A stretch of DNA of 64,000 nucleotides from Kaistella flava (ex Peng et al. 2021). Lineage in GTDB: Bacteria > Bacteroidota > Bacteroidia > Flavobacteriales > Weeksellaceae. The stretch's first letter is position 1. Each line of letters opens with the position of its first letter. The stretch is from assembly GCF_015191005.1 (NCBI RefSeq), contig NZ_CP040442.1, forward strand, positions 2,170,001 to 2,234,000. Reading direction: 5' to 3'. Shown here piece by piece: positions 1 through 64,000 of this stretch. The notes beneath the pieces were generated by a model, which was not told the origin of the DNA, did no database searches, and saw only the letters and a program-made list of their open reading frames with translations. The position numbers were made by a program, and so were the translations under genes.

Positions 1-188
1 CTACTGCCAGCAAATTTCAATCACACCAATTATCCTGCAGAATGGGATGAAGAAGGGCATGGCACACTGGTCGCTGGTTTAGTAATATTAGGAGATGATT
101 TCTATTTGGAAGAAAAAGAAACTTACCCTGCTAAGGCAAAAATCATGAACATCAAAGCATTGCATTTCAGTAATGATGAAATCAATAT
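1..188 (+). pseudogene. Subtilisin-like S8 serine protease, 5' segment (interrupted, partial at window edge)
   Basis: This is the upstream half of a subtilase gene split by an IS21 element; the true start lies before the window. Frame 1 is open and carries the catalytic His motif HGTLVAG (His codon 58-60), preceded by an acidic stretch. Inside the IS the frame runs on to a stop at 261-263. Removing the IS and one copy of the 8-bp duplication joins this frame in register to the segment at 2742-4145, giving ...KIMNIKALHFSNDE followed by INIPKLISDIKDARR. The catalytic Asp must lie upstream. Seen directly: frame, motif and clean junction. Inferred: the protein is inactive in this strain unless the IS excises precisely. 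Confidence 0.85.
181..188. repeat. IS21 target-site duplication, left copy
   Basis: The octamer ATCAATAT lies immediately before the left TG terminus of the IS and is repeated exactly at 2742-2749 after the right CA terminus. Eight bases is within the range known for IS21-family insertions. Confidence 0.88.
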
Positions 189-255
189 TGACTATTCCGA
201 TGAAAGTGAACACCTAATTCCGACCAAAGTGGACAGTGGTTTTGATGATGATTTC
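189..255. repeat. IS21 left-end terminal repeats
   Basis: Two tandem units of about 22 bp (ATTCCG, then AAAGTG and an ACA/ACC core) followed by TTTTGATGATGATTTC. The same block appears in inverted orientation near 2619-2665 at the right end, which defines the inverted repeat. Confidence 0.75.
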
Positions 256-283
256 TTGGGTTAAAATTAGACAAAATTATTTA

Positions 284-1015
284 TTACTTTTTCATTTTTT
301 TTCTCATGGATTCCCCTTGCAGTTCAAAGCGGATTGCTGAGTGAATAATCCGATCCAAAATAGCATCTGCAATTGTTTTTTCTTCAATAAGATCATACCA
401 GTTTTTTACCGGTAGCTGTGAGCAAAAGATGGTTGCTCTTTTTTGATTTCTATCCTCTATCAAATCCATTAGTATCATCTGCTTTTCATTATTTATGGCT
501 TGCAGTCCAAAGTCGTCGATAATCAATAAATCATGACTTTCTATTTTGTTGAGTTCCTTGATGTAGGAACCATCTGCTTTTGCCATCATTAATTTCTGGA
601 AGAGTTTGCCCAAATTATAGTACAAGACTTTATATCCTTTGATGCAACTTTGATGTCCCAAGGCTGTGGCCAAAAAGCTCTTTCCGGTTCCTGTACAACC
701 TGTAATGAGTATGTTTTCATTTCTGTCAATAAAGGAACAGTCCGATAAACGGCTGAGGAGATTTCGATCAATATTGCGATCGCCGGTATAGCTTATTTCC
801 TCTAATGATGCCTGATAATGGAACTTTGCATTTTTGAGTAATCGCTCGGTTCGGCTGTTGTTACGTCCATTATCTTCAGACTCAATAAGCCATGCAATGA
901 ACTCATCGTTGGTAAAAGTGTCCTGGTTTCTGGTTTCGAATGAAGATTCATACGCTCTTTTCATTCCGTTTAAACGCATTTTCTGCATCTTTTCAATAGT
1001 GGCATTTGTATTCAT
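284..1015 (-). CDS. istB: IS21-family transposition helper ATPase IstB
   Basis: 243 residues, the usual IstB length. IstB is the AAA+ partner that loads and stimulates the IstA transposase at the target. The Walker A motif GCTGTGKS is near residue 107 and a Walker B-like LLIIDDFG near 164. The N-terminal helical region (MQKMRLNGMKRAYESS) is typical of the DnaC/IstB family. It lies 21 bp downstream of istA in the same orientation. The reading frame looks intact. Confidence 0.93.
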   Translation of the reverse strand: MNTNATIEKMQKMRLNGMKRAYESSFETRNQDTFTNDEFIAWLIESEDNGRNNSRTERLLKNAKFHYQASLEEISYTGDRNIDRNLLSRLSDCSFIDRNENILITGCTGTGKSFLATALGHQSCIKGYKVLYYNLGKLFQKLMMAKADGSYIKELNKIESHDLLIIDDFGLQAINNEKQMILMDLIEDRNQKRATIFCSQLPVKNWYDLIEEKTIADAILDRIIHSAIRFELQGESMRKKMKK

Positions 1016-1036
1016 AATTTAGTTTTATTTAAATTG

Positions 1037-2601
1037 TTAAGCATAATATTTTGATCCTCTGATATTGTCATGATTAGAAATGGATACGTTGAATAAATCG
1101 GCTTGTTCCTCTTCTTTATCAAGTCCTCTTTCTAAAATGTTTTTGATAGAATTGTAGCTTATAGCATCGTAGCTCAGTGCCCGTTTACAGGCGTTATCCA
1201 AACGCTGCTTTCCTATCTTGGATTCCATGCTCAATATTCCCATGCAACTCTTGTAGCTCTGTTCAGGATACTGCTTTTTATCCAATATTTTCTCGATATA
1301 CTCCTTTGTATGATTGCCTATTTTTTGTGCCCAGGAGATAAAAAATTCCGAACTCCAATCGCTATTGTAGGTGTGGTTTACAGGCATGTGTTCCTTTATG
1401 GTCACATAATCATAAGCCTTGCGACTGCGTGGATGTAGTGCGATTCGGGCTTGGTTGTGGTAGATTTCCACCACGCTTTGGGTAAGAACCAACTTTACTT
1501 TCTTTCCGATATAGGCGTTGGGTACGCTGTAATAGTTTTTGTCAGCAGAATAATAGGCATGGCAATTCTTCTGTACGGTGGCAATTTTGTAGTCTCTAAG
1601 CTCATATTTCTCCATAGGCAATGACTTTAAAGCATCCTTTTCAATTTCTAAAAATAGAGATGTACGACTACTGTGTTTTTTTTGAAAAGGGGTTTGGTTG
1701 TAAGTCAAAAGAAGTTTCTTTATTGCCACATTCAATTCAGCAATGCTATAAAATTCTTTATCTCTTAAAGCTGCATATATGCGGGTATAAGTGATATTCA
1801 CGGCACCTTCAACTAAAGATTTGTCCTTGGGTTTCAAAGCTCTTGCAGGCATAATTGAAGTGTCGTAATGCGAAGCAAAGCAGGCAAATTGTTCGTTTAC
1901 ATGCGGCTCGTATCTATGGGATTTGGTTACTGCTGATTTTAAATTGTCGGGAATAATGCAAGCTGGAACCCCTCCCAGATAATGCAAACAGTTTTGAACA
2001 CTACCTATAAAGTCAGGAATTTGTTGCGAAAAAGAGGCTTCTACATAAGTGTATTGGCTTGCACCAAGGGTGGCAACAAAAACTTCCACTGGCTTTATTT
2101 CACCAGTATCCTTGTCGATGATGTGGAGTTTTTTGCCCGCATAATCTATGAAGAGTTTTCTCCCGCTTTGTGGGTAGTGGGCATGTAACCTTCTGATTTT
2201 CGGTTCCATTTGTTGTAATGTTCGCAGAACTGACTGTACATAACCCCCTGAGGATGCTTTGTCTTGTACTCAGTCCAGAGAATCTGACGGGTGACACCCA
2301 CACGCTTTAATTCCTTTTCGATATAAGGAAAAATGGAATATAAATCTTTGTGAATCTGATCTCTATTAAGTAAATCTAACTCATTGGGAACTTCGAAAAG
2401 TTCAGATAATTCTTCCCCTTCGAGTTCAAGGAGTTCTTTGAAGCAAATTCCAGATTTCTCTATCAAACAAAGATATTTGATAATGGTTGTCCTTGATTTT
2501 CCAAGGCTTTTGGATATTTGATTGTTCGAAAGACCATTGTCCTTCAGCCTGATGATTTCTCGTATCATAATTGATCCTATTGATTTATTAGCCATACCCA
2601 T
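1037..2601 (-). pseudogene. istA: IS21-family transposase IstA, frameshifted
   Basis: IstA is the DDE recombinase of IS21. The N-terminal part (2146-2601, 151 codons) holds a helix-turn-helix (NNQISKSLGKSRTTIIKYL). The catalytic part (1037-2209) has FIDYAG, IPDNLKSAV and KSLVEGAV, which match the D, D and E regions. The frames meet near 2156-2159: the upstream frame reads ...HKAGENSS then stops, while the downstream frame reads ...GRKLFIDYAG. One extra A in the short A-run would give HKAGEKLFIDYAG, so a 1-nt deletion is the simplest explanation. Programmed frameshifting is possible but not typical at this spot. Confidence 0.85.
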
Positions 2602-2618
2602 GTGATTAGATCACAAAG

Positions 2619-2741
2619 TAGGAGAAAAAATCATCATCAAAACTGTTCACTTTGAACCGGAATCAGGGTGTACAGTTTGCACCGGAATTACCTGTTCAGT
2701 TTAAACCGGAATCGGGTGTACAGTTTGCTCCGGAATACCCA
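2619..2741. repeat. IS21 right-end terminal repeats
   Basis: Four successive units, each with a TGTTCA or TGTACA core, a TTT run and CCGGAAT, reach the CA terminus at 2741. They are open in the frame of the downstream subtilase fragment and supply it with an artificial 30-residue N-terminus rich in QF(A/K)PE repeats. Confidence 0.75.
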
Positions 2742-2749
2742 ATCAATAT
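2742..2749. repeat. IS21 target-site duplication, right copy
   Basis: ATCAATAT, identical to 181-188, directly follows the CA terminus. It keeps the subtilase reading frame when one copy is removed. Confidence 0.88.
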
Positions 2750-4145
2750 CCCAAAATTGATCTCAGACATAAAAGATGCAAGAAGAAATCATGGTGTTAG
2801 GATTTTCAATATGTCTCTTGTAATTCCGAACGCAAAAAAATACAATTCCACCTTTAGTCGATTTGCCTATGAACTTGATAAACTGGCTTACGAAGAAGAT
2901 GTACTCTTATTCATCTCTGTCGGAAATTTTTCCGACGACAGTCTAAAATCTTTAAAAGAAGACTTCCCACATGAGGATCACGAATATCCAAAATTCTTTT
3001 ATTGTCTAAATACAGATTCAGACTCCCATGTTTGCGAGGACACCAATATTTGCTGCCCATCTGAATCATTAAACAATATTTCAGTAGGTGCAATAGCCCA
3101 TAATTTAGAAAATGGAGACTATTCAGATGTTACTCCCTCACCAATATACCCCGCATATTACACAAGAAAATTCCATATTGATTTTAGCCAGGCAATTAAT
3201 GGCTCAAAAATAAATGCAAACAGTAGAAATAAAAATTTAAATAAACCCGATTTCATTATGGAAGGCGGCGACCTCTTTAATTACAATTCGGGGATGCAGA
3301 TTCTCCGTTCAACCATGGTCGATGCAGAAAAATTTTACGGCAGAACATGCGGAACAAGTTTAGCAACACCACTATTAACATCATATGCCGCAGAAATCCT
3401 AAGCCATTATCCAAATATTAGAACACAGTCTGTAAAAGCAATGTTAATGAATAGCTCTGGTTACCACAGTAAGTCTGCCTTACCTGCTTACAGTGAACAT
3501 TCCGAAAATTTATTAAAAAGCCTCATAGGCTTTGGCCGTCCAGACAAGAAAAAGATATTGGCAACCGATAACAATTCTATTGCTTATCTCATTGAAGGAG
3601 AGATTACATTAGAACAAATAATCAGCTACCCAATTTATATTCCAGCTTATATGCGAACCAACGGCAACAAATTACAATTTGACCTGTCACTTTCCTACAG
3701 TTTTAATCCAATTATGGATAATCACCTCAGTTACCTACCACTTCATATTTCCTTTTGTTTGGTAAAAAACTTGACTATTGACCAAATTGCAGATACCAAT
3801 AAATCTTTTCATGGTATCAAAAATGGATTTGCCTGGAGCGAGGATCATTTTGGCATCGATAACAAAGTTTTTTCAAATGCTCAAAAGAAAAGCTACAAAA
3901 TGCAACCGACAGACATCATCAACGCAGATGGTTCTATTGCAATAGCAGTAAGATGTTTAGCAAAAAATAACTTTATAGAACAACTGAGAAACCAGCAACA
4001 TCACTTCTCTTTAATGGTGAACGTAACCGAAATTATTTCGAACGAAAACGCCAATGACATCAATCTTTTTCACGAAATGATGCAAATAAATAATTATATT
4101 GAAATCGAAAACAATATGGATATCGACCTTGAAACCGAAGCATAA
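2742..4145 (+). pseudogene. Subtilisin-like S8 serine protease, 3' segment (IetS-like)
   Basis: Downstream part of the interrupted subtilase. It carries the oxyanion-hole Asn region (ISVGNFSDD) and the catalytic Ser motif GTSLATP (Ser codon 3357-3359), followed by about 250 residues of C-terminal extension. An open frame begins at ATG 2652, but its first 30 residues come from the IS right end, so they are not native. The downstream neighbour is an AAA+ ATPase on the other strand, ending 26 bp away. Subtilase plus AAA+ ATPase is the composition of the anti-phage IetAS system; there the genes are co-directional, here they converge, so the assignment is by analogy. Confidence 0.8.
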
Positions 4146-4150
4146 AAAAA

Positions 4151-4168
4151 GCCAGTAATAAAACTGGC
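4151..4168. terminator. Hairpin between convergent genes
   Basis: GCCAGT and ACTGGC form a 6-bp stem with a 6-nt loop between the 3' ends of the subtilase and the AAA+ ATPase, with an A-run on the left. The stem is short, so termination is plausible but not certain. Confidence 0.5.
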
Positions 4169-4170
4169 AA

Positions 4171-5199
4171 TTAAATATTTAAAGAGGTTTTTTCTTTAAG
4201 AATAAGCGATTCCCAAATAGAGGTCTTAATTTTTCTAATTTCGGAGACTTTTTTTATATTCTTTTCAGCAAACAGACTTCTTTTAATGGCAGTAACCAAA
4301 GTTTTTTGAATACTATAATAAGAAAGCCCTATCGCATTTTTTATAAGTGGGGTCACTTCTGATTGATGATCAAATTCAAATTTTCCCTCACGCAGCGTCA
4401 TAGTAACCAAGTCAACAATCTGTTGTTCATTGGGTAATTCAAATTCTATGGAAAAATCAAATCTCCTCAAAAGAGCTTCGTCAATCATTTCTTTTTGATT
4501 CGTAGCTGCAATTACGATACTACTCTGAGGCAGATAATCAAATAATTGAAGAATGGTATTAACCACCCTTTTCATTTCCCCGTGATCTTGATTATAATCC
4601 CTAACTTTTCCTAAACTATCAAATTCATCAATAAAGATGATGCAATCCTCTGCAGTCGCATTTCGAAAGATCTTAGATAGATTTTTACTGGTTTCCCCCA
4701 ATTTAGAAGACACAATCGCTCCAAGATTAACAACCAACATCATTTTCTTTAATTCTCCCGCAATAACGTAAGAAGCAAGCGTCTTTCCACATCCAGACGG
4801 ACCATGCAAAAGAATTTTATTAGAAACGGGTAAATCATACTGTGCTAGCAAATCAACCTGCTGATGTTCCTCAATAAAAAAGTTCAGATCATTTTTAATA
4901 TCATCATCTGCAACAATATTGGAAAGCGTATAATCAGACGTGATCTTTTCTAATATAAGTTCCTGATATTCCCTATCTTCTATCTGATTAAAATAAGCAT
5001 CCGAACCTACTTTAGTCAGAGTTGCAGTCTTAGGCTGCCTAAGACTCTCTTTCAAAATAGATTGAAGCTGAATCGCAAGATTAACCTTTTTGGTTTTTTT
5101 GGAATGTTCAATTAACTCATTAAGAGCACTCATCAAACTGCTTTGATTGTTTTCCAAACCAAATTTTGCGATATCTTTTATGTAATCAAATTGACTCAA
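4171..5199 (-). CDS. AAA+ ATPase (IetA-like candidate)
   Basis: 342 residues. An N-terminal helical region (1-100) precedes one AAA+ module with Walker A GPSGCGKT (133-140), Walker B IIFIDEFD (187-194), a sensor-1 Asn in AATN (near 234) and an arginine-finger pair in LLRRFD (near 245). This is the FtsH/spastin-like core seen in stand-alone regulatory ATPases. It has its own -7 box 24 bp upstream of the start. It converges on the subtilase gene; a protease/ATPase pair suggests a system in which the ATPase senses or remodels and the protease executes or is restrained. That role is inferred from the pairing only. Confidence 0.85.
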   Translation of the reverse strand: MSQFDYIKDIAKFGLENNQSSLMSALNELIEHSKKTKKVNLAIQLQSILKESLRQPKTATLTKVGSDAYFNQIEDREYQELILEKITSDYTLSNIVADDDIKNDLNFFIEEHQQVDLLAQYDLPVSNKILLHGPSGCGKTLASYVIAGELKKMMLVVNLGAIVSSKLGETSKNLSKIFRNATAEDCIIFIDEFDSLGKVRDYNQDHGEMKRVVNTILQLFDYLPQSSIVIAATNQKEMIDEALLRRFDFSIEFELPNEQQIVDLVTMTLREGKFEFDHQSEVTPLIKNAIGLSYYSIQKTLVTAIKRSLFAEKNIKKVSEIRKIKTSIWESLILKEKTSLNI

Positions 5200-5222
5200 G
5201 GATATTTTTTTACTTTATTTTG

Positions 5223-5230
5223 CAAATATA
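5223..5230 (-). promoter_or_regulatory. Bacteroidota -7 box for the AAA+ ATPase
   Basis: Read on the minus strand this is TATATTTG, matching TAnnTTTG, with a TTTG about 17 bp further upstream as a possible -33 element. It lies 24 bp from the start codon. Confidence 0.6.
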
Positions 5231-5349
5231 TTATTTATAAAGTTAATCAAATTAAGGATAGATCTACTTATGAAATTTTACTAAGATTAAAGATCCTTGC
5301 AAATTCTCTCTAACTTTTATGACCTCTTTGAAAACCATCACTTCATATA

Positions 5350-7167
5350 TCATTTTATCTTTTCTAATATGATCGCTAGCTCTTCGGATAATTGTTTAAT
5401 CAAAAATAACTTGAGACCTTTCTCATTATCAATCACATACTGCAAAAACAGTTTGTTTAATTTATTCAAAAAATCAAAATCTTTGGTGAGATATTCCTTA
5501 ACATTACTAAAATTATATCTTTCTCGTAATTCTAATGTAAACAAAGTTAAAATCGTATTCTTACAACTTATTAATGCTTCAAACAAATCATTTTCATCAG
5601 TGTATAAAAACAATTCATTTCTAACCTGAAAATTCTTAAACACCTCTTCAAGAAGCTCGTCATTATTGGCATTGATTGCTTTAATCAATTCATTTGTTTT
5701 TTCTTTTGTATTTTTTTCCTCAAATGAATTGTGTACTTGCTTTATTAGATCGACAATATATGGATCATCATCCTTATTTTGAAAATGAAAAATACTATTA
5801 AATAATTTACTATTATACTCTTCTCTTTTTTTTGAGATTTGAATTCCATCAAATAAACTTTTTTGAATATTATCCTCAGTTTCGTAAAACAAATTATTAG
5901 TTGAATAAAATTTCAGGAACCTTGAGATTTGTAAATAATCATAAATGTTATATTTTCCTTGTTTTGCAAATTCATAACCTTGCCCAAGTTTTACAATAAA
6001 ATCTGAATTTTCTAAATCACGAAAATTGTAATTAAAAACTTCAGTAAACACTGTACTTTCTATAGTGGCCTGCTCAGGATACCTGCCATTCAGCTCATCT
6101 TCTAAAATTTCAATATCTAAAAAACCACTCAAAATAAATTGATAAATAGATTTATAAAAATGAAAGTCATTAATATTTTTGGTTAAATATTTTTCATAAA
6201 AAATTTCTAATTCAGTTTTTTCTCTTTCCAAATCATTTGTTTCAATTAAACTATTTGGATTCGAGAAATTAAACAACATAAATGAAGGGTTAATATCCTC
6301 AATCCCCTTTGCATTGTCAGAGTCGCTTGAAGTAAGTTTACCACTCTTAAACTCGTTTGTGATTATTAAAGAAAATAATAAGATTTCGGCAGTTAAGTTA
6401 TTATGGTTTTTGACACTTGGAAAAACATTGCTTATTACATCTATATAAAAGGATATATTTCTCAAATTCTTAATATTATATTCTTCAAAAAGCCCTCTAA
6501 TAAATGATTCGTTATGGCTTAGGAATTTATAGAAATCTTTTTGACTTTCATATTTTTCAAAAAGCATCGGTATGATTTCATGTAGTTTATTTTCAAAATT
6601 GAGAACCCTTCCTATTACTTTCTCTTTTATAGTGTTATAATCTGAATCTTTAGTTAAGTCATTCTTAATTTTACTTTCATCCGATAAAAAAACTACTTTG
6701 CAATTTTTATGCTCTACCAAATCATTTACATAACCTAATACCTCAGATAATTTGACATTACACCTCTCTAAATCATCAAAAACAAATACGTTTTTTTCAA
6801 AATTTGTTATATCAAATTCAACATCTTTGATGATTTTATCAGGATCAATATCATACTTTCCTTTAACAAGCTGGAATAAAACATTCTTAGCAAGATTCCC
6901 GATAGAAGCAGCCTTCTTAACATCTAGTTTATTTAAGAAAGGAATTAACTTAATTTTAAGGTTATAATCTATGGTATCGATGCTAGTGATTCCATTTAAA
7001 GACAAATAAACTGTTTTATATTTTAATTCTGCTGCTATATTCGTTAATCGATTTTTGAAAAAAAAAGTTTTTCCACTTCCCCACTCCCCATTTATTAAAA
7101 GTGAATAGTCTGTTTTTTCTTTTTGTAAATAATTCTTAAAAACACTTTCAATGTGAATACCCTCCAT
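5350..7167 (-). CDS. KAP-family P-loop NTPase, large
   Basis: 605 residues. The start is followed by Walker A GEWGSGKT (27-34) and a Walker B-like VFVFDDLE (127-134), the arrangement of KAP P-loop NTPases. The remaining ~450 residues are mostly helical, Asn/Lys-rich and carry no motif I recognise. KAP NTPases include PifA, the F-plasmid protein that blocks T7, so a phage-exclusion role fits the neighbouring IetAS-like pair and kinase. No obvious membrane segment interrupts the P-loop domain. The very AT-rich codon use suggests transfer. Function is not assigned beyond NTPase. Confidence 0.72.
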   Translation of the reverse strand: MEGIHIESVFKNYLQKEKTDYSLLINGEWGSGKTFFFKNRLTNIAAELKYKTVYLSLNGITSIDTIDYNLKIKLIPFLNKLDVKKAASIGNLAKNVLFQLVKGKYDIDPDKIIKDVEFDITNFEKNVFVFDDLERCNVKLSEVLGYVNDLVEHKNCKVVFLSDESKIKNDLTKDSDYNTIKEKVIGRVLNFENKLHEIIPMLFEKYESQKDFYKFLSHNESFIRGLFEEYNIKNLRNISFYIDVISNVFPSVKNHNNLTAEILLFSLIITNEFKSGKLTSSDSDNAKGIEDINPSFMLFNFSNPNSLIETNDLEREKTELEIFYEKYLTKNINDFHFYKSIYQFILSGFLDIEILEDELNGRYPEQATIESTVFTEVFNYNFRDLENSDFIVKLGQGYEFAKQGKYNIYDYLQISRFLKFYSTNNLFYETEDNIQKSLFDGIQISKKREEYNSKLFNSIFHFQNKDDDPYIVDLIKQVHNSFEEKNTKEKTNELIKAINANNDELLEEVFKNFQVRNELFLYTDENDLFEALISCKNTILTLFTLELRERYNFSNVKEYLTKDFDFLNKLNKLFLQYVIDNEKGLKLFLIKQLSEELAIILEKIK

Positions 7168-7207
7168 AAAATATTATTTTAATAACCGTCCCCTTAGTTA
7201 ATTGTAA

Positions 7208-7262
7208 AGTTCAGTATGATTGACCACCTAAATCCGGTTCAAGGTGACCATCACCCATTTCA
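7208..7262. mobile_element. Probable solo end of a second IS21-type element
   Basis: This spacer contains TTGACCACCTAAATCCGG and CAAGGTGACCATCACCC, the CCGG/GTGACC unit pattern I recall from ends of some Bacteroidota IS21 elements. No transposase accompanies it, so it would be a footprint. Identification is from memory. Confidence 0.4.
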
Positions 7263-7330
7263 GTAAAAACGACAGGCTTTCCCACCATTCACCAGGCTTT
7301 CATTTCTTTTCTTTCAGACAAAACGAAAGC

Positions 7331-8728
7331 TTAGTTATTAGCAGAAGTTTTTATTTTTTGAAGTAAAATTTTATACTCGTCATTTGTCATTTTGTTGTGA
7401 ATACCCATATAATGGTCAAGTTTACCCTTTAATGAATTTATATTAGCTGTTTTTTGTACGATAAGAAAACTACTTTGTAATATAAAATTTATTGATTTTG
7501 AATTTTTAACTTTCTTTTCGTAAATATTCATAGAATCATCAATGTAAATCATTTCTTCATTTCTGTGGATGTTTTTCCCAAAAAAAGACATATTAGTTTT
7601 TACTTCTAATCGGAAATAACTCCAAGAAAAATCATTCATAGATTCAAAATAAAGACACTCTGGTTCTAAAAAATACTCGTTGTTAATCATTAAGTATTTC
7701 TTAGAATTAATTTTGATAATACCAATATCTATTAAGTCTAAACCTCCAGAATAGGGGAAAAAGGTATGATTCAAATTATCGTAATTTCTAAAAATAATTT
7801 CTAAAATATCTTTAATTTCTTCAATATTTTCCCATTTAGAATTTAGGGGAACAGAGATTGGATACATTTTTCGAATAGCATCCTCCCACTCAATTCTATT
7901 TCTTAATTGATAATTATCATTACTTTCAAGCCAAAAATTAAATCGCTCTTTAAATTCTTGAATTGTTGGTCTTTTATCAGGGTCGTTATGTGTAGCATCG
8001 AAAAGTAGTTTATCCAAAACGACTAGTGAAAAGTAATTTGGTTCTCCAAAATTTGTAGATTCATTTATTTTTAAATCAACATAATTTTTTAAACTAATTG
8101 AACTATGAGTATTGTATTGACCATCAAAACTTGTCCATTTTTTAGTTAAAATAACCCAAACTGTTTTTGCAAGAGAATAAACATCTGCTTTTTTATATTC
8201 TGCAACTGAAGAAATTCTTCGCATTTCGGGAGCAATAGTAAATATAGGCCCTATTTTTTCGTTTAATCTAGATACTCTTTTTTGTTTGGGAAAATTTGCA
8301 AGACCAAAATCAGATATTGTAGGATAATCATCTACAACAAGTATATTTTCAATTTTTATATCCCTATGCGTTATCTCTTTATTATGAAGAAATTGTACAG
8401 TGTCAATAATCTTTACTACAAAATTCCATATCTTTTCTAATTGAAATATTGGTAAGCATTGTTTTAATGGAGTACCAATTGGCATTATATAATAAGGAGT
8501 TTTTTTTGATGCAGTTTCAGGAATATAGTAATCAACTATTTTAATTACTCCAATATGTGGATTATTTTTAATTACTTCGATTTCGTCACAAAATCTTTTG
8601 TAGTGTATGGTTTTTTTATAGTGTTTAATAGTTTTTTTAGCAAATAGTTCACTTTTGTTATTTTCAACACTCCATACAACCCCATTTCCTCCTTTTCCTA
8701 GTATTTCTTTATCAATGTATATTTGCAT
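7331..8728 (-). CDS. Eukaryote-type Ser/Thr protein kinase
   Basis: 465 residues from ATG 8728. An in-frame ATG at 8749 overlaps the promoter and is unlikely. The kinase core is complete: glycine loop GKGGNGVV (11-18), Lys in FAKKTI (about 31), HRDIKIENIL with the catalytic Asp (121-130), DFG (140-142) and an APE motif near 171. A ~170-residue C-terminal region has no recognised domain and no membrane segment. Stand-alone kinases of this kind occur in bacterial defence islands (for example Stk2), which fits the neighbours. The substrate is unknown; the KAP NTPase 163 bp downstream is a candidate partner by position only. Confidence 0.85.
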   Translation of the reverse strand: MQIYIDKEILGKGGNGVVWSVENNKSELFAKKTIKHYKKTIHYKRFCDEIEVIKNNPHIGVIKIVDYYIPETASKKTPYYIMPIGTPLKQCLPIFQLEKIWNFVVKIIDTVQFLHNKEITHRDIKIENILVVDDYPTISDFGLANFPKQKRVSRLNEKIGPIFTIAPEMRRISSVAEYKKADVYSLAKTVWVILTKKWTSFDGQYNTHSSISLKNYVDLKINESTNFGEPNYFSLVVLDKLLFDATHNDPDKRPTIQEFKERFNFWLESNDNYQLRNRIEWEDAIRKMYPISVPLNSKWENIEEIKDILEIIFRNYDNLNHTFFPYSGGLDLIDIGIIKINSKKYLMINNEYFLEPECLYFESMNDFSWSYFRLEVKTNMSFFGKNIHRNEEMIYIDDSMNIYEKKVKNSKSINFILQSSFLIVQKTANINSLKGKLDHYMGIHNKMTNDEYKILLQKIKTSANN

Positions 8729-8746
8729 AAAATTTCCGCTAACTTT

Positions 8747-8754
8747 CAAATATA
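8747..8754 (-). promoter_or_regulatory. -7 box for the kinase gene
   Basis: TATATTTG on the minus strand, 18 bp before ATG 8728. Its position excludes the longer start at 8749. Confidence 0.6.
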
Positions 8755-8880
8755 CAAAAACTCTCTACTTAACCCCTTACGCTTTCCCATAAAAACCAAA
8801 AAAAAAGGATCTAATCACCCTTTTCCATATACAATTTTTATAAAATCATCTACACCTATATATTTGCAAAAACCAATCTC

Positions 8881-9171
8881 ATGAAAACCCTAAAGATCTA
8901 CAACATCATCGCAGTGATAATCATCATCTTACTTTGCGCTTGGGTCGTAAAACTTCAAAACGACTTAAAAGAAACCGAAAAATATTAGAACAATGCTCAG
9001 ATCGATATTATCAGGAAATTGCTAAGTAGAATTCCTGGACACGGTACCAGAATCGAACCAGTACATCTTTTTGACTCCGATGTCGCAGGCAACCCATCCC
9101 AACTCCTACTTATCTACTTCAATTTTTTTTATAAATTCATACTTTTTCTCAAGTATGGGTTTCTGAGGTAA
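8881..9171 (+). pseudogene. Membrane-anchored small protein with premature stop
   Basis: ATG 8881 opens a 35-residue peptide with one membrane segment (IIAVIIIILLCAWVV) and then a TAG at 8986-8988. The same frame continues past the TAG with a protein-like sequence (IDIIRKLLSRIPGHGTR, then EPVHLFDSDVAGNPSQLLL) before running into low-complexity sequence over the 3' end of the XRE gene. I read it as a decayed, truncated gene for an anchored protein, possibly redoxin-like judging by the LF-D-DVAGN-SQLLLIYF pattern; that family guess is weak. The TAG could be a single substitution in a Lys, Gln or Glu codon. Confidence 0.5.
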
Positions 9172-9387
9172 GAAATCTTTAGGTGAGCAATCAAGCGCTA
9201 TTGCGATCAAGTTTAAATGGATAGTGTTATATTTTGCTTTTTTTGAAGGAGCTTCGATATCACTTATAAAGGTCGTGCTTTTGCCTATAGCTAAAGATAA
9301 TGTGGTTTGGCTAACACCTTTACTTTTTCTAATATCTTTAACTTTATTTATAATAAAACGTTCAATTTCGTCAAGTGAATCATGCAT
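9106..9387 (-). CDS. XRE-family helix-turn-helix regulator
   Basis: 93 residues with one HTH_3 domain (residues ~10-70): KDIRKSKGVSQTTLSLAIG and then FISDIE, followed by LNLIAIALDCSPKDFL. Small single-domain proteins of this type include restriction-modification controller (C) proteins and phage-type repressors. A perfect palindrome at 9424-9437, 37-50 bp upstream of the start, has the GACTATAGTC core of known C-boxes and is a likely autoregulatory operator. No restriction or methylase gene is visible nearby, so it would be an orphan controller here. Confidence 0.85.
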   Translation of the reverse strand: MHDSLDEIERFIINKVKDIRKSKGVSQTTLSLAIGKSTTFISDIEAPSKKAKYNTIHLNLIAIALDCSPKDFLPQKPILEKKYEFIKKIEVDK

Positions 9388-9423
9388 ATGAACAAATTGA
9401 ATGATAAATCGATAAAAAAACTA

Positions 9424-9437
9424 AGGACTATAGTCCT
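9424..9437. promoter_or_regulatory. Perfect palindrome, C-box-like operator
   Basis: AGGACTATAGTCCT is self-complementary over 14 bp and lies upstream of the XRE gene. The GACT...AGTC halves match C-protein operators as I recall them. Only one palindrome is present, whereas C-boxes are often paired. Confidence 0.5.
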
Positions 9438-9535
9438 GTATTTGAAATTATTTATTATATTTGTCTCAAGATTGCATCCAAAAATGTAATTTTGCGATAC
9501 TTCAAAAAATATAGAAGCTATTCGCTTAGAATCTT

Positions 9536-9644
9536 GTAATAGAAAACTGGTACTTTTTAAAGCAACAAGAGGATAAGTAAAGTAGCTCACGACCTAGGCG
9601 TGAGTTCACTTATCTGTTGCACGGTATACCAGTACCTCTATTAC
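9536..9644. ncRNA. Long imperfect hairpin, candidate structured RNA
   Basis: Nested complementary arms: GTAATAG with CTATTAC, ACTGGTA with TACCAGT, GCAAC with GTTGC, GATAAGT with ACTTATC, and CTCACG with CGTGAG around the loop ACCTAGG. The 109-bp structure is interrupted by small bulges. It could be a transcribed RNA or a palindromic DNA element such as a MITE. I cannot match it to a known family. Confidence 0.45.
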
Positions 9645-10216
9645 GGATATGTTGAGCCCATGCCGTTTTGTATCCAGCATTCTCAATTCCCTAAGCCCCG
9701 CTTTCTATACTAAAATAGTAAAACGACACTTACAATGGTGTGCACAACCATTGCGGCTTAATTGCTTCGCGGGAAATACGGGTCTTATAAAAACCCTGGT
9801 TTAATTAAACTTCATGCCCAAAATCATGAAAAACTTCTTCCTCCATCTCAACGACCCCTAAAATCATAGATCTACCTGCCGTGTCTCACGTCTAGCATCT
9901 CATGTCTAACATCTAATTTAAAAAACACTTCATATCACTATTTTTTAAAAGGATTCGTCTTCAGCGGGAAAGTACCCCACTCCAAAAAGTGTTTCTACAC
10001 GCTTTCCCCTAAGACAATCCGATAAAATAGCCAAGGAAAAAGTGAAAGAACAAATAATTATTAAAACATTTTTGCATCAACCACCAAACACCAAACACCG
10101 CTCATCTAGCATCTAGCATCTAGCATCTAGCAAAAAACTCTTTCCCCACCAGTTTAGCCGACCTCGGGAAAAGAGCATGATAGTAATTAAACTTAATTAA
10201 AAACCAATACAAAACT
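9645..10216. other. Gene-free spacer with further hairpins and heptamers
   Basis: CAATGGT and ACCATTG flank GTGCAC near 9739-9760, and CGTTTT and AAAACG arms lie between 9671 and 9725, so the structured region may extend past 9644. At 10103-10132 the unit CTAGCAT is repeated four times. No open frame here looks like a gene. Confidence 0.4.
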
Positions 10217-11512
10217 ATGAAAAATAAGTTTTGCAGGGAAATCATTTCCCTCACATTCATGACCTTGCTGTTTCTGCACTCCCCTGCCCAGCAGAAAGCC
10301 TTGAAAATAGGGGATACCATTCCCGAAGAAGTATGGACTACACCCTTGTCCATACTGAATTCAACACAAAAAACGATTACACTCACCAAAGATCGCAATA
10401 AACTAATCCTTCTAGATTTTTGGGCAACTTGGTGCAGTTCCTGCCTCAAAAGCTTCCCTAAAATGGAAGCGCTAGAAAAGCAGTTTGGTGATCAACTGAA
10501 AATAGTACCTGTTACCAAGGAAGATCAGCCAACTTTAGAAAAGTTCTTTGCCTCAAAAAATGGGCTACGCTACAAAACAATGGTACCAGTAACTGGAGAC
10601 AAAACACTTCATAAACTGTTTCCACATACAGGGGTACCGTTTATAGTGTGGATGAAAGATGGAAAAGTTCTGAATACTACAGATGCGGAACAAGTTACGG
10701 AAGAAACAATTATGCAGGCATTAGAGAATAGTCAATCATCACTACAAACAGTAGTGCAGATGGATATGCATAGACCAATCATGCTGTCTGATAATTTTGA
10801 TTTTGAAAAAAGTACAAAACTTTTGAGTTATTCTTTTTTTTCAAAAGGCAGAATACGCGGTGCAGGCTTTGGCTCCTTCATACATCGATCTGGTAATATC
10901 ATATATGGTAGGCAGATGACCAACTTTTCTTTATTAAAAATCTATCAAGCAATAGCCTATGAATTGTTCAATCAAAATAATGATTCTTTCACTTCAAAAA
11001 GAATAATCAATTTGGTAAGAGACCCAACCCAAATTACTTTCACACCGAACAACCGCGAAAATGATTCTAAATTATACAGTTACGGATACTTAGTTCCCCA
11101 CTCAAAGGCTGCAACATTATATGCCGATATGCTCGATAACTTAAATCAATACTCAGATTATACTGGTTCAATCGAAAAAAGGCTTGTAAAATGCCTGGTA
11201 CTTGCCAGAACTTCAAAAAAAGATAAAATAAGCAGCAAAGGAGCAAAAATGCTTTCCCAATCATCCGATGATCAATATAGACTACAGAATGTACCGCTTA
11301 TCTATGCTTTAAATTATTTTAATGAAAACCTTAAAACAGATTTACCAGTTATTGACGAAACAGGCTATACAGCACACATCGACCTCAATTTTTCTAATAT
11401 TAGTGATTTGAAGATTCTACAAAAAGAATTAGCGGCTTACGATCTCGCCCTGGAAGAAGCAGAGCGCAATATCCTCATGCTTATCATAAAAGATAAAAAT
11501 GAGCCATTGTAA
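10217..11512 (+). CDS. TlpA-like thioredoxin-fold protein of a SusCD cassette
   Basis: 431 residues. A signal peptide (SLTFMTLLFLHSPAQQ, about 10-26) exports it. Residues ~30-175 form a TlpA/AhpC-type fold with the redox motif WATWCSSC (Cys 73 and 76). The last ~250 residues, with SKGRIRGAGFGSFIHR, are unrecognised and recur in my memory only in Bacteroidota TlpA proteins beside SusC/SusD. It is followed 124 bp later by susC and is probably coexpressed. A role in disulfide exchange or in handling the SusCD ligand in the periplasm is inferred. Confidence 0.8.
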   Translation: MKNKFCREIISLTFMTLLFLHSPAQQKALKIGDTIPEEVWTTPLSILNSTQKTITLTKDRNKLILLDFWATWCSSCLKSFPKMEALEKQFGDQLKIVPVTKEDQPTLEKFFASKNGLRYKTMVPVTGDKTLHKLFPHTGVPFIVWMKDGKVLNTTDAEQVTEETIMQALENSQSSLQTVVQMDMHRPIMLSDNFDFEKSTKLLSYSFFSKGRIRGAGFGSFIHRSGNIIYGRQMTNFSLLKIYQAIAYELFNQNNDSFTSKRIINLVRDPTQITFTPNNRENDSKLYSYGYLVPHSKAATLYADMLDNLNQYSDYTGSIEKRLVKCLVLARTSKKDKISSKGAKMLSQSSDDQYRLQNVPLIYALNYFNENLKTDLPVIDETGYTAHIDLNFSNISDLKILQKELAAYDLALEEAERNILMLIIKDKNEPL

Positions 11513-11636
11513 TAAGTGCATACCCATTAATTTGCAACATTTGTTACACCTCAGATCCCAAATATTACACAATCTTTTACCCGACTATAAATGAAGTGTA
11601 ATCTAAATTATTAGCCATCTTAAATTATAAACAACC

Positions 11637-14600
11637 ATGAAAAAAATACTCTTATTTTTAACATTGTGCTTAAGTCTTATAACCATCGCCCAACAGCAGC
11701 AGGAGCTGAAAGGTATTGTATTAGACAATGCCACATCCGCACCCATTGCTGATATTATTGTTTCAGTAGCTGACAGCAGTCAAATTACTCTGACAGACAG
11801 TGAAGGCAAATTCAGGCTCAAGGTATTGAGTAAAAAAGTAAACCTCATATTATCGGGTAAGCACTATGAAAGTCGTACCGTAAGTGTGAAACTTCCTCAA
11901 GAGAAGATCTTATCATTCACCCTAACACCTAAAATATTTGAAATAGAAGAAGTTACACTTTCAACCGGCTATCAGAAAATCGCCAAAGAGAGAGCAACGG
12001 GGTCATTCTCGTCTGTAGAGTCTCCATTACTACAACAACAGATTACTACCAATATTATAGACCGACTGCCTGCAATTGCAAGTGGCGTACTGATGAGCAA
12101 GGGAACAGGAACCTCTCAACTTATGGTTCGGGGGCTAAGCAGTATCAATGGCCCTAAAGCACCTCTGATCATCCTCGACAACTTCCCTTACGAAGGTGAT
12201 ATTAATAACATCAATCCCAACACAGTAGAAAATATCACTATTTTAAAAGATGCTGCTGCCTCAAGTATATGGGGTGCAAGGGCAGCGAACGGAGTAATTG
12301 TCATTTCCACTAAAAATGCTCGCCTTAGCCTTAGTCAAAAAATGCGTTTAGATTTTACAGCAAATACCACAATTAGCCCTAAACCTGATCTGAATTATTT
12401 AAAACCGATCACTAGTGTCGATTTTATAGATGTTGAAAAGGAACTTTTTAATCGAGGATATTATAATAATGACATTAACTCCGCTAATCATCCTATACTT
12501 TCTCCGGTGGTGAACTTACTGAATAAAGAAAAGAATGGGCTCATTTCACATGAATCTGCAACCTTTGAAATCAACAGACTCAGGAGTATAGACACTCGCG
12601 ATCAATACAGAAAATACATGTATCAGCCATCTGTAAAACGACAATATTTTCTAAATCTTTCTGATGGCACGCCAAAACTTTCTTGGTTATCCTCGTTAGG
12701 TTACGACGATAACAAAGGCAATTTGGATGAAGGATATCAACGGTTGAATCTGCGTTTTCAAAACATGTGGAAACCTCTGCAACAACTAACGTTGAGTTCT
12801 TCCACCTACTTAACACGTACGGCAAACCAAAGCGGAAGAATAGGATATGGCGGTATTACAATGAAAAACAATGCGGTTCCCTATATGGAATTTGCAGATG
12901 ATAGCGGAAAAGCACTAGCCGTATCTAGCGTTTATGACCAGAACTACAAAAACTCCCTTGCTGGTAAAGGCTTATTAGACTGGAATTACTACCCTTTAAC
13001 CGATTGGAAACACAGCACATCCAAATCAACAGCCACAGAGGTCATCATCAATTCTGCTGTAAACTATAAGTTTTTTAAGGGCCTGGAGGCTGACCTCCTT
13101 TATCAATACCAATGGTCCTCTGGCCAAACAGATAACCTAAATGATGAACAGAGTTATTATACTCGAAATTATATTAACCAATTTGCACAAATTAACGCAA
13201 ATGGACTGGTCTCATTTATTGTTCCAAAAGGAGGAATATTAGATAAAACAAATAGGTTGACTTATACAAACAGTTTAAGAGGGCAGTTAAATTATAACCA
13301 AACATTTAATAAAAATAGAATAAGCGCTCTTGTGGGAGCGGAGACAAGGTCTTCTAATAATAAGATCGAATACAATCGTTTTTATGGATATAATGAAAAA
13401 AACCTTACTACCGGATCAATAGATTACACCAAACAATATCCTAATTTTGTCACTGGTAGTACGGGCTTTATTCAACGAAACCAATCTTTAGGAGAACAAA
13501 ATACCCGATTTGTTTCTTTATATGCCAATGCATCATACACATTTGATGGTAAATATATACTTTCAGGTAGTGCAAGAAGGGATGCCAGCAATTTATTTGG
13601 ACTAAATACGAACGATCAGTGGAATCCATTTTGGTCTACCGGTTTGGCCTGGGATATATCGAAAGAATCTTTTTACAAATCATCTTTCCTCCCTTTTTTG
13701 AAATTACGATCCTCTTATGGGCATAATGGAAATATAAATCCTGCAATGGTAGCTGTTACAACGATTGCATACTACCGGGAAAACTCACCTTATACCAACC
13801 ATCCTACTGCACGTTTTGACAATTACTACAATCCAAGCTTAAAGTGGGAAAGCACCCGTATGGCAAATTTTGCGCTTGATTTTGCTACACCACAGCAGCG
13901 AATTTCTGGATCAGTAGAATATTTCACAAAAAAAAGTGATAATCTTTTTGGATCTACGCCCATTGATTACACCACCGGTATAATGAACATGCTTTGGAAT
14001 ATTGCTGCAATGCAGGGTAGAGGTTGGGATGTTGAACTTAAAACTTTCAATATTGATAAAACTTTCAAGTGGAAAAGTATTTTAAACATGAGCATCTACC
14101 ATGACAAGATAACGCAATATTACATGAACAATAAGGTGGCTAGAAACTTTGTACAACCAGATATTTCGGCTTTTATTACTGGGTTAGAAGGAATGCCTGT
14201 CTATTCTATATTTGGTTACAAATGGGCGGGCTTAGATCCACAGAATGGTGATCCATTAGGATATTTAGAGGGTAATGTTTCAAAAGATTACGCAGATATT
14301 CTGAATGCAGATATTAAAGCAGATAATCTACAGTATTTTGGCTCAGCAGTTCCAACCCATTACGGCTCTTTTGTCAATTCATTTTCGTACAAAAACTTCA
14401 GTTTAGATGTGGGGATGCTATACAAAATGGGCTATTGGTTCCGAAGAAACTCAATTAACTATACCGCACTATACAACAGCTGGCTAGGACATACAGATTA
14501 TGAAGAAAGATGGCAAAAACCTGGTGACGAAGCCTTTACAAATGTACCGTCCAACCAATACGTATCAAATAGCAACCGCGATGCTTTCTATAATGGTGCC

Positions 14601-14840
14601 AGCATATTGGTAGAGAAAGGCGATAATATCCGTTTACAATATATTAATATAGCATATAATCTCACAAGAGACCACTGGGCAAAGATGCCCCTGAAAAATC
14701 TAAACGTCTATTTTAACGCTGATAATTTAGGAATTTTATGGAGAGCCAACAAGGCTGGAATAGACCCTGATTACAACATTACAAATACCAATTTAAAACC
14801 AAGTATTAATTTTACTTTAGGTCTAAAAGCTAATTTTTAA
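11637..14840 (+). CDS. SusC/RagA-family TonB-linked outer-membrane transporter
   Basis: 1,067 residues. Signal peptide (1-18), a carboxypeptidase-D-regulatory-like domain (~22-105), then the TonB plug with QLMVRGLSSINGPKAPLIIL and the conserved end GARAANGVIVISTK, and a C-terminal 22-strand-type barrel ending in an aromatic (...GLKANF). SusC proteins import glycans, peptides or chelates across the outer membrane with SusD. The gene is complete. No sigma/anti-sigma pair is adjacent; the TPR/AraC regulator at 17794 is a candidate controller. The substrate is unknown; the TlpA partner argues against a classical polysaccharide locus because no glycoside hydrolase is present. Confidence 0.93.
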   Translation: MKKILLFLTLCLSLITIAQQQQELKGIVLDNATSAPIADIIVSVADSSQITLTDSEGKFRLKVLSKKVNLILSGKHYESRTVSVKLPQEKILSFTLTPKIFEIEEVTLSTGYQKIAKERATGSFSSVESPLLQQQITTNIIDRLPAIASGVLMSKGTGTSQLMVRGLSSINGPKAPLIILDNFPYEGDINNINPNTVENITILKDAAASSIWGARAANGVIVISTKNARLSLSQKMRLDFTANTTISPKPDLNYLKPITSVDFIDVEKELFNRGYYNNDINSANHPILSPVVNLLNKEKNGLISHESATFEINRLRSIDTRDQYRKYMYQPSVKRQYFLNLSDGTPKLSWLSSLGYDDNKGNLDEGYQRLNLRFQNMWKPLQQLTLSSSTYLTRTANQSGRIGYGGITMKNNAVPYMEFADDSGKALAVSSVYDQNYKNSLAGKGLLDWNYYPLTDWKHSTSKSTATEVIINSAVNYKFFKGLEADLLYQYQWSSGQTDNLNDEQSYYTRNYINQFAQINANGLVSFIVPKGGILDKTNRLTYTNSLRGQLNYNQTFNKNRISALVGAETRSSNNKIEYNRFYGYNEKNLTTGSIDYTKQYPNFVTGSTGFIQRNQSLGEQNTRFVSLYANASYTFDGKYILSGSARRDASNLFGLNTNDQWNPFWSTGLAWDISKESFYKSSFLPFLKLRSSYGHNGNINPAMVAVTTIAYYRENSPYTNHPTARFDNYYNPSLKWESTRMANFALDFATPQQRISGSVEYFTKKSDNLFGSTPIDYTTGIMNMLWNIAAMQGRGWDVELKTFNIDKTFKWKSILNMSIYHDKITQYYMNNKVARNFVQPDISAFITGLEGMPVYSIFGYKWAGLDPQNGDPLGYLEGNVSKDYADILNADIKADNLQYFGSAVPTHYGSFVNSFSYKNFSLDVGMLYKMGYWFRRNSINYTALYNSWLGHTDYEERWQKPGDEAFTNVPSNQYVSNSNRDAFYNGASILVEKGDNIRLQYINIAYNLTRDHWAKMPLKNLNVYFNADNLGILWRANKAGIDPDYNITNTNLKPSINFTLGLKANF

Positions 14841-14851
14841 ATTTTATAATT

Positions 14852-16195
14852 ATGAAAACTACAACTATTATAACAATTTCTTTTTTGGTCATGCTCTCAC
14901 TTTGGGGTTGCACTAGATTTCTTGAAGAGAAATCCGACCTTCAACTTGCAGTGCCACAAACCATACAGGATAACCAGGCATTACTCGATCAGGAGAATGG
15001 GATTGTAAGAAATACCGCGTCTAGTGGGGAATTTTCCTCTGACAATATTCATTTTACTGATTCTGAATATGACGCGCTCGCACACGAAGAAAATAAGCGT
15101 CTATATACATGGCAGCCAGATCATGTTTCCCCAAGCTCGGACTTTGGAAATGATTGGCAATTTTGCTTCGCTGCAATCTTCACCGCAAATAGTGTGCTCC
15201 ATAATTTAGAAACCTATCATATAGAAAATGCGGAGAATGTGAAAGGTCAGGCTTTGGCGCTAAGAGCTTCACGCTTTCTCGATGCAGCACAGATATGGTG
15301 TCCAGCATATTCCATTGAAACGTCTGGGGCAGATATGGGTTTGCCATTAAGACTTGATCCTGATATGAACCTTCCATCCCAAAGGGCTACAGTAAAGGAA
15401 ACATACAAGCAGATCGTTGAAGATTTACAACAAGCAATTCCTCTTTTACCTCCTACTCAGACATCGCCAACGCGAATATCAAAAGCAGCGGCTTTAGGCC
15501 TACTGGGAAGAACATACTTATATATGGGTGATTATGGAAACGCAGCACACTATACAGAGATGGCATTGTCTCTCCATAACACCTTAATGAATTACAATAC
15601 GCTCAATCCCGCTGATGCTTATCCTATAAATGACCTGAACAAAGAAGTCATACATCTTACAACCTTTAGAAGAACAGGGTTTCCCAAACAGCCACAAGTA
15701 ACAAACAGCTTATATCAAACCTACGCTAATAATGATCTCAGAAAGGTTATTTATTTTAAGATGAATAACAACGGTGAAGCTTTGTTTAAAGGAAACTATA
15801 CAGGGAGCGCATCCAATATAACTGGAATCACAACCGACGAATTGTTTCTTACGGCAGCAGAGTCTTATGCACATCTGAATCAAATACCGACTGCAATGAA
15901 ATTGCTAAATGATCTTTTGATTACAAGATGGAAAACTGGCACCTTTGTGGATTTTACAGCTTCCACAAAAAAAGATGCCCTAGATATTATTCTTCAAGAA
16001 CGCAGAAAAGAACTTTTATTTAGGGGCATTCGGTGGGCAGACCTTAAACGATTAAATCGAGACGGGGCAAACATACAGCTTAGCCGCACCGTTAATGGAC
16101 AGAACTATACATTGCCGTCAAATGACTTACGGTATGCAATCGCAATTCCAGAGGAAATTATTGCAATGAGTGGGATACCACAAAATAAACGATAA
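14852..16195 (+). CDS. SusD/RagB-family surface lipoprotein
   Basis: 447 residues, starting 11 bp after susC. The lipobox LSLWGC puts the lipidated Cys at about residue 20. SusD features follow: early TPR-like helices, GRTYLYMGDYGNAAHYTEMA, and near the C-terminus the conserved ERRKELLFRGIRWADLKRLNRDG. It would cap the SusC barrel and bind the ligand. A terminator hairpin follows at 16210. Confidence 0.92.
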   Translation: MKTTTIITISFLVMLSLWGCTRFLEEKSDLQLAVPQTIQDNQALLDQENGIVRNTASSGEFSSDNIHFTDSEYDALAHEENKRLYTWQPDHVSPSSDFGNDWQFCFAAIFTANSVLHNLETYHIENAENVKGQALALRASRFLDAAQIWCPAYSIETSGADMGLPLRLDPDMNLPSQRATVKETYKQIVEDLQQAIPLLPPTQTSPTRISKAAALGLLGRTYLYMGDYGNAAHYTEMALSLHNTLMNYNTLNPADAYPINDLNKEVIHLTTFRRTGFPKQPQVTNSLYQTYANNDLRKVIYFKMNNNGEALFKGNYTGSASNITGITTDELFLTAAESYAHLNQIPTAMKLLNDLLITRWKTGTFVDFTASTKKDALDIILQERRKELLFRGIRWADLKRLNRDGANIQLSRTVNGQNYTLPSNDLRYAIAIPEEIIAMSGIPQNKR

Positions 16196-16209
16196 TAAAA
16201 ACATAAAAA

Positions 16210-16240
16210 AGGCTGTCATCATTAAGTAGTGAGACAGCCT
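16210..16240. terminator. Hairpin terminator after susD
   Basis: AGGCTGTC pairs with GACAGCCT (8 bp) between susD and the convergent small gene at 16286; an A-run precedes it, so it can serve both directions. Confidence 0.65.
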
Positions 16241-16285
16241 CTCTGAATAAAAATGACATCGTCATAAAGTTTTATTCCACGCTAT

Positions 16286-16594
16286 TTAATCCTTAGTTCC
16301 TTCAGCTTCCTGCAAAATATATTGGTCGGTTTTTCCACCAATAACATTGGTAAGAGTCTGTCCCTCTGGTACAAAAATTTTACATGGTCTTTCACCACCA
16401 GATATACAATTTTCAGAATTATTCATCACATCCCATTTACTCAGCGTGTTAAATGAACTAACAGAAGAGCTGTTGTAGTAATGATAATTTCCTTCAGTTT
16501 TCTTTTCATGAGTATTAAAGGACATAACGCTGCTTGTAAAAACAAGAGCAACAATCGCTATTAAATTGAATTTTAAAAATTGATTAAATTTCAT
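16286..16594 (-). CDS. Small secreted protein, DUF6520-like
   Basis: 102 residues from ATG 16594; a longer start at 16618 adds MMYKKTRI and is less likely because the signal peptide (FLKFNLIAIVALVFTSSVMSF) then starts late. The mature part is short and has two Cys (ENCISGGERPCKI). This layout resembles the DUF6520 small proteins common in Flavobacteria, a memory-based call. It converges on susD. Function unknown. Confidence 0.55.
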   Translation of the reverse strand: MKFNQFLKFNLIAIVALVFTSSVMSFNTHEKKTEGNYHYYNSSSVSSFNTLSKWDVMNNSENCISGGERPCKIFVPEGQTLTNVIGGKTDQYILQEAEGTKD

Positions 16595-17074
16595 GATCCT
16601 GGTCTTTTTATACATCAAAAAAGATTACCATAAAAACTTTAGAGATCTGCCCAATCTAGAAAAACAAAAGGCTTTATCAATTTAATGGTACCTATAGCGA
16701 CTCAGACTTGTTATACCAATACGCCTTTTTCCCTAATCTTCAGCCAGATCTTGATTAGTAAATACATCATACACTTTGGTTGTTAAAGGGAGCCTCCCTG
16801 GTTCGGCCAGCTTTCGACCAGCCGATTTTAACGTTAAACAATTAGTGATCTTTGGTGAGCAACCTATTTTTTAAAGGTGTCCACATTTTATTTATTTGTT
16901 TTTGACAACTGTATTTTCCGAATAAAAGCTCTTAAAAAGTTATAAAAACACCACACCATCATCACCGACTTGATATAAATTGCTTATATACCATGCTTTA
17001 TCGTTATAAATTTATATTTCATTACACTGGTACGTTGGTAGAATGGTACATTAGTACATTTAAACACCAACCCA
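16595..17074. other. Spacer with small hairpins
   Basis: Contains GGGAGCCTCCC and CGGC...GCCG arms near 16789-16825 and AT-rich sequence after. No open frame looks like a gene and no strong promoter was found. Confidence 0.35.
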
Positions 17075-17263
17075 TCACCCCTTCCTCACCAACACCCAAA
17101 CTACCTTCTTCCCGTAATACTCCGGCATTATCTTCCCTTTCGAGAAAACCGCCGTCGTACTGGGAGTTCCGATGATCTCCCATTCTCCACTGCAGGGACA
17201 GATTTCTCCGCTGGATACAGTCAAAACTTCTGGTAGTAGGATGCCCATTATTTCAGGAATCAT
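17075..17263 (-). CDS. Small CPxSGxW-type protein (YjzC-like)
   Basis: 62 residues. The pattern GEICPCSGEWEIIG, then TPSTTAVFSKG, MP and VVWVLV matches small Bacteroidota proteins with a CPxSGxW...G..MP...V.W.L signature, similar to YjzC. The two Cys may bind metal. Its ATG overlaps the stop of the upstream gene in the sequence TAATG (17261-17265), so translation is probably coupled. No function is known to me. Confidence 0.6.
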   Translation of the reverse strand: MIPEIMGILLPEVLTVSSGEICPCSGEWEIIGTPSTTAVFSKGKIMPEYYGKKVVWVLVRKG

Positions 17264-17526
17264 TACCTATTTGATGAAAGATACTTCAGTAATTCCATCA
17301 GTTTATCGAGGGCATTTCTCCATTGCCACGGATCTTGTCGTGGTGGATCTGGATCATTTTCATCATCCAGGTGAGAAAACGCGGCTGATAGTGAGAATGG
17401 GCTATACTGCTTTTTAGACGTTAACCTTAACTCCATTTTCGACGGATTGTGATGATCTCTTTGATCATGACCCGTACCTAAGATCAGTAGTAAAAAAATA
17501 CTTAAAATTGCGATTGACTTTTTCAT
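17263..17526 (-). CDS. Small exported protein upstream of the YjzC-like gene
   Basis: 87 residues. An N-terminal hydrophobic segment (KKSIAILSIFLLLILGTG) reads as a signal peptide or anchor; the rest is polar with DDENDPDPPRQDPWQW and a short C-terminal helix (ALDKLMELLKYL). Not recognised. It shares one base with the following ORF (TAATG), which supports it being real. Confidence 0.55.
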   Translation of the reverse strand: MKKSIAILSIFLLLILGTGHDQRDHHNPSKMELRLTSKKQYSPFSLSAAFSHLDDENDPDPPRQDPWQWRNALDKLMELLKYLSSNR

Positions 17527-17616
17527 AATAATGATTTTTAAAAGTTAATCCAGCGCTGGTTTTGTGATAGAATTCTAAAGCGAAATTAAAAGAGGATTCT
17601 ACTAAAAAAAAACATT

Positions 17617-17667
17617 TGGTGGTAGCATTGATCAATTTAAAGCATCAATTGATCAATGCCACCACCA
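17617..17667. other. Near-perfect 21-bp stem hairpin between divergent genes
   Basis: TGGTGGTAGCATTGATCAAT pairs with ATTGATCAATGCCACCACCA with one A/C mismatch and a short loop. An A-run precedes and a T-run follows. It looks like a strong bidirectional terminator, yet it sits 5' of both flanking genes. Confidence 0.6.
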
Positions 17668-17793
17668 TTTTTTTGGAAATATTCACGACTGTAAGTACTT
17701 TTTATGTAAATTCGGTTACCATAATGAACAATAGCTGTTCATATAATAAAATAGGCGACCTGTTTTATAAATAATCATTAAAAGGTGGGGAAT

Positions 17794-19482
17794 ATGTGTA
17801 GAAACATTCTGCTTTTTGGTATCGTTTTTTTTTGCTGCGCAGTTTCCACTGCGCAAAATTCCGTTGAAGACTACTATACCATTCGAAAAGAGTATGCTCA
17901 ACTGCGTGAAAATAATGCAAATGCACTTCCTGCAATTGCGATAAGCATCAAATTGGCAAAGAATAAGCAAAATTTTAAACATTTATTTTATGCCTATGAA
18001 GATGCAGCCTTATATTCCCCAGACCGGGAGGACAAGTTAAAGTATGCCGACAGCTGTTTATCAACCGCACAGAAAACAAAAGATGCCACGATGATCAGCA
18101 CCGCTTATTTAGGAAAAGGCATTGTCTATTATTTCAATTTTCGAAAATTCGACAAAGCCCTTGACCATTATCTGCTTGCTGCCAAAAGCGCTGAAAAAAC
18201 GACCGACGCCTATTTACAGTATAAAATCAAATATAACATCGGGGTCGTTAAAAGTTATCTTGGCTATTATCCGGAAGCCTTGCTCTACTTTCACGAGTGC
18301 AAGCTCTTTTTTGAAACCAACTTAAAATCCAATCTTTCCCCTCCCCTGCTATTCAATAATACGAGGGGATACCTCAACACCATCCACCAGATAATGATCT
18401 GCGAACGACAATTACACCATTGGGAAAAGGTTGATCGTTTACTAAAAGAAACCGGTCGATACCGCAACAACGCTGACTTTAATCAAGAAAAAGGCTACTT
18501 TTTAAAAGAACGCGGCATCGCACTTTTTAACAAAAACCAGTACGAGCAAGCGATAGATTCTCTTATTATAGCAGAAGATATGCTTCAGCACAAAAAAGAA
18601 GAAAGCCATCTGGCAGTCACCTACTTTTATCTCGCCAAAGCTTATTTAAAAATGAATAACAGCTCCCTTTCTACCGGATACCTCAAAAAAGTCGACTCCC
18701 TGTTTACGCGAAATGAAGCCGTACTTCCTGAAGTCCGAAAAACGTACGAAATATTGTTAAAAAATAAGTACTTAGCGATTTCAGCTCTTGAAAGCGCTCA
18801 TTATACCGAGCAGTTGATGAAAGCTGATAGCATTTTGCACCACGATCTCCCGAATCTGTCCTCCCGAATCTTCACCGAATATGACACCAAAAGCCTGGTA
18901 GCCGAAAAAGAAAAACTCATACAGGCTAAAAACGTTCGAAATACAATCATCACCATCACCACTCTTCTCATCGGGTGCCTTATTTTCTTTCTCTACACAA
19001 TCAATCAAAAACGGAAAAAGAATTTGCAGAGCTATCAAAATATAGTGCGCCAATATGAAACAGTTACTACTGCCACTCCGGTAACCTCAGTACCCACAAC
19101 CCCCGATAGAAAATCAACGTACAGCTCGGCGCTCATTGAAAAATTGTTAAAAAAATTAGAAGAATTTGAACTTACCAATGGTTTTATTGTACAGGATATA
19201 ACATTAGGAAGCCTTGCGTTAGAAATGCAAACTAATAAAACCCATTTGTCATATGTGATTAATGAACACAAACAAATGACATGGCCTACTTACCTTAAAA
19301 CTTTGCGTATTAACTATATCACTAACTTAATGCTGAGAAATCCTACCTACTTGCATTACAACGTTGGGGTATTGGGTGAAATGTGTGGATACAAGTCCCG
19401 TCAGCAATTTGCAAAACAGTTTTGTGAAATTCATCAGTTATCTCCTCTTGAATTCATCAACTTAAGAACAAAAAACAATTAA
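17794..19482 (+). CDS. TPR-containing membrane regulator with AraC-type DNA-binding domain
   Basis: 562 residues from ATG 17794; an in-frame GTG at 17785 adds three residues. A signal peptide (LLFGIVFFCCAVSTAQ) leads to a periplasmic TPR-like helical repeat region (~30-360), one membrane span (IITITTLLIGCLIFFLYTI, about 385-405) and a C-terminal AraC-type helix-turn-helix (QDITLGSLALEMQTNKTHLS to SRQQFAKQFCEI). This is a one-protein transmembrane regulator common in Flavobacteria. It probably senses a periplasmic signal and controls nearby genes, with the SusCD cassette the natural candidate. RteC follows 42 bp later. Confidence 0.85.
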   Translation: MCRNILLFGIVFFCCAVSTAQNSVEDYYTIRKEYAQLRENNANALPAIAISIKLAKNKQNFKHLFYAYEDAALYSPDREDKLKYADSCLSTAQKTKDATMISTAYLGKGIVYYFNFRKFDKALDHYLLAAKSAEKTTDAYLQYKIKYNIGVVKSYLGYYPEALLYFHECKLFFETNLKSNLSPPLLFNNTRGYLNTIHQIMICERQLHHWEKVDRLLKETGRYRNNADFNQEKGYFLKERGIALFNKNQYEQAIDSLIIAEDMLQHKKEESHLAVTYFYLAKAYLKMNNSSLSTGYLKKVDSLFTRNEAVLPEVRKTYEILLKNKYLAISALESAHYTEQLMKADSILHHDLPNLSSRIFTEYDTKSLVAEKEKLIQAKNVRNTIITITTLLIGCLIFFLYTINQKRKKNLQSYQNIVRQYETVTTATPVTSVPTTPDRKSTYSSALIEKLLKKLEEFELTNGFIVQDITLGSLALEMQTNKTHLSYVINEHKQMTWPTYLKTLRINYITNLMLRNPTYLHYNVGVLGEMCGYKSRQQFAKQFCEIHQLSPLEFINLRTKNN

Positions 19483-19524
19483 TGCACTGTAGTTTAAACT
19501 CTATTTTTTAATAAGCGTACCGTT

Positions 19525-20373
19525 ATGAAGTCCATTCACCTTATCGAAAATACCACTTTATTGTGGCATGATCTTCAACAAAAATGCTCCCTACTCCAAG
19601 TTGAAAAAACCAATCCCCTGGAATATGCACAATTTGCATTGATGGAAACCGACCAAGCCGTCCGCACCATAAAATCATGGGTCATCACCCATGATTTTGA
19701 CTGTTGGGAACATGAGATCACGTTCTTTAAAGAACTTAAACCGAAGTTTATTGCGAAGTTCATGTATTATTCCAAAGTAATCAATGTACTTTCCTCTCTT
19801 CCTGCCTCAGGAACTAAGTTTAAAAAAAAGCTTTTCGACACTGAATTTGAACATTTGCACTATTTCGCCGTAGAAAATACGGAGTTCATAAGCTATTTCA
19901 GGCGAAAAGCCACCTACTTAGACTCTAAATATTTTCTGCGCTTTAAATATGATTTAGATGTCAAACTTGCCATGGATATGCACAGCTACGATGAGCGTTT
20001 CGCCACTTCTCATGACCATTTGGTAGCAACCATTCTTGCGAATGACGAATTTGAATTTTTTCTAAAAACCCAACTACACCAGCTTAAAGAAAACACAGTC
20101 AGCGAGGTAACCTCCCCTAACTCCCTACATTGGACCGCCTCAAAGGCAGCCCTTACCGAATTGATTTTCGCTCTGCATCACACCAATTGCTTCAATGGCG
20201 GCAATGCCGATTTATCCCAGACCGTTCGGTGGTTTGAAAATAAATTAGAAATAGACCTCGGCAATTATCATAAAACCATGACCGAAATAGGAAACCGCAA
20301 AACAAATCAAACAAAATTCATTCAACTCTTGCAAGATAATTTAAACGCTTACCTGGAGGCATTAGAAAACTAA
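19525..20373 (+). CDS. rteC: RteC-family regulator
   Basis: 282 residues over the full length of the RteC family. The C-terminal part (LTELIFALHHTNCFNGGNAD, then TVRWFENKLEIDLGNYHKT and FIQLLQDNLNAYL) is characteristic. In CTnDOT, RteC activates excision genes, but chromosomal copies without a conjugative element are frequent in Flavobacteria. It follows the TPR/AraC regulator closely and is likely in the same operon. No integrase or excisionase is visible here, so a mobile-element role is not supported. Confidence 0.82.
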   Translation: MKSIHLIENTTLLWHDLQQKCSLLQVEKTNPLEYAQFALMETDQAVRTIKSWVITHDFDCWEHEITFFKELKPKFIAKFMYYSKVINVLSSLPASGTKFKKKLFDTEFEHLHYFAVENTEFISYFRRKATYLDSKYFLRFKYDLDVKLAMDMHSYDERFATSHDHLVATILANDEFEFFLKTQLHQLKENTVSEVTSPNSLHWTASKAALTELIFALHHTNCFNGGNADLSQTVRWFENKLEIDLGNYHKTMTEIGNRKTNQTKFIQLLQDNLNAYLEALEN

Positions 20374-20819
20374 AAACCCGCACCAACTCCATTGGACACA
20401 GCGCTGTTAACCCTTTACGCTCTAACAGCACTCTGCCATCCAACAAACACCCAGCATCAAACACCAAGCATCCAGCACCAAACACCCAGCATCAAACATC
20501 CATCATCCATTATCCATCACCCAACACCCATCCCTGCAATAAAGTTCTTGCCCATCTCGTGATTTCGACAGGCTCAATCACCACATCGACCCAGCATCAC
20601 ATCAGCACACCCTGCATCCAGCACCAAGCATCCAGCATCAGACACTTGCCCATCTCGTGATTTCGACAGGCTCAATCACCACATAAAACCATCATCCGCC
20701 ACCCCGCATCCCGCACCCCGCACCTCACTTGTTAATAACTTTTTCTTTCGTACTACCGACAATATACTGAATAAGACAATCTGCAATTCGTAACCTTTGC
20801 CCTATCAAAGAGCAGCACT
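20374..20819. other. Repeat spacer with heptamer tracts and hairpins
   Basis: A GCTGTTA/TAACAGC hairpin lies at 20403-20429, followed by CATCCAGCACC-type 7-bp tracts and two copies of the small hairpin repeat with loop TCGACAGGCTC. No coding sequence seen. Confidence 0.6.
20559..20680. repeat. Two small hairpin repeats (TCGACAGGCTC loop)
   Basis: At 20559-20582 and 20657-20680 GTGATT and AATCAC flank TCGACAGGCTC. The same loop recurs with GTGGCT/AGCCAC arms at 21426-21449, 24985-25010 and 25295-25320, so stems covary while the loop is kept. Confidence 0.65.
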
Positions 20820-21023
20820 ATGAAACCAAAAATCACCCGCCTCTGCATCTACCCAAAAGACATCCAGCGCATCACCGGCAAAAGCGAGCGCTACAGTCGT
20901 GATTTGATTCTTAAAATCAAGATCATTCTGAATAAACCCGATCATCAATTCGTCACCGTCGCAGAATTCTGCACCTATATGGGTTTACCTATGGAAGCGG
21001 TTCAAGTGTTTATTACTGATTAA
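20820..21023 (+). CDS. Conserved small protein, unknown function
   Basis: 67 residues, basic N-terminus (KPKITRLCIYPKDIQRITGK) then FVTVAEFCTYMGLPMEAVQ, which looks like a small helix-turn-helix of the kind seen in short Flavobacteria proteins with a YPKD.QRITG.S motif. I recognise the pattern but know no function. It is isolated among repeats on both sides. Confidence 0.6.
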   Translation: MKPKITRLCIYPKDIQRITGKSERYSRDLILKIKIILNKPDHQFVTVAEFCTYMGLPMEAVQVFITD

Positions 21024-21098
21024 CGCTTCCGCCACCCTAAAGTGATTTCGACTCCGCTCAATCACCACCTCAACCTCAACCTCAACCTCATTCCAAAC

Positions 21099-21332
21099 CG
21101 ACATAGGAGATTTTTGCGTAAAGAAAAATTGTAATTTCTTCTATATAAACCCTTCAACTAACCACTCATAAAAATCTCCAGTGTCCGAAGCGCGGTCAAA
21201 AACCAAAATCGAAGACCAACTTACATTCCGCGCAAGTTTGGAGATTTTCTAAGAAGAAATTCCAATTTTTTAGCAAAAAGATCCAATCTTGTCCCGAAAC
21301 TTCGGGCTTGTTACTTTTTGTGTCGAGATAAA
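21099..21332 (-). repeat. Family 1 element, copy R1
   Basis: Tail at the left (CGACATAGGAGATTTTT), inner stem AAAATCTCC with GGAGATTTT, apical arms GCGCGG and CCGCGC. Its head carries a CCCGAA/TTCGGG mini-hairpin. The inner stem differs from other copies in a compensated way. Confidence 0.7.
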
Positions 21333-21523
21333 CCATTGCAAATGATTCGCTGTTTCCGTTAAAAAATATAAATATGATGAAGCAAAAATAAAAAGAAATC
21401 AATATTAAAACTTGTTTTAAATCACGTGGCTTCGACAGGCTCAGCCACCAGTTTATCTTTTATCGAAATAGCAATGCTATAACAGTAATTCCTCTTTAAT
21501 CTTCCCTCAAACTGATTTGTTAT

Positions 21524-21752
21524 CGACTTAGGAGATTTTTGCGTTAAGAAAAATTGTAATTTCTTCCAACCCTACTCTTTAACAACCACCACCTAAAAAT
21601 CCCTTTTGTTCGAAGCGCGGCAACCATTTAAATTCGAAGCGAAACTCGGATTTCCGCGCAAGTTGAGGGATTTTATTTGAAGAAATTTCAATTTTTTAGT
21701 AAAAAGATCCAGTCTTGAACTTTTGGTTCTTTTGTTTCAAGACAAAAGAACA
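21524..21752 (-). repeat. Family 1 element, copy R2
   Basis: Tail CGACTTAGGAGATTTTTGCG, inner stem AAAATCCCT with AGGGATTTT (compensated), apical GCGCGG type and head GGTTCTTTTGTTTCAAGAC. Confidence 0.7.
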
Positions 21753-21760
21753 AGATTAAA

Positions 21761-21866
21761 TTTCTGCCCGAGTTTGGGGATTTTCTCAGAAGAAATTTAC
21801 TTTTTTTAGTAAAAAGATCCAAGTCTTGACCTTTTTGTTACTTTTTGTGTCAAGACAAAAAGTAAA
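21761..21866 (-). repeat. Family 1 element, half copy
   Basis: Only the CCGCC-type arm, the GGGGATTTTC arm and a head of the CTTTTTGTGTCAAGAC type; the tail half is missing. Confidence 0.6.
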
Positions 21867-21928
21867 GAATAAAAGAAACTACTTGAATTACTAACACATC
21901 ATGTAAAAAGAAAATATACACTACCACC

Positions 21929-21990
21929 CAGAAAGCTTCTTTTCCCCAACCCTTACTTCGACAAGCTCAGCATAAAAAAGGAAGGAAGCT
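21929..21990 (-). repeat. Family 2 hairpin
   Basis: AGAAAGCTTC and GAAGCTTTCT arms with TTTTCCCCAACCC and GCTCAGCATAAAAAA inside, the conserved family 2 core. Confidence 0.55.
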
Positions 21991-22060
21991 TTCTTAGCAT
22001 TTTCACTAAAACCAGCTCCCCAATCACCATCTCAACCTCAACCTAAAAAGCATTTGAACT

Positions 22061-22290
22061 CGACTTCGGCGATTTTTGCGTAAAGAAAAAAGAAAATTTC
22101 TTCCAACCTACCCTTCCAACAAACACCGCCTAAAAATCCCCAGTGTTTGAGTGGCGGCAACAAATAGTATACACAAAAACCCATTCCCTTTCCGCCCGAG
22201 TTTGGGGATTTTCTCAGAAGAAATTTACTTTTTTTAGCAAAAAGATCCAAGTCTTGAACTTTTGGTTCTTTTGTTTCAAGACAAAAGAAC
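22061..22290 (-). repeat. Family 1 element, copy R3
   Basis: A clean 230-bp copy of the GGCGG/CCGCC type: tail CGACTTCGGCGATTTTTGCG, inner stem AAAATCCCC/GGGGATTTT and head ending in a 9-bp hairpin GTTCTTTTG/CAAAAGAAC. Confidence 0.75.
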
Positions 22291-22298
22291 AGAAAATA

Positions 22299-22402
22299 GA
22301 CACCCAGAAAGCTTCTTTTCTCCAACCCTTTGCTTCGACAGGTACTTCAGCAAGCTCAGTATGACACTCAGCATAAAAAAGAAAGAAAGCTTTCTTCGCA
22401 TT
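22299..22402 (-). repeat. Family 2 hairpin
   Basis: Arms AGAAAGCTT and AAGCTTTCT surround CTCCAACCC, two TCGACA/GCTCAG motifs and GCATAAAAAA. Confidence 0.55.
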
Positions 22403-22794
22403 TGTACAAAAAACCCGTTGTCATTCCAAGAAAGGAGGCCACGACCGACGAAGCAACCTCAACCTCACCACCAATTCTTAAAAAACACAATATTTTCTAT
22501 AAATTCTACCAATCCAACACCCAACCACTTAGCCCCTCCAAGCCCCCCTCTAGGATACTTCATGGATCCCCCTAGGATAGTTGCCCAAATCCCCACTCCA
22601 ACTTTCGGCAATACCGGCAGAACCGGCACAAAACAGCCCTTTCCGCAAAAAACAATCCTTTCGGCAAAAACCCCCTTAACCGGCACCAACACTTGCTTTA
22701 AATGAAAATATTACCAAATTTTGTCCCGTGATCACAACAGGTTTTACCGGATGTACCTCAACATCTGATTCTTAATTTCTTAAAATTTAAAACA

Positions 22795-23553
22795 ATGGCA
22801 AGACAAAAAGGACTTATTAAGCTAAAAGGAACGATGGGTGACATCACCTTCTATCGTACCAAAGACGGTTACATGGCCCGCGAAAAAGGCGGCATCACGG
22901 CCGAAAGAATGCGCACTGATCCCGCTTTTCAGCGGACCCGCGAAAATATGGCAGAGTTCGGCAGAGCAGGCAAAGCCGGTAAAGTATTGCGCAACTCAGT
23001 ACAGTCGTTACTGCGTACGGCAGGCGACCGATTGATGGTGAGCCGCCTGACCAAAGAAATGGTCAAAGTAATTCAGCTCGATGCCATCAATCCTCGTGGA
23101 CTGCGAAATGTCATTGATGGCGAAGCAGAGCTGTTGCAGGGATTCGATTTCAATATCCATGGTAAATTGAACACCAGTTTCGGAGCTCCATTTGTAACCA
23201 CTTTGGATCGCGCACTCGGCACGGCCCATATCGACATCGCTCCATTTATTCCCACGGACAGTGTGATTGCTCCGGCTGGTAGCACCCACTACAAGTTAGT
23301 TTCTGCCGGGACAGACATTAATTTTGAAGCAGAAAGCTACACCTCAGACCGCAACGAAAGTGACATTTTACCGATCAACACGGTCCTCACCGACCCAATT
23401 GAATTGCACAATACGTTACCCGCTGCTTCGGTCAACCCTCTCTTTCTGTTATTCGGGATCAACTTTTATCAGGAAGTAAATGGGTCTTTTTACGAGTTGA
23501 AAAATGGGTCGTACAACGCACTGCAACTGGTGCAGGTTTCTGGCACACCATAA
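22795..23553 (+). CDS. Conserved Bacteroidota protein of unknown function
   Basis: 252 residues, no signal peptide. The N-terminus IKLKGTMGDITFYRTKDGYM, then AREKGGI and FQRTRENMAEFGRAGKAGK, is basic; the C-terminal half is richer in beta-type sequence (HIDIAPFIPTDSVIAPAG). I recall similar proteins in Flavobacteria and Sphingobacteria, often beside DUF5675, with no assigned role. It heads a tight operon: DUF5675 starts 2 bp after its stop. Base use is less AT-rich than the flanking spacers. A phage-structural or domesticated-phage origin is possible but unproven. Confidence 0.7.
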   Translation: MARQKGLIKLKGTMGDITFYRTKDGYMAREKGGITAERMRTDPAFQRTRENMAEFGRAGKAGKVLRNSVQSLLRTAGDRLMVSRLTKEMVKVIQLDAINPRGLRNVIDGEAELLQGFDFNIHGKLNTSFGAPFVTTLDRALGTAHIDIAPFIPTDSVIAPAGSTHYKLVSAGTDINFEAESYTSDRNESDILPINTVLTDPIELHNTLPAASVNPLFLLFGINFYQEVNGSFYELKNGSYNALQLVQVSGTP

Positions 23554-23555
23554 TC

Positions 23556-23948
23556 ATGGAACTTCAATTAATCAGAACCTCACATCCTACTGGAGTCAAT
23601 GGTGTACTGCTGCTAGACGGGGTAGAACTCTGCAAAACTATTGAGTTACCTTGGTTGGAAAACAGACCGCGGATCTCCTGCATTCCTGTTGGAAAGTATC
23701 GATTGCGGAAACGATGCAGTGTCAAATTCAACTGGCATTTTGAATTGATGGACGTGCCGGGGCGCAGCGCTATTTTAATTCATCCCGCCAACCATGCCGC
23801 CCTGGAATTGAAAGGGTGTATTGCACCCGTGCTCCAACATACCGGAGAAGGAAAAGGCAGTTCTTCCAGAATTGCTTTGGAACGCTTGAAAGACCGCCTT
23901 TATCCCCTCTTGGATAAAGGGAATATCATCTATCTAACCATAAAATAA
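23556..23948 (+). CDS. DUF5675 family protein
   Basis: 130 residues covering the whole DUF5675 domain: ELQLIRTSHPTGVNGVLLLD, PVGKYRLRKR, and the conserved ILIHPANHAALELKGCIAP with His and Cys that recall an L,D-transpeptidase-like arrangement. DUF5675 proteins occur in phages and in bacterial operons; activity has not been shown to my knowledge. It sits second in the cassette, 8 bp before a small membrane protein, as a lysis or wall-modifying gene might. Confidence 0.8.
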   Translation: MELQLIRTSHPTGVNGVLLLDGVELCKTIELPWLENRPRISCIPVGKYRLRKRCSVKFNWHFELMDVPGRSAILIHPANHAALELKGCIAPVLQHTGEGKGSSSRIALERLKDRLYPLLDKGNIIYLTIK

Positions 23949-23956
23949 GTTGAACC

Positions 23957-24175
23957 ATGAAAAAGATCATCCAGCGATTACAGGAGCCGACTCCACGGTT
24001 CTTTCGCAAGATCAGAAATTACGGCTTGGTATTAACGACCATCAGTGCGGTGATAACAACAGCTGTTATTCCACTACCAGCGGTGCTCATCACCCTGGCA
24101 GGTTACACCGCCTTAGCAGGCGGCATCGCCAGCGCGCTCAGCCAGACAGCCGTCGAAAACGAGGGCAAGCCATGA
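23957..24175 (+). CDS. Small membrane protein, holin-like size
   Basis: 72 residues: a basic head (KKIIQRLQEPTPRFFRKIR), then two hydrophobic stretches (GLVLTTISAVITTAVI and LPAVLITLAGYTALAGGIA). Size and topology resemble small holin-like proteins, but sequence alone does not establish that. Its stop overlaps the start of the next gene. Confidence 0.65.
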   Translation: MKKIIQRLQEPTPRFFRKIRNYGLVLTTISAVITTAVIPLPAVLITLAGYTALAGGIASALSQTAVENEGKP

Positions 24176-24357
24176 TGCAGTTTGACACGGCACAGCGCAT
24201 CAGTGCCGCCAGTGGCATGGCCCTGATTGTGATGCTGCAGATCCAAAGAGAGGAAGTCATTAAAACGATTGTTTTAGCTGGCCTTGGAGGAATGGCCAGC
24301 TACCTCTTCACTTTAATATTAAAATTTCTGATTCTTTATTTGAAAAAGAAATTTTAA
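24172..24357 (+). CDS. Small membrane protein overlapping the previous gene
   Basis: 61 residues from ATG 24172, which overlaps the previous TGA (24173-24175); a second ATG follows at 24175. Two hydrophobic segments (MALIVMLQIQ and LAGLGGMASYLFTLILKFLI) and a basic end (KKKF). The overlap and a terminator 15 bp downstream support it as the last gene of the cassette. Not recognised. Confidence 0.6.
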   Translation: MMQFDTAQRISAASGMALIVMLQIQREEVIKTIVLAGLGGMASYLFTLILKFLILYLKKKF

Positions 24358-24371
24358 GTGTTTTTTTAACG

Positions 24372-24398
24372 GAAGGCCTCTCAGTACGAGAGGTCTTC
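24372..24398 (+). terminator. Terminator after the four-gene cassette
   Basis: GAAGGCCTCTC pairs with GAGAGGTCTTC (11 bp, one G-T pair) with a 5-nt loop and a T-rich end. Confidence 0.8.
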
Positions 24399-24529
24399 TT
24401 TTGTTGAATACTACCATCAGTGCGAGCAGTCTCTAAAAATGTAATCGCAAGCAGCCAGCACCGACCGACAGCCTGTCCGCCTTACCCGAAAGCAACCTGG
24501 ACCTTCAACTTAACTAATAGGTACTCCCC

Positions 24530-24760
24530 CGACTTAGGAGATTTTTACGTTAAGAAAAATTAAATTTCTTTTGCATAGATCCTCTAAATTATAACCGCAT
24601 AAAAATCCCCATTGTTTGAGTGGCGGCAACAAATTTCATACACAAAAACCTAGTACCTTTCCGCCCGAGTTTTGGGGGGGCTCTTAAAAGAAATTTTATT
24701 TTTTAGCAAAAAAATCCAGTCTTGACTTTTTTGTTACTTTTTGTGTCAAGACAAAAAGTA
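24530..24760 (-). repeat. Family 1 element, copy R4
   Basis: GGCGG/CCGCC type with the CTTTTTGTGTCAAGAC head. The inner right arm is damaged (a G-run), so this copy is decaying. Confidence 0.7.
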
Positions 24761-25037
24761 AAGAAATCATTTAGTAAACAGATCCACGTCTTGTCCCAAA
24801 ACTTCGGAATTGTTTCTTTTGTTTCAAGACAAAAGAACAAATAAACATTTAAGAAAAAGATCCGTATCGTGACCTTTTTGTGTCAAGACAAACCATTGAA
24901 AATGGTTCGCTGATTCCTATAAAAAATATAAATATGATGAAGCAAAAAATAAAAGAAATCAACAATTAAACTTATTTTAAATCACGTGGCTTCGACAGGC
25001 TCAGCCACCAGTAGGCCTTAATTAAATTAACCAATAT

Positions 25038-25267
25038 CGACTTCGGAGATTTTTACGTTAAGAAAAATGAAAATTTCTTCGAGCCTAACTAATCAACTAA
25101 CTCTGCATAAAAATCCCCATTGTTTGAGTGGCGGCAACAAATTCATACACAAAAACCCACTATATTTCCGCCCGAGTTTTGGGGATTTTCTAAGAAGAAA
25201 TTATCTTTTTTTAGTAAAAAGATCCAAGTCTTGAACTTTTGTTTCTTTTGTTTCAAGACAAAAGAAA
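25038..25267 (-). repeat. Family 1 element, copy R5
   Basis: GGCGG/CCGCC type, tail CGACTTCGGAGATTTTTACG; it ends 99 bp before the pglD stop. Confidence 0.72.
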
Positions 25268-25365
25268 TTAATATTATAACTGGGTTTTAAATCACGTGGC
25301 TTCGACAGGCTCAGCCACCAGTTTATCTTTTATCGAAATAGCAATTCTATATCATTAATTCCTCT

Positions 25366-25998
25366 TCAATCTACCCTATAAAAATCGGGATCATTATACT
25401 TAATAATCCTCCCCGGATTACCAACAACCACCGCATAATCTGGAACATCCTTTATCACCACCGTACCAGCACCAATCGTCACCCACTTTCCAATTGTAAT
25501 ACACTGGATCACACTCGCACCAATCCCAATTTGAGAACCTTCACCAACGCTCACATGACCTGCCAAGGCAGCATTCGGGGAGATATGCACATAATCTTCC
25601 AACACACAATCGTGCTCTACGACGCAGCCTGAATTTAAGATACAGTGCTTCCCTATTTGGGTTCCGGCATTGACTACCACTTGTGGCATTACCACGGTAC
25701 CCTCTTCTATTTCGGCAAAAGAGGAGATGCTAGCTGTAGGAGCAATGGCTTTAAAAAAAGAGAATTCATTTTGTTCAACGACCTTTTTTCGCACCTCATT
25801 ACTGCCGATCGCAATAATGAATTGATCTTCTGGTGTTGAGGTATAAGAGGCTGTGGCATGCACTGGAATATGGAGCAAGGTATCTGCTTGTGGCCGATCA
25901 TCCAGAATAGCGGTTACCTGTATTTTTGCAGACAATACGATATCTGCCACCACTTTGCCGTGTCCGCTTGCGCCAAAAATATAATATTGGGTGTTCAT
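25366..25998 (-). CDS. PglD-type sugar O/N-acyltransferase
   Basis: 210 residues. An N-terminal Rossmann-like domain (YYIFGASGHGKVVADIV) and a C-terminal left-handed beta-helix of hexapeptide repeats (GTQIGKHCILNSGCVVEHD to WVTIGAGTVVIKDVPDYAVV) ending VVGNPGR. This is the NeuD/PglD architecture, acetyl-CoA-dependent N-acetylation of a UDP-4-amino sugar in the Pgl pathway. His in EHD is the expected catalytic base. It follows PglC by 3 bp and is the last gene of the polysaccharide locus. No PglE-type aminotransferase is adjacent, so the acceptor is uncertain. Confidence 0.88.
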   Translation of the reverse strand: MNTQYYIFGASGHGKVVADIVLSAKIQVTAILDDRPQADTLLHIPVHATASYTSTPEDQFIIAIGSNEVRKKVVEQNEFSFFKAIAPTASISSFAEIEEGTVVMPQVVVNAGTQIGKHCILNSGCVVEHDCVLEDYVHISPNAALAGHVSVGEGSQIGIGASVIQCITIGKWVTIGAGTVVIKDVPDYAVVVGNPGRIIKYNDPDFYRVD

Positions 25999-26001
25999 TC
26001 T

Positions 26002-26607
26002 TTAAAAATTACCTTTAAATGCTTCCATCGTGACTTGCCCTTCCTGCGAAATCCCTTCGCTTACAAATACTTTCTTAACGGTTAAAAAAAGTATTTTCAT
26101 ATCTAAAAGAAAACTGCAATGCTGGGTGTACCATACATCATATTCGAATTTCTGTTCCCAACTGATGGCGTTTCGGCCATTGATTTGTGCCCAGCCTGTG
26201 ATGCCTGGTCTTACGTTGTGACGCTGCTGCTGAAAAGTATTGTATAATGGAAGATACTGTGGTAATAAAGGCCTTGGCCCGATTAAACTCATATCCCCTT
26301 TAATCACATTCAGCAATTGGGGTATTTCATCTAAAGAAGTTTTACGAACAAAAGCTCCGATGGCAGTAAGGCGGTTGTGATCAGGCAAAAGGTGACCTTC
26401 ACTATCTTTCTTATCGGTCATGGTTTTGAACTTGAGGATGCTGAAAATCTTGCCGTGTAAACCCGGACGCTTCTGCACAAAGAACGGCTTTCCTTGATTG
26501 GCGATGAATAAACCGATGGTCACGATGATGAAAATGGGACTTAAAAGTAGAAAGCCCAACGCTGCGGCTGTACAATCAAATAGTCTTTTGAAAAAGGATC
26601 TATACAT
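26002..26607 (-). CDS. PglC-type phosphoglycosyl transferase
   Basis: 201 residues, the minimal monotopic PGT. One N-terminal re-entrant membrane helix (CTAAALGFLLLSPIFIIVTI), KFKTM, the catalytic Asp-Glu in SLDEIPQLLNVIKGDMS, IGPRPLLP and GITGWAQINGRN. It moves a phospho-sugar from a UDP-sugar to undecaprenyl phosphate and so primes the repeat unit at the inner membrane. It overlaps the upstream glycosyltransferase by 8 bp. Confidence 0.93.
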   Translation of the reverse strand: MYRSFFKRLFDCTAAALGFLLLSPIFIIVTIGLFIANQGKPFFVQKRPGLHGKIFSILKFKTMTDKKDSEGHLLPDHNRLTAIGAFVRKTSLDEIPQLLNVIKGDMSLIGPRPLLPQYLPLYNTFQQQRHNVRPGITGWAQINGRNAISWEQKFEYDVWYTQHCSFLLDMKILFLTVKKVFVSEGISQEGQVTMEAFKGNF

Positions 26608-27784
26608 GGTCTGTTACTTTTTTATATTCGGCTAAAAGAGCTTGCCATACGACTTCCTGCTCATAATTCTCCATGATTCTTTTTCGGGACTGGTGTTGGA
26701 GACTTTGATATAAGATTTCATCATCTACCAGGTCACGCATCGCTTCTGCTAAAGCTTCTGTATTCTTTACCGGAACAATAAGTCCGTTTTGGTGGTCTTT
26801 AATGATTTCATTACAACCATTGATATTGCTCACAATACTTGGCAAACCCATCGCACCTGCCTGTAACACCACATTGGGAAAGCCTTCCCGGTAACTTGGA
26901 AAAACCAAGGCATTAGCAATCGCAAAGTAAGCACGGACATCGGGTTGAAAGCCGACAGAGATGATATTGGAGTTTTGTTCTATTTCCTGCAACGTGTCTG
27001 TTTTTAAAGCATCCAACTCCTGTTCATAAGGGCCTACGAGGAGGAGTTTACGGTTAAGGTTGAGATTGAGGTTGAGGTGGTCACTGAGCGCAGTCGAAGT
27101 GAGGGTTTTAAAAGCAGCAATCAGTTCATTAATTCCTTTATCTCCCACCAGACGGCCTACGAAGATAAAGACGAAATCGTCAGCTTCTATTTTCAATTGT
27201 TCTTTAAGTGACTGGTTTGCTGATTCTGAGAATAGCGTTTTATCAAAATAGGACGTGTTGATACCATTGGAACTGCCTTTTCCAATCACCTTTAACTTCT
27301 CTAATTGACAGAATCCTTCCTGAATGATTATTTCATTTAAGCCAAAAGAATTGGGATAGACTTTGGTAGCAAAAGAATAAGTTAGCTTTTCTACGAAATT
27401 CAGTACTTTTCTTTTGGTGCCCGTAGCTTCTAAAAGCGGTAAGCCCGCAACGGTATGAAAACGATTGGGTACACCTGCTAAAAAAGCGGCCATCATGCCA
27501 ACGATTCCCGCTTTCGGAGTATGGCTGTGTACGAGTTCTGGTTTTTCTTTTTTTAAAAATCGGTAGAGTTTCCAAACTGCTTTTAAATCATCCAATGGCG
27601 AAATCGTACGGGTCATTTCGATGTGGTGGTTTTTCACGCCATATTTTGTAGCTATCCTTTTGAGTTCTTTTTCGTCAGCCGAAATAGCAGTGACGTCATA
27701 GAACTGATTCATAAAGGTTAATTGTTTGCCCAACAATTTGTCCAGTGAAATGGGAACGGTGGTGATGCGGATGAGTTTTTTCAA
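26600..27784 (-). CDS. GT4 glycosyltransferase (PglA-like), TTG start
   Basis: 394 residues from TTG 27784 (TTG AAA AAA CTC, giving M-KKLIRITTVPISLDKLLG). A longer frame with ATG 27886 exists but begins upstream of the -7 box at 27814 and inside a dispersed repeat, so it cannot be the natural start. GT-B fold with SHTPKAGIVGMMAAFLAGVP, FVGRLVGDKGINELI and the donor-site SYREGFPNVVLQAGAMGLP. It likely adds the second sugar after PglC. An in-frame insertion of a small hairpin repeat plus hexamers (27060-27108) encodes ALSDHLNLNLNLNRK. Confidence 0.88.
   Translation of the reverse strand: MKKLIRITTVPISLDKLLGKQLTFMNQFYDVTAISADEKELKRIATKYGVKNHHIEMTRTISPLDDLKAVWKLYRFLKKEKPELVHSHTPKAGIVGMMAAFLAGVPNRFHTVAGLPLLEATGTKRKVLNFVEKLTYSFATKVYPNSFGLNEIIIQEGFCQLEKLKVIGKGSSNGINTSYFDKTLFSESANQSLKEQLKIEADDFVFIFVGRLVGDKGINELIAAFKTLTSTALSDHLNLNLNLNRKLLLVGPYEQELDALKTDTLQEIEQNSNIISVGFQPDVRAYFAIANALVFPSYREGFPNVVLQAGAMGLPSIVSNINGCNEIIKDHQNGLIVPVKNTEALAEAMRDLVDDEILYQSLQHQSRKRIMENYEQEVVWQALLAEYKKVTDHV
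27044..27108. repeat. Dispersed repeat and hexamers inserted in a CDS
   Basis: The plus strand reads GGTTAAGGTTGAG and then GAGGTTGAGGTGG, followed by CACTGAGCGCAGTCGAAGTG, a variant of the small hairpin repeat with CACT/AGTG arms. It is in frame within the glycosyltransferase at 26600. Confidence 0.7.
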
Positions 27785-27813
27785 GGGAAGGAGGTTGTTG
27801 TTTTTTTGTGGTG

Positions 27814-27821
27814 CAAAGATA
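27814..27821 (-). promoter_or_regulatory. -7 box for the PglA-like gene
   Basis: TATCTTTG followed by CACCAC on the minus strand. The expected transcription start lies about 25 nt before the TTG start at 27784. It shares the TTTGCACCA context with the boxes at 41794 and 45692. Confidence 0.65.
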
Positions 27822-27849
27822 AAGTTTTTCTGGTAACCATAGCGATGGA

Positions 27850-27965
27850 TGATGGATGATCTGGTGATTGAACTTGTCGAAATCACGGTATGAGCAAGGA
27901 CTTTATAGCGGGGTTTGCGGGATGGGTGATGGATGATGGATGATGGGTGATTGAGCTTGTCGAAA
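27850..27965. repeat. GGATGAT heptamers and small hairpins
   Basis: GGATGAT-type 7-bp units and two copies of the GTGATT...AATCAC small hairpin fill the space between two genes. Confidence 0.6.
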
Positions 27966-27987
27966 TCACGGTGTGGGCAAGGACTTG

Positions 27988-29067
27988 CTAGTTGGGTTCG
28001 CGGGGAATTACTTGTGCGAATATTTTCACCATAAAAATATACAAAAAGGGCATTGCCATAATTTTCGTACGTGCTATTAAGCCATAGTTTGCATAAGCAT
28101 AGACGTACATCACGGCTAACAGAAGAATTGTTAAACTTGCGAAAACTTCATACAAGCCCCATTTAATTGTTTTAAAATTACGCACCGCGATGTAAAAGAC
28201 TCCACCACTAATTAAAAGTAGAATCAAATTTTCAATACTCCAGATTTGATAGAGCCAGCCTGTTTTTTCAAAGGGCAGGGGTCGGAAATAAAAAGTAAAG
28301 ATTTTGTAAGGGAGATGGTATTCATCTAAGGGAACGTAAGCATCTGTTTTCTTTAGACCTTTGATGTGGTAATCGTAAATATGAATGATTCGTTTCCAGG
28401 GATTAGTGCGAATGAACGCAATTTTCTTTAAGAGCAAATAGATTCCTAAAAAGCAGAATAAAGAAATGACGCCGACACCCATTTTTTCTTTTACGCCTAA
28501 ATTTCCTTTCCACATATAAGCAATCATCAAAGCTACCAATAAGACCACTGCTACATGGGGTCTAATAAGAGCAATAAGTAAAAAGGATAAAACAAAGGAT
28601 GCTGATTTAATACGTCGTTGGAGCAGTTTTTCGGTCATCACCACCAAAGCCACAAACAGGATGGATTCTTTACCGATAAAAGAAGTCCAAAGGTGCAGAT
28701 TAGGGATTATCAAAAGAAAGAGTCCTACAAAAAAAGCCGGCTTACTATTTCGGGTTAATGACAAAATCATTTGCCATAATTTATAAAATCCAAAAAAGCT
28801 CAATACACTAAAGAGCAGAAAACCAGACCAAAAAGGCAGGGTAAGATATCTGACCAACGGAAAGGTTAGAATTTTGATGATATCAGTACCGGGTTGAAAA
28901 AATTTGAACCATGATGTTTGTGAAAGGTCCTGGCCGATGAACCAATATCTAACGGCATCGCCATTATTGGTGTTCACAAAATCCCAGGCTATATAAGCAA
29001 ATATCAAATGATAGCTGAAAAGAAAGAGCGGAAAATATTTTTTAAAAATAGAAAGCCTCATAGCCAA
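27988..29067 (-). CDS. Polytopic membrane protein, Wzy-like polymerase candidate 2
   Basis: 359 residues with about ten hydrophobic segments (FLFSYHLIFAYIAW, GFLLFSVLSFFGFYKLW, LISGGVFYIAV and others). It is paralogous to the next gene upstream: both carry NLH(F/L)W...IGK(D/E), (L/I)RPH(I/V) and FRP. A large periplasmic-type loop with charged residues lies near 225-270. Topology and position in a Wzx-containing locus suit an O-unit polymerase. It starts 1 bp after the upstream paralogue ends. The assignment rests on topology and context. Confidence 0.65.
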   Translation of the reverse strand: MAMRLSIFKKYFPLFLFSYHLIFAYIAWDFVNTNNGDAVRYWFIGQDLSQTSWFKFFQPGTDIIKILTFPLVRYLTLPFWSGFLLFSVLSFFGFYKLWQMILSLTRNSKPAFFVGLFLLIIPNLHLWTSFIGKESILFVALVVMTEKLLQRRIKSASFVLSFLLIALIRPHVAVVLLVALMIAYMWKGNLGVKEKMGVGVISLFCFLGIYLLLKKIAFIRTNPWKRIIHIYDYHIKGLKKTDAYVPLDEYHLPYKIFTFYFRPLPFEKTGWLYQIWSIENLILLLISGGVFYIAVRNFKTIKWGLYEVFASLTILLLAVMYVYAYANYGLIARTKIMAMPFLYIFMVKIFAQVIPREPN

Positions 29068-29068
29068 T

Positions 29069-30235
29069 CTATATTTTTCGGATTAATCTTCTTTCCTGCT
29101 CGTAAGAAAAAATCCATAACATATAAATGAGGAAGCCGGGCAAAAACATATTTCGCATGCGGATCATAATGCCGACATTTCCTAAAGATTGGGAGAAAGC
29201 CAAAGTACCCACAATGAGAAAGAACACCAACCCTTTAATAACAAACGGCGCGGCTTTAAAAGCTTGCAAAGGTTTACTGCGCATCGCCTTTATAAATACA
29301 ATCACCAAAACCAGGTTTTCCAGTGAAGCAATCAAACCGTTGATATTCCTGACATCAAAGAAGAAGGGACGAAACCAAAAGGTGAGGACTTTTAAAGGAA
29401 ATGGATAAGAAGATATATCGATAGCTGAACCTGTACCTGCACGACTCAACAAACTCGCTTTAGAATCCGCAAACTTATCGAAACTCTCAGCAGAGGCATC
29501 TTCAATTTTCGCAAACTCAAGCACTGAAGGCAATATAGCAAGACCAATCCCCAAAAGAACGGTTGAAAAAGCCACCCTTTGAAAAACAGAAATTTTACCA
29601 CCCAAAATATAAGCGAAGCCAAAACCGACCATGAGAAAAAGGACAATATGCGGTCGGAGTGCTAAGGAGATTAAAATACTCAAAACCAAGAGTGGGCTTC
29701 GAATTACAGGTTTCATTACGCCATAAGAAAACATACCAATACAGAGAAATAAGGTCGTATCCTTACCGATACCGGCACTCCAAAAGTGGAGATTGGGTAG
29801 AAAAAAAAGAGCCGGGAAAAGAATGTAGCCGTATAATACTTTGTTATAGGGAATAGTTTTCACCACGACCATATAAAAAAAGGTGAGTCCCATAAAACCA
29901 AAGAGAGAGAACACAAGGGTGTTGGATAGATAAGACATGTTCAAGACATTAGAAAAGAGGAAATTAAAGGCGTACATAAACATGGTGCCTTCCCCATCAA
30001 AAAGGCCTGCTTTAAAAGTGTCAAAAGTATAGGTCTTTGGGACGCGCCAGTAACCGACAGCGTCACCCAGAATAAAGTAGCAGAAATAGACTCCTAATAA
30101 CAAATGGAAGAATAATAAATAACGCAACATCCGATGATCCCTTTCGGAAAGGTCATTACTGAACAGTTGGATAAACCCCAATCCTAAAAGAACAATGATC
30201 GGAATGTAAAACAAATCAAGCAACATACTTTTCAA
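29069..30235 (-). CDS. Polytopic membrane protein, Wzy-like polymerase candidate 1
   Basis: 388 residues, about ten membrane segments (IIVLLGLGFIQLF, LLFFHLLLGVYFCYFIL, LVLSILISLALRPHIVLFL). Shared with its downstream paralogue: LPNLHFWSAGIGKD, LRPHIV and FWFRPFFF, with Arg residues in a central loop that could contact polyprenyl-linked substrate. It overlaps the acyltransferase by 20 bp (11 bp if the second ATG, 30226, is used). Probably polymerase or ligase of the locus; not recognised at family level. Confidence 0.65.
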   Translation of the reverse strand: MKSMLLDLFYIPIIVLLGLGFIQLFSNDLSERDHRMLRYLLFFHLLLGVYFCYFILGDAVGYWRVPKTYTFDTFKAGLFDGEGTMFMYAFNFLFSNVLNMSYLSNTLVFSLFGFMGLTFFYMVVVKTIPYNKVLYGYILFPALFFLPNLHFWSAGIGKDTTLFLCIGMFSYGVMKPVIRSPLLVLSILISLALRPHIVLFLMVGFGFAYILGGKISVFQRVAFSTVLLGIGLAILPSVLEFAKIEDASAESFDKFADSKASLLSRAGTGSAIDISSYPFPLKVLTFWFRPFFFDVRNINGLIASLENLVLVIVFIKAMRSKPLQAFKAAPFVIKGLVFFLIVGTLAFSQSLGNVGIMIRMRNMFLPGFLIYMLWIFSYEQERRLIRKI

Positions 30236-31253
30236 ATTTATTTTTAATGAAAGTCATGACGTGTTTCTCAAAAATTAAATAATAGAAATAACTGATCAAA
30301 CAGCACAAAAATATAACAATAAACAGCTCGAACAATAAAACAATCTGATGATCAGCAGCAGGCATTACCCGAACCAACATACTTTGAAGCGGATTATGCA
30401 ACAAATAAAGCGAATAACTCGAATTACCCAAAAGCATCCAAACATTATTTTCCGGTATTTTCTTTGTAAAATATTTAATTCCGACATACACAAAACCTGC
30501 AGCAGAAAGCGCAAAAATAAGATTTAATGAAAAAGGAAATAAGTTGATGGCAGCATATTTCAAATAGAGAAAAATCAGAAAAAGTACGATAGGGAAAATG
30601 ACGAACCATTTACGATCTGTTTTCACAAGGTTCATTTTAATCAAATAAGCCACCATTACTCCCATAATAAATTCAAGGTTATAAAGATTGAAAATGAGTT
30701 TAAGGAATGGGTGTTCGAATATTAGGTGAGAAATACTTGTGCCGATAATGCCCAAAAGCCAAACGATTAAAATGACATACCAGAGTTTTTTTGAGAAAAA
30801 ATTTAAACTGTACATCAAGTAAAAAAACATTTCAAAAACAAGGGTCCAGGCAACCGAAAGTGCTGGATTTCCGTCAGGAATTAAAAGCACAGACGTGAGT
30901 AAACTCATCGATCGATCAGAATTACTGGAGCCTGGAAAAAGAAAATAAAGCAGTATCATGGCAAATGACACTGGAAGATAAGGCACATAAATTCTGATCA
31001 CCCTATTAAAAGTATATTTTTTTAAATAGCCAGTCTGTCCTCTATAATTATAAGTCGTGTAAGCAATAATAAAACCTGATAATACAAAGAAAAAATCTAC
31101 CCCTAACTTTCCAACTGAAGCGATGAAGGCAAGTGCAGCATTATCCAATTTAAGATAATGTTCAAAAGAAGCATAAGAGTGGTGAACCACTACTAATAAA
31201 GAAGCAATTCCCCTATAAATCTGCAGAATGTCAAAATATCTTTTGTTTTCCAT
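30216..31253 (-). CDS. Acyltransferase family 3, O-acetyltransferase
   Basis: 345 residues with ten or so membrane helices. The N-terminus FDILQIYRGIASLLVVVHHS has the conserved Arg and HH pair of acyltransferase 3 proteins, followed by VDFFFVLSGFIIAY. These integral membrane enzymes O-acetylate sugars of capsule or O-antigen. It sits between glycosyltransferases and the Wzy-like pair, so the likely acceptor is this polysaccharide. Confidence 0.88.
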   Translation of the reverse strand: MENKRYFDILQIYRGIASLLVVVHHSYASFEHYLKLDNAALAFIASVGKLGVDFFFVLSGFIIAYTTYNYRGQTGYLKKYTFNRVIRIYVPYLPVSFAMILLYFLFPGSSNSDRSMSLLTSVLLIPDGNPALSVAWTLVFEMFFYLMYSLNFFSKKLWYVILIVWLLGIIGTSISHLIFEHPFLKLIFNLYNLEFIMGVMVAYLIKMNLVKTDRKWFVIFPIVLFLIFLYLKYAAINLFPFSLNLIFALSAAGFVYVGIKYFTKKIPENNVWMLLGNSSYSLYLLHNPLQSMLVRVMPAADHQIVLLFELFIVIFLCCLISYFYYLIFEKHVMTFIKNKFEKYVA

Positions 31254-31258
31254 TGCTG

Positions 31259-32332
31259 CTATTTATTTGTTCGTTCTAGTATTTCTTTCCATTTTTTAGA
31301 AGTGGCCTGAAGAGAAAATTTCCCCTCTACTTCTTCCCTTCCTTTCTGTCCCATTCTATTCCTTTCCTCTATATTTGTTTTCAGGTATTTTATTTTCTCT
31401 AGCCATTCTTTTTCACCATTTACTAAAAAGCCATTTTCACCTTCATTAATAACTTCATTGTTCATCCCAACGGGTGAGGCGATTGCTGGAATACTGCACG
31501 CAAAATACTGGATTATTTTATAGGAGCACTTTCCTTTTTCCCAAAGAGAATCCTGCAACGGCATGATGCCCATATCAAACTGACGAATATGTTCCACTTC
31601 GGTTTCTTCAGTCCAGGGAATATATTTTACATTTTTTCCCAAATTCATATCTTCGGTGATGCCTACAATATGAAATTCTATAGTTGCATCCTCCTGTAAT
31701 TTTATAATCCAATTCCTTTGAGGCAGCAAATGCTTTTCAAAAGTAGATTTGGTCCCAATCCAGCCAATAACAAATTTTTCAGATTCTTTCTTTACTTGGA
31801 AAGGATACCGTTCCAGATCAATAACCGTTGGTATAATCTCTATTTTTTGCGCTCCGGCTTTTTTTGCACGGTCGGCAAGGTACGAATTTCCGGCAACGAC
31901 CACCGCCGCATTTTTCATAACCGTATCAATCTTTTTACTTAAAAACAATTTGAGCAGAGGATTTGAACTTTGATCATAATTATGAAAGATAGCATCGTCA
32001 TAATCGACGATGTATTTTTTTCCAAAAAGTTTCAGCAGATATTCTGCAAAGGATGGTAGGTAAGGAAAGAGTTCTTTCTCAATGACTATTGTATCATAGT
32101 TCCCAACGGTGAATAATTTCAAAAATCTTTTTCCATAGCCCAAGACCGCTTCGACCAAAGTAGATTTTCCTGCATACAATTGCACCAGATAGTTTTCAAT
32201 AAAGAGCGGACTTACCTCCACCTCAAATCCGGCCTTTTCCAAATAAGGGAAATACTGGAAACTTCGCAGTCTGCTGCTGCCCGCATTTCGGGAGTATTTG
32301 GTGAAGTAGAGAATTTTTGGGTGGGAAGGCAT
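31259..32332 (-). CDS. GT4-like glycosyltransferase
   Basis: 357 residues. Early YFTKYSRNAGSSRLRSFQY, IVDYDDAIFHNY, VVAGNSYLADRAKKAG, and FVIGWIGTKSTFEKHLL open the C-terminal donor domain; MPLQDSLWEKGKCSYKIIQY replaces the usual EGFG motif. GT-B fold, retaining GT4 type. Acceptor and donor unknown. An array of GTGAATT heptamers lies just upstream (32348-32389). Confidence 0.82.
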   Translation of the reverse strand: MPSHPKILYFTKYSRNAGSSRLRSFQYFPYLEKAGFEVEVSPLFIENYLVQLYAGKSTLVEAVLGYGKRFLKLFTVGNYDTIVIEKELFPYLPSFAEYLLKLFGKKYIVDYDDAIFHNYDQSSNPLLKLFLSKKIDTVMKNAAVVVAGNSYLADRAKKAGAQKIEIIPTVIDLERYPFQVKKESEKFVIGWIGTKSTFEKHLLPQRNWIIKLQEDATIEFHIVGITEDMNLGKNVKYIPWTEETEVEHIRQFDMGIMPLQDSLWEKGKCSYKIIQYFACSIPAIASPVGMNNEVINEGENGFLVNGEKEWLEKIKYLKTNIEERNRMGQKGREEVEGKFSLQATSKKWKEILERTNK

Positions 32333-32347
32333 GGGTGATTTGTAATC

Positions 32348-32389
32348 GTGAATTGTGAATTGTGAATTGTGAATTGTGAATTGTGAATT
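32348..32389. repeat. GTGAATT heptamer array
   Basis: Six tandem copies of GTGAATT between two glycosyltransferase genes. Confidence 0.85.
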
Positions 32390-32399
32390 TACTGTAAAA

Positions 32400-33599
32400 T
32401 TATTCTATTTTTAATTTTTTGATTGCTTTAATGTAGGAATCTGCGGCGGACTCTAATGAGAAATAAGCCAGTGCCTGACTTCTAGTTTTTTCTCTGTCGG
32501 TTCTTTTCGCCTCCGTGATTAATTTAATGATTTCGGGTAATTGCTTTTGCAGACCGATTTGATGGTCGTAAAGATAGCAAGATTCAAAATGATGTAGTAT
32601 ATTTTCTGTATCTCCAATTCCTTTGCTGGCAACCACTGGAAGTCCTGTTAAAAGATATTCCCCCAATTTTATAGGAGCAACGCCCTGCATGCTGTAGGCA
32701 GGTTGGCGGAATGCAAAAGCCGCATCTGCTGCATTGAGGTATCCTGGGATTTGATCAATATTCACTTTTTTAATGATGATATCTTCTGTCTGCTCTTTTA
32801 ATTGTGTTTTGGCAAATTCCGTATTTCCGGTGAGGATTAAAAATTGTGCGGGTTGTTTCTGACGGAAGACTCTGAAAATCCGCAACATCTCATCCAGTCC
32901 ATATTGTGGCCCTAAGGATCCACAGTAAATCATCAGTATTTCCTCGTCGGAAATTGCTAAATACTTTCTAATTTTCACCCGGTCATTTGAATTGATACTA
33001 AATTGTGATGCATCTCTGCCATTGAATACGACGGAGAATTTGTCTTTAAACGGTTCTCCAATCGTCTGAAGGTGAATATCAATGGCTTTTTGAGAACGGG
33101 TTACAACAACATCCGCTCTTAAAAGCATTTTTTGTTCTATGCCTTTGAGCCATTGATATTGACGGCTCTCTTTTTTCAGTCCGGCAAAATCGACCCTTTC
33201 TTCTAAAGGCAGACCATCGGCATCAAAGATTATTTTGAAGTTCCTGTCTTTTATTTGATTAACCATGAAAGCCGGAAAAGTACTTCTTGGCACCACGATA
33301 TCAATCTCATGTTTCTGAATATAAGAGGCTATTTTTTTTGAAGAAGTAAATAGCGTTAATAAACTGCCTAAAGATGCAATTGGTTTTTTAAGAATGGGAA
33401 ATGCAGTATAATGAATACCCATTTCTAATGCTGAAGTTTTAATGGCATCAATTCTCGCTTCATCTGCCCAGGTAAACTGAATGACGTGAAAATTAATATT
33501 TTCTGTCTTAGCAATCTCTTGAAAAATGGGCATGAAAAGTCCTTCCATGTAGTTGGTTTGGGGACCATCCCAGGTGATGAAAAGGAGATTTTTAGGCAT
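32400..33599 (-). CDS. GT4-like glycosyltransferase
   Basis: 399 residues. FITWDGPQTNYMEGLFMPIF at the start, IDIVVPRSTFPAFMVN, VVTRSQKAIDIHL, FSVVFNGRDASQF, MIYCGSLGPQYGLDEMLRIF and FAFRQPAYSMQGVAPIKLGE followed by YLLTGLPVVAS mark a GT-B enzyme. It overlaps the preceding glycosyltransferase by 8 bp, so the two are cotranscribed. Specificity is not readable. Confidence 0.82.
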   Translation of the reverse strand: MPKNLLFITWDGPQTNYMEGLFMPIFQEIAKTENINFHVIQFTWADEARIDAIKTSALEMGIHYTAFPILKKPIASLGSLLTLFTSSKKIASYIQKHEIDIVVPRSTFPAFMVNQIKDRNFKIIFDADGLPLEERVDFAGLKKESRQYQWLKGIEQKMLLRADVVVTRSQKAIDIHLQTIGEPFKDKFSVVFNGRDASQFSINSNDRVKIRKYLAISDEEILMIYCGSLGPQYGLDEMLRIFRVFRQKQPAQFLILTGNTEFAKTQLKEQTEDIIIKKVNIDQIPGYLNAADAAFAFRQPAYSMQGVAPIKLGEYLLTGLPVVASKGIGDTENILHHFESCYLYDHQIGLQKQLPEIIKLITEAKRTDREKTRSQALAYFSLESAADSYIKAIKKLKIE

Positions 33600-34656
33600 A
33601 TTCTTTTATATATATTTCTTCTAAATTCTTGATATATTTTTCAATGGTAAACTCATCTTTTACATCATTAAAACCCTGAAATCCAATCAATTTTCTTTCT
33701 TGCTCACTTTTTGAAATAATCATTTCAAGTTTTGAATGCAATTCATCAATATCATTAGGATTAAACAACCAACCATTTTCACCGTTCTGCACAAATTCTG
33801 GAATTCCTCCTACATTAGAACACAAAACAGGAACTTGCTGAAACATTGCTTCAACCGCTGCGATACCAAATCCTTCAGAGAAAGATGGTAGAACAAACAA
33901 ATCTGCAACTGCTAAAAATTCTGCAGGTTCCTCTTGAAAACCTACAAAAGCAACCCGATTAAAAATTTTTAATTCCTTGGCAAGTGTTTCCAAATTTGAT
34001 CGTTCCCTTCCATCACCAACAACAACGAGTTTCATTTCGGTATTTTTCAATTTCGCAAAGGCTTTTAAAAGTGTTTGTACATTTTTTACCTTTTCTAAAC
34101 GTCCTATATAAACCATTGTAAACGATTCTGAACTACTCTTGTTAAAAACAGTAGAAAAACTTACAGGGTTATAAACTACTATCCCTTTATAAGCAGTGAT
34201 CTCACCAATTGTAATAAGATGAGTTTTAACGGATTTTGAAACGCAAATTACTTTATCTGCTAAACGATATACTGCAGAAAAAACCTTTTGGGCGATTGAC
34301 GAATGATTGGGAATCCCGATTTCTTCACCGATAATCGTTTTTACGCCTGCTAATTTTGCAGCAATAATTCCATGAAAATTGGCTTCAGCTGCAGCAGTAT
34401 GAACTACATCCGGTTTTATTTTTCGAATCAGTTTATAAAGACTAAAAATATTAGAAAGATTCCTGATGGAAAAATTACGGTTGAGAATATGAACCTCAAA
34501 ATTTCTTTTTCGCAGGATTTTTTCTGCGCTGCCACCGAAACCTATCGCAGCAAAAATATATTGATGCTGTAAAAGTTCAGGTTTTTCGGTAAAACTGATA
34601 TATTTTTTTTCCTGACCCCCGAAGTCTAATAACGTTGTAAGTCTTAAAATTTTCAT
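33592..34656 (-). CDS. GT4 glycosyltransferase
   Basis: 354 residues. LRLTTLLDFGGQEKKYISF at the N-terminus, VVHTAAAEANFHGIIAAKLA, VICVSKSVKTHL, MVYIGRLEKVKNVQTLLKAF, and the donor-site LPSFSEGFGIAAVEAMFQQ with both conserved Glu. A standard retaining GT4. The 163-bp gap upstream, the largest within this block, shows no promoter I can support. Confidence 0.88.
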   Translation of the reverse strand: MKILRLTTLLDFGGQEKKYISFTEKPELLQHQYIFAAIGFGGSAEKILRKRNFEVHILNRNFSIRNLSNIFSLYKLIRKIKPDVVHTAAAEANFHGIIAAKLAGVKTIIGEEIGIPNHSSIAQKVFSAVYRLADKVICVSKSVKTHLITIGEITAYKGIVVYNPVSFSTVFNKSSSESFTMVYIGRLEKVKNVQTLLKAFAKLKNTEMKLVVVGDGRERSNLETLAKELKIFNRVAFVGFQEEPAEFLAVADLFVLPSFSEGFGIAAVEAMFQQVPVLCSNVGGIPEFVQNGENGWLFNPNDIDELHSKLEMIISKSEQERKLIGFQGFNDVKDEFTIEKYIKNLEEIYIKEYA

Positions 34657-34819
34657 TTAGTATTTAGAATTGATGGTTTTGTAAAAGTTAAGTCCATCTC
34701 AAGCTTTATAAATCATTCCTTTACTTACTTATACAATCTGACAACGTATAAAATATGTTTTAACTGAAATTAAAATAAGTAAACATAGTAGTAAAAAGAA
34801 GAAATATAATCAAAGTTTA

Positions 34820-35734
34820 TTACGTTAATATTTTCCACGTTAGCATATAAAGATATTTACTAAAAAGTGAAGAATTGTTTAATCCCAATTTTTCGTAACG
34901 AATAATTAAATTATATTTCAAAATTTTCTTTAAATACGGAACGGTACGTTTCTCACTTGATGAATAATATTTTTTAGCAAACAATATTGATTCAGAACAT
35001 GAAGCTACACTCATATTAGGCTTACCTTGTTTAGCTACTGAACCTTTATGAATTCTATAATTAACCGTTTCTATTTCAAAAAAATATACTTTAATGCCAG
35101 ACTTTGTCAGGTTAAGCCACATTGTAATGTCTTCGAAAAGCAGAAAATCCTCATCGAATCCACCAACTAAATCTAAAACCTCTCTTTTTAAAAATATCGA
35201 TGGAGCGATAATTTCATTTCGCTTTTTAAGGTTAAAATATTGTTCAGTTGCACTTTGACTAAAGAATTTTTTTTCTACAGGACTTGAAGCTATATAATTT
35301 ATAATTTCAAAGTGATCGAGATAATATCTACTACAAGTCTGTAATGCTTTTATATCCTGATTATTTTTAATAAAATTTATATTAACCTCAATGCAATTTT
35401 CAATTAATGCATCATCACCCGCAATGAACTTTATCCAATCCCCTGATGAAGCTTTTAAACCACGGTTGCAGTTAGCAGGAATACCCGTATTTTTTTCTAC
35501 TGTAATAAGTGTTGACTTTACAAATCGATCCTTATTTTGATCTAACCAATTTTTACAGATTTCAATCGTATTATCTTTAGATCCATCATCAGTAATAATA
35601 AGTTCTAAGTTTTGATAAGTTTGTATTCTTGTACTTTCTAAAGTTTCCAAAACATATTTTCCGGAATTATAGGTGATCACAATAATAGAAACCAAAGGAC
35701 CTTGTTTCGTCTTAGAAATAGTTACATTATCCAT
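34820..35734 (-). CDS. GT2 glycosyltransferase
   Basis: 304 residues. VSIIVITYNSGKYVLETLES, LIITDDGSKDNTIEICKNW and KFIAGDDALIE (the DXD-type motif) define a GT-A inverting enzyme. An FDEDFLLFEDITMWLNL segment follows, and a HKGSVAKQG region near the C-terminus. It overlaps wzx by 8 bp. Acceptor unknown. Confidence 0.88.
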   Translation of the reverse strand: MDNVTISKTKQGPLVSIIVITYNSGKYVLETLESTRIQTYQNLELIITDDGSKDNTIEICKNWLDQNKDRFVKSTLITVEKNTGIPANCNRGLKASSGDWIKFIAGDDALIENCIEVNINFIKNNQDIKALQTCSRYYLDHFEIINYIASSPVEKKFFSQSATEQYFNLKKRNEIIAPSIFLKREVLDLVGGFDEDFLLFEDITMWLNLTKSGIKVYFFEIETVNYRIHKGSVAKQGKPNMSVASCSESILFAKKYYSSSEKRTVPYLKKILKYNLIIRYEKLGLNNSSLFSKYLYMLTWKILT

Positions 35735-37211
35735 TTTTTCGTTTTTTTAAATTGGTCCATGCCTCTTTCAGATTCAATCTTTTGTCCATTTCTTTAAATG
35801 AATAGGCACAGGAAATTGCAATTAAAACTATACCCAATAAATAAGACCAGGAACTAGGAAGTATTAAATTACAGATAAAACACAAGATACCCAACGACAA
35901 TTGAATAAAAATCAGTTTAAAAAAAGTCTTCTTAAAAGAAAAACTATACAGTTTTTGAGAAATAAAATATACCTGTAATAGCACTAAAATATAACTGATC
36001 AGAAAAGAAATTCCCAAACCATCCAAACCAAATAACATATATCCTAGTATATTAAGCAATAACATATATCCATTTGAAACGAGTTCGCTCCAGAAAAACA
36101 CTTTTGAAGCACCTTTAGCTAAAAACAAAAACCCAATGGCCCAACTTGCTGCTTTAAAATACATGCCCAGTGCTGCCCATTGAATCATTCCACTAATTGG
36201 TATAAATTTCGAAGAATACAATAAAATAACAGCCCAGTTGGCGAAAATCAAAAAGGCACAAAGAATAGGTCCAATGATTAAAAGTGCGGTTTCTGCCTGC
36301 TGACTTATGAGTTCATTCGCTTGTTTAGGATCTGTCGCAACTGCAGAAAGGCGTGGATAATAATCTGTACTCATTGCTGAAAAAATTAAACCAACATAAC
36401 TTCCAACAATGGCGAAACCAGCGGTGTATAAACCTACATCTTCAAGACTACCAGTTTTACTGATATACGCACGAATTATGTAGGACGCCCCAACTGTAAT
36501 CAATCCACTAAGACTTAACATAAAACCCATCTTTAACATGGATTTACCCTCATGAAGGGTGTCATTACGAGACACTTCGATGGGCTCTATTTTTAAACGG
36601 CGCGAATAAAACCAAGAAATCACAAGCGCCAATATCGACGAAACAATAATGGCAGGCACAATACCATCTATCCTGTAAAAATAATACAGAGGTGCTGAGA
36701 TTAGTAAACCTAAAACAGAACCCAAAACGTTAGCCTTAGCCATTAATTTCAGCTTGCGCATCCCTTGCAGCAGAACTTTTTGACCAGAAGCCAACTGATT
36801 TAAAAGCAAGGTGACGGATAGCCATCGGAAAGCGAGCGTATAATCTTGATTACCGAAAGTATAATTGCTTAGATAAGGTGCTGCAATAAAAGTTAGAAAT
36901 AATCCCAATAAACCGGTCATCCAAACCAAACGCCTCAAGACGGTAACCACTTTGGCAACACGCGAGTTTCTTCCAGTGGCGTGTGCCTCTGAGATATCAC
37001 GGACTGCGCTGGTACCCAAACCGAAATTGGTAAGACTACCCAATAAACCCAACGCTGTGGTCAGTAGCCCAGCAATTCCCATTCCTGCTGGTCCTAAAAG
37101 TACTGCAATAACTTTAGAACGGATGATCTGCACAATAATATTAATCACTTGTACTCCTCCAAAAAGAGAAGTTGCTTTAAAAATTGTTCTGTAGCTGCTC
37201 TTTTGATTCAT
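35727..37211 (-). CDS. Wzx-type oligosaccharide flippase
   Basis: 494 residues from ATG 37211, 5 bp after the acyltransferase stop. A longer start at 37238 would overlap that gene. Twelve to fourteen membrane segments; SKVIAVLLGPAGMGIAGLLT and NFGLGTSAVRDIS are typical of Wzx/O-antigen translocases of the MOP superfamily. It would flip the undecaprenyl-linked repeat unit to the periplasm. Confidence 0.9.
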   Translation of the reverse strand: MNQKSSYRTIFKATSLFGGVQVINIIVQIIRSKVIAVLLGPAGMGIAGLLTTALGLLGSLTNFGLGTSAVRDISEAHATGRNSRVAKVVTVLRRLVWMTGLLGLFLTFIAAPYLSNYTFGNQDYTLAFRWLSVTLLLNQLASGQKVLLQGMRKLKLMAKANVLGSVLGLLISAPLYYFYRIDGIVPAIIVSSILALVISWFYSRRLKIEPIEVSRNDTLHEGKSMLKMGFMLSLSGLITVGASYIIRAYISKTGSLEDVGLYTAGFAIVGSYVGLIFSAMSTDYYPRLSAVATDPKQANELISQQAETALLIIGPILCAFLIFANWAVILLYSSKFIPISGMIQWAALGMYFKAASWAIGFLFLAKGASKVFFWSELVSNGYMLLLNILGYMLFGLDGLGISFLISYILVLLQVYFISQKLYSFSFKKTFFKLIFIQLSLGILCFICNLILPSSWSYLLGIVLIAISCAYSFKEMDKRLNLKEAWTNLKKRKNG

Positions 37212-37216
37212 ACTTT

Positions 37217-37906
37217 TTAAATAATATCTCTTTTCCAAGAAACATTCTCTTTAAGAACTTTGGCGGGCATTCCTCCAATCATTACACTATTACCATAAGT
37301 AGTATTGCCTACTTTTGAGCAACTGCTTACAATACAATTATTTCCAATAACGGAACCTTTTAATATATTACTATTATTAGCGATCCAAACATGATCACCA
37401 ATAATTACGTCTTTTTGGTGACTTTTGTCATTAATGGTATGCCAATCAGAGTCTGTTATAAACACATCCCATGCACAAATAAAATCCTTACCAATTTCAA
37501 TTTTTTTATTTGCCATAATCAAAGATTTCCCTGTTATTCCAGACGCAGATTCGATATCCTTTCCACCAAAAGATAATATCGCCTTATTAGCAACACTAAT
37601 TCGCACACCTTCTCCCAGCATAAAATCACCATAAACATTTAAAACACCACCATCTGCAATAGATATAGTTATAGGTGATGAAGCGTATGCAAAAGGTGTA
37701 AGTGTTAATCTTCCATAAACATTAAATTGAGCATTCTTCCCTTTTTTAATTTCCAATTTTATCGAATTTCCTCTCACAACTATTCTACCGCCTCCTTCAT
37801 CAATATTCCGACTATAAAATAATGAGAGAAATTCCCACACTACATAATTATAAGCTACTTTGGGATTTTCTAAAATATTTCTAATTATTTTACTTACTTT
37901 TTGCAT
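37217..37906 (-). CDS. Hexapeptide-repeat acyltransferase (LbH fold)
   Basis: 229 residues from ATG 37906, 1 bp after the fdtB stop; the longer frame to 37930 overlaps fdtB. Left-handed beta-helix repeats (VLNVYGDFMLGEGVRISV, HVWIANNSNILKGSVIGNN) and ITDSDWHTI with the expected catalytic His. Similar to O-acetyltransferases of capsule loci. Distinct from FdtC, so the locus has at least two soluble acyltransferases besides PglD. Confidence 0.82.
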   Translation of the reverse strand: MQKVSKIIRNILENPKVAYNYVVWEFLSLFYSRNIDEGGGRIVVRGNSIKLEIKKGKNAQFNVYGRLTLTPFAYASSPITISIADGGVLNVYGDFMLGEGVRISVANKAILSFGGKDIESASGITGKSLIMANKKIEIGKDFICAWDVFITDSDWHTINDKSHQKDVIIGDHVWIANNSNILKGSVIGNNCIVSSCSKVGNTTYGNSVMIGGMPAKVLKENVSWKRDII

Positions 37907-37907
37907 T

Positions 37908-39008
37908 TTAATAATTATTAATAAGCTCAATTACTTTTTGAACTTCCTCCTCTTCCATGAATGGACTAATCGGCAAACTTAAAACCTCATTGTGAATTTT
38001 CTCGGTAATTGGAAAAGTAAGATGATTGTAATATTTATACGCTTTCTGCTTATGCGGCGGGATCGGATAGTGAATTAAAGTTTGAATGCCATTTTCTGTA
38101 AGATACTGTTGAAGTTCATCTCTCTTGTCGATTCTGATGACGAAAAGATGCCATACATGTTCTTTAGATGCTGCCGGCAAGTTTGGTAAAATAATTTTGG
38201 GATTGGTGATTCCTGCAATATATTTTTCTGCAATTTCGCGTCTTTTGCCGGTGTCGGTGTCGATATATTTCAATTTCACGTCTAAAACTGCTGCTTGTAT
38301 TTCATCTAATCGGCTATTTAATCCTTGAAATTCATGCACATATTTTTCCTGAGATCCGTAATTCGCCAGACTTCTGATAATTTTTGCTAAAATAGGATCC
38401 TTGCACGTCACGGCACCACCATCTCCTAAGGCTCCTAGGTTTTTACCGGGATAAAAACTAAATCCTGCAGCATCACCTAAATTTCCAGATTTAATTCTGT
38501 TCCATTCTGCACCGATTGCCTGTGCATTATCTTCGATGATTTTCAAATTGTATTTTTTAGCCACAGCTTCCAGTTCTTCAGACCAGCAAATTTGACCATA
38601 CAAATGAACCACCATAATGGCTTTGGTTTTCGGCGTAATAAGCGCTTCCAATTTAGCAATATCCAGATTATAGTTTCCAATCTCTGGTTCTGCAAAGACG
38701 GGCTTTAAGCGATTATCGGTGATGGCCAAAAGTGATGCGATATAGGTATTGGCAGGAACGATGACCTCATCCCCAACTTTCATTTGTCCCAATTCCAAAT
38801 AAGCTCTGAAAATTAATCGAAGCGCATCTAACCCATTAGCAACTCCTATCGCATTTGGTGAACCAATATAAGTAGCTAAACTGGCTTCAAAGTTTTTCAC
38901 TTCGTTACCCAAAAGATACCAACCGCTGCGGAAAACCTGCAAAAGCTTTTCTTCAATTTCCTGTTGATAAGCTAAATTTATTTTCTGTAGATCTAAAAAC
39001 TTAATCAT
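37908..39008 (-). CDS. dTDP-sugar 3-aminotransferase, FdtB/QdtB-like
   Basis: 366 residues, DegT/DnrJ/EryC1/StrS family, PLP-dependent. [17 protein letters not shown] at the N-terminus is typical of FdtB, followed by [22 protein letters not shown] and [18 protein letters not shown] with the PLP Lys in PGKN. It would transaminate the 3-keto-6-deoxyhexose made by FdtA. Downstream of fdtC by overlap (39005-39008). Confidence 0.88.
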
Positions 39009-39469
39009 TTTTCTATATTTCTAATTTTGCGGGCAGGATTACCCACCCATAATTCATTATCCGGCACATTTTTAGTCACTACGCTTCCTGCGCCAATGAG
39101 CGAGTTTTCCCCAATGGTAAGTCCTCCTAATATGGTTGCGTTTGCACCAATACTTGCACCTTTCTTAACAAGTGTTTGCTGAAATTCATCAGGATATTGT
39201 TTTGAACGCGGATATCGATCGTTGGTAAAAGTGACGTTAGGACCTATGAAAACATGGTCTTCTATTCGTAAACCATCCCAGATTTGGACTCCAGGTTTTA
39301 TAGTCACATTATTACCAATAACAACATCATTTTCAATAAAAACCTGACAGTTAATATTGCAATTATTGCCAATCACTGCTTGTTTTAAGATTACGGTGTA
39401 TTGCCAGACAAAAGTATCTTTACCAATATTTTGAGTCTGCACATCAGACAAAGGGTGAATTTTACTCAT
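39005..39469 (-). CDS. dTDP-3-amino-sugar N-acetyltransferase, FdtC-like
   Basis: 154 residues, hexapeptide LbH fold: [37 protein letters not shown] (characteristic of FdtC/QdtC/WbpD-like enzymes), [26 protein letters not shown]. It acetylates the 3-amino group of dTDP-Fuc3N or Qui3N. Overlaps the upstream cupin by 8 bp and fdtB by 4 bp, so expression is tightly coupled. Confidence 0.87.
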
Positions 39470-39881
39470 TTCTATACTCTAAAAATTGAACGTAATCCCT
39501 CATGTAATCCTCTTCCGTATATTCCATAGAAGCCAGTACTAAACAAACACTTCCGCTGGAAAAATCTTTCATTTCCCGCCAGATTCCCGGTTTAATATGC
39601 AAAGCTTTGTTAGGATGGTTTAAAAAGACTTCTTTCTTATCTTTACCATCATCGAGTACAAAGGTAAAGGAACCACTTGCGGCAATAACGTATTGTTGAA
39701 GGTCGTAATGGCCGTGTCCCCCTCTTTCACTTCCCATTGGCACATCGTATAAATAATAGATACGCTTAATGTCAAAAGGCAGATTACCGCTATTTTCCAT
39801 GACTGTGATATTGCCCGATTCATTATGAACAATAGGCAAGTCCACAATTTCACAATCGGCTATGGTAAACTTATGGCTCAC
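39462..39881 (-). CDS. FdtA-like sugar 3,4-ketoisomerase (HxH copy)
   Basis: 139 residues, small RmlC-like cupin. [20 protein letters not shown] holds the HxH pair that I recall as the catalytic histidines of FdtA/QdtA, followed by [19 protein letters not shown] and [19 protein letters not shown]. It converts dTDP-4-keto-6-deoxyglucose to the 3-keto isomer. It is the second of two adjacent paralogues and looks like the active one. Confidence 0.82.
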
Positions 39882-40273
39882 TTTTTCATTGTTTTAAAAT
39901 CATCGAAATCTCTAATATAATCTGCTTCACTATAATGCTGATCTGAAACTATCAACGCCAAAGAATTCGTAGAGAAATTTTCTATAGTACGCCACAGCAT
40001 TTTGGGAATATACAAACCATAGTAAGAACGGTTTAAGGTAAATCTCTCTTCTTTTTCACCATCATTAAGTACAATATCAAAACTTCCAGAGAGTGCAATA
40101 ATGAATTCCTTTTGCTCTTTAAAAGCATGACTTCCGCGCTGCTCTCCACCAGGAACATCGTAAATCCAATACGTTCTTGCAATTTCGAAAGGCAGTTGAT
40201 TGGGATGCTCGAAGAAGGATAAATTTCCTCTGGGATCTACAATCTTTGGTAAGTTGATGATTTTTGCTTTCAT
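39878..40273 (-). CDS. FdtA-like cupin (second His replaced by Phe)
   Basis: 131 residues, paralogous to the next gene (GEQRGSHAFKEQKEFIIALS, then GSFDIVLNDGEKEERFTLN and YGLYIPKMLWRTIENFSTNS). The expected HxH is HAF here. It may have altered activity, pair with the other copy, or represent a related WxcM-like class. It is separated from the dehydrogenase gene by 80 bp without a clear promoter. Confidence 0.8.
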   Translation of the reverse strand: MKAKIINLPKIVDPRGNLSFFEHPNQLPFEIARTYWIYDVPGGEQRGSHAFKEQKEFIIALSGSFDIVLNDGEKEERFTLNRSYYGLYIPKMLWRTIENFSTNSLALIVSDQHYSEADYIRDFDDFKTMKK

Positions 40274-40353
40274 TTAATTCTTACTATCCTATGAGCTCTA
40301 TATAATTAACTAATCGTATTTTCTACAAATTGCTATTGTACTTTGTATATTTA

Positions 40354-41634
40354 CTATAATGAACAATCTGAATTTTCCAATACTCCTTTGACGTCAAAAA
40401 TAATCGCTTTCTCTTTTTTAAATTGCTCTATATCCAATTCTAAAAATTGTTGATGGGCAACGCCTAAGATAATAGCGTCAAATTTTTCAGTAGGAATTTC
40501 AGCAGTGCTTTCAATGCCGTATTCGTGTTGTACTTCTAATGAATTCGCCCACGGATCATAAGTGGTTACACAAGTACCATAATCTTCCAAAGCAGAAATT
40601 ACATCTACAATTTTTGTATTTCGAACATCCGGGCAGTTTTCTTTAAACGTAATACCGAGCATTAATATTTTAGCATTGTTAACGGCGATATCCTTTTTGA
40701 TCATGGTTTTAATCACTTGCGAAGCGACGTACTGTCCCATCGAATCATTCAGCCTTCTACCCGCCAGAATAATTTCAGGATGGTAGCCATATTCCTGTGC
40801 TTTCTGCGCCAGATAATAAGGATCTACCCCGATACAGTGTCCGCCAACCAAACCCGGTTTAAAAGGAAGAAAGTTCCATTTGGTGCCCGCTGCTTCTAAG
40901 ACATCATGGGTATCAATACCCATTAAGTTAAAGATCTTCGCCAGTTCATTCACAAAAGCAATATTAATATCACGCTGTGAGTTTTCAATGACTTTGGCCG
41001 CTTCTGCTACTTTAATCGTCGGTGCTAAATGCGTTCCTGCCGTAATCACCGCTTTATAAATATCATTGACTACCACCCCAATTTCAGGCGTAGAACCTGA
41101 AGTCACTTTTAGAATTTTTTCTACGGTATGTTCTTTATCTCCCGGGTTAATCCTTTCTGGCGAATACCCTGCAAAGAAATCAACATTGAATTTCAAGCCC
41201 GATACTCTTTCCACCACGGGAATACAGTCTTCTTCTGTCGCTCCCGGATACACGGTAGATTCGTAAATCACAATATCTCCTTTTTTCAATACTTTACCAA
41301 CGGTTTCACTCGCTTTAATTAAAGGCGTCAAAACCGGACGGTTATTTTTGTCCACCGGCGTCGGTACGGTAATTATATAAATATTAGAGTCTGCAATATC
41401 TTGAAGATCATAAGAACAGTACAATCCTTTCTCCTCTTTTGTAGGATTGGTAATAACGAGGGCAGATTTTAGAAGTTCATCTGATACTTCCAAGGTATCA
41501 TCGTGTCCTTTGGTTAATTCCTCAACACGAGATTGGTTGATGTCGAATCCAACTACGGGAAATTGAGTGGCGAATAATCTTGCAAGTGGTAAACCCACAT
41601 ATCCTAATCCTAATACTGTTATTTTATGCTGCAT
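40354..41634 (-). CDS. UDP-HexNAc 6-dehydrogenase (WbpO/TviB-like)
   Basis: 426 residues. NAD-binding start [61 protein letters not shown] with the catalytic Cys, and [20 protein letters not shown]. Together with the epimerase at 44592 it would make UDP-GalNAcA or UDP-GlcNAcA, the TviB/TviC or WbpO/WbpP pairing. Its promoter box lies 160 bp upstream at 41794. Confidence 0.92.
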
Positions 41635-41793
41635 ACTATAAAGGCGCTACCGCCATGTTTTATTTACTATTCTACAATCCTCTTCAATTCCTATGCATAG
41701 GGCAATGAATTGGGTTTCGGGGTGCTCATTTCTGTTTACTTGGAGGCAAATACAATGAAATCAGCTACTTGTTTTGCATTTTTTTTCGTGGTG

Positions 41794-41801
41794 CAAAAGT
41801 A
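41794..41801 (-). promoter_or_regulatory. -7 box for the dehydrogenase gene
   Basis: TACTTTTG followed by CACCA on the minus strand, preceded by TTAACTTTTCT. Nearly identical to the box at 45692. Confidence 0.62.
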
Positions 41802-42182
41802 AGAAAAGTTAATGAGATGTGGTGGTGTTTTTTTGAGGTTCTTTTGTGGGTGGCGTTATTTATTTGTTTATGGAGGGGGTGAGGGATGTTGGGTGATGGG
41901 CAAAATATGGATGATTGTTGAGATCGGCGGAATAGGTGAGCGTTTTAAATACTAATCGCACTAATGGTTTTCACTAATGACACTATTAAAGTTTATCAAG
42001 CTTACTAGATCATGGATAATTGAAGAACATAAAAACTGAACCACTCAAAAAATACTATCTCCGCATTTTACTTGGCTCTTTTTTAAACACATCAGTCACA
42101 TGAGTTGGAGTGAGGGCAAAGAGCATATAAGTTTTGGTTTCGCTAGTGAACGGAATGTAATTTACAAATTATGTTCTTTTCT

Positions 42183-42413
42183 CTGTTCTTTTGTCTTGAA
42201 ACAAAAGAACCAAAAGTTCAAGACCTGGATCTTTTTACTAAAAAAAGTAAATTTCTTCTAAGAAAATCCCCAAACTTGCGCGGAAATGAAAGTTGCGCTT
42301 CGATGTTAAATTTTTGCCCGCGCTTCAAACACTGGGGATTTTTATGTTTGCTTATTGAAAAATACTGTTGGAAGAAATTTTCTTTTTTCTTAACGTAAAA
42401 ATCTCCTAAGTCA
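42183..42413 (+). repeat. Family 1 element, copy F1
   Basis: GCGCGG/CCGCGC type; head hairpin GTTCTTTTG/CAAAAGAAC; inner stem AAAATCCCC/GGGGATTTT; tail TAACGTAAAAATCTCCTAAG. Confidence 0.75.
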
Positions 42414-42461
42414 TTTATAGTGCGACCAGGTAGTGATGGAGTAAACTTCGGTGAAAATCCG

Positions 42462-42600
42462 ATTCACTCCCTTTTTTATGCTGAATGTCATACTGAGCTT
42501 GTCGAAGTACCTGTCGAAGTTGGTTGCTGAGCCTGTCGAAGCAAAGGGTTGGGGAAAATGAATCGGATTTTTTTTTAACGCCAATAACTCCTAAGTGGTA
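42462..42600 (+). repeat. Family 2 hairpin with family 1 tail
   Basis: ATCCGATTCA pairs with TGAATCGGAT. Between them lie CTCCCTTTTTTATGCTGA, three TCGA/GAGC motifs and GGGTTGGGGAAAA; the tail AACGCCAATAACTCCTAAG follows. Confidence 0.68.
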
Positions 42601-42735
42601 ATAATACTTAGAAGTTAATACTTGAAATTTTGTAATCTTTTGCTTGGTAATTGAGCTCGTCGATGGTGATTGAGCCTGTCGATGGTGATTGAGCTTGTCG
42701 AAATCACCAATACAAAAAAACATTTTCGTTTCTCT

Positions 42736-42991
42736 TTTACTTTTTGTCTTGACACAAAAAGTAACAAAAAAGTCAAGACGGGATCTTTTTACTAAAAAAA
42801 GTAAATTTCTTCTAAGAAAATCCCCATTATTTATCTCGTCTTTAAGACGAGACTTGCGCGGAAATGTAAGTTGCGCTTCGATGTTAAATTTTTGCCCGCG
42901 CTTCAAACACTGGGGATTTTTATGTTTGCTTGTTGAAAAATACTGTTGGAAGAAATTTTCTTTTTTCTTAACGTAAAAATCTCCTAAGTCG
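42736..42991 (+). repeat. Family 1 element, copy F2
   Basis: GCGCGG/CCGCGC type, head CTTTTTGTCTTGACAC, and an extra mini-hairpin CTCGTC/GACGAG in the conserved internal loop. Confidence 0.75.
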
Positions 42992-43028
42992 AATTCTTGT
43001 GCAAGTATTGACAGAACCTCATTTTCGA

Positions 43029-43175
43029 AAAAATCCGATTCACTCCCTTTTTTATGCTGAGTGTCATACTGAGCTTGTCGAAGTACCTGTCGAAGTTGGT
43101 TGCTGAGCCTGTCGAAGCAAAGGGTTGGGGAAAATGAAGCGGATATTATTGACGTCAATAATTCCTAAGTCGGAC
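43029..43175 (+). repeat. Family 2 hairpin with family 1 tail
   Basis: ATCCGATTCA opposite TGAAGCGGAT, then GACGTCAATAATTCCTAAG. Linked to copy F2 by a spacer containing GTGCAAGTATTGACAGA. Confidence 0.68.
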
Positions 43176-43235
43176 AAAATGCGTTTGAAGCTAGGGGTAA
43201 AGGTCGTCTTGGAGTATGGAAATGTGCTTTTTCAA

Positions 43236-43281
43236 GAGCTAAGAAAGCTTCCACCCTTTAGGGTTGGGGAAAAGAAGCTTT
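43236..43281 (+). repeat. Family 2 hairpin, short
   Basis: AGAAAGCTTC and GAAGCTTTCT around CACCCTTTAGGGTTGGGGAA; the arms differ from the CCGATTCA copies in a paired way. Confidence 0.62.
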
Positions 43282-43350
43282 CTGGGTATGGGCGTTTCCT
43301 TTTGACCTGTGGTGTAGTAATAGTAATAATGGAATTCGTTTCTTTTATTC

Positions 43351-43582
43351 TTTTACTTTTTGTCTTGACACAAAAAGTAACAAAAAAGTCAAGACGGGAT
43401 CTTTTTACTAAAAAAAGTAAATTTCTTCTAAGAAAATCCCCAAACTCGGGCGGAATTTTAGTTTTTTTATAGAATGAAAATTTTTGCCGCCACTCAAACA
43501 GTGGGGATTTTTACTCGGTGTTTGTTGAAAAGGTATGCTGGAAGAAATTTGCCTTTTTCTTAACGTAAAAATCTCCTAAGTC
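43351..43582 (+). repeat. Family 1 element, copy F3
   Basis: GGGCGG/CCGCC type, head CTTTTTGTCTTGACAC, tail TAACGTAAAAATCTCCTAAG. Confidence 0.75.
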
Positions 43583-43619
43583 AAATTTTCGTGCAAGTAT
43601 TAAGAGATCCTCAATTTTT

Positions 43620-43690
43620 GGAAAATCTGTTTTTCCTCCTTTTTTATGCTGAGTCGGTCTAAGTAAGGGTTGGGAAAAATGAAGTCTGCA
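43620..43690 (+). repeat. Family 2 hairpin, degenerate
   Basis: CTCCTTTTTTATGCTGAG and AAGGGTTGGGAAAAATGAAG are kept, but the arms are poorly paired. Confidence 0.45.
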
Positions 43691-44003
43691 CAAATACTTG
43701 CAGGTAGCATAACCTAAAATTATGAAATTCTTTACTTGGTGATTGTGTCTGTCGATGGTGGTTGAGTTTGTCGAAATCACCAATACAAAAAACCATTTTC
43801 TTTTTTCTGTTAATTTTGCCTTGATGCAAAAAAATTGTAAGTCAGTTTTAAAAGCATTGCCTATTCGCCTGAGGTGAACTTTGCGCCTTAAAATGTTTTC
43901 ACGGAAATTAAAATCTTTGCGCCTTTGCATTAAAAATATTTTCACGCAATTGTAATTGCATTGTAGTGAACGGAATGTAATTTACAAACTATGTTCTTTT
44001 CTA

Positions 44004-44232
44004 TGTTCTTTTCTCTTGAAACAAAAGAACCAAAAGTTCAAGACTGGATTCTTTTGCTAAAAAATGGTAATTTCTTCTAAGAAAACCCCAAAACTCGGGC
44101 GGGATTGGAGGTTATTTCTAAGATTCATTTGTATTGCCGCCACTCAAACAGTGGCGCTTTTTAGGTGGTGTTGTTTATAAAGTGGGTGAGAAGAAATAAC
44201 CATTTTTCTTAACGTAAAAATCTCCTAAGTCG
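44004..44232 (+). repeat. Family 1 element, copy F4
   Basis: GGGCGG/CCGCC type. Outer stem GGTAATTTCTTCT opposite AGAAGAAATAACC shows compensated change relative to other copies; the right inner arm is decayed. Confidence 0.72.
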
Positions 44233-44460
44233 GTAAAGGTAAAGGATCGTGTAAATTATAACGTATTTCAGCAGGATTTATCCTGCAAAAAACTACTGTG
44301 GTCTTTTATGCAGGAAGTGATTACTTGAACCTAATGTGGCTAATGTGTTAAAAATAAAAACTTTGTGACTTTGTGGTTTAGAGAAAATTGTTTGTTCTTC
44401 ATACTTACTTGGTGATTGAGCCGAGTCGAAATCACCGTGTGGCTTCGGCTCCGCTCAGCC
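44231..44460 (+). repeat. Family 3 segment
   Basis: About 230 bp shared with 50984-51229 and 51478-51728: it contains TTATAACGTATTTCAGCAGG, AGCAGGATTTATCCTGC, TTTTATGCA and ends in a small GTGATT...AATCAC hairpin. Confidence 0.7.
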
Positions 44461-44591
44461 ACCAAATCAACCTATCATCAAATCACCACAACCTTCACAC
44501 TTGATACTTCATAATCCATACTTTTTACTTCATCCTTCATAAAAAAGCTCAATCCAAGCACCCAGCATCCCGCATCAAACACCCAGCACCG

Positions 44592-45560
44592 CTACTTCAA
44601 ATTCGCCCAGTACCACTCCACCGCTTCTTTTAAACCGGCTTTTATATCGTGAGAAGGGTTGTAATTTAATAATTCTTTGGCCTTTTCCACTGATGCCAGA
44701 GAATGAGGAATATCGCCGGCTCTTTGGGGGCCGTGAATAATTTCGACATTTTTTATTTCTGGGTCGTAGATAGAAAGGTATTCTTTCAAGTATTCTACCA
44801 AAAGATTAAGCGTGGTGCGATCTCCTACTGCCGTGTTGTAAACGGTATTGATTGCTTCTTTGTTATCAGACAACATCGCTCTTTCATTCATCTGAATGAC
44901 ATTGTCGATATAGGTAAAATCACGGGAGTAATCTCCGGTTCCATTAATCACCGGACTTTCATGATTCATCAATTGAATTACAAATTTCGGAATAACGGCT
45001 GCATACGCACCATTTGGAGTCTGTCTTCTTCCAAACACATTGAAATACCGCAGCCCGATACACTCCATCCCGTATGTTTTACTGAACACGTCTGCGTAAA
45101 GCTCATTCACATATTTGGTAATCGCATAAGGTGACAAAGGTTTTCCAATAACATCCTCTACTTTAGGCAGCGATTCAGAATCGCCATAAGTGGAAGAGCT
45201 CGCAGCATAGATGAATCTTTTTACTTTCGCATCTCTGGCAGCGACAAGCATATTTAAGAAACCACCTACATTAACATCATTACTGGTAATCGGATCATTA
45301 ATAGATCGTGGGACCGAACCTAAAGCAGCTTCATGAAGAATATAGTCCTGCCCTTCACATGCTTTATGACAGGTTGCTAAGTCACGAATATCGCCTTCGA
45401 TCAGTGTGAAATTAGGATTGGTGAACAGGTGTTCGATATTGTGTCTGAAACCGGTTGCGAAATTATCTAAGGCCGTTACCTGATCGCCTTTTTCAATAAA
45501 GTGGTCGCAAAGGTTGGATCCGATAAAGCCTGCTCCGCCGGTAATTAATATTTTACTCAT
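44592..45560 (-). CDS. UDP-HexNAc 4-epimerase (WbpP/TviC-like SDR)
   Basis: 322 residues from ATG 45560 (MSKILITGGAGFIGSNLCDH). A longer open frame reaches 45716 but contains the promoter at 45692 and is not translated. Extended SDR with the GGAGFIG nucleotide motif, SSSTYGDSE, YAITKYVNE (catalytic Tyr and Lys), YFNVFGRRQ and DYSRDFTYIDNVI, typical of the WbpP/TviC group. It would interconvert UDP-GlcNAc(A) and UDP-GalNAc(A) with the dehydrogenase at 40354, although the two genes are separated by a 3-kb repeat island. Confidence 0.9.
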   Translation of the reverse strand: MSKILITGGAGFIGSNLCDHFIEKGDQVTALDNFATGFRHNIEHLFTNPNFTLIEGDIRDLATCHKACEGQDYILHEAALGSVPRSINDPITSNDVNVGGFLNMLVAARDAKVKRFIYAASSSTYGDSESLPKVEDVIGKPLSPYAITKYVNELYADVFSKTYGMECIGLRYFNVFGRRQTPNGAYAAVIPKFVIQLMNHESPVINGTGDYSRDFTYIDNVIQMNERAMLSDNKEAINTVYNTAVGDRTTLNLLVEYLKEYLSIYDPEIKNVEIIHGPQRAGDIPHSLASVEKAKELLNYNPSHDIKAGLKEAVEWYWANLK

Positions 45561-45691
45561 TTTCTTTTTTTTTAAATGTAATGTTGTGAGCTGCTGAACT
45601 TGCGAAAATACCTGTTCAACTACTCTCTTCTCTTGCCAATCCAATAAGTTTAGAAAACAAATGTGATTCTGACTGCTATTTTTAACTGGTG

Positions 45692-45699
45692 CAAAAGTA
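45692..45699 (-). promoter_or_regulatory. -7 box for the epimerase gene
   Basis: TACTTTTG followed by CACCA on the minus strand, preceded by GTTAACTTTCCT. It lies 132 bp before ATG 45560 and inside the longer frame, which decides the start. Confidence 0.65.
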
Positions 45700-45767
45700 A
45701 GGAAAGTTAACGCCATCGTTTTTCTTTTTGTTAAAAAATATTTTTAACTGATTTTTTAAGGGAAAGG

Positions 45768-45817
<50 letters not shown>

Positions 45818-46071
45818 GTTAAAAAAATCATTATTGGTGACTGAGCGAAGCCGAAATCACATCTATAAAAACAAGGCTTTTCTCTTTCACTTTTGCCTTG
45901 ATGCAAAGAATTGCAAGTCGGTTTTAAAGCATTGCCTATTCGCCTGAGGCATACTTGCGTTTGCTTTAAAATATTCTCACGCAATTGTAATTGTTTTGTA
46001 GTTGAAGGAAAGTACTTTAAAAATTATGTTCTTGTTTTCTGTTCTTTTGCTTCATTTTTTATTATTCTTTA

Positions 46072-46407
46072 ATGGAATCAGCGAACCATTTAAAATGGTT
46101 TGTCTTGAAATAAAAGAACCAGTCCCGAAGTTTCGGGACAAGACCTGGATAAATTGGCTAAATAATGGTAATTTCTTCTAAGAAAATCTCCATTATTTAT
46201 CTCGTCATCAAGACGAGACTTGCGCGGTTTTAACAGTTGCGCTTTGATGTTAAATCTTTGCCGCGCTTCAAACACTGGGACTTTTCAGGTATTGCAAGTT
46301 GATGTGGTGGGATGGGAAGAATTTACCATTTGCCTCCTTCATCTATTTTTTTATTTGAATCGGCGAACCTCTTTGAGGTTTTTCTTAACGCAAATGGCTC
46401 CTAAGTC
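46072..46407 (+). repeat. Family 1 element, copy F5 (expanded)
   Basis: GCGCGG-type arms, the CCCGAA/TTCGGG head variant, the CTCGTC/GACGAG internal mini-hairpin also seen in F2, and a ~60-bp insertion before the tail. Confidence 0.65.
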
Positions 46408-46439
46408 AAATTTTTGTGCAAGTATTAACAGATGCTCAA

Positions 46440-46515
46440 TTTCAGAAAAATCGGATTCGCACCTTTTTTTATGCTGAGCGTGATGGCGTAAATGTTGGGG
46501 AAAATGAAGCTGTTT
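46440..46515 (+). repeat. Family 2 hairpin
   Basis: ATCGGATTCGCACC, TTTTTTTATGCTGAGCGTG and TTGGGGAAAATGAAGC; linked to F5 by the GTGCAAGTATTAACAGA spacer. Confidence 0.5.
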
Positions 46516-46795
46516 TTTTTTGATTCGGGAACTTCTAGATCGTTAAAAACACTTTTGACCGTAATAAAATTATTGTTTCAGAAATTAAATCAGCTTCTAT
46601 ACCTCTTAATTACCCTTCATACCTTAATGGTTCAAAAAATAAGTTTCGGCTAAAGCCACATGATGTTGCAGATCGAGGTGATTTCGACAGGCTCAATCAC
46701 CAAATTGCTCATTCATCATAACATCAAATCACTGATTCAAAGTTCTTGCAGATCGTAGTGATTTCGACAGGCTTAATCACTAAATTGTTCAATCA

Positions 46796-46850
46796 TCACA
46801 TCACATCACATCACATCACATCACATCACATCACATCACATCACATCACA
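46796..46850. repeat. ACATC pentamer array
   Basis: About eleven tandem copies of ACATC, 96 bp downstream of the wzc stop codon. Confidence 0.85.
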
Positions 46851-46945
46851 AAATCATCACATTCTTCATCTCGCAGCGAACAGAGTCTCTCCTCTACCAT
46901 CTCAAGCGAAGCGCGTCCATATTATCTCAAAGCGAAGCGCATCCT

Positions 46946-49267
46946 TTAAACAAACTTTTTCCACCATTTCGGTTTTTCATCATGGGTGTATGAATAATAA
47001 CCGTAGCTGTATTTTGTTCCATAGCGGGTATTTTCGGGTTTCACTCCGTTAAGAATAAAAGCCATATTACTGATATTATTATCTTTCCTAAAAGATTCGG
47101 CAAAACCAATCATCTCCTGTTCTGTAAAATCAGCCTTTGCAACATAAAGGACTACATCTGCACTTTCGACCAGATGGAGTGTATCACTTACCAACATTAC
47201 TGGAGCCGAATCTAAAACAACATATTCATATTTTGTTTTTAAATAAGCGATGAGTAAATCGAATTTCTCCATGTCCAAAAGATCGTTGGGGTTGGGCGCC
47301 ATTTGGCCACCGAAAAGCACATCAAGATTTTCACTTACGTTTGATTTCATAATAAAGAGATCCGGAGTGGTATCATCAGACACCAAATAATCGGTCAATC
47401 CCTTTTTATGACCATCCATAAAACGGTGCAATTGTGGGTTTCGGATATCAGCACCGACAATAATTACCTTGCTTTTTCCAGCTAATGTGAGCGCGGTATT
47501 GACGGAAACCGTTGTTTTTCCTTCGCCTTTAACAGAGGAGGTGACTAAGACCACGCCTCCATTTTTTAAACCTCTAGCTCTTAGCAGGTATTTCAGGTTG
47601 GAACTTAAAATCCTGAAAGATTCGGTATAAACAGAAAAGTCGTTGGAATGAACCGTTTTACTCTCCTCTTTGTTAAACGGAACTTCTGCAATCACCGAGG
47701 CAGTAGGAAAATGAGACAGTATATTGTTTTTAGTATGGATCTTGGTATCTAAAGTTTTCTTTCCAAAGAAGAAAAGTAAGGGCAATAATAATCCTATTGC
47801 TAAGGAGCCATATTCAATCTGATCTCTGTTCGGAGAGACAATTCCGGTCGTATAAGCGGGATTTATGACTTTGGCTTTGGGTGCTGTCACGGCTAAAGTA
47901 ATAGCATTCTCTTCTCTTTTCTGCAAGAGATAAAGATAAAGCTGCTCTTTAAGGGTCTGTTGTCGATCGATGCTCCGGAATATTTTTTCACGTTCCGGAA
48001 ATTTGCTAATATCACCTTTAGCAAGGTTGAGTTCAGCTTTTGCCTGACCCAACTGAAGTTGGAGGGTTTCGCGGGATTCTATTAAATTTTTTCTGATTAA
48101 ATTTTTAAGTTCAGTAATCTGCTTATTAATCGTAATTACTGCAGGATTTTCACCAGTTGCCTGTTTCAGTACTCTATTTCGGGTAAGCAAAAGGTCATTA
48201 TAAGCTACGATATTACTTTCAGCCCCTGAAGAAAGTCCTAATCCGGAAGGCAATAGCTGATCACCACTACTTGCTGCAAGAACAGAATTTACCAAATCAA
48301 GTTGCATTGTTTGGGTAAGAATAATTTTAGTATTCTCATCTGCCTTTGTAACAGCATTACCCGCCTGTACCTCGAGATTGGTAATCTGATTGGTTCGCTT
48401 AAAGTTTTCTTTTTGGCCTTCAATTCCTGACAAATCATCAGTAATGATAGCTAACCGGTCGTTGATGAAGTTCTGCGTATTCTGTGCTTCTTCATTTTTA
48501 TCTTTAATACCGTCAATAATATACTGTTTTGAAAGCTCATTGAGAATATCTTCCGATTGTTGGGGTATGGCTCCCACTATGGAAAGTTCCATAAGCATAC
48601 CTTTGTTAGGCGGCAACGATACTGCAATACTGTTTTCTAAGCTACTAATTACCGTGCTCATACTTTTAAAAACCACTTTTAAAGGAGCGCTAAAACTCGA
48701 TCCTGCCAACCGGTCAATTTGCACTATTCCAAACGGCAGTTTTACGGCAGAGCCGAATTGATAAATGGTATCGGAATTAGAAAAACGATAACCATTTTTT
48801 CCCTCAGGTGTAAGGGTATATGTAGCTCCAGAAAAACGTTCGGGATGAGTGACGCTAATGATTTTTCCTTTGAGCGGGCCTCCATTGTATAGCGCAACTT
48901 CTTTTACAGCACCAATACTGAAAAAACTCACTTGTAAATTAAGATTTTTGCCAACCATTCCTAATATAGGTTTCGATACCACCACTGTAGTTTCGCCCTG
49001 CAGTTCATCATTACCACTTACTCCCACCCCTAAATTCTTCAGGTCGCTGAGCGCCGTGGTATTTTTACCTTTGGATTCCTGGAGTTTTAAAGAGGTTTTG
49101 GTAAAATATTGAGGCTGTGCATATCGGAGATAAATTTTTGCAGCACTGAAAAAAATCGCCATGCTGAGTAAAAACCAAGGCCATTTCTTAAGATATCTCC
49201 CAATTTCTCTTTTTAAATTGACGGATTTTACCGGCTGTGCAGTACCCGAACTTTCAAGTAATTCCAT
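46946..49267 (-). CDS. Wzc-type polysaccharide co-polymerase and tyrosine kinase
   Basis: 773 residues. An N-terminal chain-length-determinant domain with membrane helix WFLLSMAIFFSAAKIYL, a long periplasmic coiled-coil region (~80-480), a second membrane helix (YGSLAIGLLLPLLFFFG), then the BY-kinase domain with Walker A SSVKGEGKTT, Walker A' VIIVGADIRNP and Walker B YVVLDSAPV. The C-terminus is Tyr-rich (YGTKYSYGYYSYTHDE), the autophosphorylated cluster. It controls export and chain length with the Wza-like lipoprotein 5 bp upstream. Confidence 0.94.
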   Translation of the reverse strand: MELLESSGTAQPVKSVNLKREIGRYLKKWPWFLLSMAIFFSAAKIYLRYAQPQYFTKTSLKLQESKGKNTTALSDLKNLGVGVSGNDELQGETTVVVSKPILGMVGKNLNLQVSFFSIGAVKEVALYNGGPLKGKIISVTHPERFSGATYTLTPEGKNGYRFSNSDTIYQFGSAVKLPFGIVQIDRLAGSSFSAPLKVVFKSMSTVISSLENSIAVSLPPNKGMLMELSIVGAIPQQSEDILNELSKQYIIDGIKDKNEEAQNTQNFINDRLAIITDDLSGIEGQKENFKRTNQITNLEVQAGNAVTKADENTKIILTQTMQLDLVNSVLAASSGDQLLPSGLGLSSGAESNIVAYNDLLLTRNRVLKQATGENPAVITINKQITELKNLIRKNLIESRETLQLQLGQAKAELNLAKGDISKFPEREKIFRSIDRQQTLKEQLYLYLLQKREENAITLAVTAPKAKVINPAYTTGIVSPNRDQIEYGSLAIGLLLPLLFFFGKKTLDTKIHTKNNILSHFPTASVIAEVPFNKEESKTVHSNDFSVYTESFRILSSNLKYLLRARGLKNGGVVLVTSSVKGEGKTTVSVNTALTLAGKSKVIIVGADIRNPQLHRFMDGHKKGLTDYLVSDDTTPDLFIMKSNVSENLDVLFGGQMAPNPNDLLDMEKFDLLIAYLKTKYEYVVLDSAPVMLVSDTLHLVESADVVLYVAKADFTEQEMIGFAESFRKDNNISNMAFILNGVKPENTRYGTKYSYGYYSYTHDEKPKWWKKFV

Positions 49268-49272
49268 TGCTA

Positions 49273-50076
49273 TTATTTACGGGTTAAAGTAAGAATTAAG
49301 GTAAGTAAACCTAAACCAACTCCACCATATTTAATCCATTGATCTACTTTGGAATTCCGATTTTCACCAATCTGTTTATTGCGATCCGGTTCTACATATA
49401 GAATATCGTTTTGCTGCAGATAATAATAAGGGGAATTCACAATCGACGCTTCGGAAAGATCTAAAGAAATCACTTTATCTTTGCCTTCTTCGTCGGAATA
49501 ACGGATAAGCTTCACATCGGTTTTATTACCATCGTAGGTGGCATCACCTGCTAAAGCAAGTGCCTGAAAGAGATTGAGTTTTTCGGTGGTGCTGGTTTTC
49601 TGTCCAGGACTCTTAACCTCCCCTAAAACGCTAATGTTAAAATTGGAGAGCGTAATAGTAACCATCGGATCGGTAAGATAGCGCTTAAGACGACTTTCGA
49701 GCTCTTCTTTTAGTTGTTGCTTGGTCATGCCTTTGCAGAACACATTTCCCAAGACAGGAAATAGAATGCTACCTTCGGAATTTACAATATATTCGCTGGG
49801 ACTAGGGATTTGATTAGCCGCACTAGTGGTATTTGCACCTGCGGCACCAGTTTTCGCCATGGTATTGATATTGAAGGGGCGCACTGCTATTTCATCAAAA
49901 GCAGAAACTAAGATCTGCAAGCGGTCGCCATCCTGAATATGTAAACCTGAATATCGTGCCTGCGAAACTTCATGTTCAAAGTTATTATTAGACATGTAAA
50001 CAATGTTTTGTTTGGGTTTACAGGCTTGTAAGAGGATTAAGGTTACTATAACAAATACTACTGAGTATTTTTTCAT
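49273..50076 (-). CDS. Wza-like polysaccharide export lipoprotein
   Basis: 267 residues. Lipobox LLQAC (Cys 19), a poly_export domain (DGDRLQILVSAFDEIAVRPF, YIVNSEGSILFPVLGNV, LKRYLTDPMVTITL) and one SLBB domain (NISVLGEVKSPGQ). A C-terminal hydrophobic helix (GGVGLGLLTLILTL) spans the outer membrane or anchors the protein. It opens the export operon from the -7 box at 50094. Confidence 0.93.
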   Translation of the reverse strand: MKKYSVVFVIVTLILLQACKPKQNIVYMSNNNFEHEVSQARYSGLHIQDGDRLQILVSAFDEIAVRPFNINTMAKTGAAGANTTSAANQIPSPSEYIVNSEGSILFPVLGNVFCKGMTKQQLKEELESRLKRYLTDPMVTITLSNFNISVLGEVKSPGQKTSTTEKLNLFQALALAGDATYDGNKTDVKLIRYSDEEGKDKVISLDLSEASIVNSPYYYLQQNDILYVEPDRNKQIGENRNSKVDQWIKYGGVGLGLLTLILTLTRK

Positions 50077-50093
50077 TTCTAATTTTTAAAGGA

Positions 50094-50101
50094 CAAAGAT
50101 A
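50094..50101 (-). promoter_or_regulatory. -7 box for wza-wzc
   Basis: TATCTTTG on the minus strand, 18 bp before the start. It lacks the CACCA extension of the other three locus promoters. Confidence 0.62.
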
Positions 50102-50154
50102 AAATAACATCTGCAATCCCAAGTTCCAGGAGCAGAGACCAAAATAAGAGGATC

Positions 50155-50787
50155 TTATTTTTCGTTTAAATAATAATTAAGACCTAAACCCAATATACGG
50201 TTATAGTTATTCCGGGTATTATCTGGATATACTTTGCTAAATCCATGATCATATTTTAAAAAGGCTTCCAATTGTTGCGCGACTTTTAAGCCTATACCTA
50301 GCGTTACTCCATAACCAAATTTATTAACGTCTTGATCATGATTTATTTTATTATATTTCAAATCATAAGCAGGATCTACTTTACGGTCATTTCTGACCAT
50401 GTATTCAATTCGGGGTCCAGCAAATAAAAAGACATCTTTTTTAAAATTTCCCTGATGAAAAAAGTATTTTAACACCACGTCCATAGCGACATAATCCTGA
50501 TTGAATTTTTGAACTCCGAATTTGTTTACTTCAGCTCTTGCGTATTCTCCCTGGGTGCTGTACTCTATTGTAGAGTTTATATACAACCAGGCAGAATCGA
50601 AAATATCATTTTCCACTAAGGGTATTTGTCCAAAAACACCGAGTGTCCCACCGAATTTACCGGTGGACCTGTCATGAACCCCCGCAATAGAGCCTTGATG
50701 AAAGCTACCAGTGAGTCCATATTCGAATTCCTGTGCTTGTACGGTCACCAAAAGGAAAACGGCGATAAGTGTAATTATTTTTTTCAT
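50155..50787 (-). CDS. Outer-membrane beta-barrel protein
   Basis: 210 residues from ATG 50787 (MKKIITLIAVFLLVTVQAQ, a clear signal peptide); the longer frame to 50838 adds a non-signal head. The mature part alternates polar and aromatic residues (FEYGLTGSFHQGSIAG, VFLFAGPRIEYMVRND, FGYGVTLGIGLKV) and ends NRILGLGLNYYLNEK, as expected for a small eight-stranded barrel of the porin-family type. It is just upstream of wza and may belong to surface assembly, though many such barrels are unrelated. Confidence 0.8.
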   Translation of the reverse strand: MKKIITLIAVFLLVTVQAQEFEYGLTGSFHQGSIAGVHDRSTGKFGGTLGVFGQIPLVENDIFDSAWLYINSTIEYSTQGEYARAEVNKFGVQKFNQDYVAMDVVLKYFFHQGNFKKDVFLFAGPRIEYMVRNDRKVDPAYDLKYNKINHDQDVNKFGYGVTLGIGLKVAQQLEAFLKYDHGFSKVYPDNTRNNYNRILGLGLNYYLNEK

Positions 50788-50918
50788 AGTTTTTAATCCA
50801 ATTTTTATAATCTGTCGTCTAAAAAGATTATTTTGCAAATTAATTAAAATTATTTGAATTAATCGGCATTTATTTGAAATGAGTGTGGTTAAGTTGAAAA
50901 AGAGGGGTGTTGAATGTT

Positions 50919-50958
50919 TGATGATGGATGATGGATGATGGATGATGGATGATGGATG
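50919..50958. repeat. GGATGAT heptamer array
   Basis: Five to six tandem copies of GGATGAT. Confidence 0.8.
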
Positions 50959-50983
50959 TTGGATGTTTGATGATATCTCCGAA

Positions 50984-51229
50984 GTCGGTAAAGGTTGAGT
51001 TAAAGGAAGCGCATCGTTAAATTATAACGTATTCCAGCAGGATTTATCCTGCAAAAAACTGATGTGGTCTTTTATGCATGAAGTGATTACTTAAAAATAA
51101 TGTGACTAATGTGCAGAAAATAAAAACTTTTGTGACTTTGTGGTTTAAAGAAAATTGCTTTTTTATTCTGTTCTTTTGCCTCATTCATCGTACTAACTTG
51201 GTGATTGAGCGGAGCCGAAATCACATTGA
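50984..51229 (+). repeat. Family 3 segment
   Basis: Shares TTATAACGTATTCCAGCAGG, GGATTTATCCTGC and TTTGTGACTTTGTGGTTTA with 44231 and 51478. Confidence 0.7.
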
Positions 51230-51249
51230 TAGATCACTTATTTTATTCT

Positions 51250-51479
51250 CTGTTCTTTTGTCTTGAAACAAAAGAACCAAAAGTTCAAGACTGGATCTTT
51301 TTACTAAAAAAAGAAAATTTCTTCTAAGAAAATCCCCAAACTCGGGCGGAAAGTTAAATTGGGTATCTAACTACTATTTTTGCCGCCACTCAAACAGTGG
51401 GGATTTTTAGGTGTTGCAAGGTGATAAAGTGGGTTGGAAGAAATTTCCTTTTTTCTTAACGTAAAAATCTCCGAAGTCG
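51250..51479 (+). repeat. Family 1 element, copy F6
   Basis: Clean GGGCGG/CCGCC copy with head hairpin GTTCTTTTG/CAAAAGAAC, inner stem AAAATCCCC/GGGGATTTT and tail ending CTCCGAAGTCGG. Confidence 0.78.
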
Positions 51480-51728
51480 GTAAAGGCTAAGGAGGCGGAT
51501 CGTTTAAATTATAACGTATTTCAGCAGGATTTATCCTGCAAAAAACTAATGTGGTCTTTTATGCATGAGGTGATTACTTGAAACTAATGTGGCTAATGTG
51601 CAGAAAATAAAAACTTTTGTGACTTTGTGGTTTAAAGAAAATTATTTTTTCATTCTGTTCTTTTGCCTCATTCTTCGTACTAACTTGGTGATTGAGCCTG
51701 TCGATGGTGATTGAGCTTGTCAAAATCA
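51478..51728 (+). repeat. Family 3 segment
   Basis: Third copy, directly joined to F6 as the 44231 copy is to F4. Confidence 0.7.
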
Positions 51729-51753
51729 CATTTTTAGAGAACTTCTTTTATTT

Positions 51754-51985
51754 CTTGTTCTTTTGTCTTGAAACAAAAGAACCAAAAGTTCAAGACTGGA
51801 TCCTTTTGCTAAAAAATGGTCATTTCTTCTGACAAAATCCCCAAACTTGCGCGGAATTAAAATTGTACTTCGATATTAGAGTTTTGCCCGCGCTTCAAAC
51901 ACTGGGGATTTTTAGATAGTACAAGTTGACAACGTGGGTTGGGAAGAAATGACCATTTTTCTTAACGCTAAAGTCTCCTAAGTCG
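51754..51985 (+). repeat. Family 1 element, copy F7
   Basis: GCGCGG/CCGCGC type. The outer stem ATGGTCATTTCTTC pairs perfectly (14 bp) with GAAGAAATGACCAT, whose bases differ from other copies on both sides. Confidence 0.78.
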
Positions 51986-52094
51986 AATAAAATTCATAGT
52001 AATGATGGTTGCTCCGCTTGGTGATTGAGCTTGTCGATGGTAATTGAGCCTGTCGAAATCACATGTACAAAAACCATTCCCGTTTCAATATTCT

Positions 52095-52325
52095 TTTACT
52101 TTTTGTCTTGACACAAAAAGTAACAAAAAAGTCAAGACTGGATCTTTTTACTAAAAAAAGAAAATTTCTTCTAAGAAAATCCCCAAACTCGGACGGAAAG
52201 TTAAATAGTGTGAAAAATTACTATTTCTGCCGCCACTCAAACAGTCGGGATTTTTAGGTGTTGCTTGTTGAAAAATAGTGTTGGAAGAAATTTCCTTTTT
52301 TCTTAACGTAAAAATCTCCTAAGTC
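52095..52325 (+). repeat. Family 1 element, copy F8
   Basis: GGACGG/CCGCC type with the CTTTTTGTCTTGACAC head and tail TAACGTAAAAATCTCCTAAG. Confidence 0.75.
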
Positions 52326-52560
52326 AATTTTAAATTTGGATGTAATTAAGTGTTTTCTTTATTGAGCATTGACTGCTCACTCATTCACTATTGACCATTC
52401 ACTCATTCACTCAATTACCCAATCACGCAATCACTCACTCTCCACTTCCTGCTCCCACTCCCTACGAAAAACCTTCCCCAAGCGAAGCCCATTGCGCCTT
52501 AAAAAACATGAGAAAAACAGTTAGTAGTAAAAAAAACTTTGCGCCATTGCGTTAAAAAAA
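52325..52560. repeat. Family 4 segment, first copy
   Basis: Starts TTTGGATGTAATTAAGTG and ends CGCCATTGCGTTAAAA; matched by 52965-53165. Confidence 0.7.
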
Positions 52561-52729
52561 GAGCCAGGAATCAGCTTCTGTTCTTCTTAATTATCCTTCC
52601 TATCTTAATGTTTTAAAAAAGCAGTTACAAATTAGGTTTTTTTCGTCTGTTGTTTTTACCTTATTCTTCTTACGTACTTGGTGATTGAGCGGAGTCGAAA
52701 TCACAGGCTATCGATAATTTATTTTATTC

Positions 52730-52963
52730 TTGTTCTTTTGTCTTGAAACAAAAGAACCAAAAGTTCAAGACCTGGATTTATTGGCTAAAAAATTGGAATT
52801 TCTTCTGTGAAAATTCCTAAACTTGCGCGGGATTGGAGGTTACGCTTCGAAGATCAATTTTTGCCGCGCTTCGGACAAAAGGAATTTTTAGGTATTGTTA
52901 GTTGAAGGGTTGTTCTGGAAGAAATTTTAATTTTTCTTTACGCCAATAACTCCTAAGTCATTT
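52730..52963 (+). repeat. Family 1 element, copy F9
   Basis: GCGCGG-type. The inner stem is AAAATTCC/GGAATTTT instead of AAAATCCCC/GGGGATTTT, and the tail reads TACGCCAATAACTCCTAAG like the family 2 tails. Confidence 0.75.
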
Positions 52964-52964
52964 T

Positions 52965-53165
52965 GAAATTTGGATGTAATTAAGTGTTTTCTTTATTGGG
53001 CATTGACCGTTCACTCAATTACCCGATCACGCAATCACTCACTCTCCACTTCCAGCTCCCATTCCCTACGAAAAACCCTCCCCAGGCGAAGCCCATTGCG
53101 CCTTAAAAAACATGAGAAAAACAGTTAGTAGTAAAAAACCTTCGCGCCATTGCGTTAAAAAAATC
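52965..53165. repeat. Family 4 segment, second copy
   Basis: Second copy after F9; F8 plus family 4 and F9 plus family 4 together form a ~640-bp tandem duplication. Confidence 0.7.
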
Positions 53166-53274
53166 ACATAACTCCCGCAGATCGACCTGATGATGCAGAT
53201 TTCAAAAAGCAGCATCAAATATTCACTATTCACTCATTCACAATTGACCACTGCCCCATCACTCGATTACTCAA

Positions 53275-53754
53275 TCACTCACTCCCCTCCTCCATATCTT
53301 TAATAGCCTCAACAATCTCTTCGTATTCAAAACCTTTGGACAACAGATACTTAATCGTCTTAGATTTTTTCTGATAACCCTGCAAGCCTGTTATTTTAGA
53401 CTCATAGTTTTGGTAGAGCTTCGTTAAGGTTTTATGGTAATCGTCATTATCAATTTCATCAAAACAGCTGTTGATGAGTTTCTCCGGCACACCTTTAAAT
53501 TTTAAATGATTACGAATTTTGTTGCGTCCCCACGATTTCATGTAGAATTTCCCACGGATATAACTTCGGGTAAAACGTTCTTCATTCAGATAATTTTCTC
53601 GCATCAAATACAAAAGAATTTCTTCTTTCGCTTCCGGAATCAATAAATAATCCCGCATCTTCTGCTCCACTTCCTGATGGCAACGATCCTGGTAAACGCA
53701 GTAGTTGACTAGTTTTTGTTTGAGTTCGAGGAAAGTGTAGGATTTGTGTTCCAA
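53275..53754 (-). CDS. recX: RecX regulatory protein, probable TTG start in repeats
   Basis: 159 residues from TTG 53754 (then EHKSYTFLELKQKLVNYCVY), where homologues begin. RecX proteins are helical RecA inhibitors; YIRGKFYMKSWGRNKIRNHL and KGVPEKLINSCFDEID are recognisable. The frame stays open upstream to ATG 53931 through a hexamer array that would add about 59 residues of Thr, Ser and Leu. The array is a multiple of six, so length changes keep the frame. Use of TTG is inferred from the family boundary; the ATG form cannot be excluded. Confidence 0.8.
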   Translation of the reverse strand: MEHKSYTFLELKQKLVNYCVYQDRCHQEVEQKMRDYLLIPEAKEEILLYLMRENYLNEERFTRSYIRGKFYMKSWGRNKIRNHLKFKGVPEKLINSCFDEIDNDDYHKTLTKLYQNYESKITGLQGYQKKSKTIKYLLSKGFEYEEIVEAIKDMEEGSE

Positions 53755-53901
53755 GGTTGAGGTTAAGGTTAAGGTTAAGGTTAAGGTTGAGGTTGAGGTT
53801 GAGGTTAAGGTTAAGGTTGAGGTTGAGGTTAAGGTTGAGGTTGAGGTTGAGGTTAAGGTTAAGGTTGAGGTTGAGGTTGAGGTTAAGGTTAAGGTTAAGG
53901 A
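53755..53901. repeat. GGTTAA/GGTTGA hexamer array at the recX 5' end
   Basis: About 24 tandem hexamers alternating GGTTAA and GGTTGA. It overlaps a possible N-terminal extension of recX. Confidence 0.85.
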
Positions 53902-54047
53902 AGAGCGAGAGCGTACCAAGGTTGAGACCATGAACTCTTATAAGTAATTATAGGATTTAAAAAACAACAGTAATTTATATTAGTTAGATCAAAATTTAAT
54001 CTACAAACCGAACCCACTTAACCTCAACCTTTGCCTCAGCCTTAGAT

Positions 54048-54406
54048 TTAGCCTCGACCTTCTAAAGTTTTAATGATTTTATTAAGTTCGTGGATTAAAC
54101 TTTCAATTTTCACAATGATGGGTTGCGAGTTTTCAGTCTCAAAATACTTTACCAAATTTCCATAAATCAAATGGTTTTTAGTTTCATTTGCTGATCCTCT
54201 GGAGAATTTATAAAACATAGTCTTATCTCTACTTCCAGCTCTACCAAATCCTTCAGAAATATTGGCTGAGATACTTTCTGCGGATCTTCTAATTTGCGAA
54301 GTCAATGCGTAATCTTCCTTTCGGGGAAGTGACTCTGAAATAAAAAATACTTCCACTGCAATATCGCTTTAGTCCAAACAGGCATTTGAGTAAAATCGGT
54401 ATACAT
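54048..54406 (-). pseudogene. Four-helix-bundle (23S IVP-type) protein, frameshifted
   Basis: The C-terminal 102 codons (54048-54356) read SESLPRKEDYALTSQIRRSA and ISANISEGFGRAGSRDKTMF, the four-helix-bundle signature. Upstream, ATG 54406 opens MYTDFTQMPVWTKAI in another frame; one added base near 54362 would join them as ...WTKA-IAVEVF. So a 1-nt deletion has split the gene. Proteins of this family occur in 23S intervening sequences and as solo genes; the role is unknown. Hexamers follow immediately upstream. Confidence 0.72.
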
Positions 54407-54410
54407 AATT

Positions 54411-54472
54411 TAAGGTTAAGGTTAAGGTTAAGGTTAAGGGTGAGGTTGAGGTTGAGGTTAAGGGTGAGGACA
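54411..54472. repeat. GGTTAA/GGTTGA hexamer array
   Basis: About ten hexamers, the same units as at recX, just upstream of the four-helix-bundle gene. Confidence 0.8.
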
Positions 54473-54606
54473 AGCTGTGAGCGATCATAAAAAATTATAA
54501 GATTTTTTAATAAAAATATTTTGGCTTAAAAAACCATCATTTTAATGTGAAAAACTGCACCGCTTAACCTCAACCTTAGCCTCAAAGAGCCTCAACGAGC
54601 CTCAGC

Positions 54607-55872
54607 CTAGTAATTAAACAACGCTTTTCCTTCCATCATTTGATTGACTTTCTTGCGGACATCCGCAATTTTGTTATCATCATTAATGTTCATTACTACG
54701 TCATTGATTAATTCAGCAAGAACTTCCATATCGGCTTCTTTTAAACCTCTGGTGGTGATGGCGGCAGTTCCTAAACGGATACCAGATGTGGTAAACGCTG
54801 ACTTATCATCAAATGGCACCATGTTTTTGTTACAGGTAATATCTGCTTTTACTAAAGCTTTTTCAGTTTCTTTACCGTTCACGTTTTTATTTCGAAGGTC
54901 TACCAACATCAAGTGATTATCAGTTCCACCACTTACGATATCGAATCCTTGCGTCATCATCGCTTTGGCTAAAGCACGGGCATTGGCAACCACTTGTTGA
55001 GCATATACCTCAAATTTCACATCAATCGCTTCAGCAAAGGCTACAGCTTTTCCAGCAATAACATGCTCCAATGGTCCACCCTGAATTCCTGGGAATACAG
55101 AACCGTTTAAAACCTGGCTCATCATTTTAATTTCTCCCTTCGGTGTTTTGTGACCGTAAGTATTTTCAAAATCCTTACCCATCATAATCAGTCCACCTCT
55201 TGGACCACGAAGGGTTTTATGAGTAGTCGTTGTTACCACGTGACAATGCTCGAACGGAGAGCTTAATAATCCTTTGGCAATCAATCCCGCTGGGTGTGCA
55301 ATATCTGCCCACAAAGTCGCTCCTACTTCATCTGCCACTTCACGGAATTTCGCAAAATCGATATCTCTGGAATAAGCAGAATAACCTGCAATTAACATTT
55401 TAGGTTTTACTTCCAAAGCTTTCTGACGCATTGCATCGTAATCGATCAAACCACTTTCGCGATCAACCCCGTAAAAATTAGCGTTGTATTGAATTCCAGA
55501 AAAGTTCACGAATGAACCGTGGGTTAAATGTCCACCCATCGATAAATCAAGTCCTAAAATTTGGTCACCTGGCTTCAAAATAGAAAGATAAATCGCAGCA
55601 TTGGCTTGCGAACCTGAATGGGGCTGAACGTTGGCGTAATCAACACCGAACAATTCTTTCGCTCTGTCAATGGCTAAAGTTTCGATTTCATCCACCACTT
55701 CGCAACCACCGTAATATCTTTTTCCCGGATATCCTTCCGCATATTTATTGGTCAAAACACTTCCTACCGCTTTCATTACGTTGTCTGAAACAAAATTTTC
55801 AGAAGCAATCAATTCGATACCATGTGTTTGTCTTTGTCTTTCCTGTTCAATAAGGTCAAAAATTGGATCCAT
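54607..55872 (-). CDS. glyA: Serine hydroxymethyltransferase
   Basis: 421 residues, full length. It converts serine and tetrahydrofolate to glycine and methylene-THF in the cytoplasm. [35 protein letters not shown], and the PLP Lys in [16 protein letters not shown] are all present, as are [16 protein letters not shown] and [15 protein letters not shown] -7 box lies 42 bp upstream. Core housekeeping gene, not part of the accessory material. Confidence 0.98.
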
Positions 55873-56590
55873 AATCTATAAATGATGTTTTTTTATTGTA
55901 TTTAATAAGAATTCAAATTTATGGAAATTTTTGAGAAGAAGTTGGGTTGGGGGCGAAATGTTGGGTGCGGAGTGCTGGGTGCTGGATGTTTGATGATTGA
56001 TGTTGGTTGGAGGATAAGTAATGAGAAATGGGTAATGGGTAATGAGCAATGGTGAACGGTCAATAGTTAAAATCCTATAATAAATAATAAAACTCTGTGG
56101 AATCTGTGAGCTTTTTTTTTAAACACTTGAAATTTTTAAACACTAATGACACTAATGGTTTCACAAATAACACTATTAAAAGGTAACTTAAAAGATTTGA
56201 CAGATTGAACGGATGAATAATGTGCAATGAAAAATAGTGAATGGTGAAATATAGATATTGCATAAATCTGCTCAATCTGCATAATCTGCGGGAGATTTAA
56301 ACACTAATTATACTAATGTTTTCACAAATGACACTATTAAAATGTTGGGTGTTAGATGCTTGATGTTTGATGTTGGTTGTTAGTTCAATCTCATCTACAA
56401 AACAAAATGGCCAGTCTTAAAAAAAAACCTATTATATGAACTTTATAAACCCAATAAGTTCCATCTCTAAAAAACTTTTGTGCCTTTTGTGGTTTAAAAT
56501 TATTTTTTTCAAATAGAATAGGCTTTTAAATTTTGCCACTTTTGTGGTTTTAAACTTCAATTTTCTTAATTTCGCCAAATAAGGAAAAGC
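55873..56590. other. Spacer with short dispersed repeats
   Basis: Contains the glyA promoter, 7-bp tracts (55970-56010), and CACTAATG/CACAAATGACACTATTAAA repeats at 56140-56190 and 56305-56342. No gene seen. Confidence 0.5.
55914..55921 (-). promoter_or_regulatory. -7 box for glyA
   Basis: TAAATTTG on the minus strand, 42 bp before the start. Confidence 0.6.
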
Positions 56591-57085
56591 ATGAACATAG
56601 GCGATTCGGTTTCGGTGATCGATGATCAATTAAAAGGAAAAGTTATATCCATCAAAGGAAAAAAAGTGACCATCGAAGATGAGCATGGTTTTCCGTACGA
56701 GTATGAGGCAAAAGAATTGGTCTTGCAACAAGCCGAAATTTACGATCAAGTCCAAACCATTCTAAAAGAAGAAACCTCGAGACCTATTTCTAAAAAACAC
56801 CACAAGAAACCTTTTATTCTGGATCTGCATTTCGAACATCTGGTCAAGAACCCCAGTGATTACGATTCTTTTGAACGGCTTTTCCGTCAGAAAGAAAAAC
56901 TCATTACCACCATTGAGTATTGCAGGAAAAACAATTTAAAAAAATTAGAGATCATCCACGGAATTGGTGATGGCGTCCTCCAGCAAATGGTCCATGATGT
57001 CCTGGAAAGCCAAACCAATCTGGAGTTTCAAAACAAAGAAATACTGCACCATCAGTCGGGTACAGTGCTGGTTTACTTTAGATAG
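56591..57085 (+). CDS. Smr-domain protein
   Basis: 164 residues. The N-terminal ~50 residues form a small beta domain (GDSVSVIDDQLKGKVISIKG, VTIEDEHGFPYEY). The Smr domain follows with ILDLHFEHLV (LDxH motif) and LEIIHGIGDGVLQQMVHDVL (HGxG motif). Smr domains are found in MutS2 and stand-alone nucleases or RNA/DNA-binding proteins. The protein lacks the MutS2 ATPase. A GTG or upstream start is not needed. Confidence 0.87.
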   Translation: MNIGDSVSVIDDQLKGKVISIKGKKVTIEDEHGFPYEYEAKELVLQQAEIYDQVQTILKEETSRPISKKHHKKPFILDLHFEHLVKNPSDYDSFERLFRQKEKLITTIEYCRKNNLKKLEIIHGIGDGVLQQMVHDVLESQTNLEFQNKEILHHQSGTVLVYFR

Positions 57086-57093
57086 AATGCGGA

Positions 57094-57138
57094 ATGATGG
57101 TTGATGGTTGATGGTTGATGGATGATGGATGATGGATG
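57094..57138. repeat. GGTTGAT/GGATGAT heptamer array
   Basis: Six tandem 7-bp units between two genes. Confidence 0.8.
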
Positions 57139-57317
57139 CAAAATCCAAAATTTTTCTTTCACTATTACCCATTACCCATTGCTCATTATTCATCACCTAT
57201 TGACCTCCGACTCTCACTTGGCTCTTGTTACTTTTTCCTTGGCTCTTGCAATCATTCCTCTTTCACAATTAGTAACCCGTCAACACCCAGCATCCAACAC
57301 CAAACACCCAGCATCTC

Positions 57318-57623
57318 CTAATCTACATATTTAAAACTGGTCGCGTAGAACTTCCCTTTTTTAACTTCTCCGCTAACGATTGCTTTTTTCATGATTTTGC
57401 AATAGCCATCTTCTGCGTGGGCATTACCGTACGTTTTCTTATCTAAACCTTCAACGTTATAGACTTTGCCATCGATTTTCACTGCCATAGCGCAACCTTT
57501 ATCTGTTTTAACTTTAAACTGACACATTCCACACGCTGCGTCTACAGTTTGATTCTCGATTTTTTTCTGGGCAAAAATACTTACTGAAAACAACAGCACA
57601 AATACCAATAGGACTCTTTTCAT
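57318..57623 (-). CDS. Small secreted Cys-rich protein, DUF6370-like
   Basis: 101 residues. Signal peptide VLLVFVLLFSVSIFAQ, then AACGMCQFKV and KGCAMAVKIDGKVYNVEG, HAEDGYC with spaced Cys and His that could bind metal. I recall this pattern as DUF6370. It converges with the Smr gene. Function unknown; a periplasmic metal-related role is only a guess from the residues. Confidence 0.65.
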   Translation of the reverse strand: MKRVLLVFVLLFSVSIFAQKKIENQTVDAACGMCQFKVKTDKGCAMAVKIDGKVYNVEGLDKKTYGNAHAEDGYCKIMKKAIVSGEVKKGKFYATSFKYVD

Positions 57624-57965
57624 AATATTCTAAATTTAATAATATTTAAAAATTGATTTAATAGGTTTGGTTTTAATCTTAGATTTTTTTTAACCGTAGA
57701 ATCTGCAAAAGCTTTATTTTAATTGGAATTAATCAACAGTTTACAAAACGAACATCATAAAAAACGATTCCCCTTTTTGCCTTCTTTTGAAGAACTTTTT
57801 TCTGCAATACTCTTTTGTCCCTTTTGCGGTAAAAACTTACTCGTATCTATCTTTAACTCTTATTTAAAAACCTTTGTAAAAATAGCAAATCTCTTTCATC
57901 CGTACTCATGACTTTGCTCATAACTGTTCAAAAATAAGAAAATTTCAAAAGCCGATTAATTTTAA

Positions 57966-57973
57966 TAAATTTG
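57966..57973 (+). promoter_or_regulatory. -7 box for the DUF3822 gene
   Basis: TAAATTTG, 12 bp before ATG 57986. Confidence 0.6.
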
Positions 57974-57985
57974 CAGTCGTAAAGC

Positions 57986-58708
57986 ATGGAACATTTAAAA
58001 TTACTTTTCACCAAAGACGGCGTACAATATCAAGTTGTAAGAAACAAAACAGTTTCTGAGGAAAACTCCTATTTCGTCACCGAAGAATCACCTGAAAATT
58101 CACTCAGCAACAAAATCGATGAGATTTTAGCCCTGAAAAAATATAAAGAAATTACCGTAATTTCAGCCTTGAATCATTTCACCTTAATGCCGGAAGGTTT
58201 TAAAGAACACGATTTAGGTTACGATTTGATTTCTTATAATGCTCCTGTCAATAAAGATCAGGAAGAATTAATGCTGTCGGTGAACAAGAAATTCGGCGTT
58301 CAGTTTTATTATACGTTCCCGAAATCTATTTATCAGAAAATTAAAGACTTAGCCGTTCCTACGAAATTCAATTTCTCCGGCGAACAGTTTTTAACTCAGA
58401 TTTCGACCAAAAACCAGAAAGAAATCCACATCAATCTCTATCATCAACAATGTGAGTTTTTTGCTTTAGATCAGAAAAAAGTTATCCTTTATAATAACCT
58501 GGATGTGACTTCAGAAGTTGACTTCCTCTATTTCATCATGTTTACTTTAAGCAAGATCGGATTCGGAATCGCGGACACTCAATTTTTTGTTTACGGTGAA
58601 ACAACCGAGAATGAGACTTTTATTTCAGAATTAAAGAAGTTCGTGAAAACCCTGAAGATTGGTTATGATAATATTCCGAACAAGAATTTCATTTTGAATG
58701 GAAGATAG
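57986..58708 (+). CDS. DUF3822 family protein
   Basis: 240 residues, DUF3822, a Bacteroidota family with an actin/ASKHA-like look (FVTEESPENSLSNKIDEILA, EIHINLYHQQCEFFALD, LYNNLDVTSEVDFLYFIMFT). It commonly precedes rsmD in this phylum, as here, with 516 bp between. No catalytic motif is visible. Function unknown. Confidence 0.82.
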   Translation: MEHLKLLFTKDGVQYQVVRNKTVSEENSYFVTEESPENSLSNKIDEILALKKYKEITVISALNHFTLMPEGFKEHDLGYDLISYNAPVNKDQEELMLSVNKKFGVQFYYTFPKSIYQKIKDLAVPTKFNFSGEQFLTQISTKNQKEIHINLYHQQCEFFALDQKKVILYNNLDVTSEVDFLYFIMFTLSKIGFGIADTQFFVYGETTENETFISELKKFVKTLKIGYDNIPNKNFILNGR

Positions 58709-59224
58709 GTGAGAAGAGCCAGGGAAAAAGTAAAAAGAGCCAGGTGAAGTGAATTATGAATGGTTAATAGTGAATTTTTAAACTCTTTTAATCTAACCCT
58801 AAAAGGTAGAAGTATTTCATTAACTGTATTTTTTTAACACATAAGTCACATTAGTTTTTTGAAATAGTACAAAGATTACATTAGTTTTTTTTAATACTAT
58901 TTTCAAAGGGAATCTTAAACTGTGTTATTTGTGAAAACATTTGTGTGATTTGTGTTTGATTTATTATTACAAAAGATTAAAACATACCAGAAGGTAATAT
59001 GGAAATTCTCTTTGCTAAGTGAAACGCCTTCGCGTCCGCAATTTTTACGAATAATATTTTTTAAATCTTTGCGCCTTTGCGTTAAAATAGTATTTTAATT
59101 CTCTGCAATAAATTTGAATAAAAAAGAAACTCATCAATTATACCATCGCATTTAGAAATTAATTGAATTAAATTTGCGCTCTGGTGCATCAAGCATCAGG
59201 CACCCAACATCCAGCACCAAAAAC
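58709..59224. other. Spacer before rsmD
   Basis: AT-rich with ACATTAGTTTTTT, GTGTTATTTGTG and CTTTGCGCCTTTGCGTTAAA repeat words that also occur at 43905, 52540 and 56140. It ends with an rsmD promoter box and one short CATCCAGCACC tract. No gene seen. Confidence 0.5.
59169..59176 (+). promoter_or_regulatory. -7 box for rsmD
   Basis: TAAATTTG, 48 bp before ATG 59225. Confidence 0.55.
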
Positions 59225-59842
59225 ATGTATAGAATAATCAGTGGCCAGTGGAAAGCCAAAAGAATTTCCGCTCCGAAAAGTTTCGACGTAAGACCGACGA
59301 CCGATTTTGCAAAAGAAGCATTGTTCAGCATTATCGAAAACCGTTTCCGATTTGATTACGCCTCGATTTCTGTACTCGATTTGTTTGCAGGGATTGGTTC
59401 TATTTCTCTGGAATTCGCTTCCAGAGGTTGTAAAGATGTAACATCGATTGAAATGAACGCCAGACATGCTGGTTTCATTAACACCACCGCAGCGGAACTT
59501 GATATGAATTCTCAAGTGAATGCAATGCGTGCTGATGTTTTTGAATATTTAAAGAAAAATAGAAATCGTAAAACTTACGAATTAATCGTTGCCGATCCAC
59601 CGTTCGAAATGGAGGTTGCCAAATATGAAGAACTGATTTCTTTGGTCCTCAACAATAATTACCTAAAACCAAATGGAGTATTTATTCTGGAACATCAAAG
59701 CCGCACGAAACTGCAGCATCCGAATATTATCGACACCAGAAAATATGGAAATGTAAGTTTTTCTTTCTTAAAACCAAACGAACCTACGACAGAAGAAGTG
59801 ACGGAATCGGAAGAGGAAAGTCCGGAGAAAGCTGCCGAATAG
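59225..59842 (+). CDS. rsmD: 16S rRNA (guanine(966)-N2)-methyltransferase
   Basis: 205 residues from ATG 59225 (MYRIISGQWKAKRISAPKSF); a frame start at 59174 adds 17 residues translated from a CATCC repeat. RsmD motifs: RPTTDFAKEALFSIIENRF, VLDLFAGIGSISLEFASRG (SAM), VADPPFEM (catalytic D/NPPF) and FILEHQSR. The C-terminus carries an acidic tail. It modifies G966 of 16S rRNA in the assembled 30S. Confidence 0.93.
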   Translation: MYRIISGQWKAKRISAPKSFDVRPTTDFAKEALFSIIENRFRFDYASISVLDLFAGIGSISLEFASRGCKDVTSIEMNARHAGFINTTAAELDMNSQVNAMRADVFEYLKKNRNRKTYELIVADPPFEMEVAKYEELISLVLNNNYLKPNGVFILEHQSRTKLQHPNIIDTRKYGNVSFSFLKPNEPTTEEVTESEEESPEKAAE

Positions 59843-59852
59843 ATCAGTGATT

Positions 59853-59922
59853 GTTGATGGATGATCGATGATGGATGATGGATGATAGATGATAGATGAT
59901 AGATGATGGATGATGGATGATG
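59853..59922. repeat. GGATGAT/AGATGAT heptamer array
   Basis: About ten 7-bp units that end 7 bp from the IS3 left end. Confidence 0.8.
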
Positions 59923-59964
59923 TGTCCGTCCCTGATATAGGTTGACATAAATAAGTCAACAAAT

Positions 59965-60376
59965 ATGAAAGCAAACATTAAGAAACTGCAGAAGCATCGG
60001 GTTTTCAGCGAAGAATTTAAGAGAGAGATTGTCTCTCTATTTGAGAGTGGAAAATTCAGTGTATTACAGCTTGAAAAATTGTATGGAATATCAGACTCTG
60101 CTATTTACCTATGGATCTATAAATTTTCTACCTTTAACGATAAAGGAATTAGAGTTGTAGAAATGAAAGAAAGCAGTGTACATAGGCTAAAAGAACTCGA
60201 GCAGAAGATTAAAGAACTTGAGCAAGCCGTTGGCCAGAAGCAGATTATGATCGATTATCTGGAAAAAAATGATTGATATAGCCAAGGAGGATCTGGATAT
60301 TGACATAAAAAAAAATTACGGCAACCAACGCTCTGGTGGTTCAGGCAACATTCCGAAGAAAAAGAATTCACCCTGA
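59965..60376 (+). pseudogene. IS3-family OrfA, probable frameshift in A-run
   Basis: MKANIKKLQKHRVFSEEFKR leads into an HTH (LEKLYGISDSAIYLWIYKF) and a leucine-zipper-like helix. The frame stops at 60274-60276 after LEKND, within an A7 run. With one A fewer the frame would continue MIDIAKEDLDIDIKKNYG, the ending I recall for this OrfA type, to 60376. So the copy may be frameshifted, or it may use slippage on the A-run. Confidence 0.68.
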
Positions 60377-60381
60377 ATGCT

Positions 60382-61206
60382 TTGTATCGAGCAGTTGGGA
60401 TCAGCAGGCAGGCGGTGCAACAATATGAGTATCGCCAGAACATTTTTGATGAAAAAGTACGTGTTCTAATGTTGGAAGCCCGCGAACTCCGGAGTGAACA
60501 CCCAGGATGCGGAGTAGAGAAAATGTATTATGCCTTAAAGCCGGAATTCATAGGCAGAGACCGCTTCATAGAGCTTTTTATGGAATTGGGTTTCAGGCTG
60601 GAGCACAAGAGGAATTACCGCAGAACGACTCATTCTGTCGCCTGCGAATATCCCAATCTTATCAAAGGCATGGAAGTAAATGCACCTAATACCATTTGGC
60701 AATCGGATATTACGTATATTTATGTTAACGATAGGTTTTATTACGCAGTTTTCATCATTGATGTATACACTAAAAAGATTACAGGATACAAAATATCCAA
60801 TAATATGAGGGCAACAGCGAATGTAGAAGCCTTGAAAATGGCGTTAAAAGACCATTGTTTTCCTAAAATCCATCACTCAGACAGAGGAGGGCAATACATT
60901 TATAAAGAATATGTCAAGTTGCTGAAAGAAGGGGCTACCCAAATAAGCATGGCCTTGTCTGCACAGGATAATGCATATGCAGAGCGGATAAACAAGACCA
61001 TAAAAGAAGAATATCTGGATCGATGGAAACCCATGAACTTTGAACAGTTGAAGAAATTTACAAAGCGAGCGGTTGATCAATATAATAACCGCCGACCACA
61101 TAATAACCTTGGCCGGTTATCGCCTGTAGAATTTGAAAGAAGATGGCAAGAAAAGGGATTTTCATCCCAACCCATTAACACCATCTATGATAATAATGAG
61201 CCGTAA
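60382..61206 (+). CDS. IS3-family OrfB transposase
   Basis: 274 residues from TTG 60382, or made as an OrfAB fusion by frameshifting. HTH-like NALYRAVGISRQAVQQYEY, an HTH_21 region (ELRSEHPGCGVEKMYYALK) and the rve/DDE core: WQSDITYIYV (D), HHSDRGGQYI (D), and DNAYAERINKTIKEEYL (E). The DDE triad is intact. Confidence 0.87.
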   Translation: MYRAVGISRQAVQQYEYRQNIFDEKVRVLMLEARELRSEHPGCGVEKMYYALKPEFIGRDRFIELFMELGFRLEHKRNYRRTTHSVACEYPNLIKGMEVNAPNTIWQSDITYIYVNDRFYYAVFIIDVYTKKITGYKISNNMRATANVEALKMALKDHCFPKIHHSDRGGQYIYKEYVKLLKEGATQISMALSAQDNAYAERINKTIKEEYLDRWKPMNFEQLKKFTKRAVDQYNNRRPHNNLGRLSPVEFERRWQEKGFSSQPINTIYDNNEP

Positions 61207-61353
61207 AAAAAGAGGTTACCTAGTGTGGAAAGCTATTAAAATATGGATAAATTTAGAAATGATTGCACTTAAAATTTACCCACATTTTAACAGCCACATT
61301 CAACAACGATCATGAAAATAATTATATAAAAACAAGTCAACACTATTCAGGGA

Positions 61354-61788
61354 TTGGCAATGGATGAAAATACTATTTTCTGAACGATCTAAAAAGAAAT
61401 GAAAGTCGATCTAAAAATTATATTGCCACGAATGCACGAATAAATGTTAGCTGTAACAGAAGAATTCGTGCATTAGTGGCATTTCTTTACAGCATTTTGT
61501 TAAAGATAAAAAAAAGGTTGATGTAAAAACGCTGTACTTATTTGAACTTTAATAGGACTATTTTATACTTTTCTCTTTGGTTACTTTTGTGGTTAAAAAA
61601 TTTCAAATATATTATTTGTCATTTACTCAACAAATTCTTAACAGCATTTTGTTAAAGATAAAAAAAAGGTTGACATAAAAACGCTGTACTTATTTGAACT
61701 TTAATACGACTATTTTATACTTTCCTCTTTTGTAACTTTTGTGGTTGAAAAATTTCAAATATATTTTTGGCATTTACTCAACAAATTC
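61354..61788. other. Spacer between IS3 and murI with a tandem duplication
   Basis: A hairpin at 61425-61480 and a 152-bp imperfect tandem repeat at 61489-61791. No gene seen. Confidence 0.6.
61425..61480. repeat. 17-bp stem inverted repeat
   Basis: GCCACGAATGCACGAAT opposite ATTCGTGCATTAGTGGC with one mismatch and a 22-nt loop. Confidence 0.65.
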
Positions 61789-61791
61789 TTA
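61489..61791. repeat. 152-bp tandem direct repeat
   Basis: Both copies begin ACAGCATTTTGTTAAAG and end CAACAAATTCTTA, with a few substitutions between them. The second copy reaches the murI stop codon. Confidence 0.82.
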
Positions 61792-62619
61792 CAACACTTT
61801 CAACTCCAGATCGATGGTTTTACCGAAGAATTTCTTGGAGATCTTTTCAAAGTTTTTAGTGATATCAGAAAGAAAAAACTGATAAGTCGGTTTGGGATTA
61901 TCCTCATTTAATAAATGATGTTTGTCCAGAATGATTTTCAACTGATTCGCCACAATACTCGGTGAATCGATCACGCGAACGCGGTTTCCATAATACTGTT
62001 TGATTTCATTTAGCAAAAGTGGATAATGCGTACAACCCAAAATCAGCGTTTCAATATTTTTTAATTTACTATTGCTTAAATAGTTATAAATAATCGAATG
62101 CGTAATCGGATGATTTCTAAAACCTTCCTCAATCGCCGGAACGAGAAGCGGAGTCGCCAGTTCGTCCACCTTGATAAACTTATTATGCTTGCGGATTGAT
62201 TTCTTATACAAACCTGAATTCACCGTCGCTTTGGTGGCAATCACACCGACATTATTGTGAATCTCGTATGACACTTTCTCTGCTACAGGATTAATCACAT
62301 CGATGACGGGAACTTTATCATTAACCAGTTCCAGGACTTCTTTTAAAGCATTTGCCGTGGCAGAATTACAGGCAATAACGATCGCTTTGCAATTTTTCTC
62401 TAATAAAAATTCGGTGATTTTTATACAATACCCAATAATCGCTTCCCTGGATTTTTCACCATATGGAAGATGTTTAGTATCGCCGAAATAAATCAAATTT
62501 TCGTGAGGAAGTAATCGTTTAATTTCTTTAGCAACGGTTAATCCACCCACCCCAGAATCAAAAATTCCGATAGACTGGTTGGCAGAAAGATGGCTGAAAT
62601 CCGGTTTTTTATGTATCAC
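61789..62619 (-). CDS. murI: Glutamate racemase
   Basis: 276 residues. Converts L- to D-glutamate for peptidoglycan. GIFDSGVGGLTVAKEIKRLL, FGDTKHLPYG, VIACNSATANAL (first catalytic Cys) and LILGCTHYPLLLNEIK (second Cys) are complete. A -7 box lies at 62636. The 3' end touches a 152-bp tandem repeat. Confidence 0.96.
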   Translation of the reverse strand: MIHKKPDFSHLSANQSIGIFDSGVGGLTVAKEIKRLLPHENLIYFGDTKHLPYGEKSREAIIGYCIKITEFLLEKNCKAIVIACNSATANALKEVLELVNDKVPVIDVINPVAEKVSYEIHNNVGVIATKATVNSGLYKKSIRKHNKFIKVDELATPLLVPAIEEGFRNHPITHSIIYNYLSNSKLKNIETLILGCTHYPLLLNEIKQYYGNRVRVIDSPSIVANQLKIILDKHHLLNEDNPKPTYQFFLSDITKNFEKISKKFFGKTIDLELKVL

Positions 62620-62635
62620 GACGAAGAAATTTTTG

Positions 62636-62643
62636 CAAAAATA
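62636..62643 (-). promoter_or_regulatory. -7 box for murI
   Basis: TATTTTTG on the minus strand, 17 bp before the start. Confidence 0.6.
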
Positions 62644-62706
62644 CGGAATTAAGAACCAAGTAAAAAGAGCGAAGCAGATGAATGGTCAATAAGTGTGAAT
62701 GGTGAA

Positions 62707-62743
<37 letters not shown>

Positions 62744-62817
62744 TAAAAACTATTTACAGCAAATAAAATGGTGTTATTTGTGCAGCCATTCGTGTCATTT
62801 GTGTTTTAATAATTCCT

Positions 62818-62966
62818 TGAAACTCGATTCCAGAACCTTGAAACTCGAACCTCGAACCTCGAACCTCGAACCTCGTACCCCGAACCTCGCAACTCGCAAC
62901 TCGAACCCCGAACCTCGCAACTCGAACCCCGAACCTCGCAACTCGAACCTCGTACCCCGTACCTCG
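62818..62966. repeat. CTCGAAC/CTCGCAA heptamer array
   Basis: About 20 degenerate 7-bp units (CTCGAAC, CTCGCAA, CCCGAAC) running up to the hemW stop codon. It is the longest heptamer tract in the window. Confidence 0.85.
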
Positions 62967-64000
62967 TCAAACCACAAACAGATCCGACGCAATTCCATCC
63001 GCCAGAAACCAGTGTTTTTCCGGAATAGTCAAATGGTTATTTTCGATTTTTAATAATCCGTCCTCGAGTTTGGTTTTGATTTCATTTTGGAAATACTCCA
63101 ACAATTCGGTACTGAATTTTTCTTTTAATGAAGATAAATCAACGCCCCAAACGGTTCGCAATCCAATCATAAGCATTTCATTGAACTGATCTTTCTCAGA
63201 TAGAATTTCAGTTTCTTTTGGTAAAATACTTTTATTTAAGGAATTGATGTACAATTGATTATTGGCAATATTCCAACTTCTTTCATTTCTTCCATTGTAT
63301 GAATGTGCGGAAGGTCCTATTCCTAAATATTCCTGATATTTCCAATATGCAGAATTATGTTTGGAATGAAAACCGGGTTTTCCAAAATTAGAAATTTCAT
63401 AATGATCAAAGCCATTATCTTTTAAGAAATCAATCATATAGAAAAACTCCTCATGCTGCTCTGCTTCTTTTGGAGCAGCGATTTTGCCTTGTGAAATCCA
63501 GGCGTTTAACATGGTTTTCGGTTCAATCGTCAAAGCGTAAGAAGAAACATGCGGCACTTGAAGTTCGATGGTTTTATCTAAATTCTGTTTCCAGATTTCA
63601 AAATTAGAACTTGGTGAACCGTAAATTAAATCGATGCTGATATTTTCAAAACCAAAGTCTTGCGCTCTTTTAATGGAGCTTTCTGCTTCGCCTGAATTAT
63701 GAGCGCGGTTCATTAGTTTTAAATCTTCATCAAAAAAACTTTGGGTCCCAATCGACAAACGATTAAACGACGTTTTAGATAATTCCTTCAAAAAGTTTTT
63801 ATCCAAATCATCAGGATTCGCTTCAAGGGTAATTTCTATATCCGGGTCAAAAGAAAAATGTTTTAAAACCTCATCAATAATGGATTGAAGTTCATCTACT
63901 TTCAGAATAGAAGGCGTTCCACCGCCGAAATAAAGAGATTTTATGTTCTTATTTTCCAGTTCATCTCTGCGCAAACCAATTTCCTTTTTGATGGCAGCAA
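62967..64000 (-). CDS. hemW: HemW-like radical SAM protein, partial
   Basis: At least 343 residues are encoded; the N-terminus and the CxxxCxYC cluster motif lie beyond the window edge. The frame is open to position 64000 (AAIKKEIGLRRDELENKNIK). SLYFGGGTPSIL, FNRLSIGTQSF, YGSPSSNFEIWKQNL, YEISNFGKPGFHSKHNSAYW and YLGIGPSAHSYN are typical of HemW. HemW is a heme chaperone, formerly called oxygen-independent coproporphyrinogen oxidase-like. The 3' end abuts the heptamer array. Confidence 0.9.
   Translation of the reverse strand, partial: AAIKKEIGLRRDELENKNIKSLYFGGGTPSILKVDELQSIIDEVLKHFSFDPDIEITLEANPDDLDKNFLKELSKTSFNRLSIGTQSFFDEDLKLMNRAHNSGEAESSIKRAQDFGFENISIDLIYGSPSSNFEIWKQNLDKTIELQVPHVSSYALTIEPKTMLNAWISQGKIAAPKEAEQHEEFFYMIDFLKDNGFDHYEISNFGKPGFHSKHNSAYWKYQEYLGIGPSAHSYNGRNERSWNIANNQLYINSLNKSILPKETEILSEKDQFNEMLMIGLRTVWGVDLSSLKEKFSTELLEYFQNEIKTKLEDGLLKIENNHLTIPEKHWFLADGIASDLFVV

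Follow-up and report, generated by a model that had tools for sequence, protein, structure and literature searches.

YPAL is a small mobile repeat of intergenic regions that folds as RNA, and integron attC sites are folded single strands arranged in same-direction arrays with genes between them. ERIC and NEMIS (Correia) elements are likewise non-autonomous intergenic repeats folding as RNA, for which effects on mRNA stability or processing have been reported, orientation-dependent ones in the case of ERIC (PMC2229807). Lengths of ~105-170 bp are given for ERIC/IRU, NEMIS and YPAL/RU-2, and these families are described as MITE-like with terminal inverted repeats. Further structured intergenic repeats, often bunched and nested, are BOX, RUP and SPRITE of pneumococcus (PMC10969869), and REPs are as short as 20-40 bp (PMC3733652).

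The repeat analyzed here, from the genome of Kaistella flava, resembles ERIC, NEMIS and YPAL in being intergenic, non-autonomous and folded, but shows no terminal inverted repeats, possesses a four-tier helix of 48 pairs with a separate terminal module and was seen in Weeksellaceae. With BOX, RUP and SPRITE it shares structure, intergenic position, bunching and nesting, whereas the host phylum differs. We know of no sequence or layout that these three have in common with it. Like REPs and REPINs it is a hairpin repeat in genomes mostly equipped with Y1 genes; REPs lack target duplication, and none is visible at two copies of the present element. It exceeds 20-40 bp by far, and no cognate Y1 gene turned up. 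As in attC sites, a folded single strand occurs in same-direction arrays with intervening genes, but a further conserved hairpin lies outside the GAC/GTC pair. The original prediction, which knew of no described family with this layout, agrees with 0 Rfam matches at the gathering threshold over the whole window (the entire analyzed stretch of 64,000 nt) and with merely chance-level hits (E up to 10, far below gathering) in 51200-53000; the portions of the literature covered by our search hold no description of it. On balance, we think it probable that we are dealing with a new mobile repeat of non-autonomous type that is retained mainly in sense orientation, probably read as RNA, and amplified here by local duplication.

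Copies in the window, the genome and the family

An nhmmer search whose profile was made from the 14 copies recovered in place every near-full copy of the original prediction (14 matches, E 2.8e-50 to 8.2e-74) as well as its half copy; as the profile derives from these very copies, their recovery documents similarity and not independent discovery. The same copies were retrieved by genome-wide blastn with a single copy, 46086-46407 only partly, and five shuffled windows (blocks of two bases) yielded 0 matches at E<0.01. Nine copies lie on the minus and five on the plus strand, and two solitary 3' pieces were found in addition to the half copy. All full copies listed below in window positions were matched by the profile and, 46086..46407 weakly, by the covariance model.

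21100..21346, plus: full copy, terminal hairpin broken by a small nested insert (covariance model: 21100-21288)
21525..21756, plus: full copy
21757..21871, plus: half copy, only the 3' part from the apical stem onward (nhmmer E 4.3e-31)
22062..22299, plus: full copy
24531..24767, plus: full copy
24767..24842, plus: solitary 3' module (E 3.5e-12)
24848..24905, plus: solitary 3' module with nested insert (E 2.7e-6)
25039..25270, plus: full copy
42177..42412, minus: full copy
42732..42990, minus: full copy, a hairpin insert of 24 columns separating the apical from the inner stem
43346..43582, minus: full copy
43997..44231, minus: full copy
46086..46407, minus: full copy, nested inserts in 5' arm, apical region and 3' module (a weak 50.5 bits by the covariance model)
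51243..51478, minus: full copy, top match to the profile
51748..51984, minus: full copy
52089..52325, minus: full copy
52725..52959, minus: full copy, closing stem altered on both sides (GGAGTTATTGGC / GCCAATAAATCC)

In the one copy tested, each of the six frames contains stops, which bears out that no protein goes with the element; the repeat also explains why the window shows some spurious short ORFs. The description as dispersed does not apply to the K. flava genome, where 20 full copies are confined to 2146199-2222962 (77 kb) of the 3716699-bp chromosome, in a region surrounding polysaccharide genes, and one divergent copy lies outside it near 408595. Within the family, the element is present in at least 146 of 246 sampled Weeksellaceae genomes, in Kaistella and its relatives. 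Outside Weeksellaceae, 39 genomes from the rest of the order were searched: at least seven gave weaker blastn matches, and the covariance model gave none among the matches listed; a distant blastn search of plasmids and phages with one copy found no match, nor did viral contigs contain an exact match to two patterns of the element. For several of the counts below, 105 copies were taken from 190 covariance-model matches, leaving out duplicate matches to one copy in overlapping loci, antisense shadows and weak matches.

The nearest neighbour of a copy belonged to the same genome in 51 of 81 cases (5.2 with shuffled labels), and in 24 of 70 once partners up to 5 kb away were disregarded. The dense cluster in the window thus probably arose mainly by local tandem duplication inside the polysaccharide locus.

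Fold and folding strand

The element measures ~230-245 bp, of which a helix takes up ~190 nt and a terminal module follows, while other genera of the family often carry a short form of ~163 bp plus the ~45-bp terminal module. Of the layout predicted earlier, the structured nature of the repeat and the head hairpin, a true terminal hairpin, were upheld, but head and tail are not separate units. The assumed tail AACGTAAAAATCTCCTAAG is really the 5' end (GACTTAGGAGATTTTTACGTT); the functional strand is for most copies the reverse of the one described, and it starts (Y)GACYTAGGAG. Far from being a loose end, this segment forms the 5' arm of the closing stem and pairs, outside the outer stem, with AAAAAGATCC-AGTC (in the copy 52769-52959, GGAGTTATTGGC / GCCAATAAATCC), and the outer stem comprises 19 pairs instead of eight. 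Altogether the helix has four tiers and 48 pairs, namely the closing stem GAC..GTC, the outer, the inner and the GC-rich apical stem, followed by the terminal hairpin with a 6-nt loop complementary to the preceding linker. At the covarying linker/loop position 95 of the 97 parsed copies pair, in three states (8 of 105 copies were not parsed).

Pairing in the hairpin is maintained by compensatory changes. Inside the K. flava genome they affect 18 of 48 pairs in 15 copies (shuffled 6.6, sd 1.5), and across relatives 30 of 48 pairs in an alignment of 106 distinct copies fitted to the model (shuffled 19.4, sd 1.6; slid versions 10-18), the shuffle control leaving relatedness among copies in place. 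In the short form 25 of 49 pairs covary (MAFFT, 19 copies), a count without shuffle control on a structure predicted from the same 19-copy alignment. Because G·T exceeds A·C (159 vs 71; 82 vs 31 minus the two most biased pairs; 76 vs 11 in short-form copies), the fold was assigned to one strand.

Orientation, neighbouring genes and possible role

The direction of copies follows the adjoining genes, with ++ 26 vs -- 4 in 48 intergenic regions, to which the 105-copy set was reduced with 150 aa as ORF cut-off, a few of the regions belonging to genera other than Kaistella; other cut-offs gave ++ 29 vs -- 5 and ++ 23 vs -- 3. A second set, for which 23 of 33 matches were taken and 21 counted (the two excluded being from G029, already counted), shares three sites with the first and hence contributes 18 further ones, raising the count to ++ 33 vs -- 6. 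Taken by itself it is not significant (upstream gene in sense 15/21, p 0.08; downstream gene in sense 11/21). The orientation bias derives mainly from the 48 regions. With respect to replication no bias appeared (24 vs 23 clusters, from listed positions with some lengths rounded, nearby same-strand copies merged and dnaA taken as origin).

Because of orientation and G·T bias, both of which single-stranded DNA could share, we infer a role as RNA. Copies would end up inside mRNAs, between operon genes or behind stop codons; there the folded RNA may act, most simply on processing or stability, by analogy with ERIC and NEMIS, and antisense copies would be selected against.

The surroundings in the window could also suggest a cis-acting leader RNA of polysaccharide or surface operons, with antitermination of the EAR or put kind, which was spread by recombination instead of transposition. 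Minus-strand copies precede genes for a UDP-sugar dehydrogenase, an epimerase and outer-membrane and export functions, and the gaps on either side of the epimerase, one towards a Wzc-like ORF (773 aa) and one towards the dehydrogenase, are both occupied in K. flava, G030 and G034 (in G030 and G034 the Wzc assignment follows from position and length). Moreover, 37 of the 48 regions have the downstream gene in sense, and at least 15 of 36 genomes have a UDP-sugar dehydrogenase no more than 25 kb from a listed copy. However, 44 of the 48 sense-strand downstream ORFs, scanned without four repeat-like ones and 13 on the opposite strand, matched 68 Pfam families, sugar dehydrogenases or epimerases making up just 8/44, and at the 21 sites downstream genes are in sense in the 11 cases given above. 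A leader depending on a NusG paralogue was rejected, as each of the 36 genomes has a single NusG match and no paralogue. We consider a leader RNA quite improbable. By eye, the neighbours at the 21 sites are mixed.

Somewhat less doubtful, though still unlikely, is a selfish DNA repeat without a role as RNA, whose antisense copies were lost because they stop transcription. Such a repeat would sit well with the count of 1 in 61 sites falling within an ORF of at least 110 aa, and with terminator-like hairpins in 41700-53300, which four copies carry on the antisense strand (at 44138, 43490, 51386, 46222) and two on the sense strand (at 44099, 46139). But these sites number 11 against 10.1 in shuffles, no more than chance, and the strand-specific G·T excess would need a separate cause. 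A promoter inside the element was likewise dismissed for sigma-70-type sites, the type covered by the scan of 41700-53300 (21 vs 30.7 in shuffles; Bacteroidetes promoter types lay outside it).

Ends, mobility and candidate enzymes

Copies occupy unrelated places with sharp ends. In the relative G029, two copies separated by ~609 kb share 88% identity over 244 columns, and their flanks are unrelated. At the left end information content rises abruptly (61 junctions), and past the right end it drops to 0.6 bits or less (51 junctions, located by a hairpin-finding script), both sets being the 105 copies reduced by flank similarity. Terminal inverted repeats as in MITEs derived from DDE insertion sequences were not seen by eye, (Y)GACYTAGGAG and ..CAAAAGAAC/..GTAA not being mutual inverted repeats, and no target-site duplication is visible at the two G029 copies. 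Some sites are filled in one species and lack the element in another, although such empty sites are not base-exact and the same gaps differ in other sequence too. Since no enzyme was found, the preference for transposition over recombination rests on the sharp ends; an enzyme acting in trans and recognising the single strand in its folded form would carry out the transposition.

For this enzyme, a Y1 transposase encoded in the same genome, of RAYT or IS200/IS605 type and moving a REP-like element on a folded single strand, comes to mind, and we hold it possible, if on the unlikely side. The ends without inverted repeats or visible target duplication and the subterminal hairpins would fit, Y1 matches occur in 37 of 60 genomes, and among 36 members of the genus 28 have both Y1 and copies, three neither, two Y1 only and three copies only, a weak positive association (Fisher p 0.024, relatedness ignored). 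The search for a RAYT or Y1 gene recommended with the original prediction gave three matches in K. flava, but the flanks read by eye, in this genome as in relatives, hold short palindromes of other kinds (13 loci in one reading, 25 of 31 parsed in another). Of 32 Y1 loci first fetched, 25 were searched with the covariance model, one of them the decayed K. flava gene, and none held a copy (best E 0.39); 20 loci around weaker matches yielded one full copy (L146) and one weak 53-nt match (L151, E 0.0064). Copies flanking a cognate Y1 gene, as REPs do, were thus absent from the 45 loci searched, two of which show the same gene, with L146 as single exception. Here a RAYT of G005 adjoins a full and a partial copy, and a piece on its 5' side resembles the 3' part of the element (14.8 bits, E 0.11); because the relatives of this RAYT are flanked by other REPs, it was set aside as partner. 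In addition, G004, G015 and G034 contain copies and no Y1 match, and the replication-strand bias is absent.

IS110 with bridge RNA was discarded, as none of its 10 matches in K. flava lies in 2.146-2.223 Mb. In the relative G017, one IS110 gene is situated near two copies.

That the element moves via its own RNA like a SINE, as a structured RNA borne on mRNA and inserted by a reverse transcriptase in trans, would explain the sense-strand fold, the alignment with transcription and not replication, and the lack of inverted ends. We regard it as very improbable: the 24 loci show no clear excess of 5' truncation (71 full copies, nine with only the 3' and four with only the 5' part), so that LINE-like truncation was not retained. 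Two of the nine 3'-only copies begin near position 55 and resemble the short form.

Since it keeps an elaborate fold by compensatory change while multiplying, the repeat offers a natural collection of insertions of a folded element next to a wide range of genes. If it is, as we favour, a mobile repeat kept in sense and read as RNA, it would show how such a repeat can seed one RNA structure across the mRNAs of a genome.

Copies and architecture of the element

The chromosome of Kaistella flava (G000), a single contig of 3,716,699 bp, holds 20 full copies of the element, all within 2146199-2222962, as located by genome-wide blastn with one copy and by profile and pattern refinement over 112 kb around the window; blastn added one lone divergent copy near 408595, and the covariance model gave 21 matches. 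A profile of the copies recovered every one of the 14 near-full copies of the original prediction, as well as its half copy, and found zero matches in shuffled windows. The accompanying term 'dispersed', however, has to be replaced by 'regional' in this genome, because the full copies are confined to that one stretch and only the divergent one lies elsewhere. They are grouped in single-direction blocks of four (+), two (-), five (+) and nine (-).

Parts of the element on the strand beginning GACYTAGGAG
Closing stem: GACY-NN-GGA-NN-TTTTTRC paired with GYAAAAA-NN-TCC-AGTC
Internal loop after the closing stem: GTTAA facing A
Outer stem: 19 pairs, ATTTCTTC/GAAGAAAT among them
Asymmetric loop: between outer and inner stems
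Inner stem: AAAAATCCCC/GGGGATTTT
Internal loop past the inner stem: conserved TTTGAGT and CGAGTTT, alternatively TTTGAAG and CAAGTTT
Apical stem: GGCGG/CCGCC or CGCGG/CCGCG, capped by a variable loop
Terminal module: linker CTTGAN, then a hairpin, e.g., GTTCTTTTGT-TTCAAG-ACAAAAGAAC, both outside the closing stem

The loop of the terminal hairpin is complementary to the linker, and their changing position (T-A, A-T or C-G) is paired in 95 of 97 parsed copies, a count in which 8 of 105 copies were unparsed and the loop pattern itself fixes most other positions. Since no spacer separates the loop from the 3' arm, we infer an alternative fold, not a true pseudoknot.

Other repeats accompany the copies. 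An insert of ~50-56 bp, made up of a hairpin, TTCGCYGATTC, an A/T-rich stretch and TGARGCAAA, lies behind AAA sites in the element's loops and arms and is probably a second, smaller mobile repeat. Another structured repeat has a 5' end like ACTTAGGAGTTATTGGCGTTAA in common with the element and a different body (AAATCCGATTCA/TGAATCGGATTT), and REP-like sequences (GTGATTTCGACAGGCTCAATCACC or GTGGCTTCGACAGGCTCAGCCACC) were found after many copies.

Further repeats (positions in the window and in locus L030)
Window 46340-46400, 21320-21385, 24880-24950: nested insert
L030 8220-8280, 8645-8690, 9120-9180: nested insert
Window 42436-42604, 43020-43175 (both -): second structured repeat
Window 42664-42700, 51686-51720, 25295-25325: REP-like sequence

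Covariation and strand of the fold

Among 15 insert-free G000 copies 94.7% of cells were paired, with both-side changes in 18 of 48 pairs (shuffled 6.6, sd 1.5; slid versions 1-6), and 106 distinct copies of relatives, in an alignment fitted to the model, reached 95.5% and 30 of 48 pairs (shuffled 19.4, sd 1.6; slid 10-18). RNAalifold gave a like fold for a separate MAFFT alignment of 19 copies of the short form, 17 of them from other genera (93.2% paired, 25 of 49 pairs changed on both sides, both figures without shuffle control). The fold belongs to the GACYTAGGAG strand, as RNA or single-stranded DNA, because G.T pairs exceed A.C cells (159 vs. 71; 82 vs. 31 with the two most biased pairs removed; 76 vs. 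11 in the short form). As related copies are not independent, covariation and G.T/A.C ratios are descriptive.

Distribution, duplication and mobility

Matches were obtained by blastn in 53 of 100 relatives, seven of these among 39 genomes from other families of the order, by a first covariance model in 37 of the 100, all within the family, and by a second in 146 of 246 sampled family genomes representing 18 of 33 genera. The exact 5'-end pattern occurred in 25 stretches, recorded as Kaistella, Chryseobacterium, other Weeksellaceae or Flavobacteriia. In genus g21, probably Chryseobacterium, whose genomes measure 3-6 Mb, the short form predominates. Five of 36 genus members (G009, G010, G018, G019, G021) had no covariance-model match, and plasmid, phage and viral collections yielded none to the element at the sensitivity applied.

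The most similar copy lay in the same genome for 51 of 81 copies, against 5.2 with shuffled labels, mostly owing to partners within 5 kb (24 of 70 when those were ignored), and regularly spaced arrays occur in G002, G007, G030 and G034; the window cluster therefore likely stems mainly from local tandem duplication. Scattered copies likely arose by transposition. Two copies in G029, ~609 kb apart, are 88% identical across 244 columns and have unrelated flanks. At 61 left junctions information content climbs from 0.4 bits or less to 2 bits at GAC, always preceded by C (40) or T (21), and at 51 right junctions it drops to at most 0.6 bits past the terminal hairpin. The element is absent from the counterparts of a G029 site in G008 and G022 and of a G020 site in G028, empty sites that are not base-exact because other sequence differs there as well.

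The search for a Y1 transposase, RAYT included, which the original prediction had proposed, returned three matches in G000 and at least one in 37 of 60 genomes. Such an enzyme may move the element, and it stays a candidate because Y1 genes and copies are weakly associated among the 36 genus members (both in 28 genomes, neither in 3, Y1 alone in 2 and copies alone in 3; p = 0.024, relatedness not corrected for). At a Y1 locus of G005 (L146), a full copy is accompanied by a piece resembling the element's 3' part adjoining the gene; however, this was the only one of 45 Y1 loci with a full copy in the covariance search, the flanks read hold other short palindromes, and G004, G015 and G034 possess copies but no Y1 match. 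Neither an IS110 link nor the NusG-paralogue idea was upheld. One RAYT-like gene, flanked by CTTCGCTGCGCAAAGTCTCC-type palindromes, lies among the repeats:

G000:C1:2158840 (locus L161): RAYT-like gene with internal TAA, inside the repeat region

Neighbouring genes and the nature of the element

In the window, the copies on the - strand lie upstream of polysaccharide-locus genes (UDP-sugar dehydrogenase, epimerase, export protein, flippase, FdtA, DegT); the same two polysaccharide-locus gaps hold copies in G030 and G034, and among the matches listed, at least 15 of the 36 genomes have a copy within 25 kb of the dehydrogenase. Overall, downstream genes are mixed, 44 scanned proteins matching 68 Pfam families. 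RteC is a regulator described from conjugative transposons, and a homologue is encoded in the window. A small protein family lacking a Pfam match (GTMGDITFYRTKDGYM / GKLGDHVFYQLNGKQ type), followed in the window by DUF5675 and another short ORF, is encoded close to the element in six genomes (G000, G005, G006, G017, G028, G034). Three ORFs of 144-247 aa, seemingly largely repeat sequence, are probably not genes.

Reading frames in the window
19525-20373 (+): RteC homologue (PF09357)
22795-23553 (+): small protein without Pfam match
42415-43158 (-), 43511-43945 (-), 22262-22705 (+): ORFs of repeat sequence

We take the element to be a mobile repeat that is non-autonomous and broadly akin to ERIC, NEMIS and BOX (PMC2229807, PMC10969869), with an unusually elaborate strand-specific fold and no inverted ends. 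No description of the family was found in the literature searched, which took in few subscription journals.

Counted once per intergenic region, neighbouring genes relative to the folding strand (+ = sense) were ++ in 26, -+ in 11, +- in 7 and -- in 4 of 48 regions. A further 21 sites, mainly from other genera (++ 8, +- 7, -+ 3, -- 3), gave no significant orientation bias by themselves, the downstream gene being in sense in just 11. With both sets pooled and three shared sites counted once each, ++ stood at 33 vs. 6 for -- (p = 1.4e-5). No replication-fork bias was seen with dnaA as origin (24 clusters with the fork, 23 against). The element is taken to be kept mainly in sense and, therefore, probably read as RNA within mRNAs.
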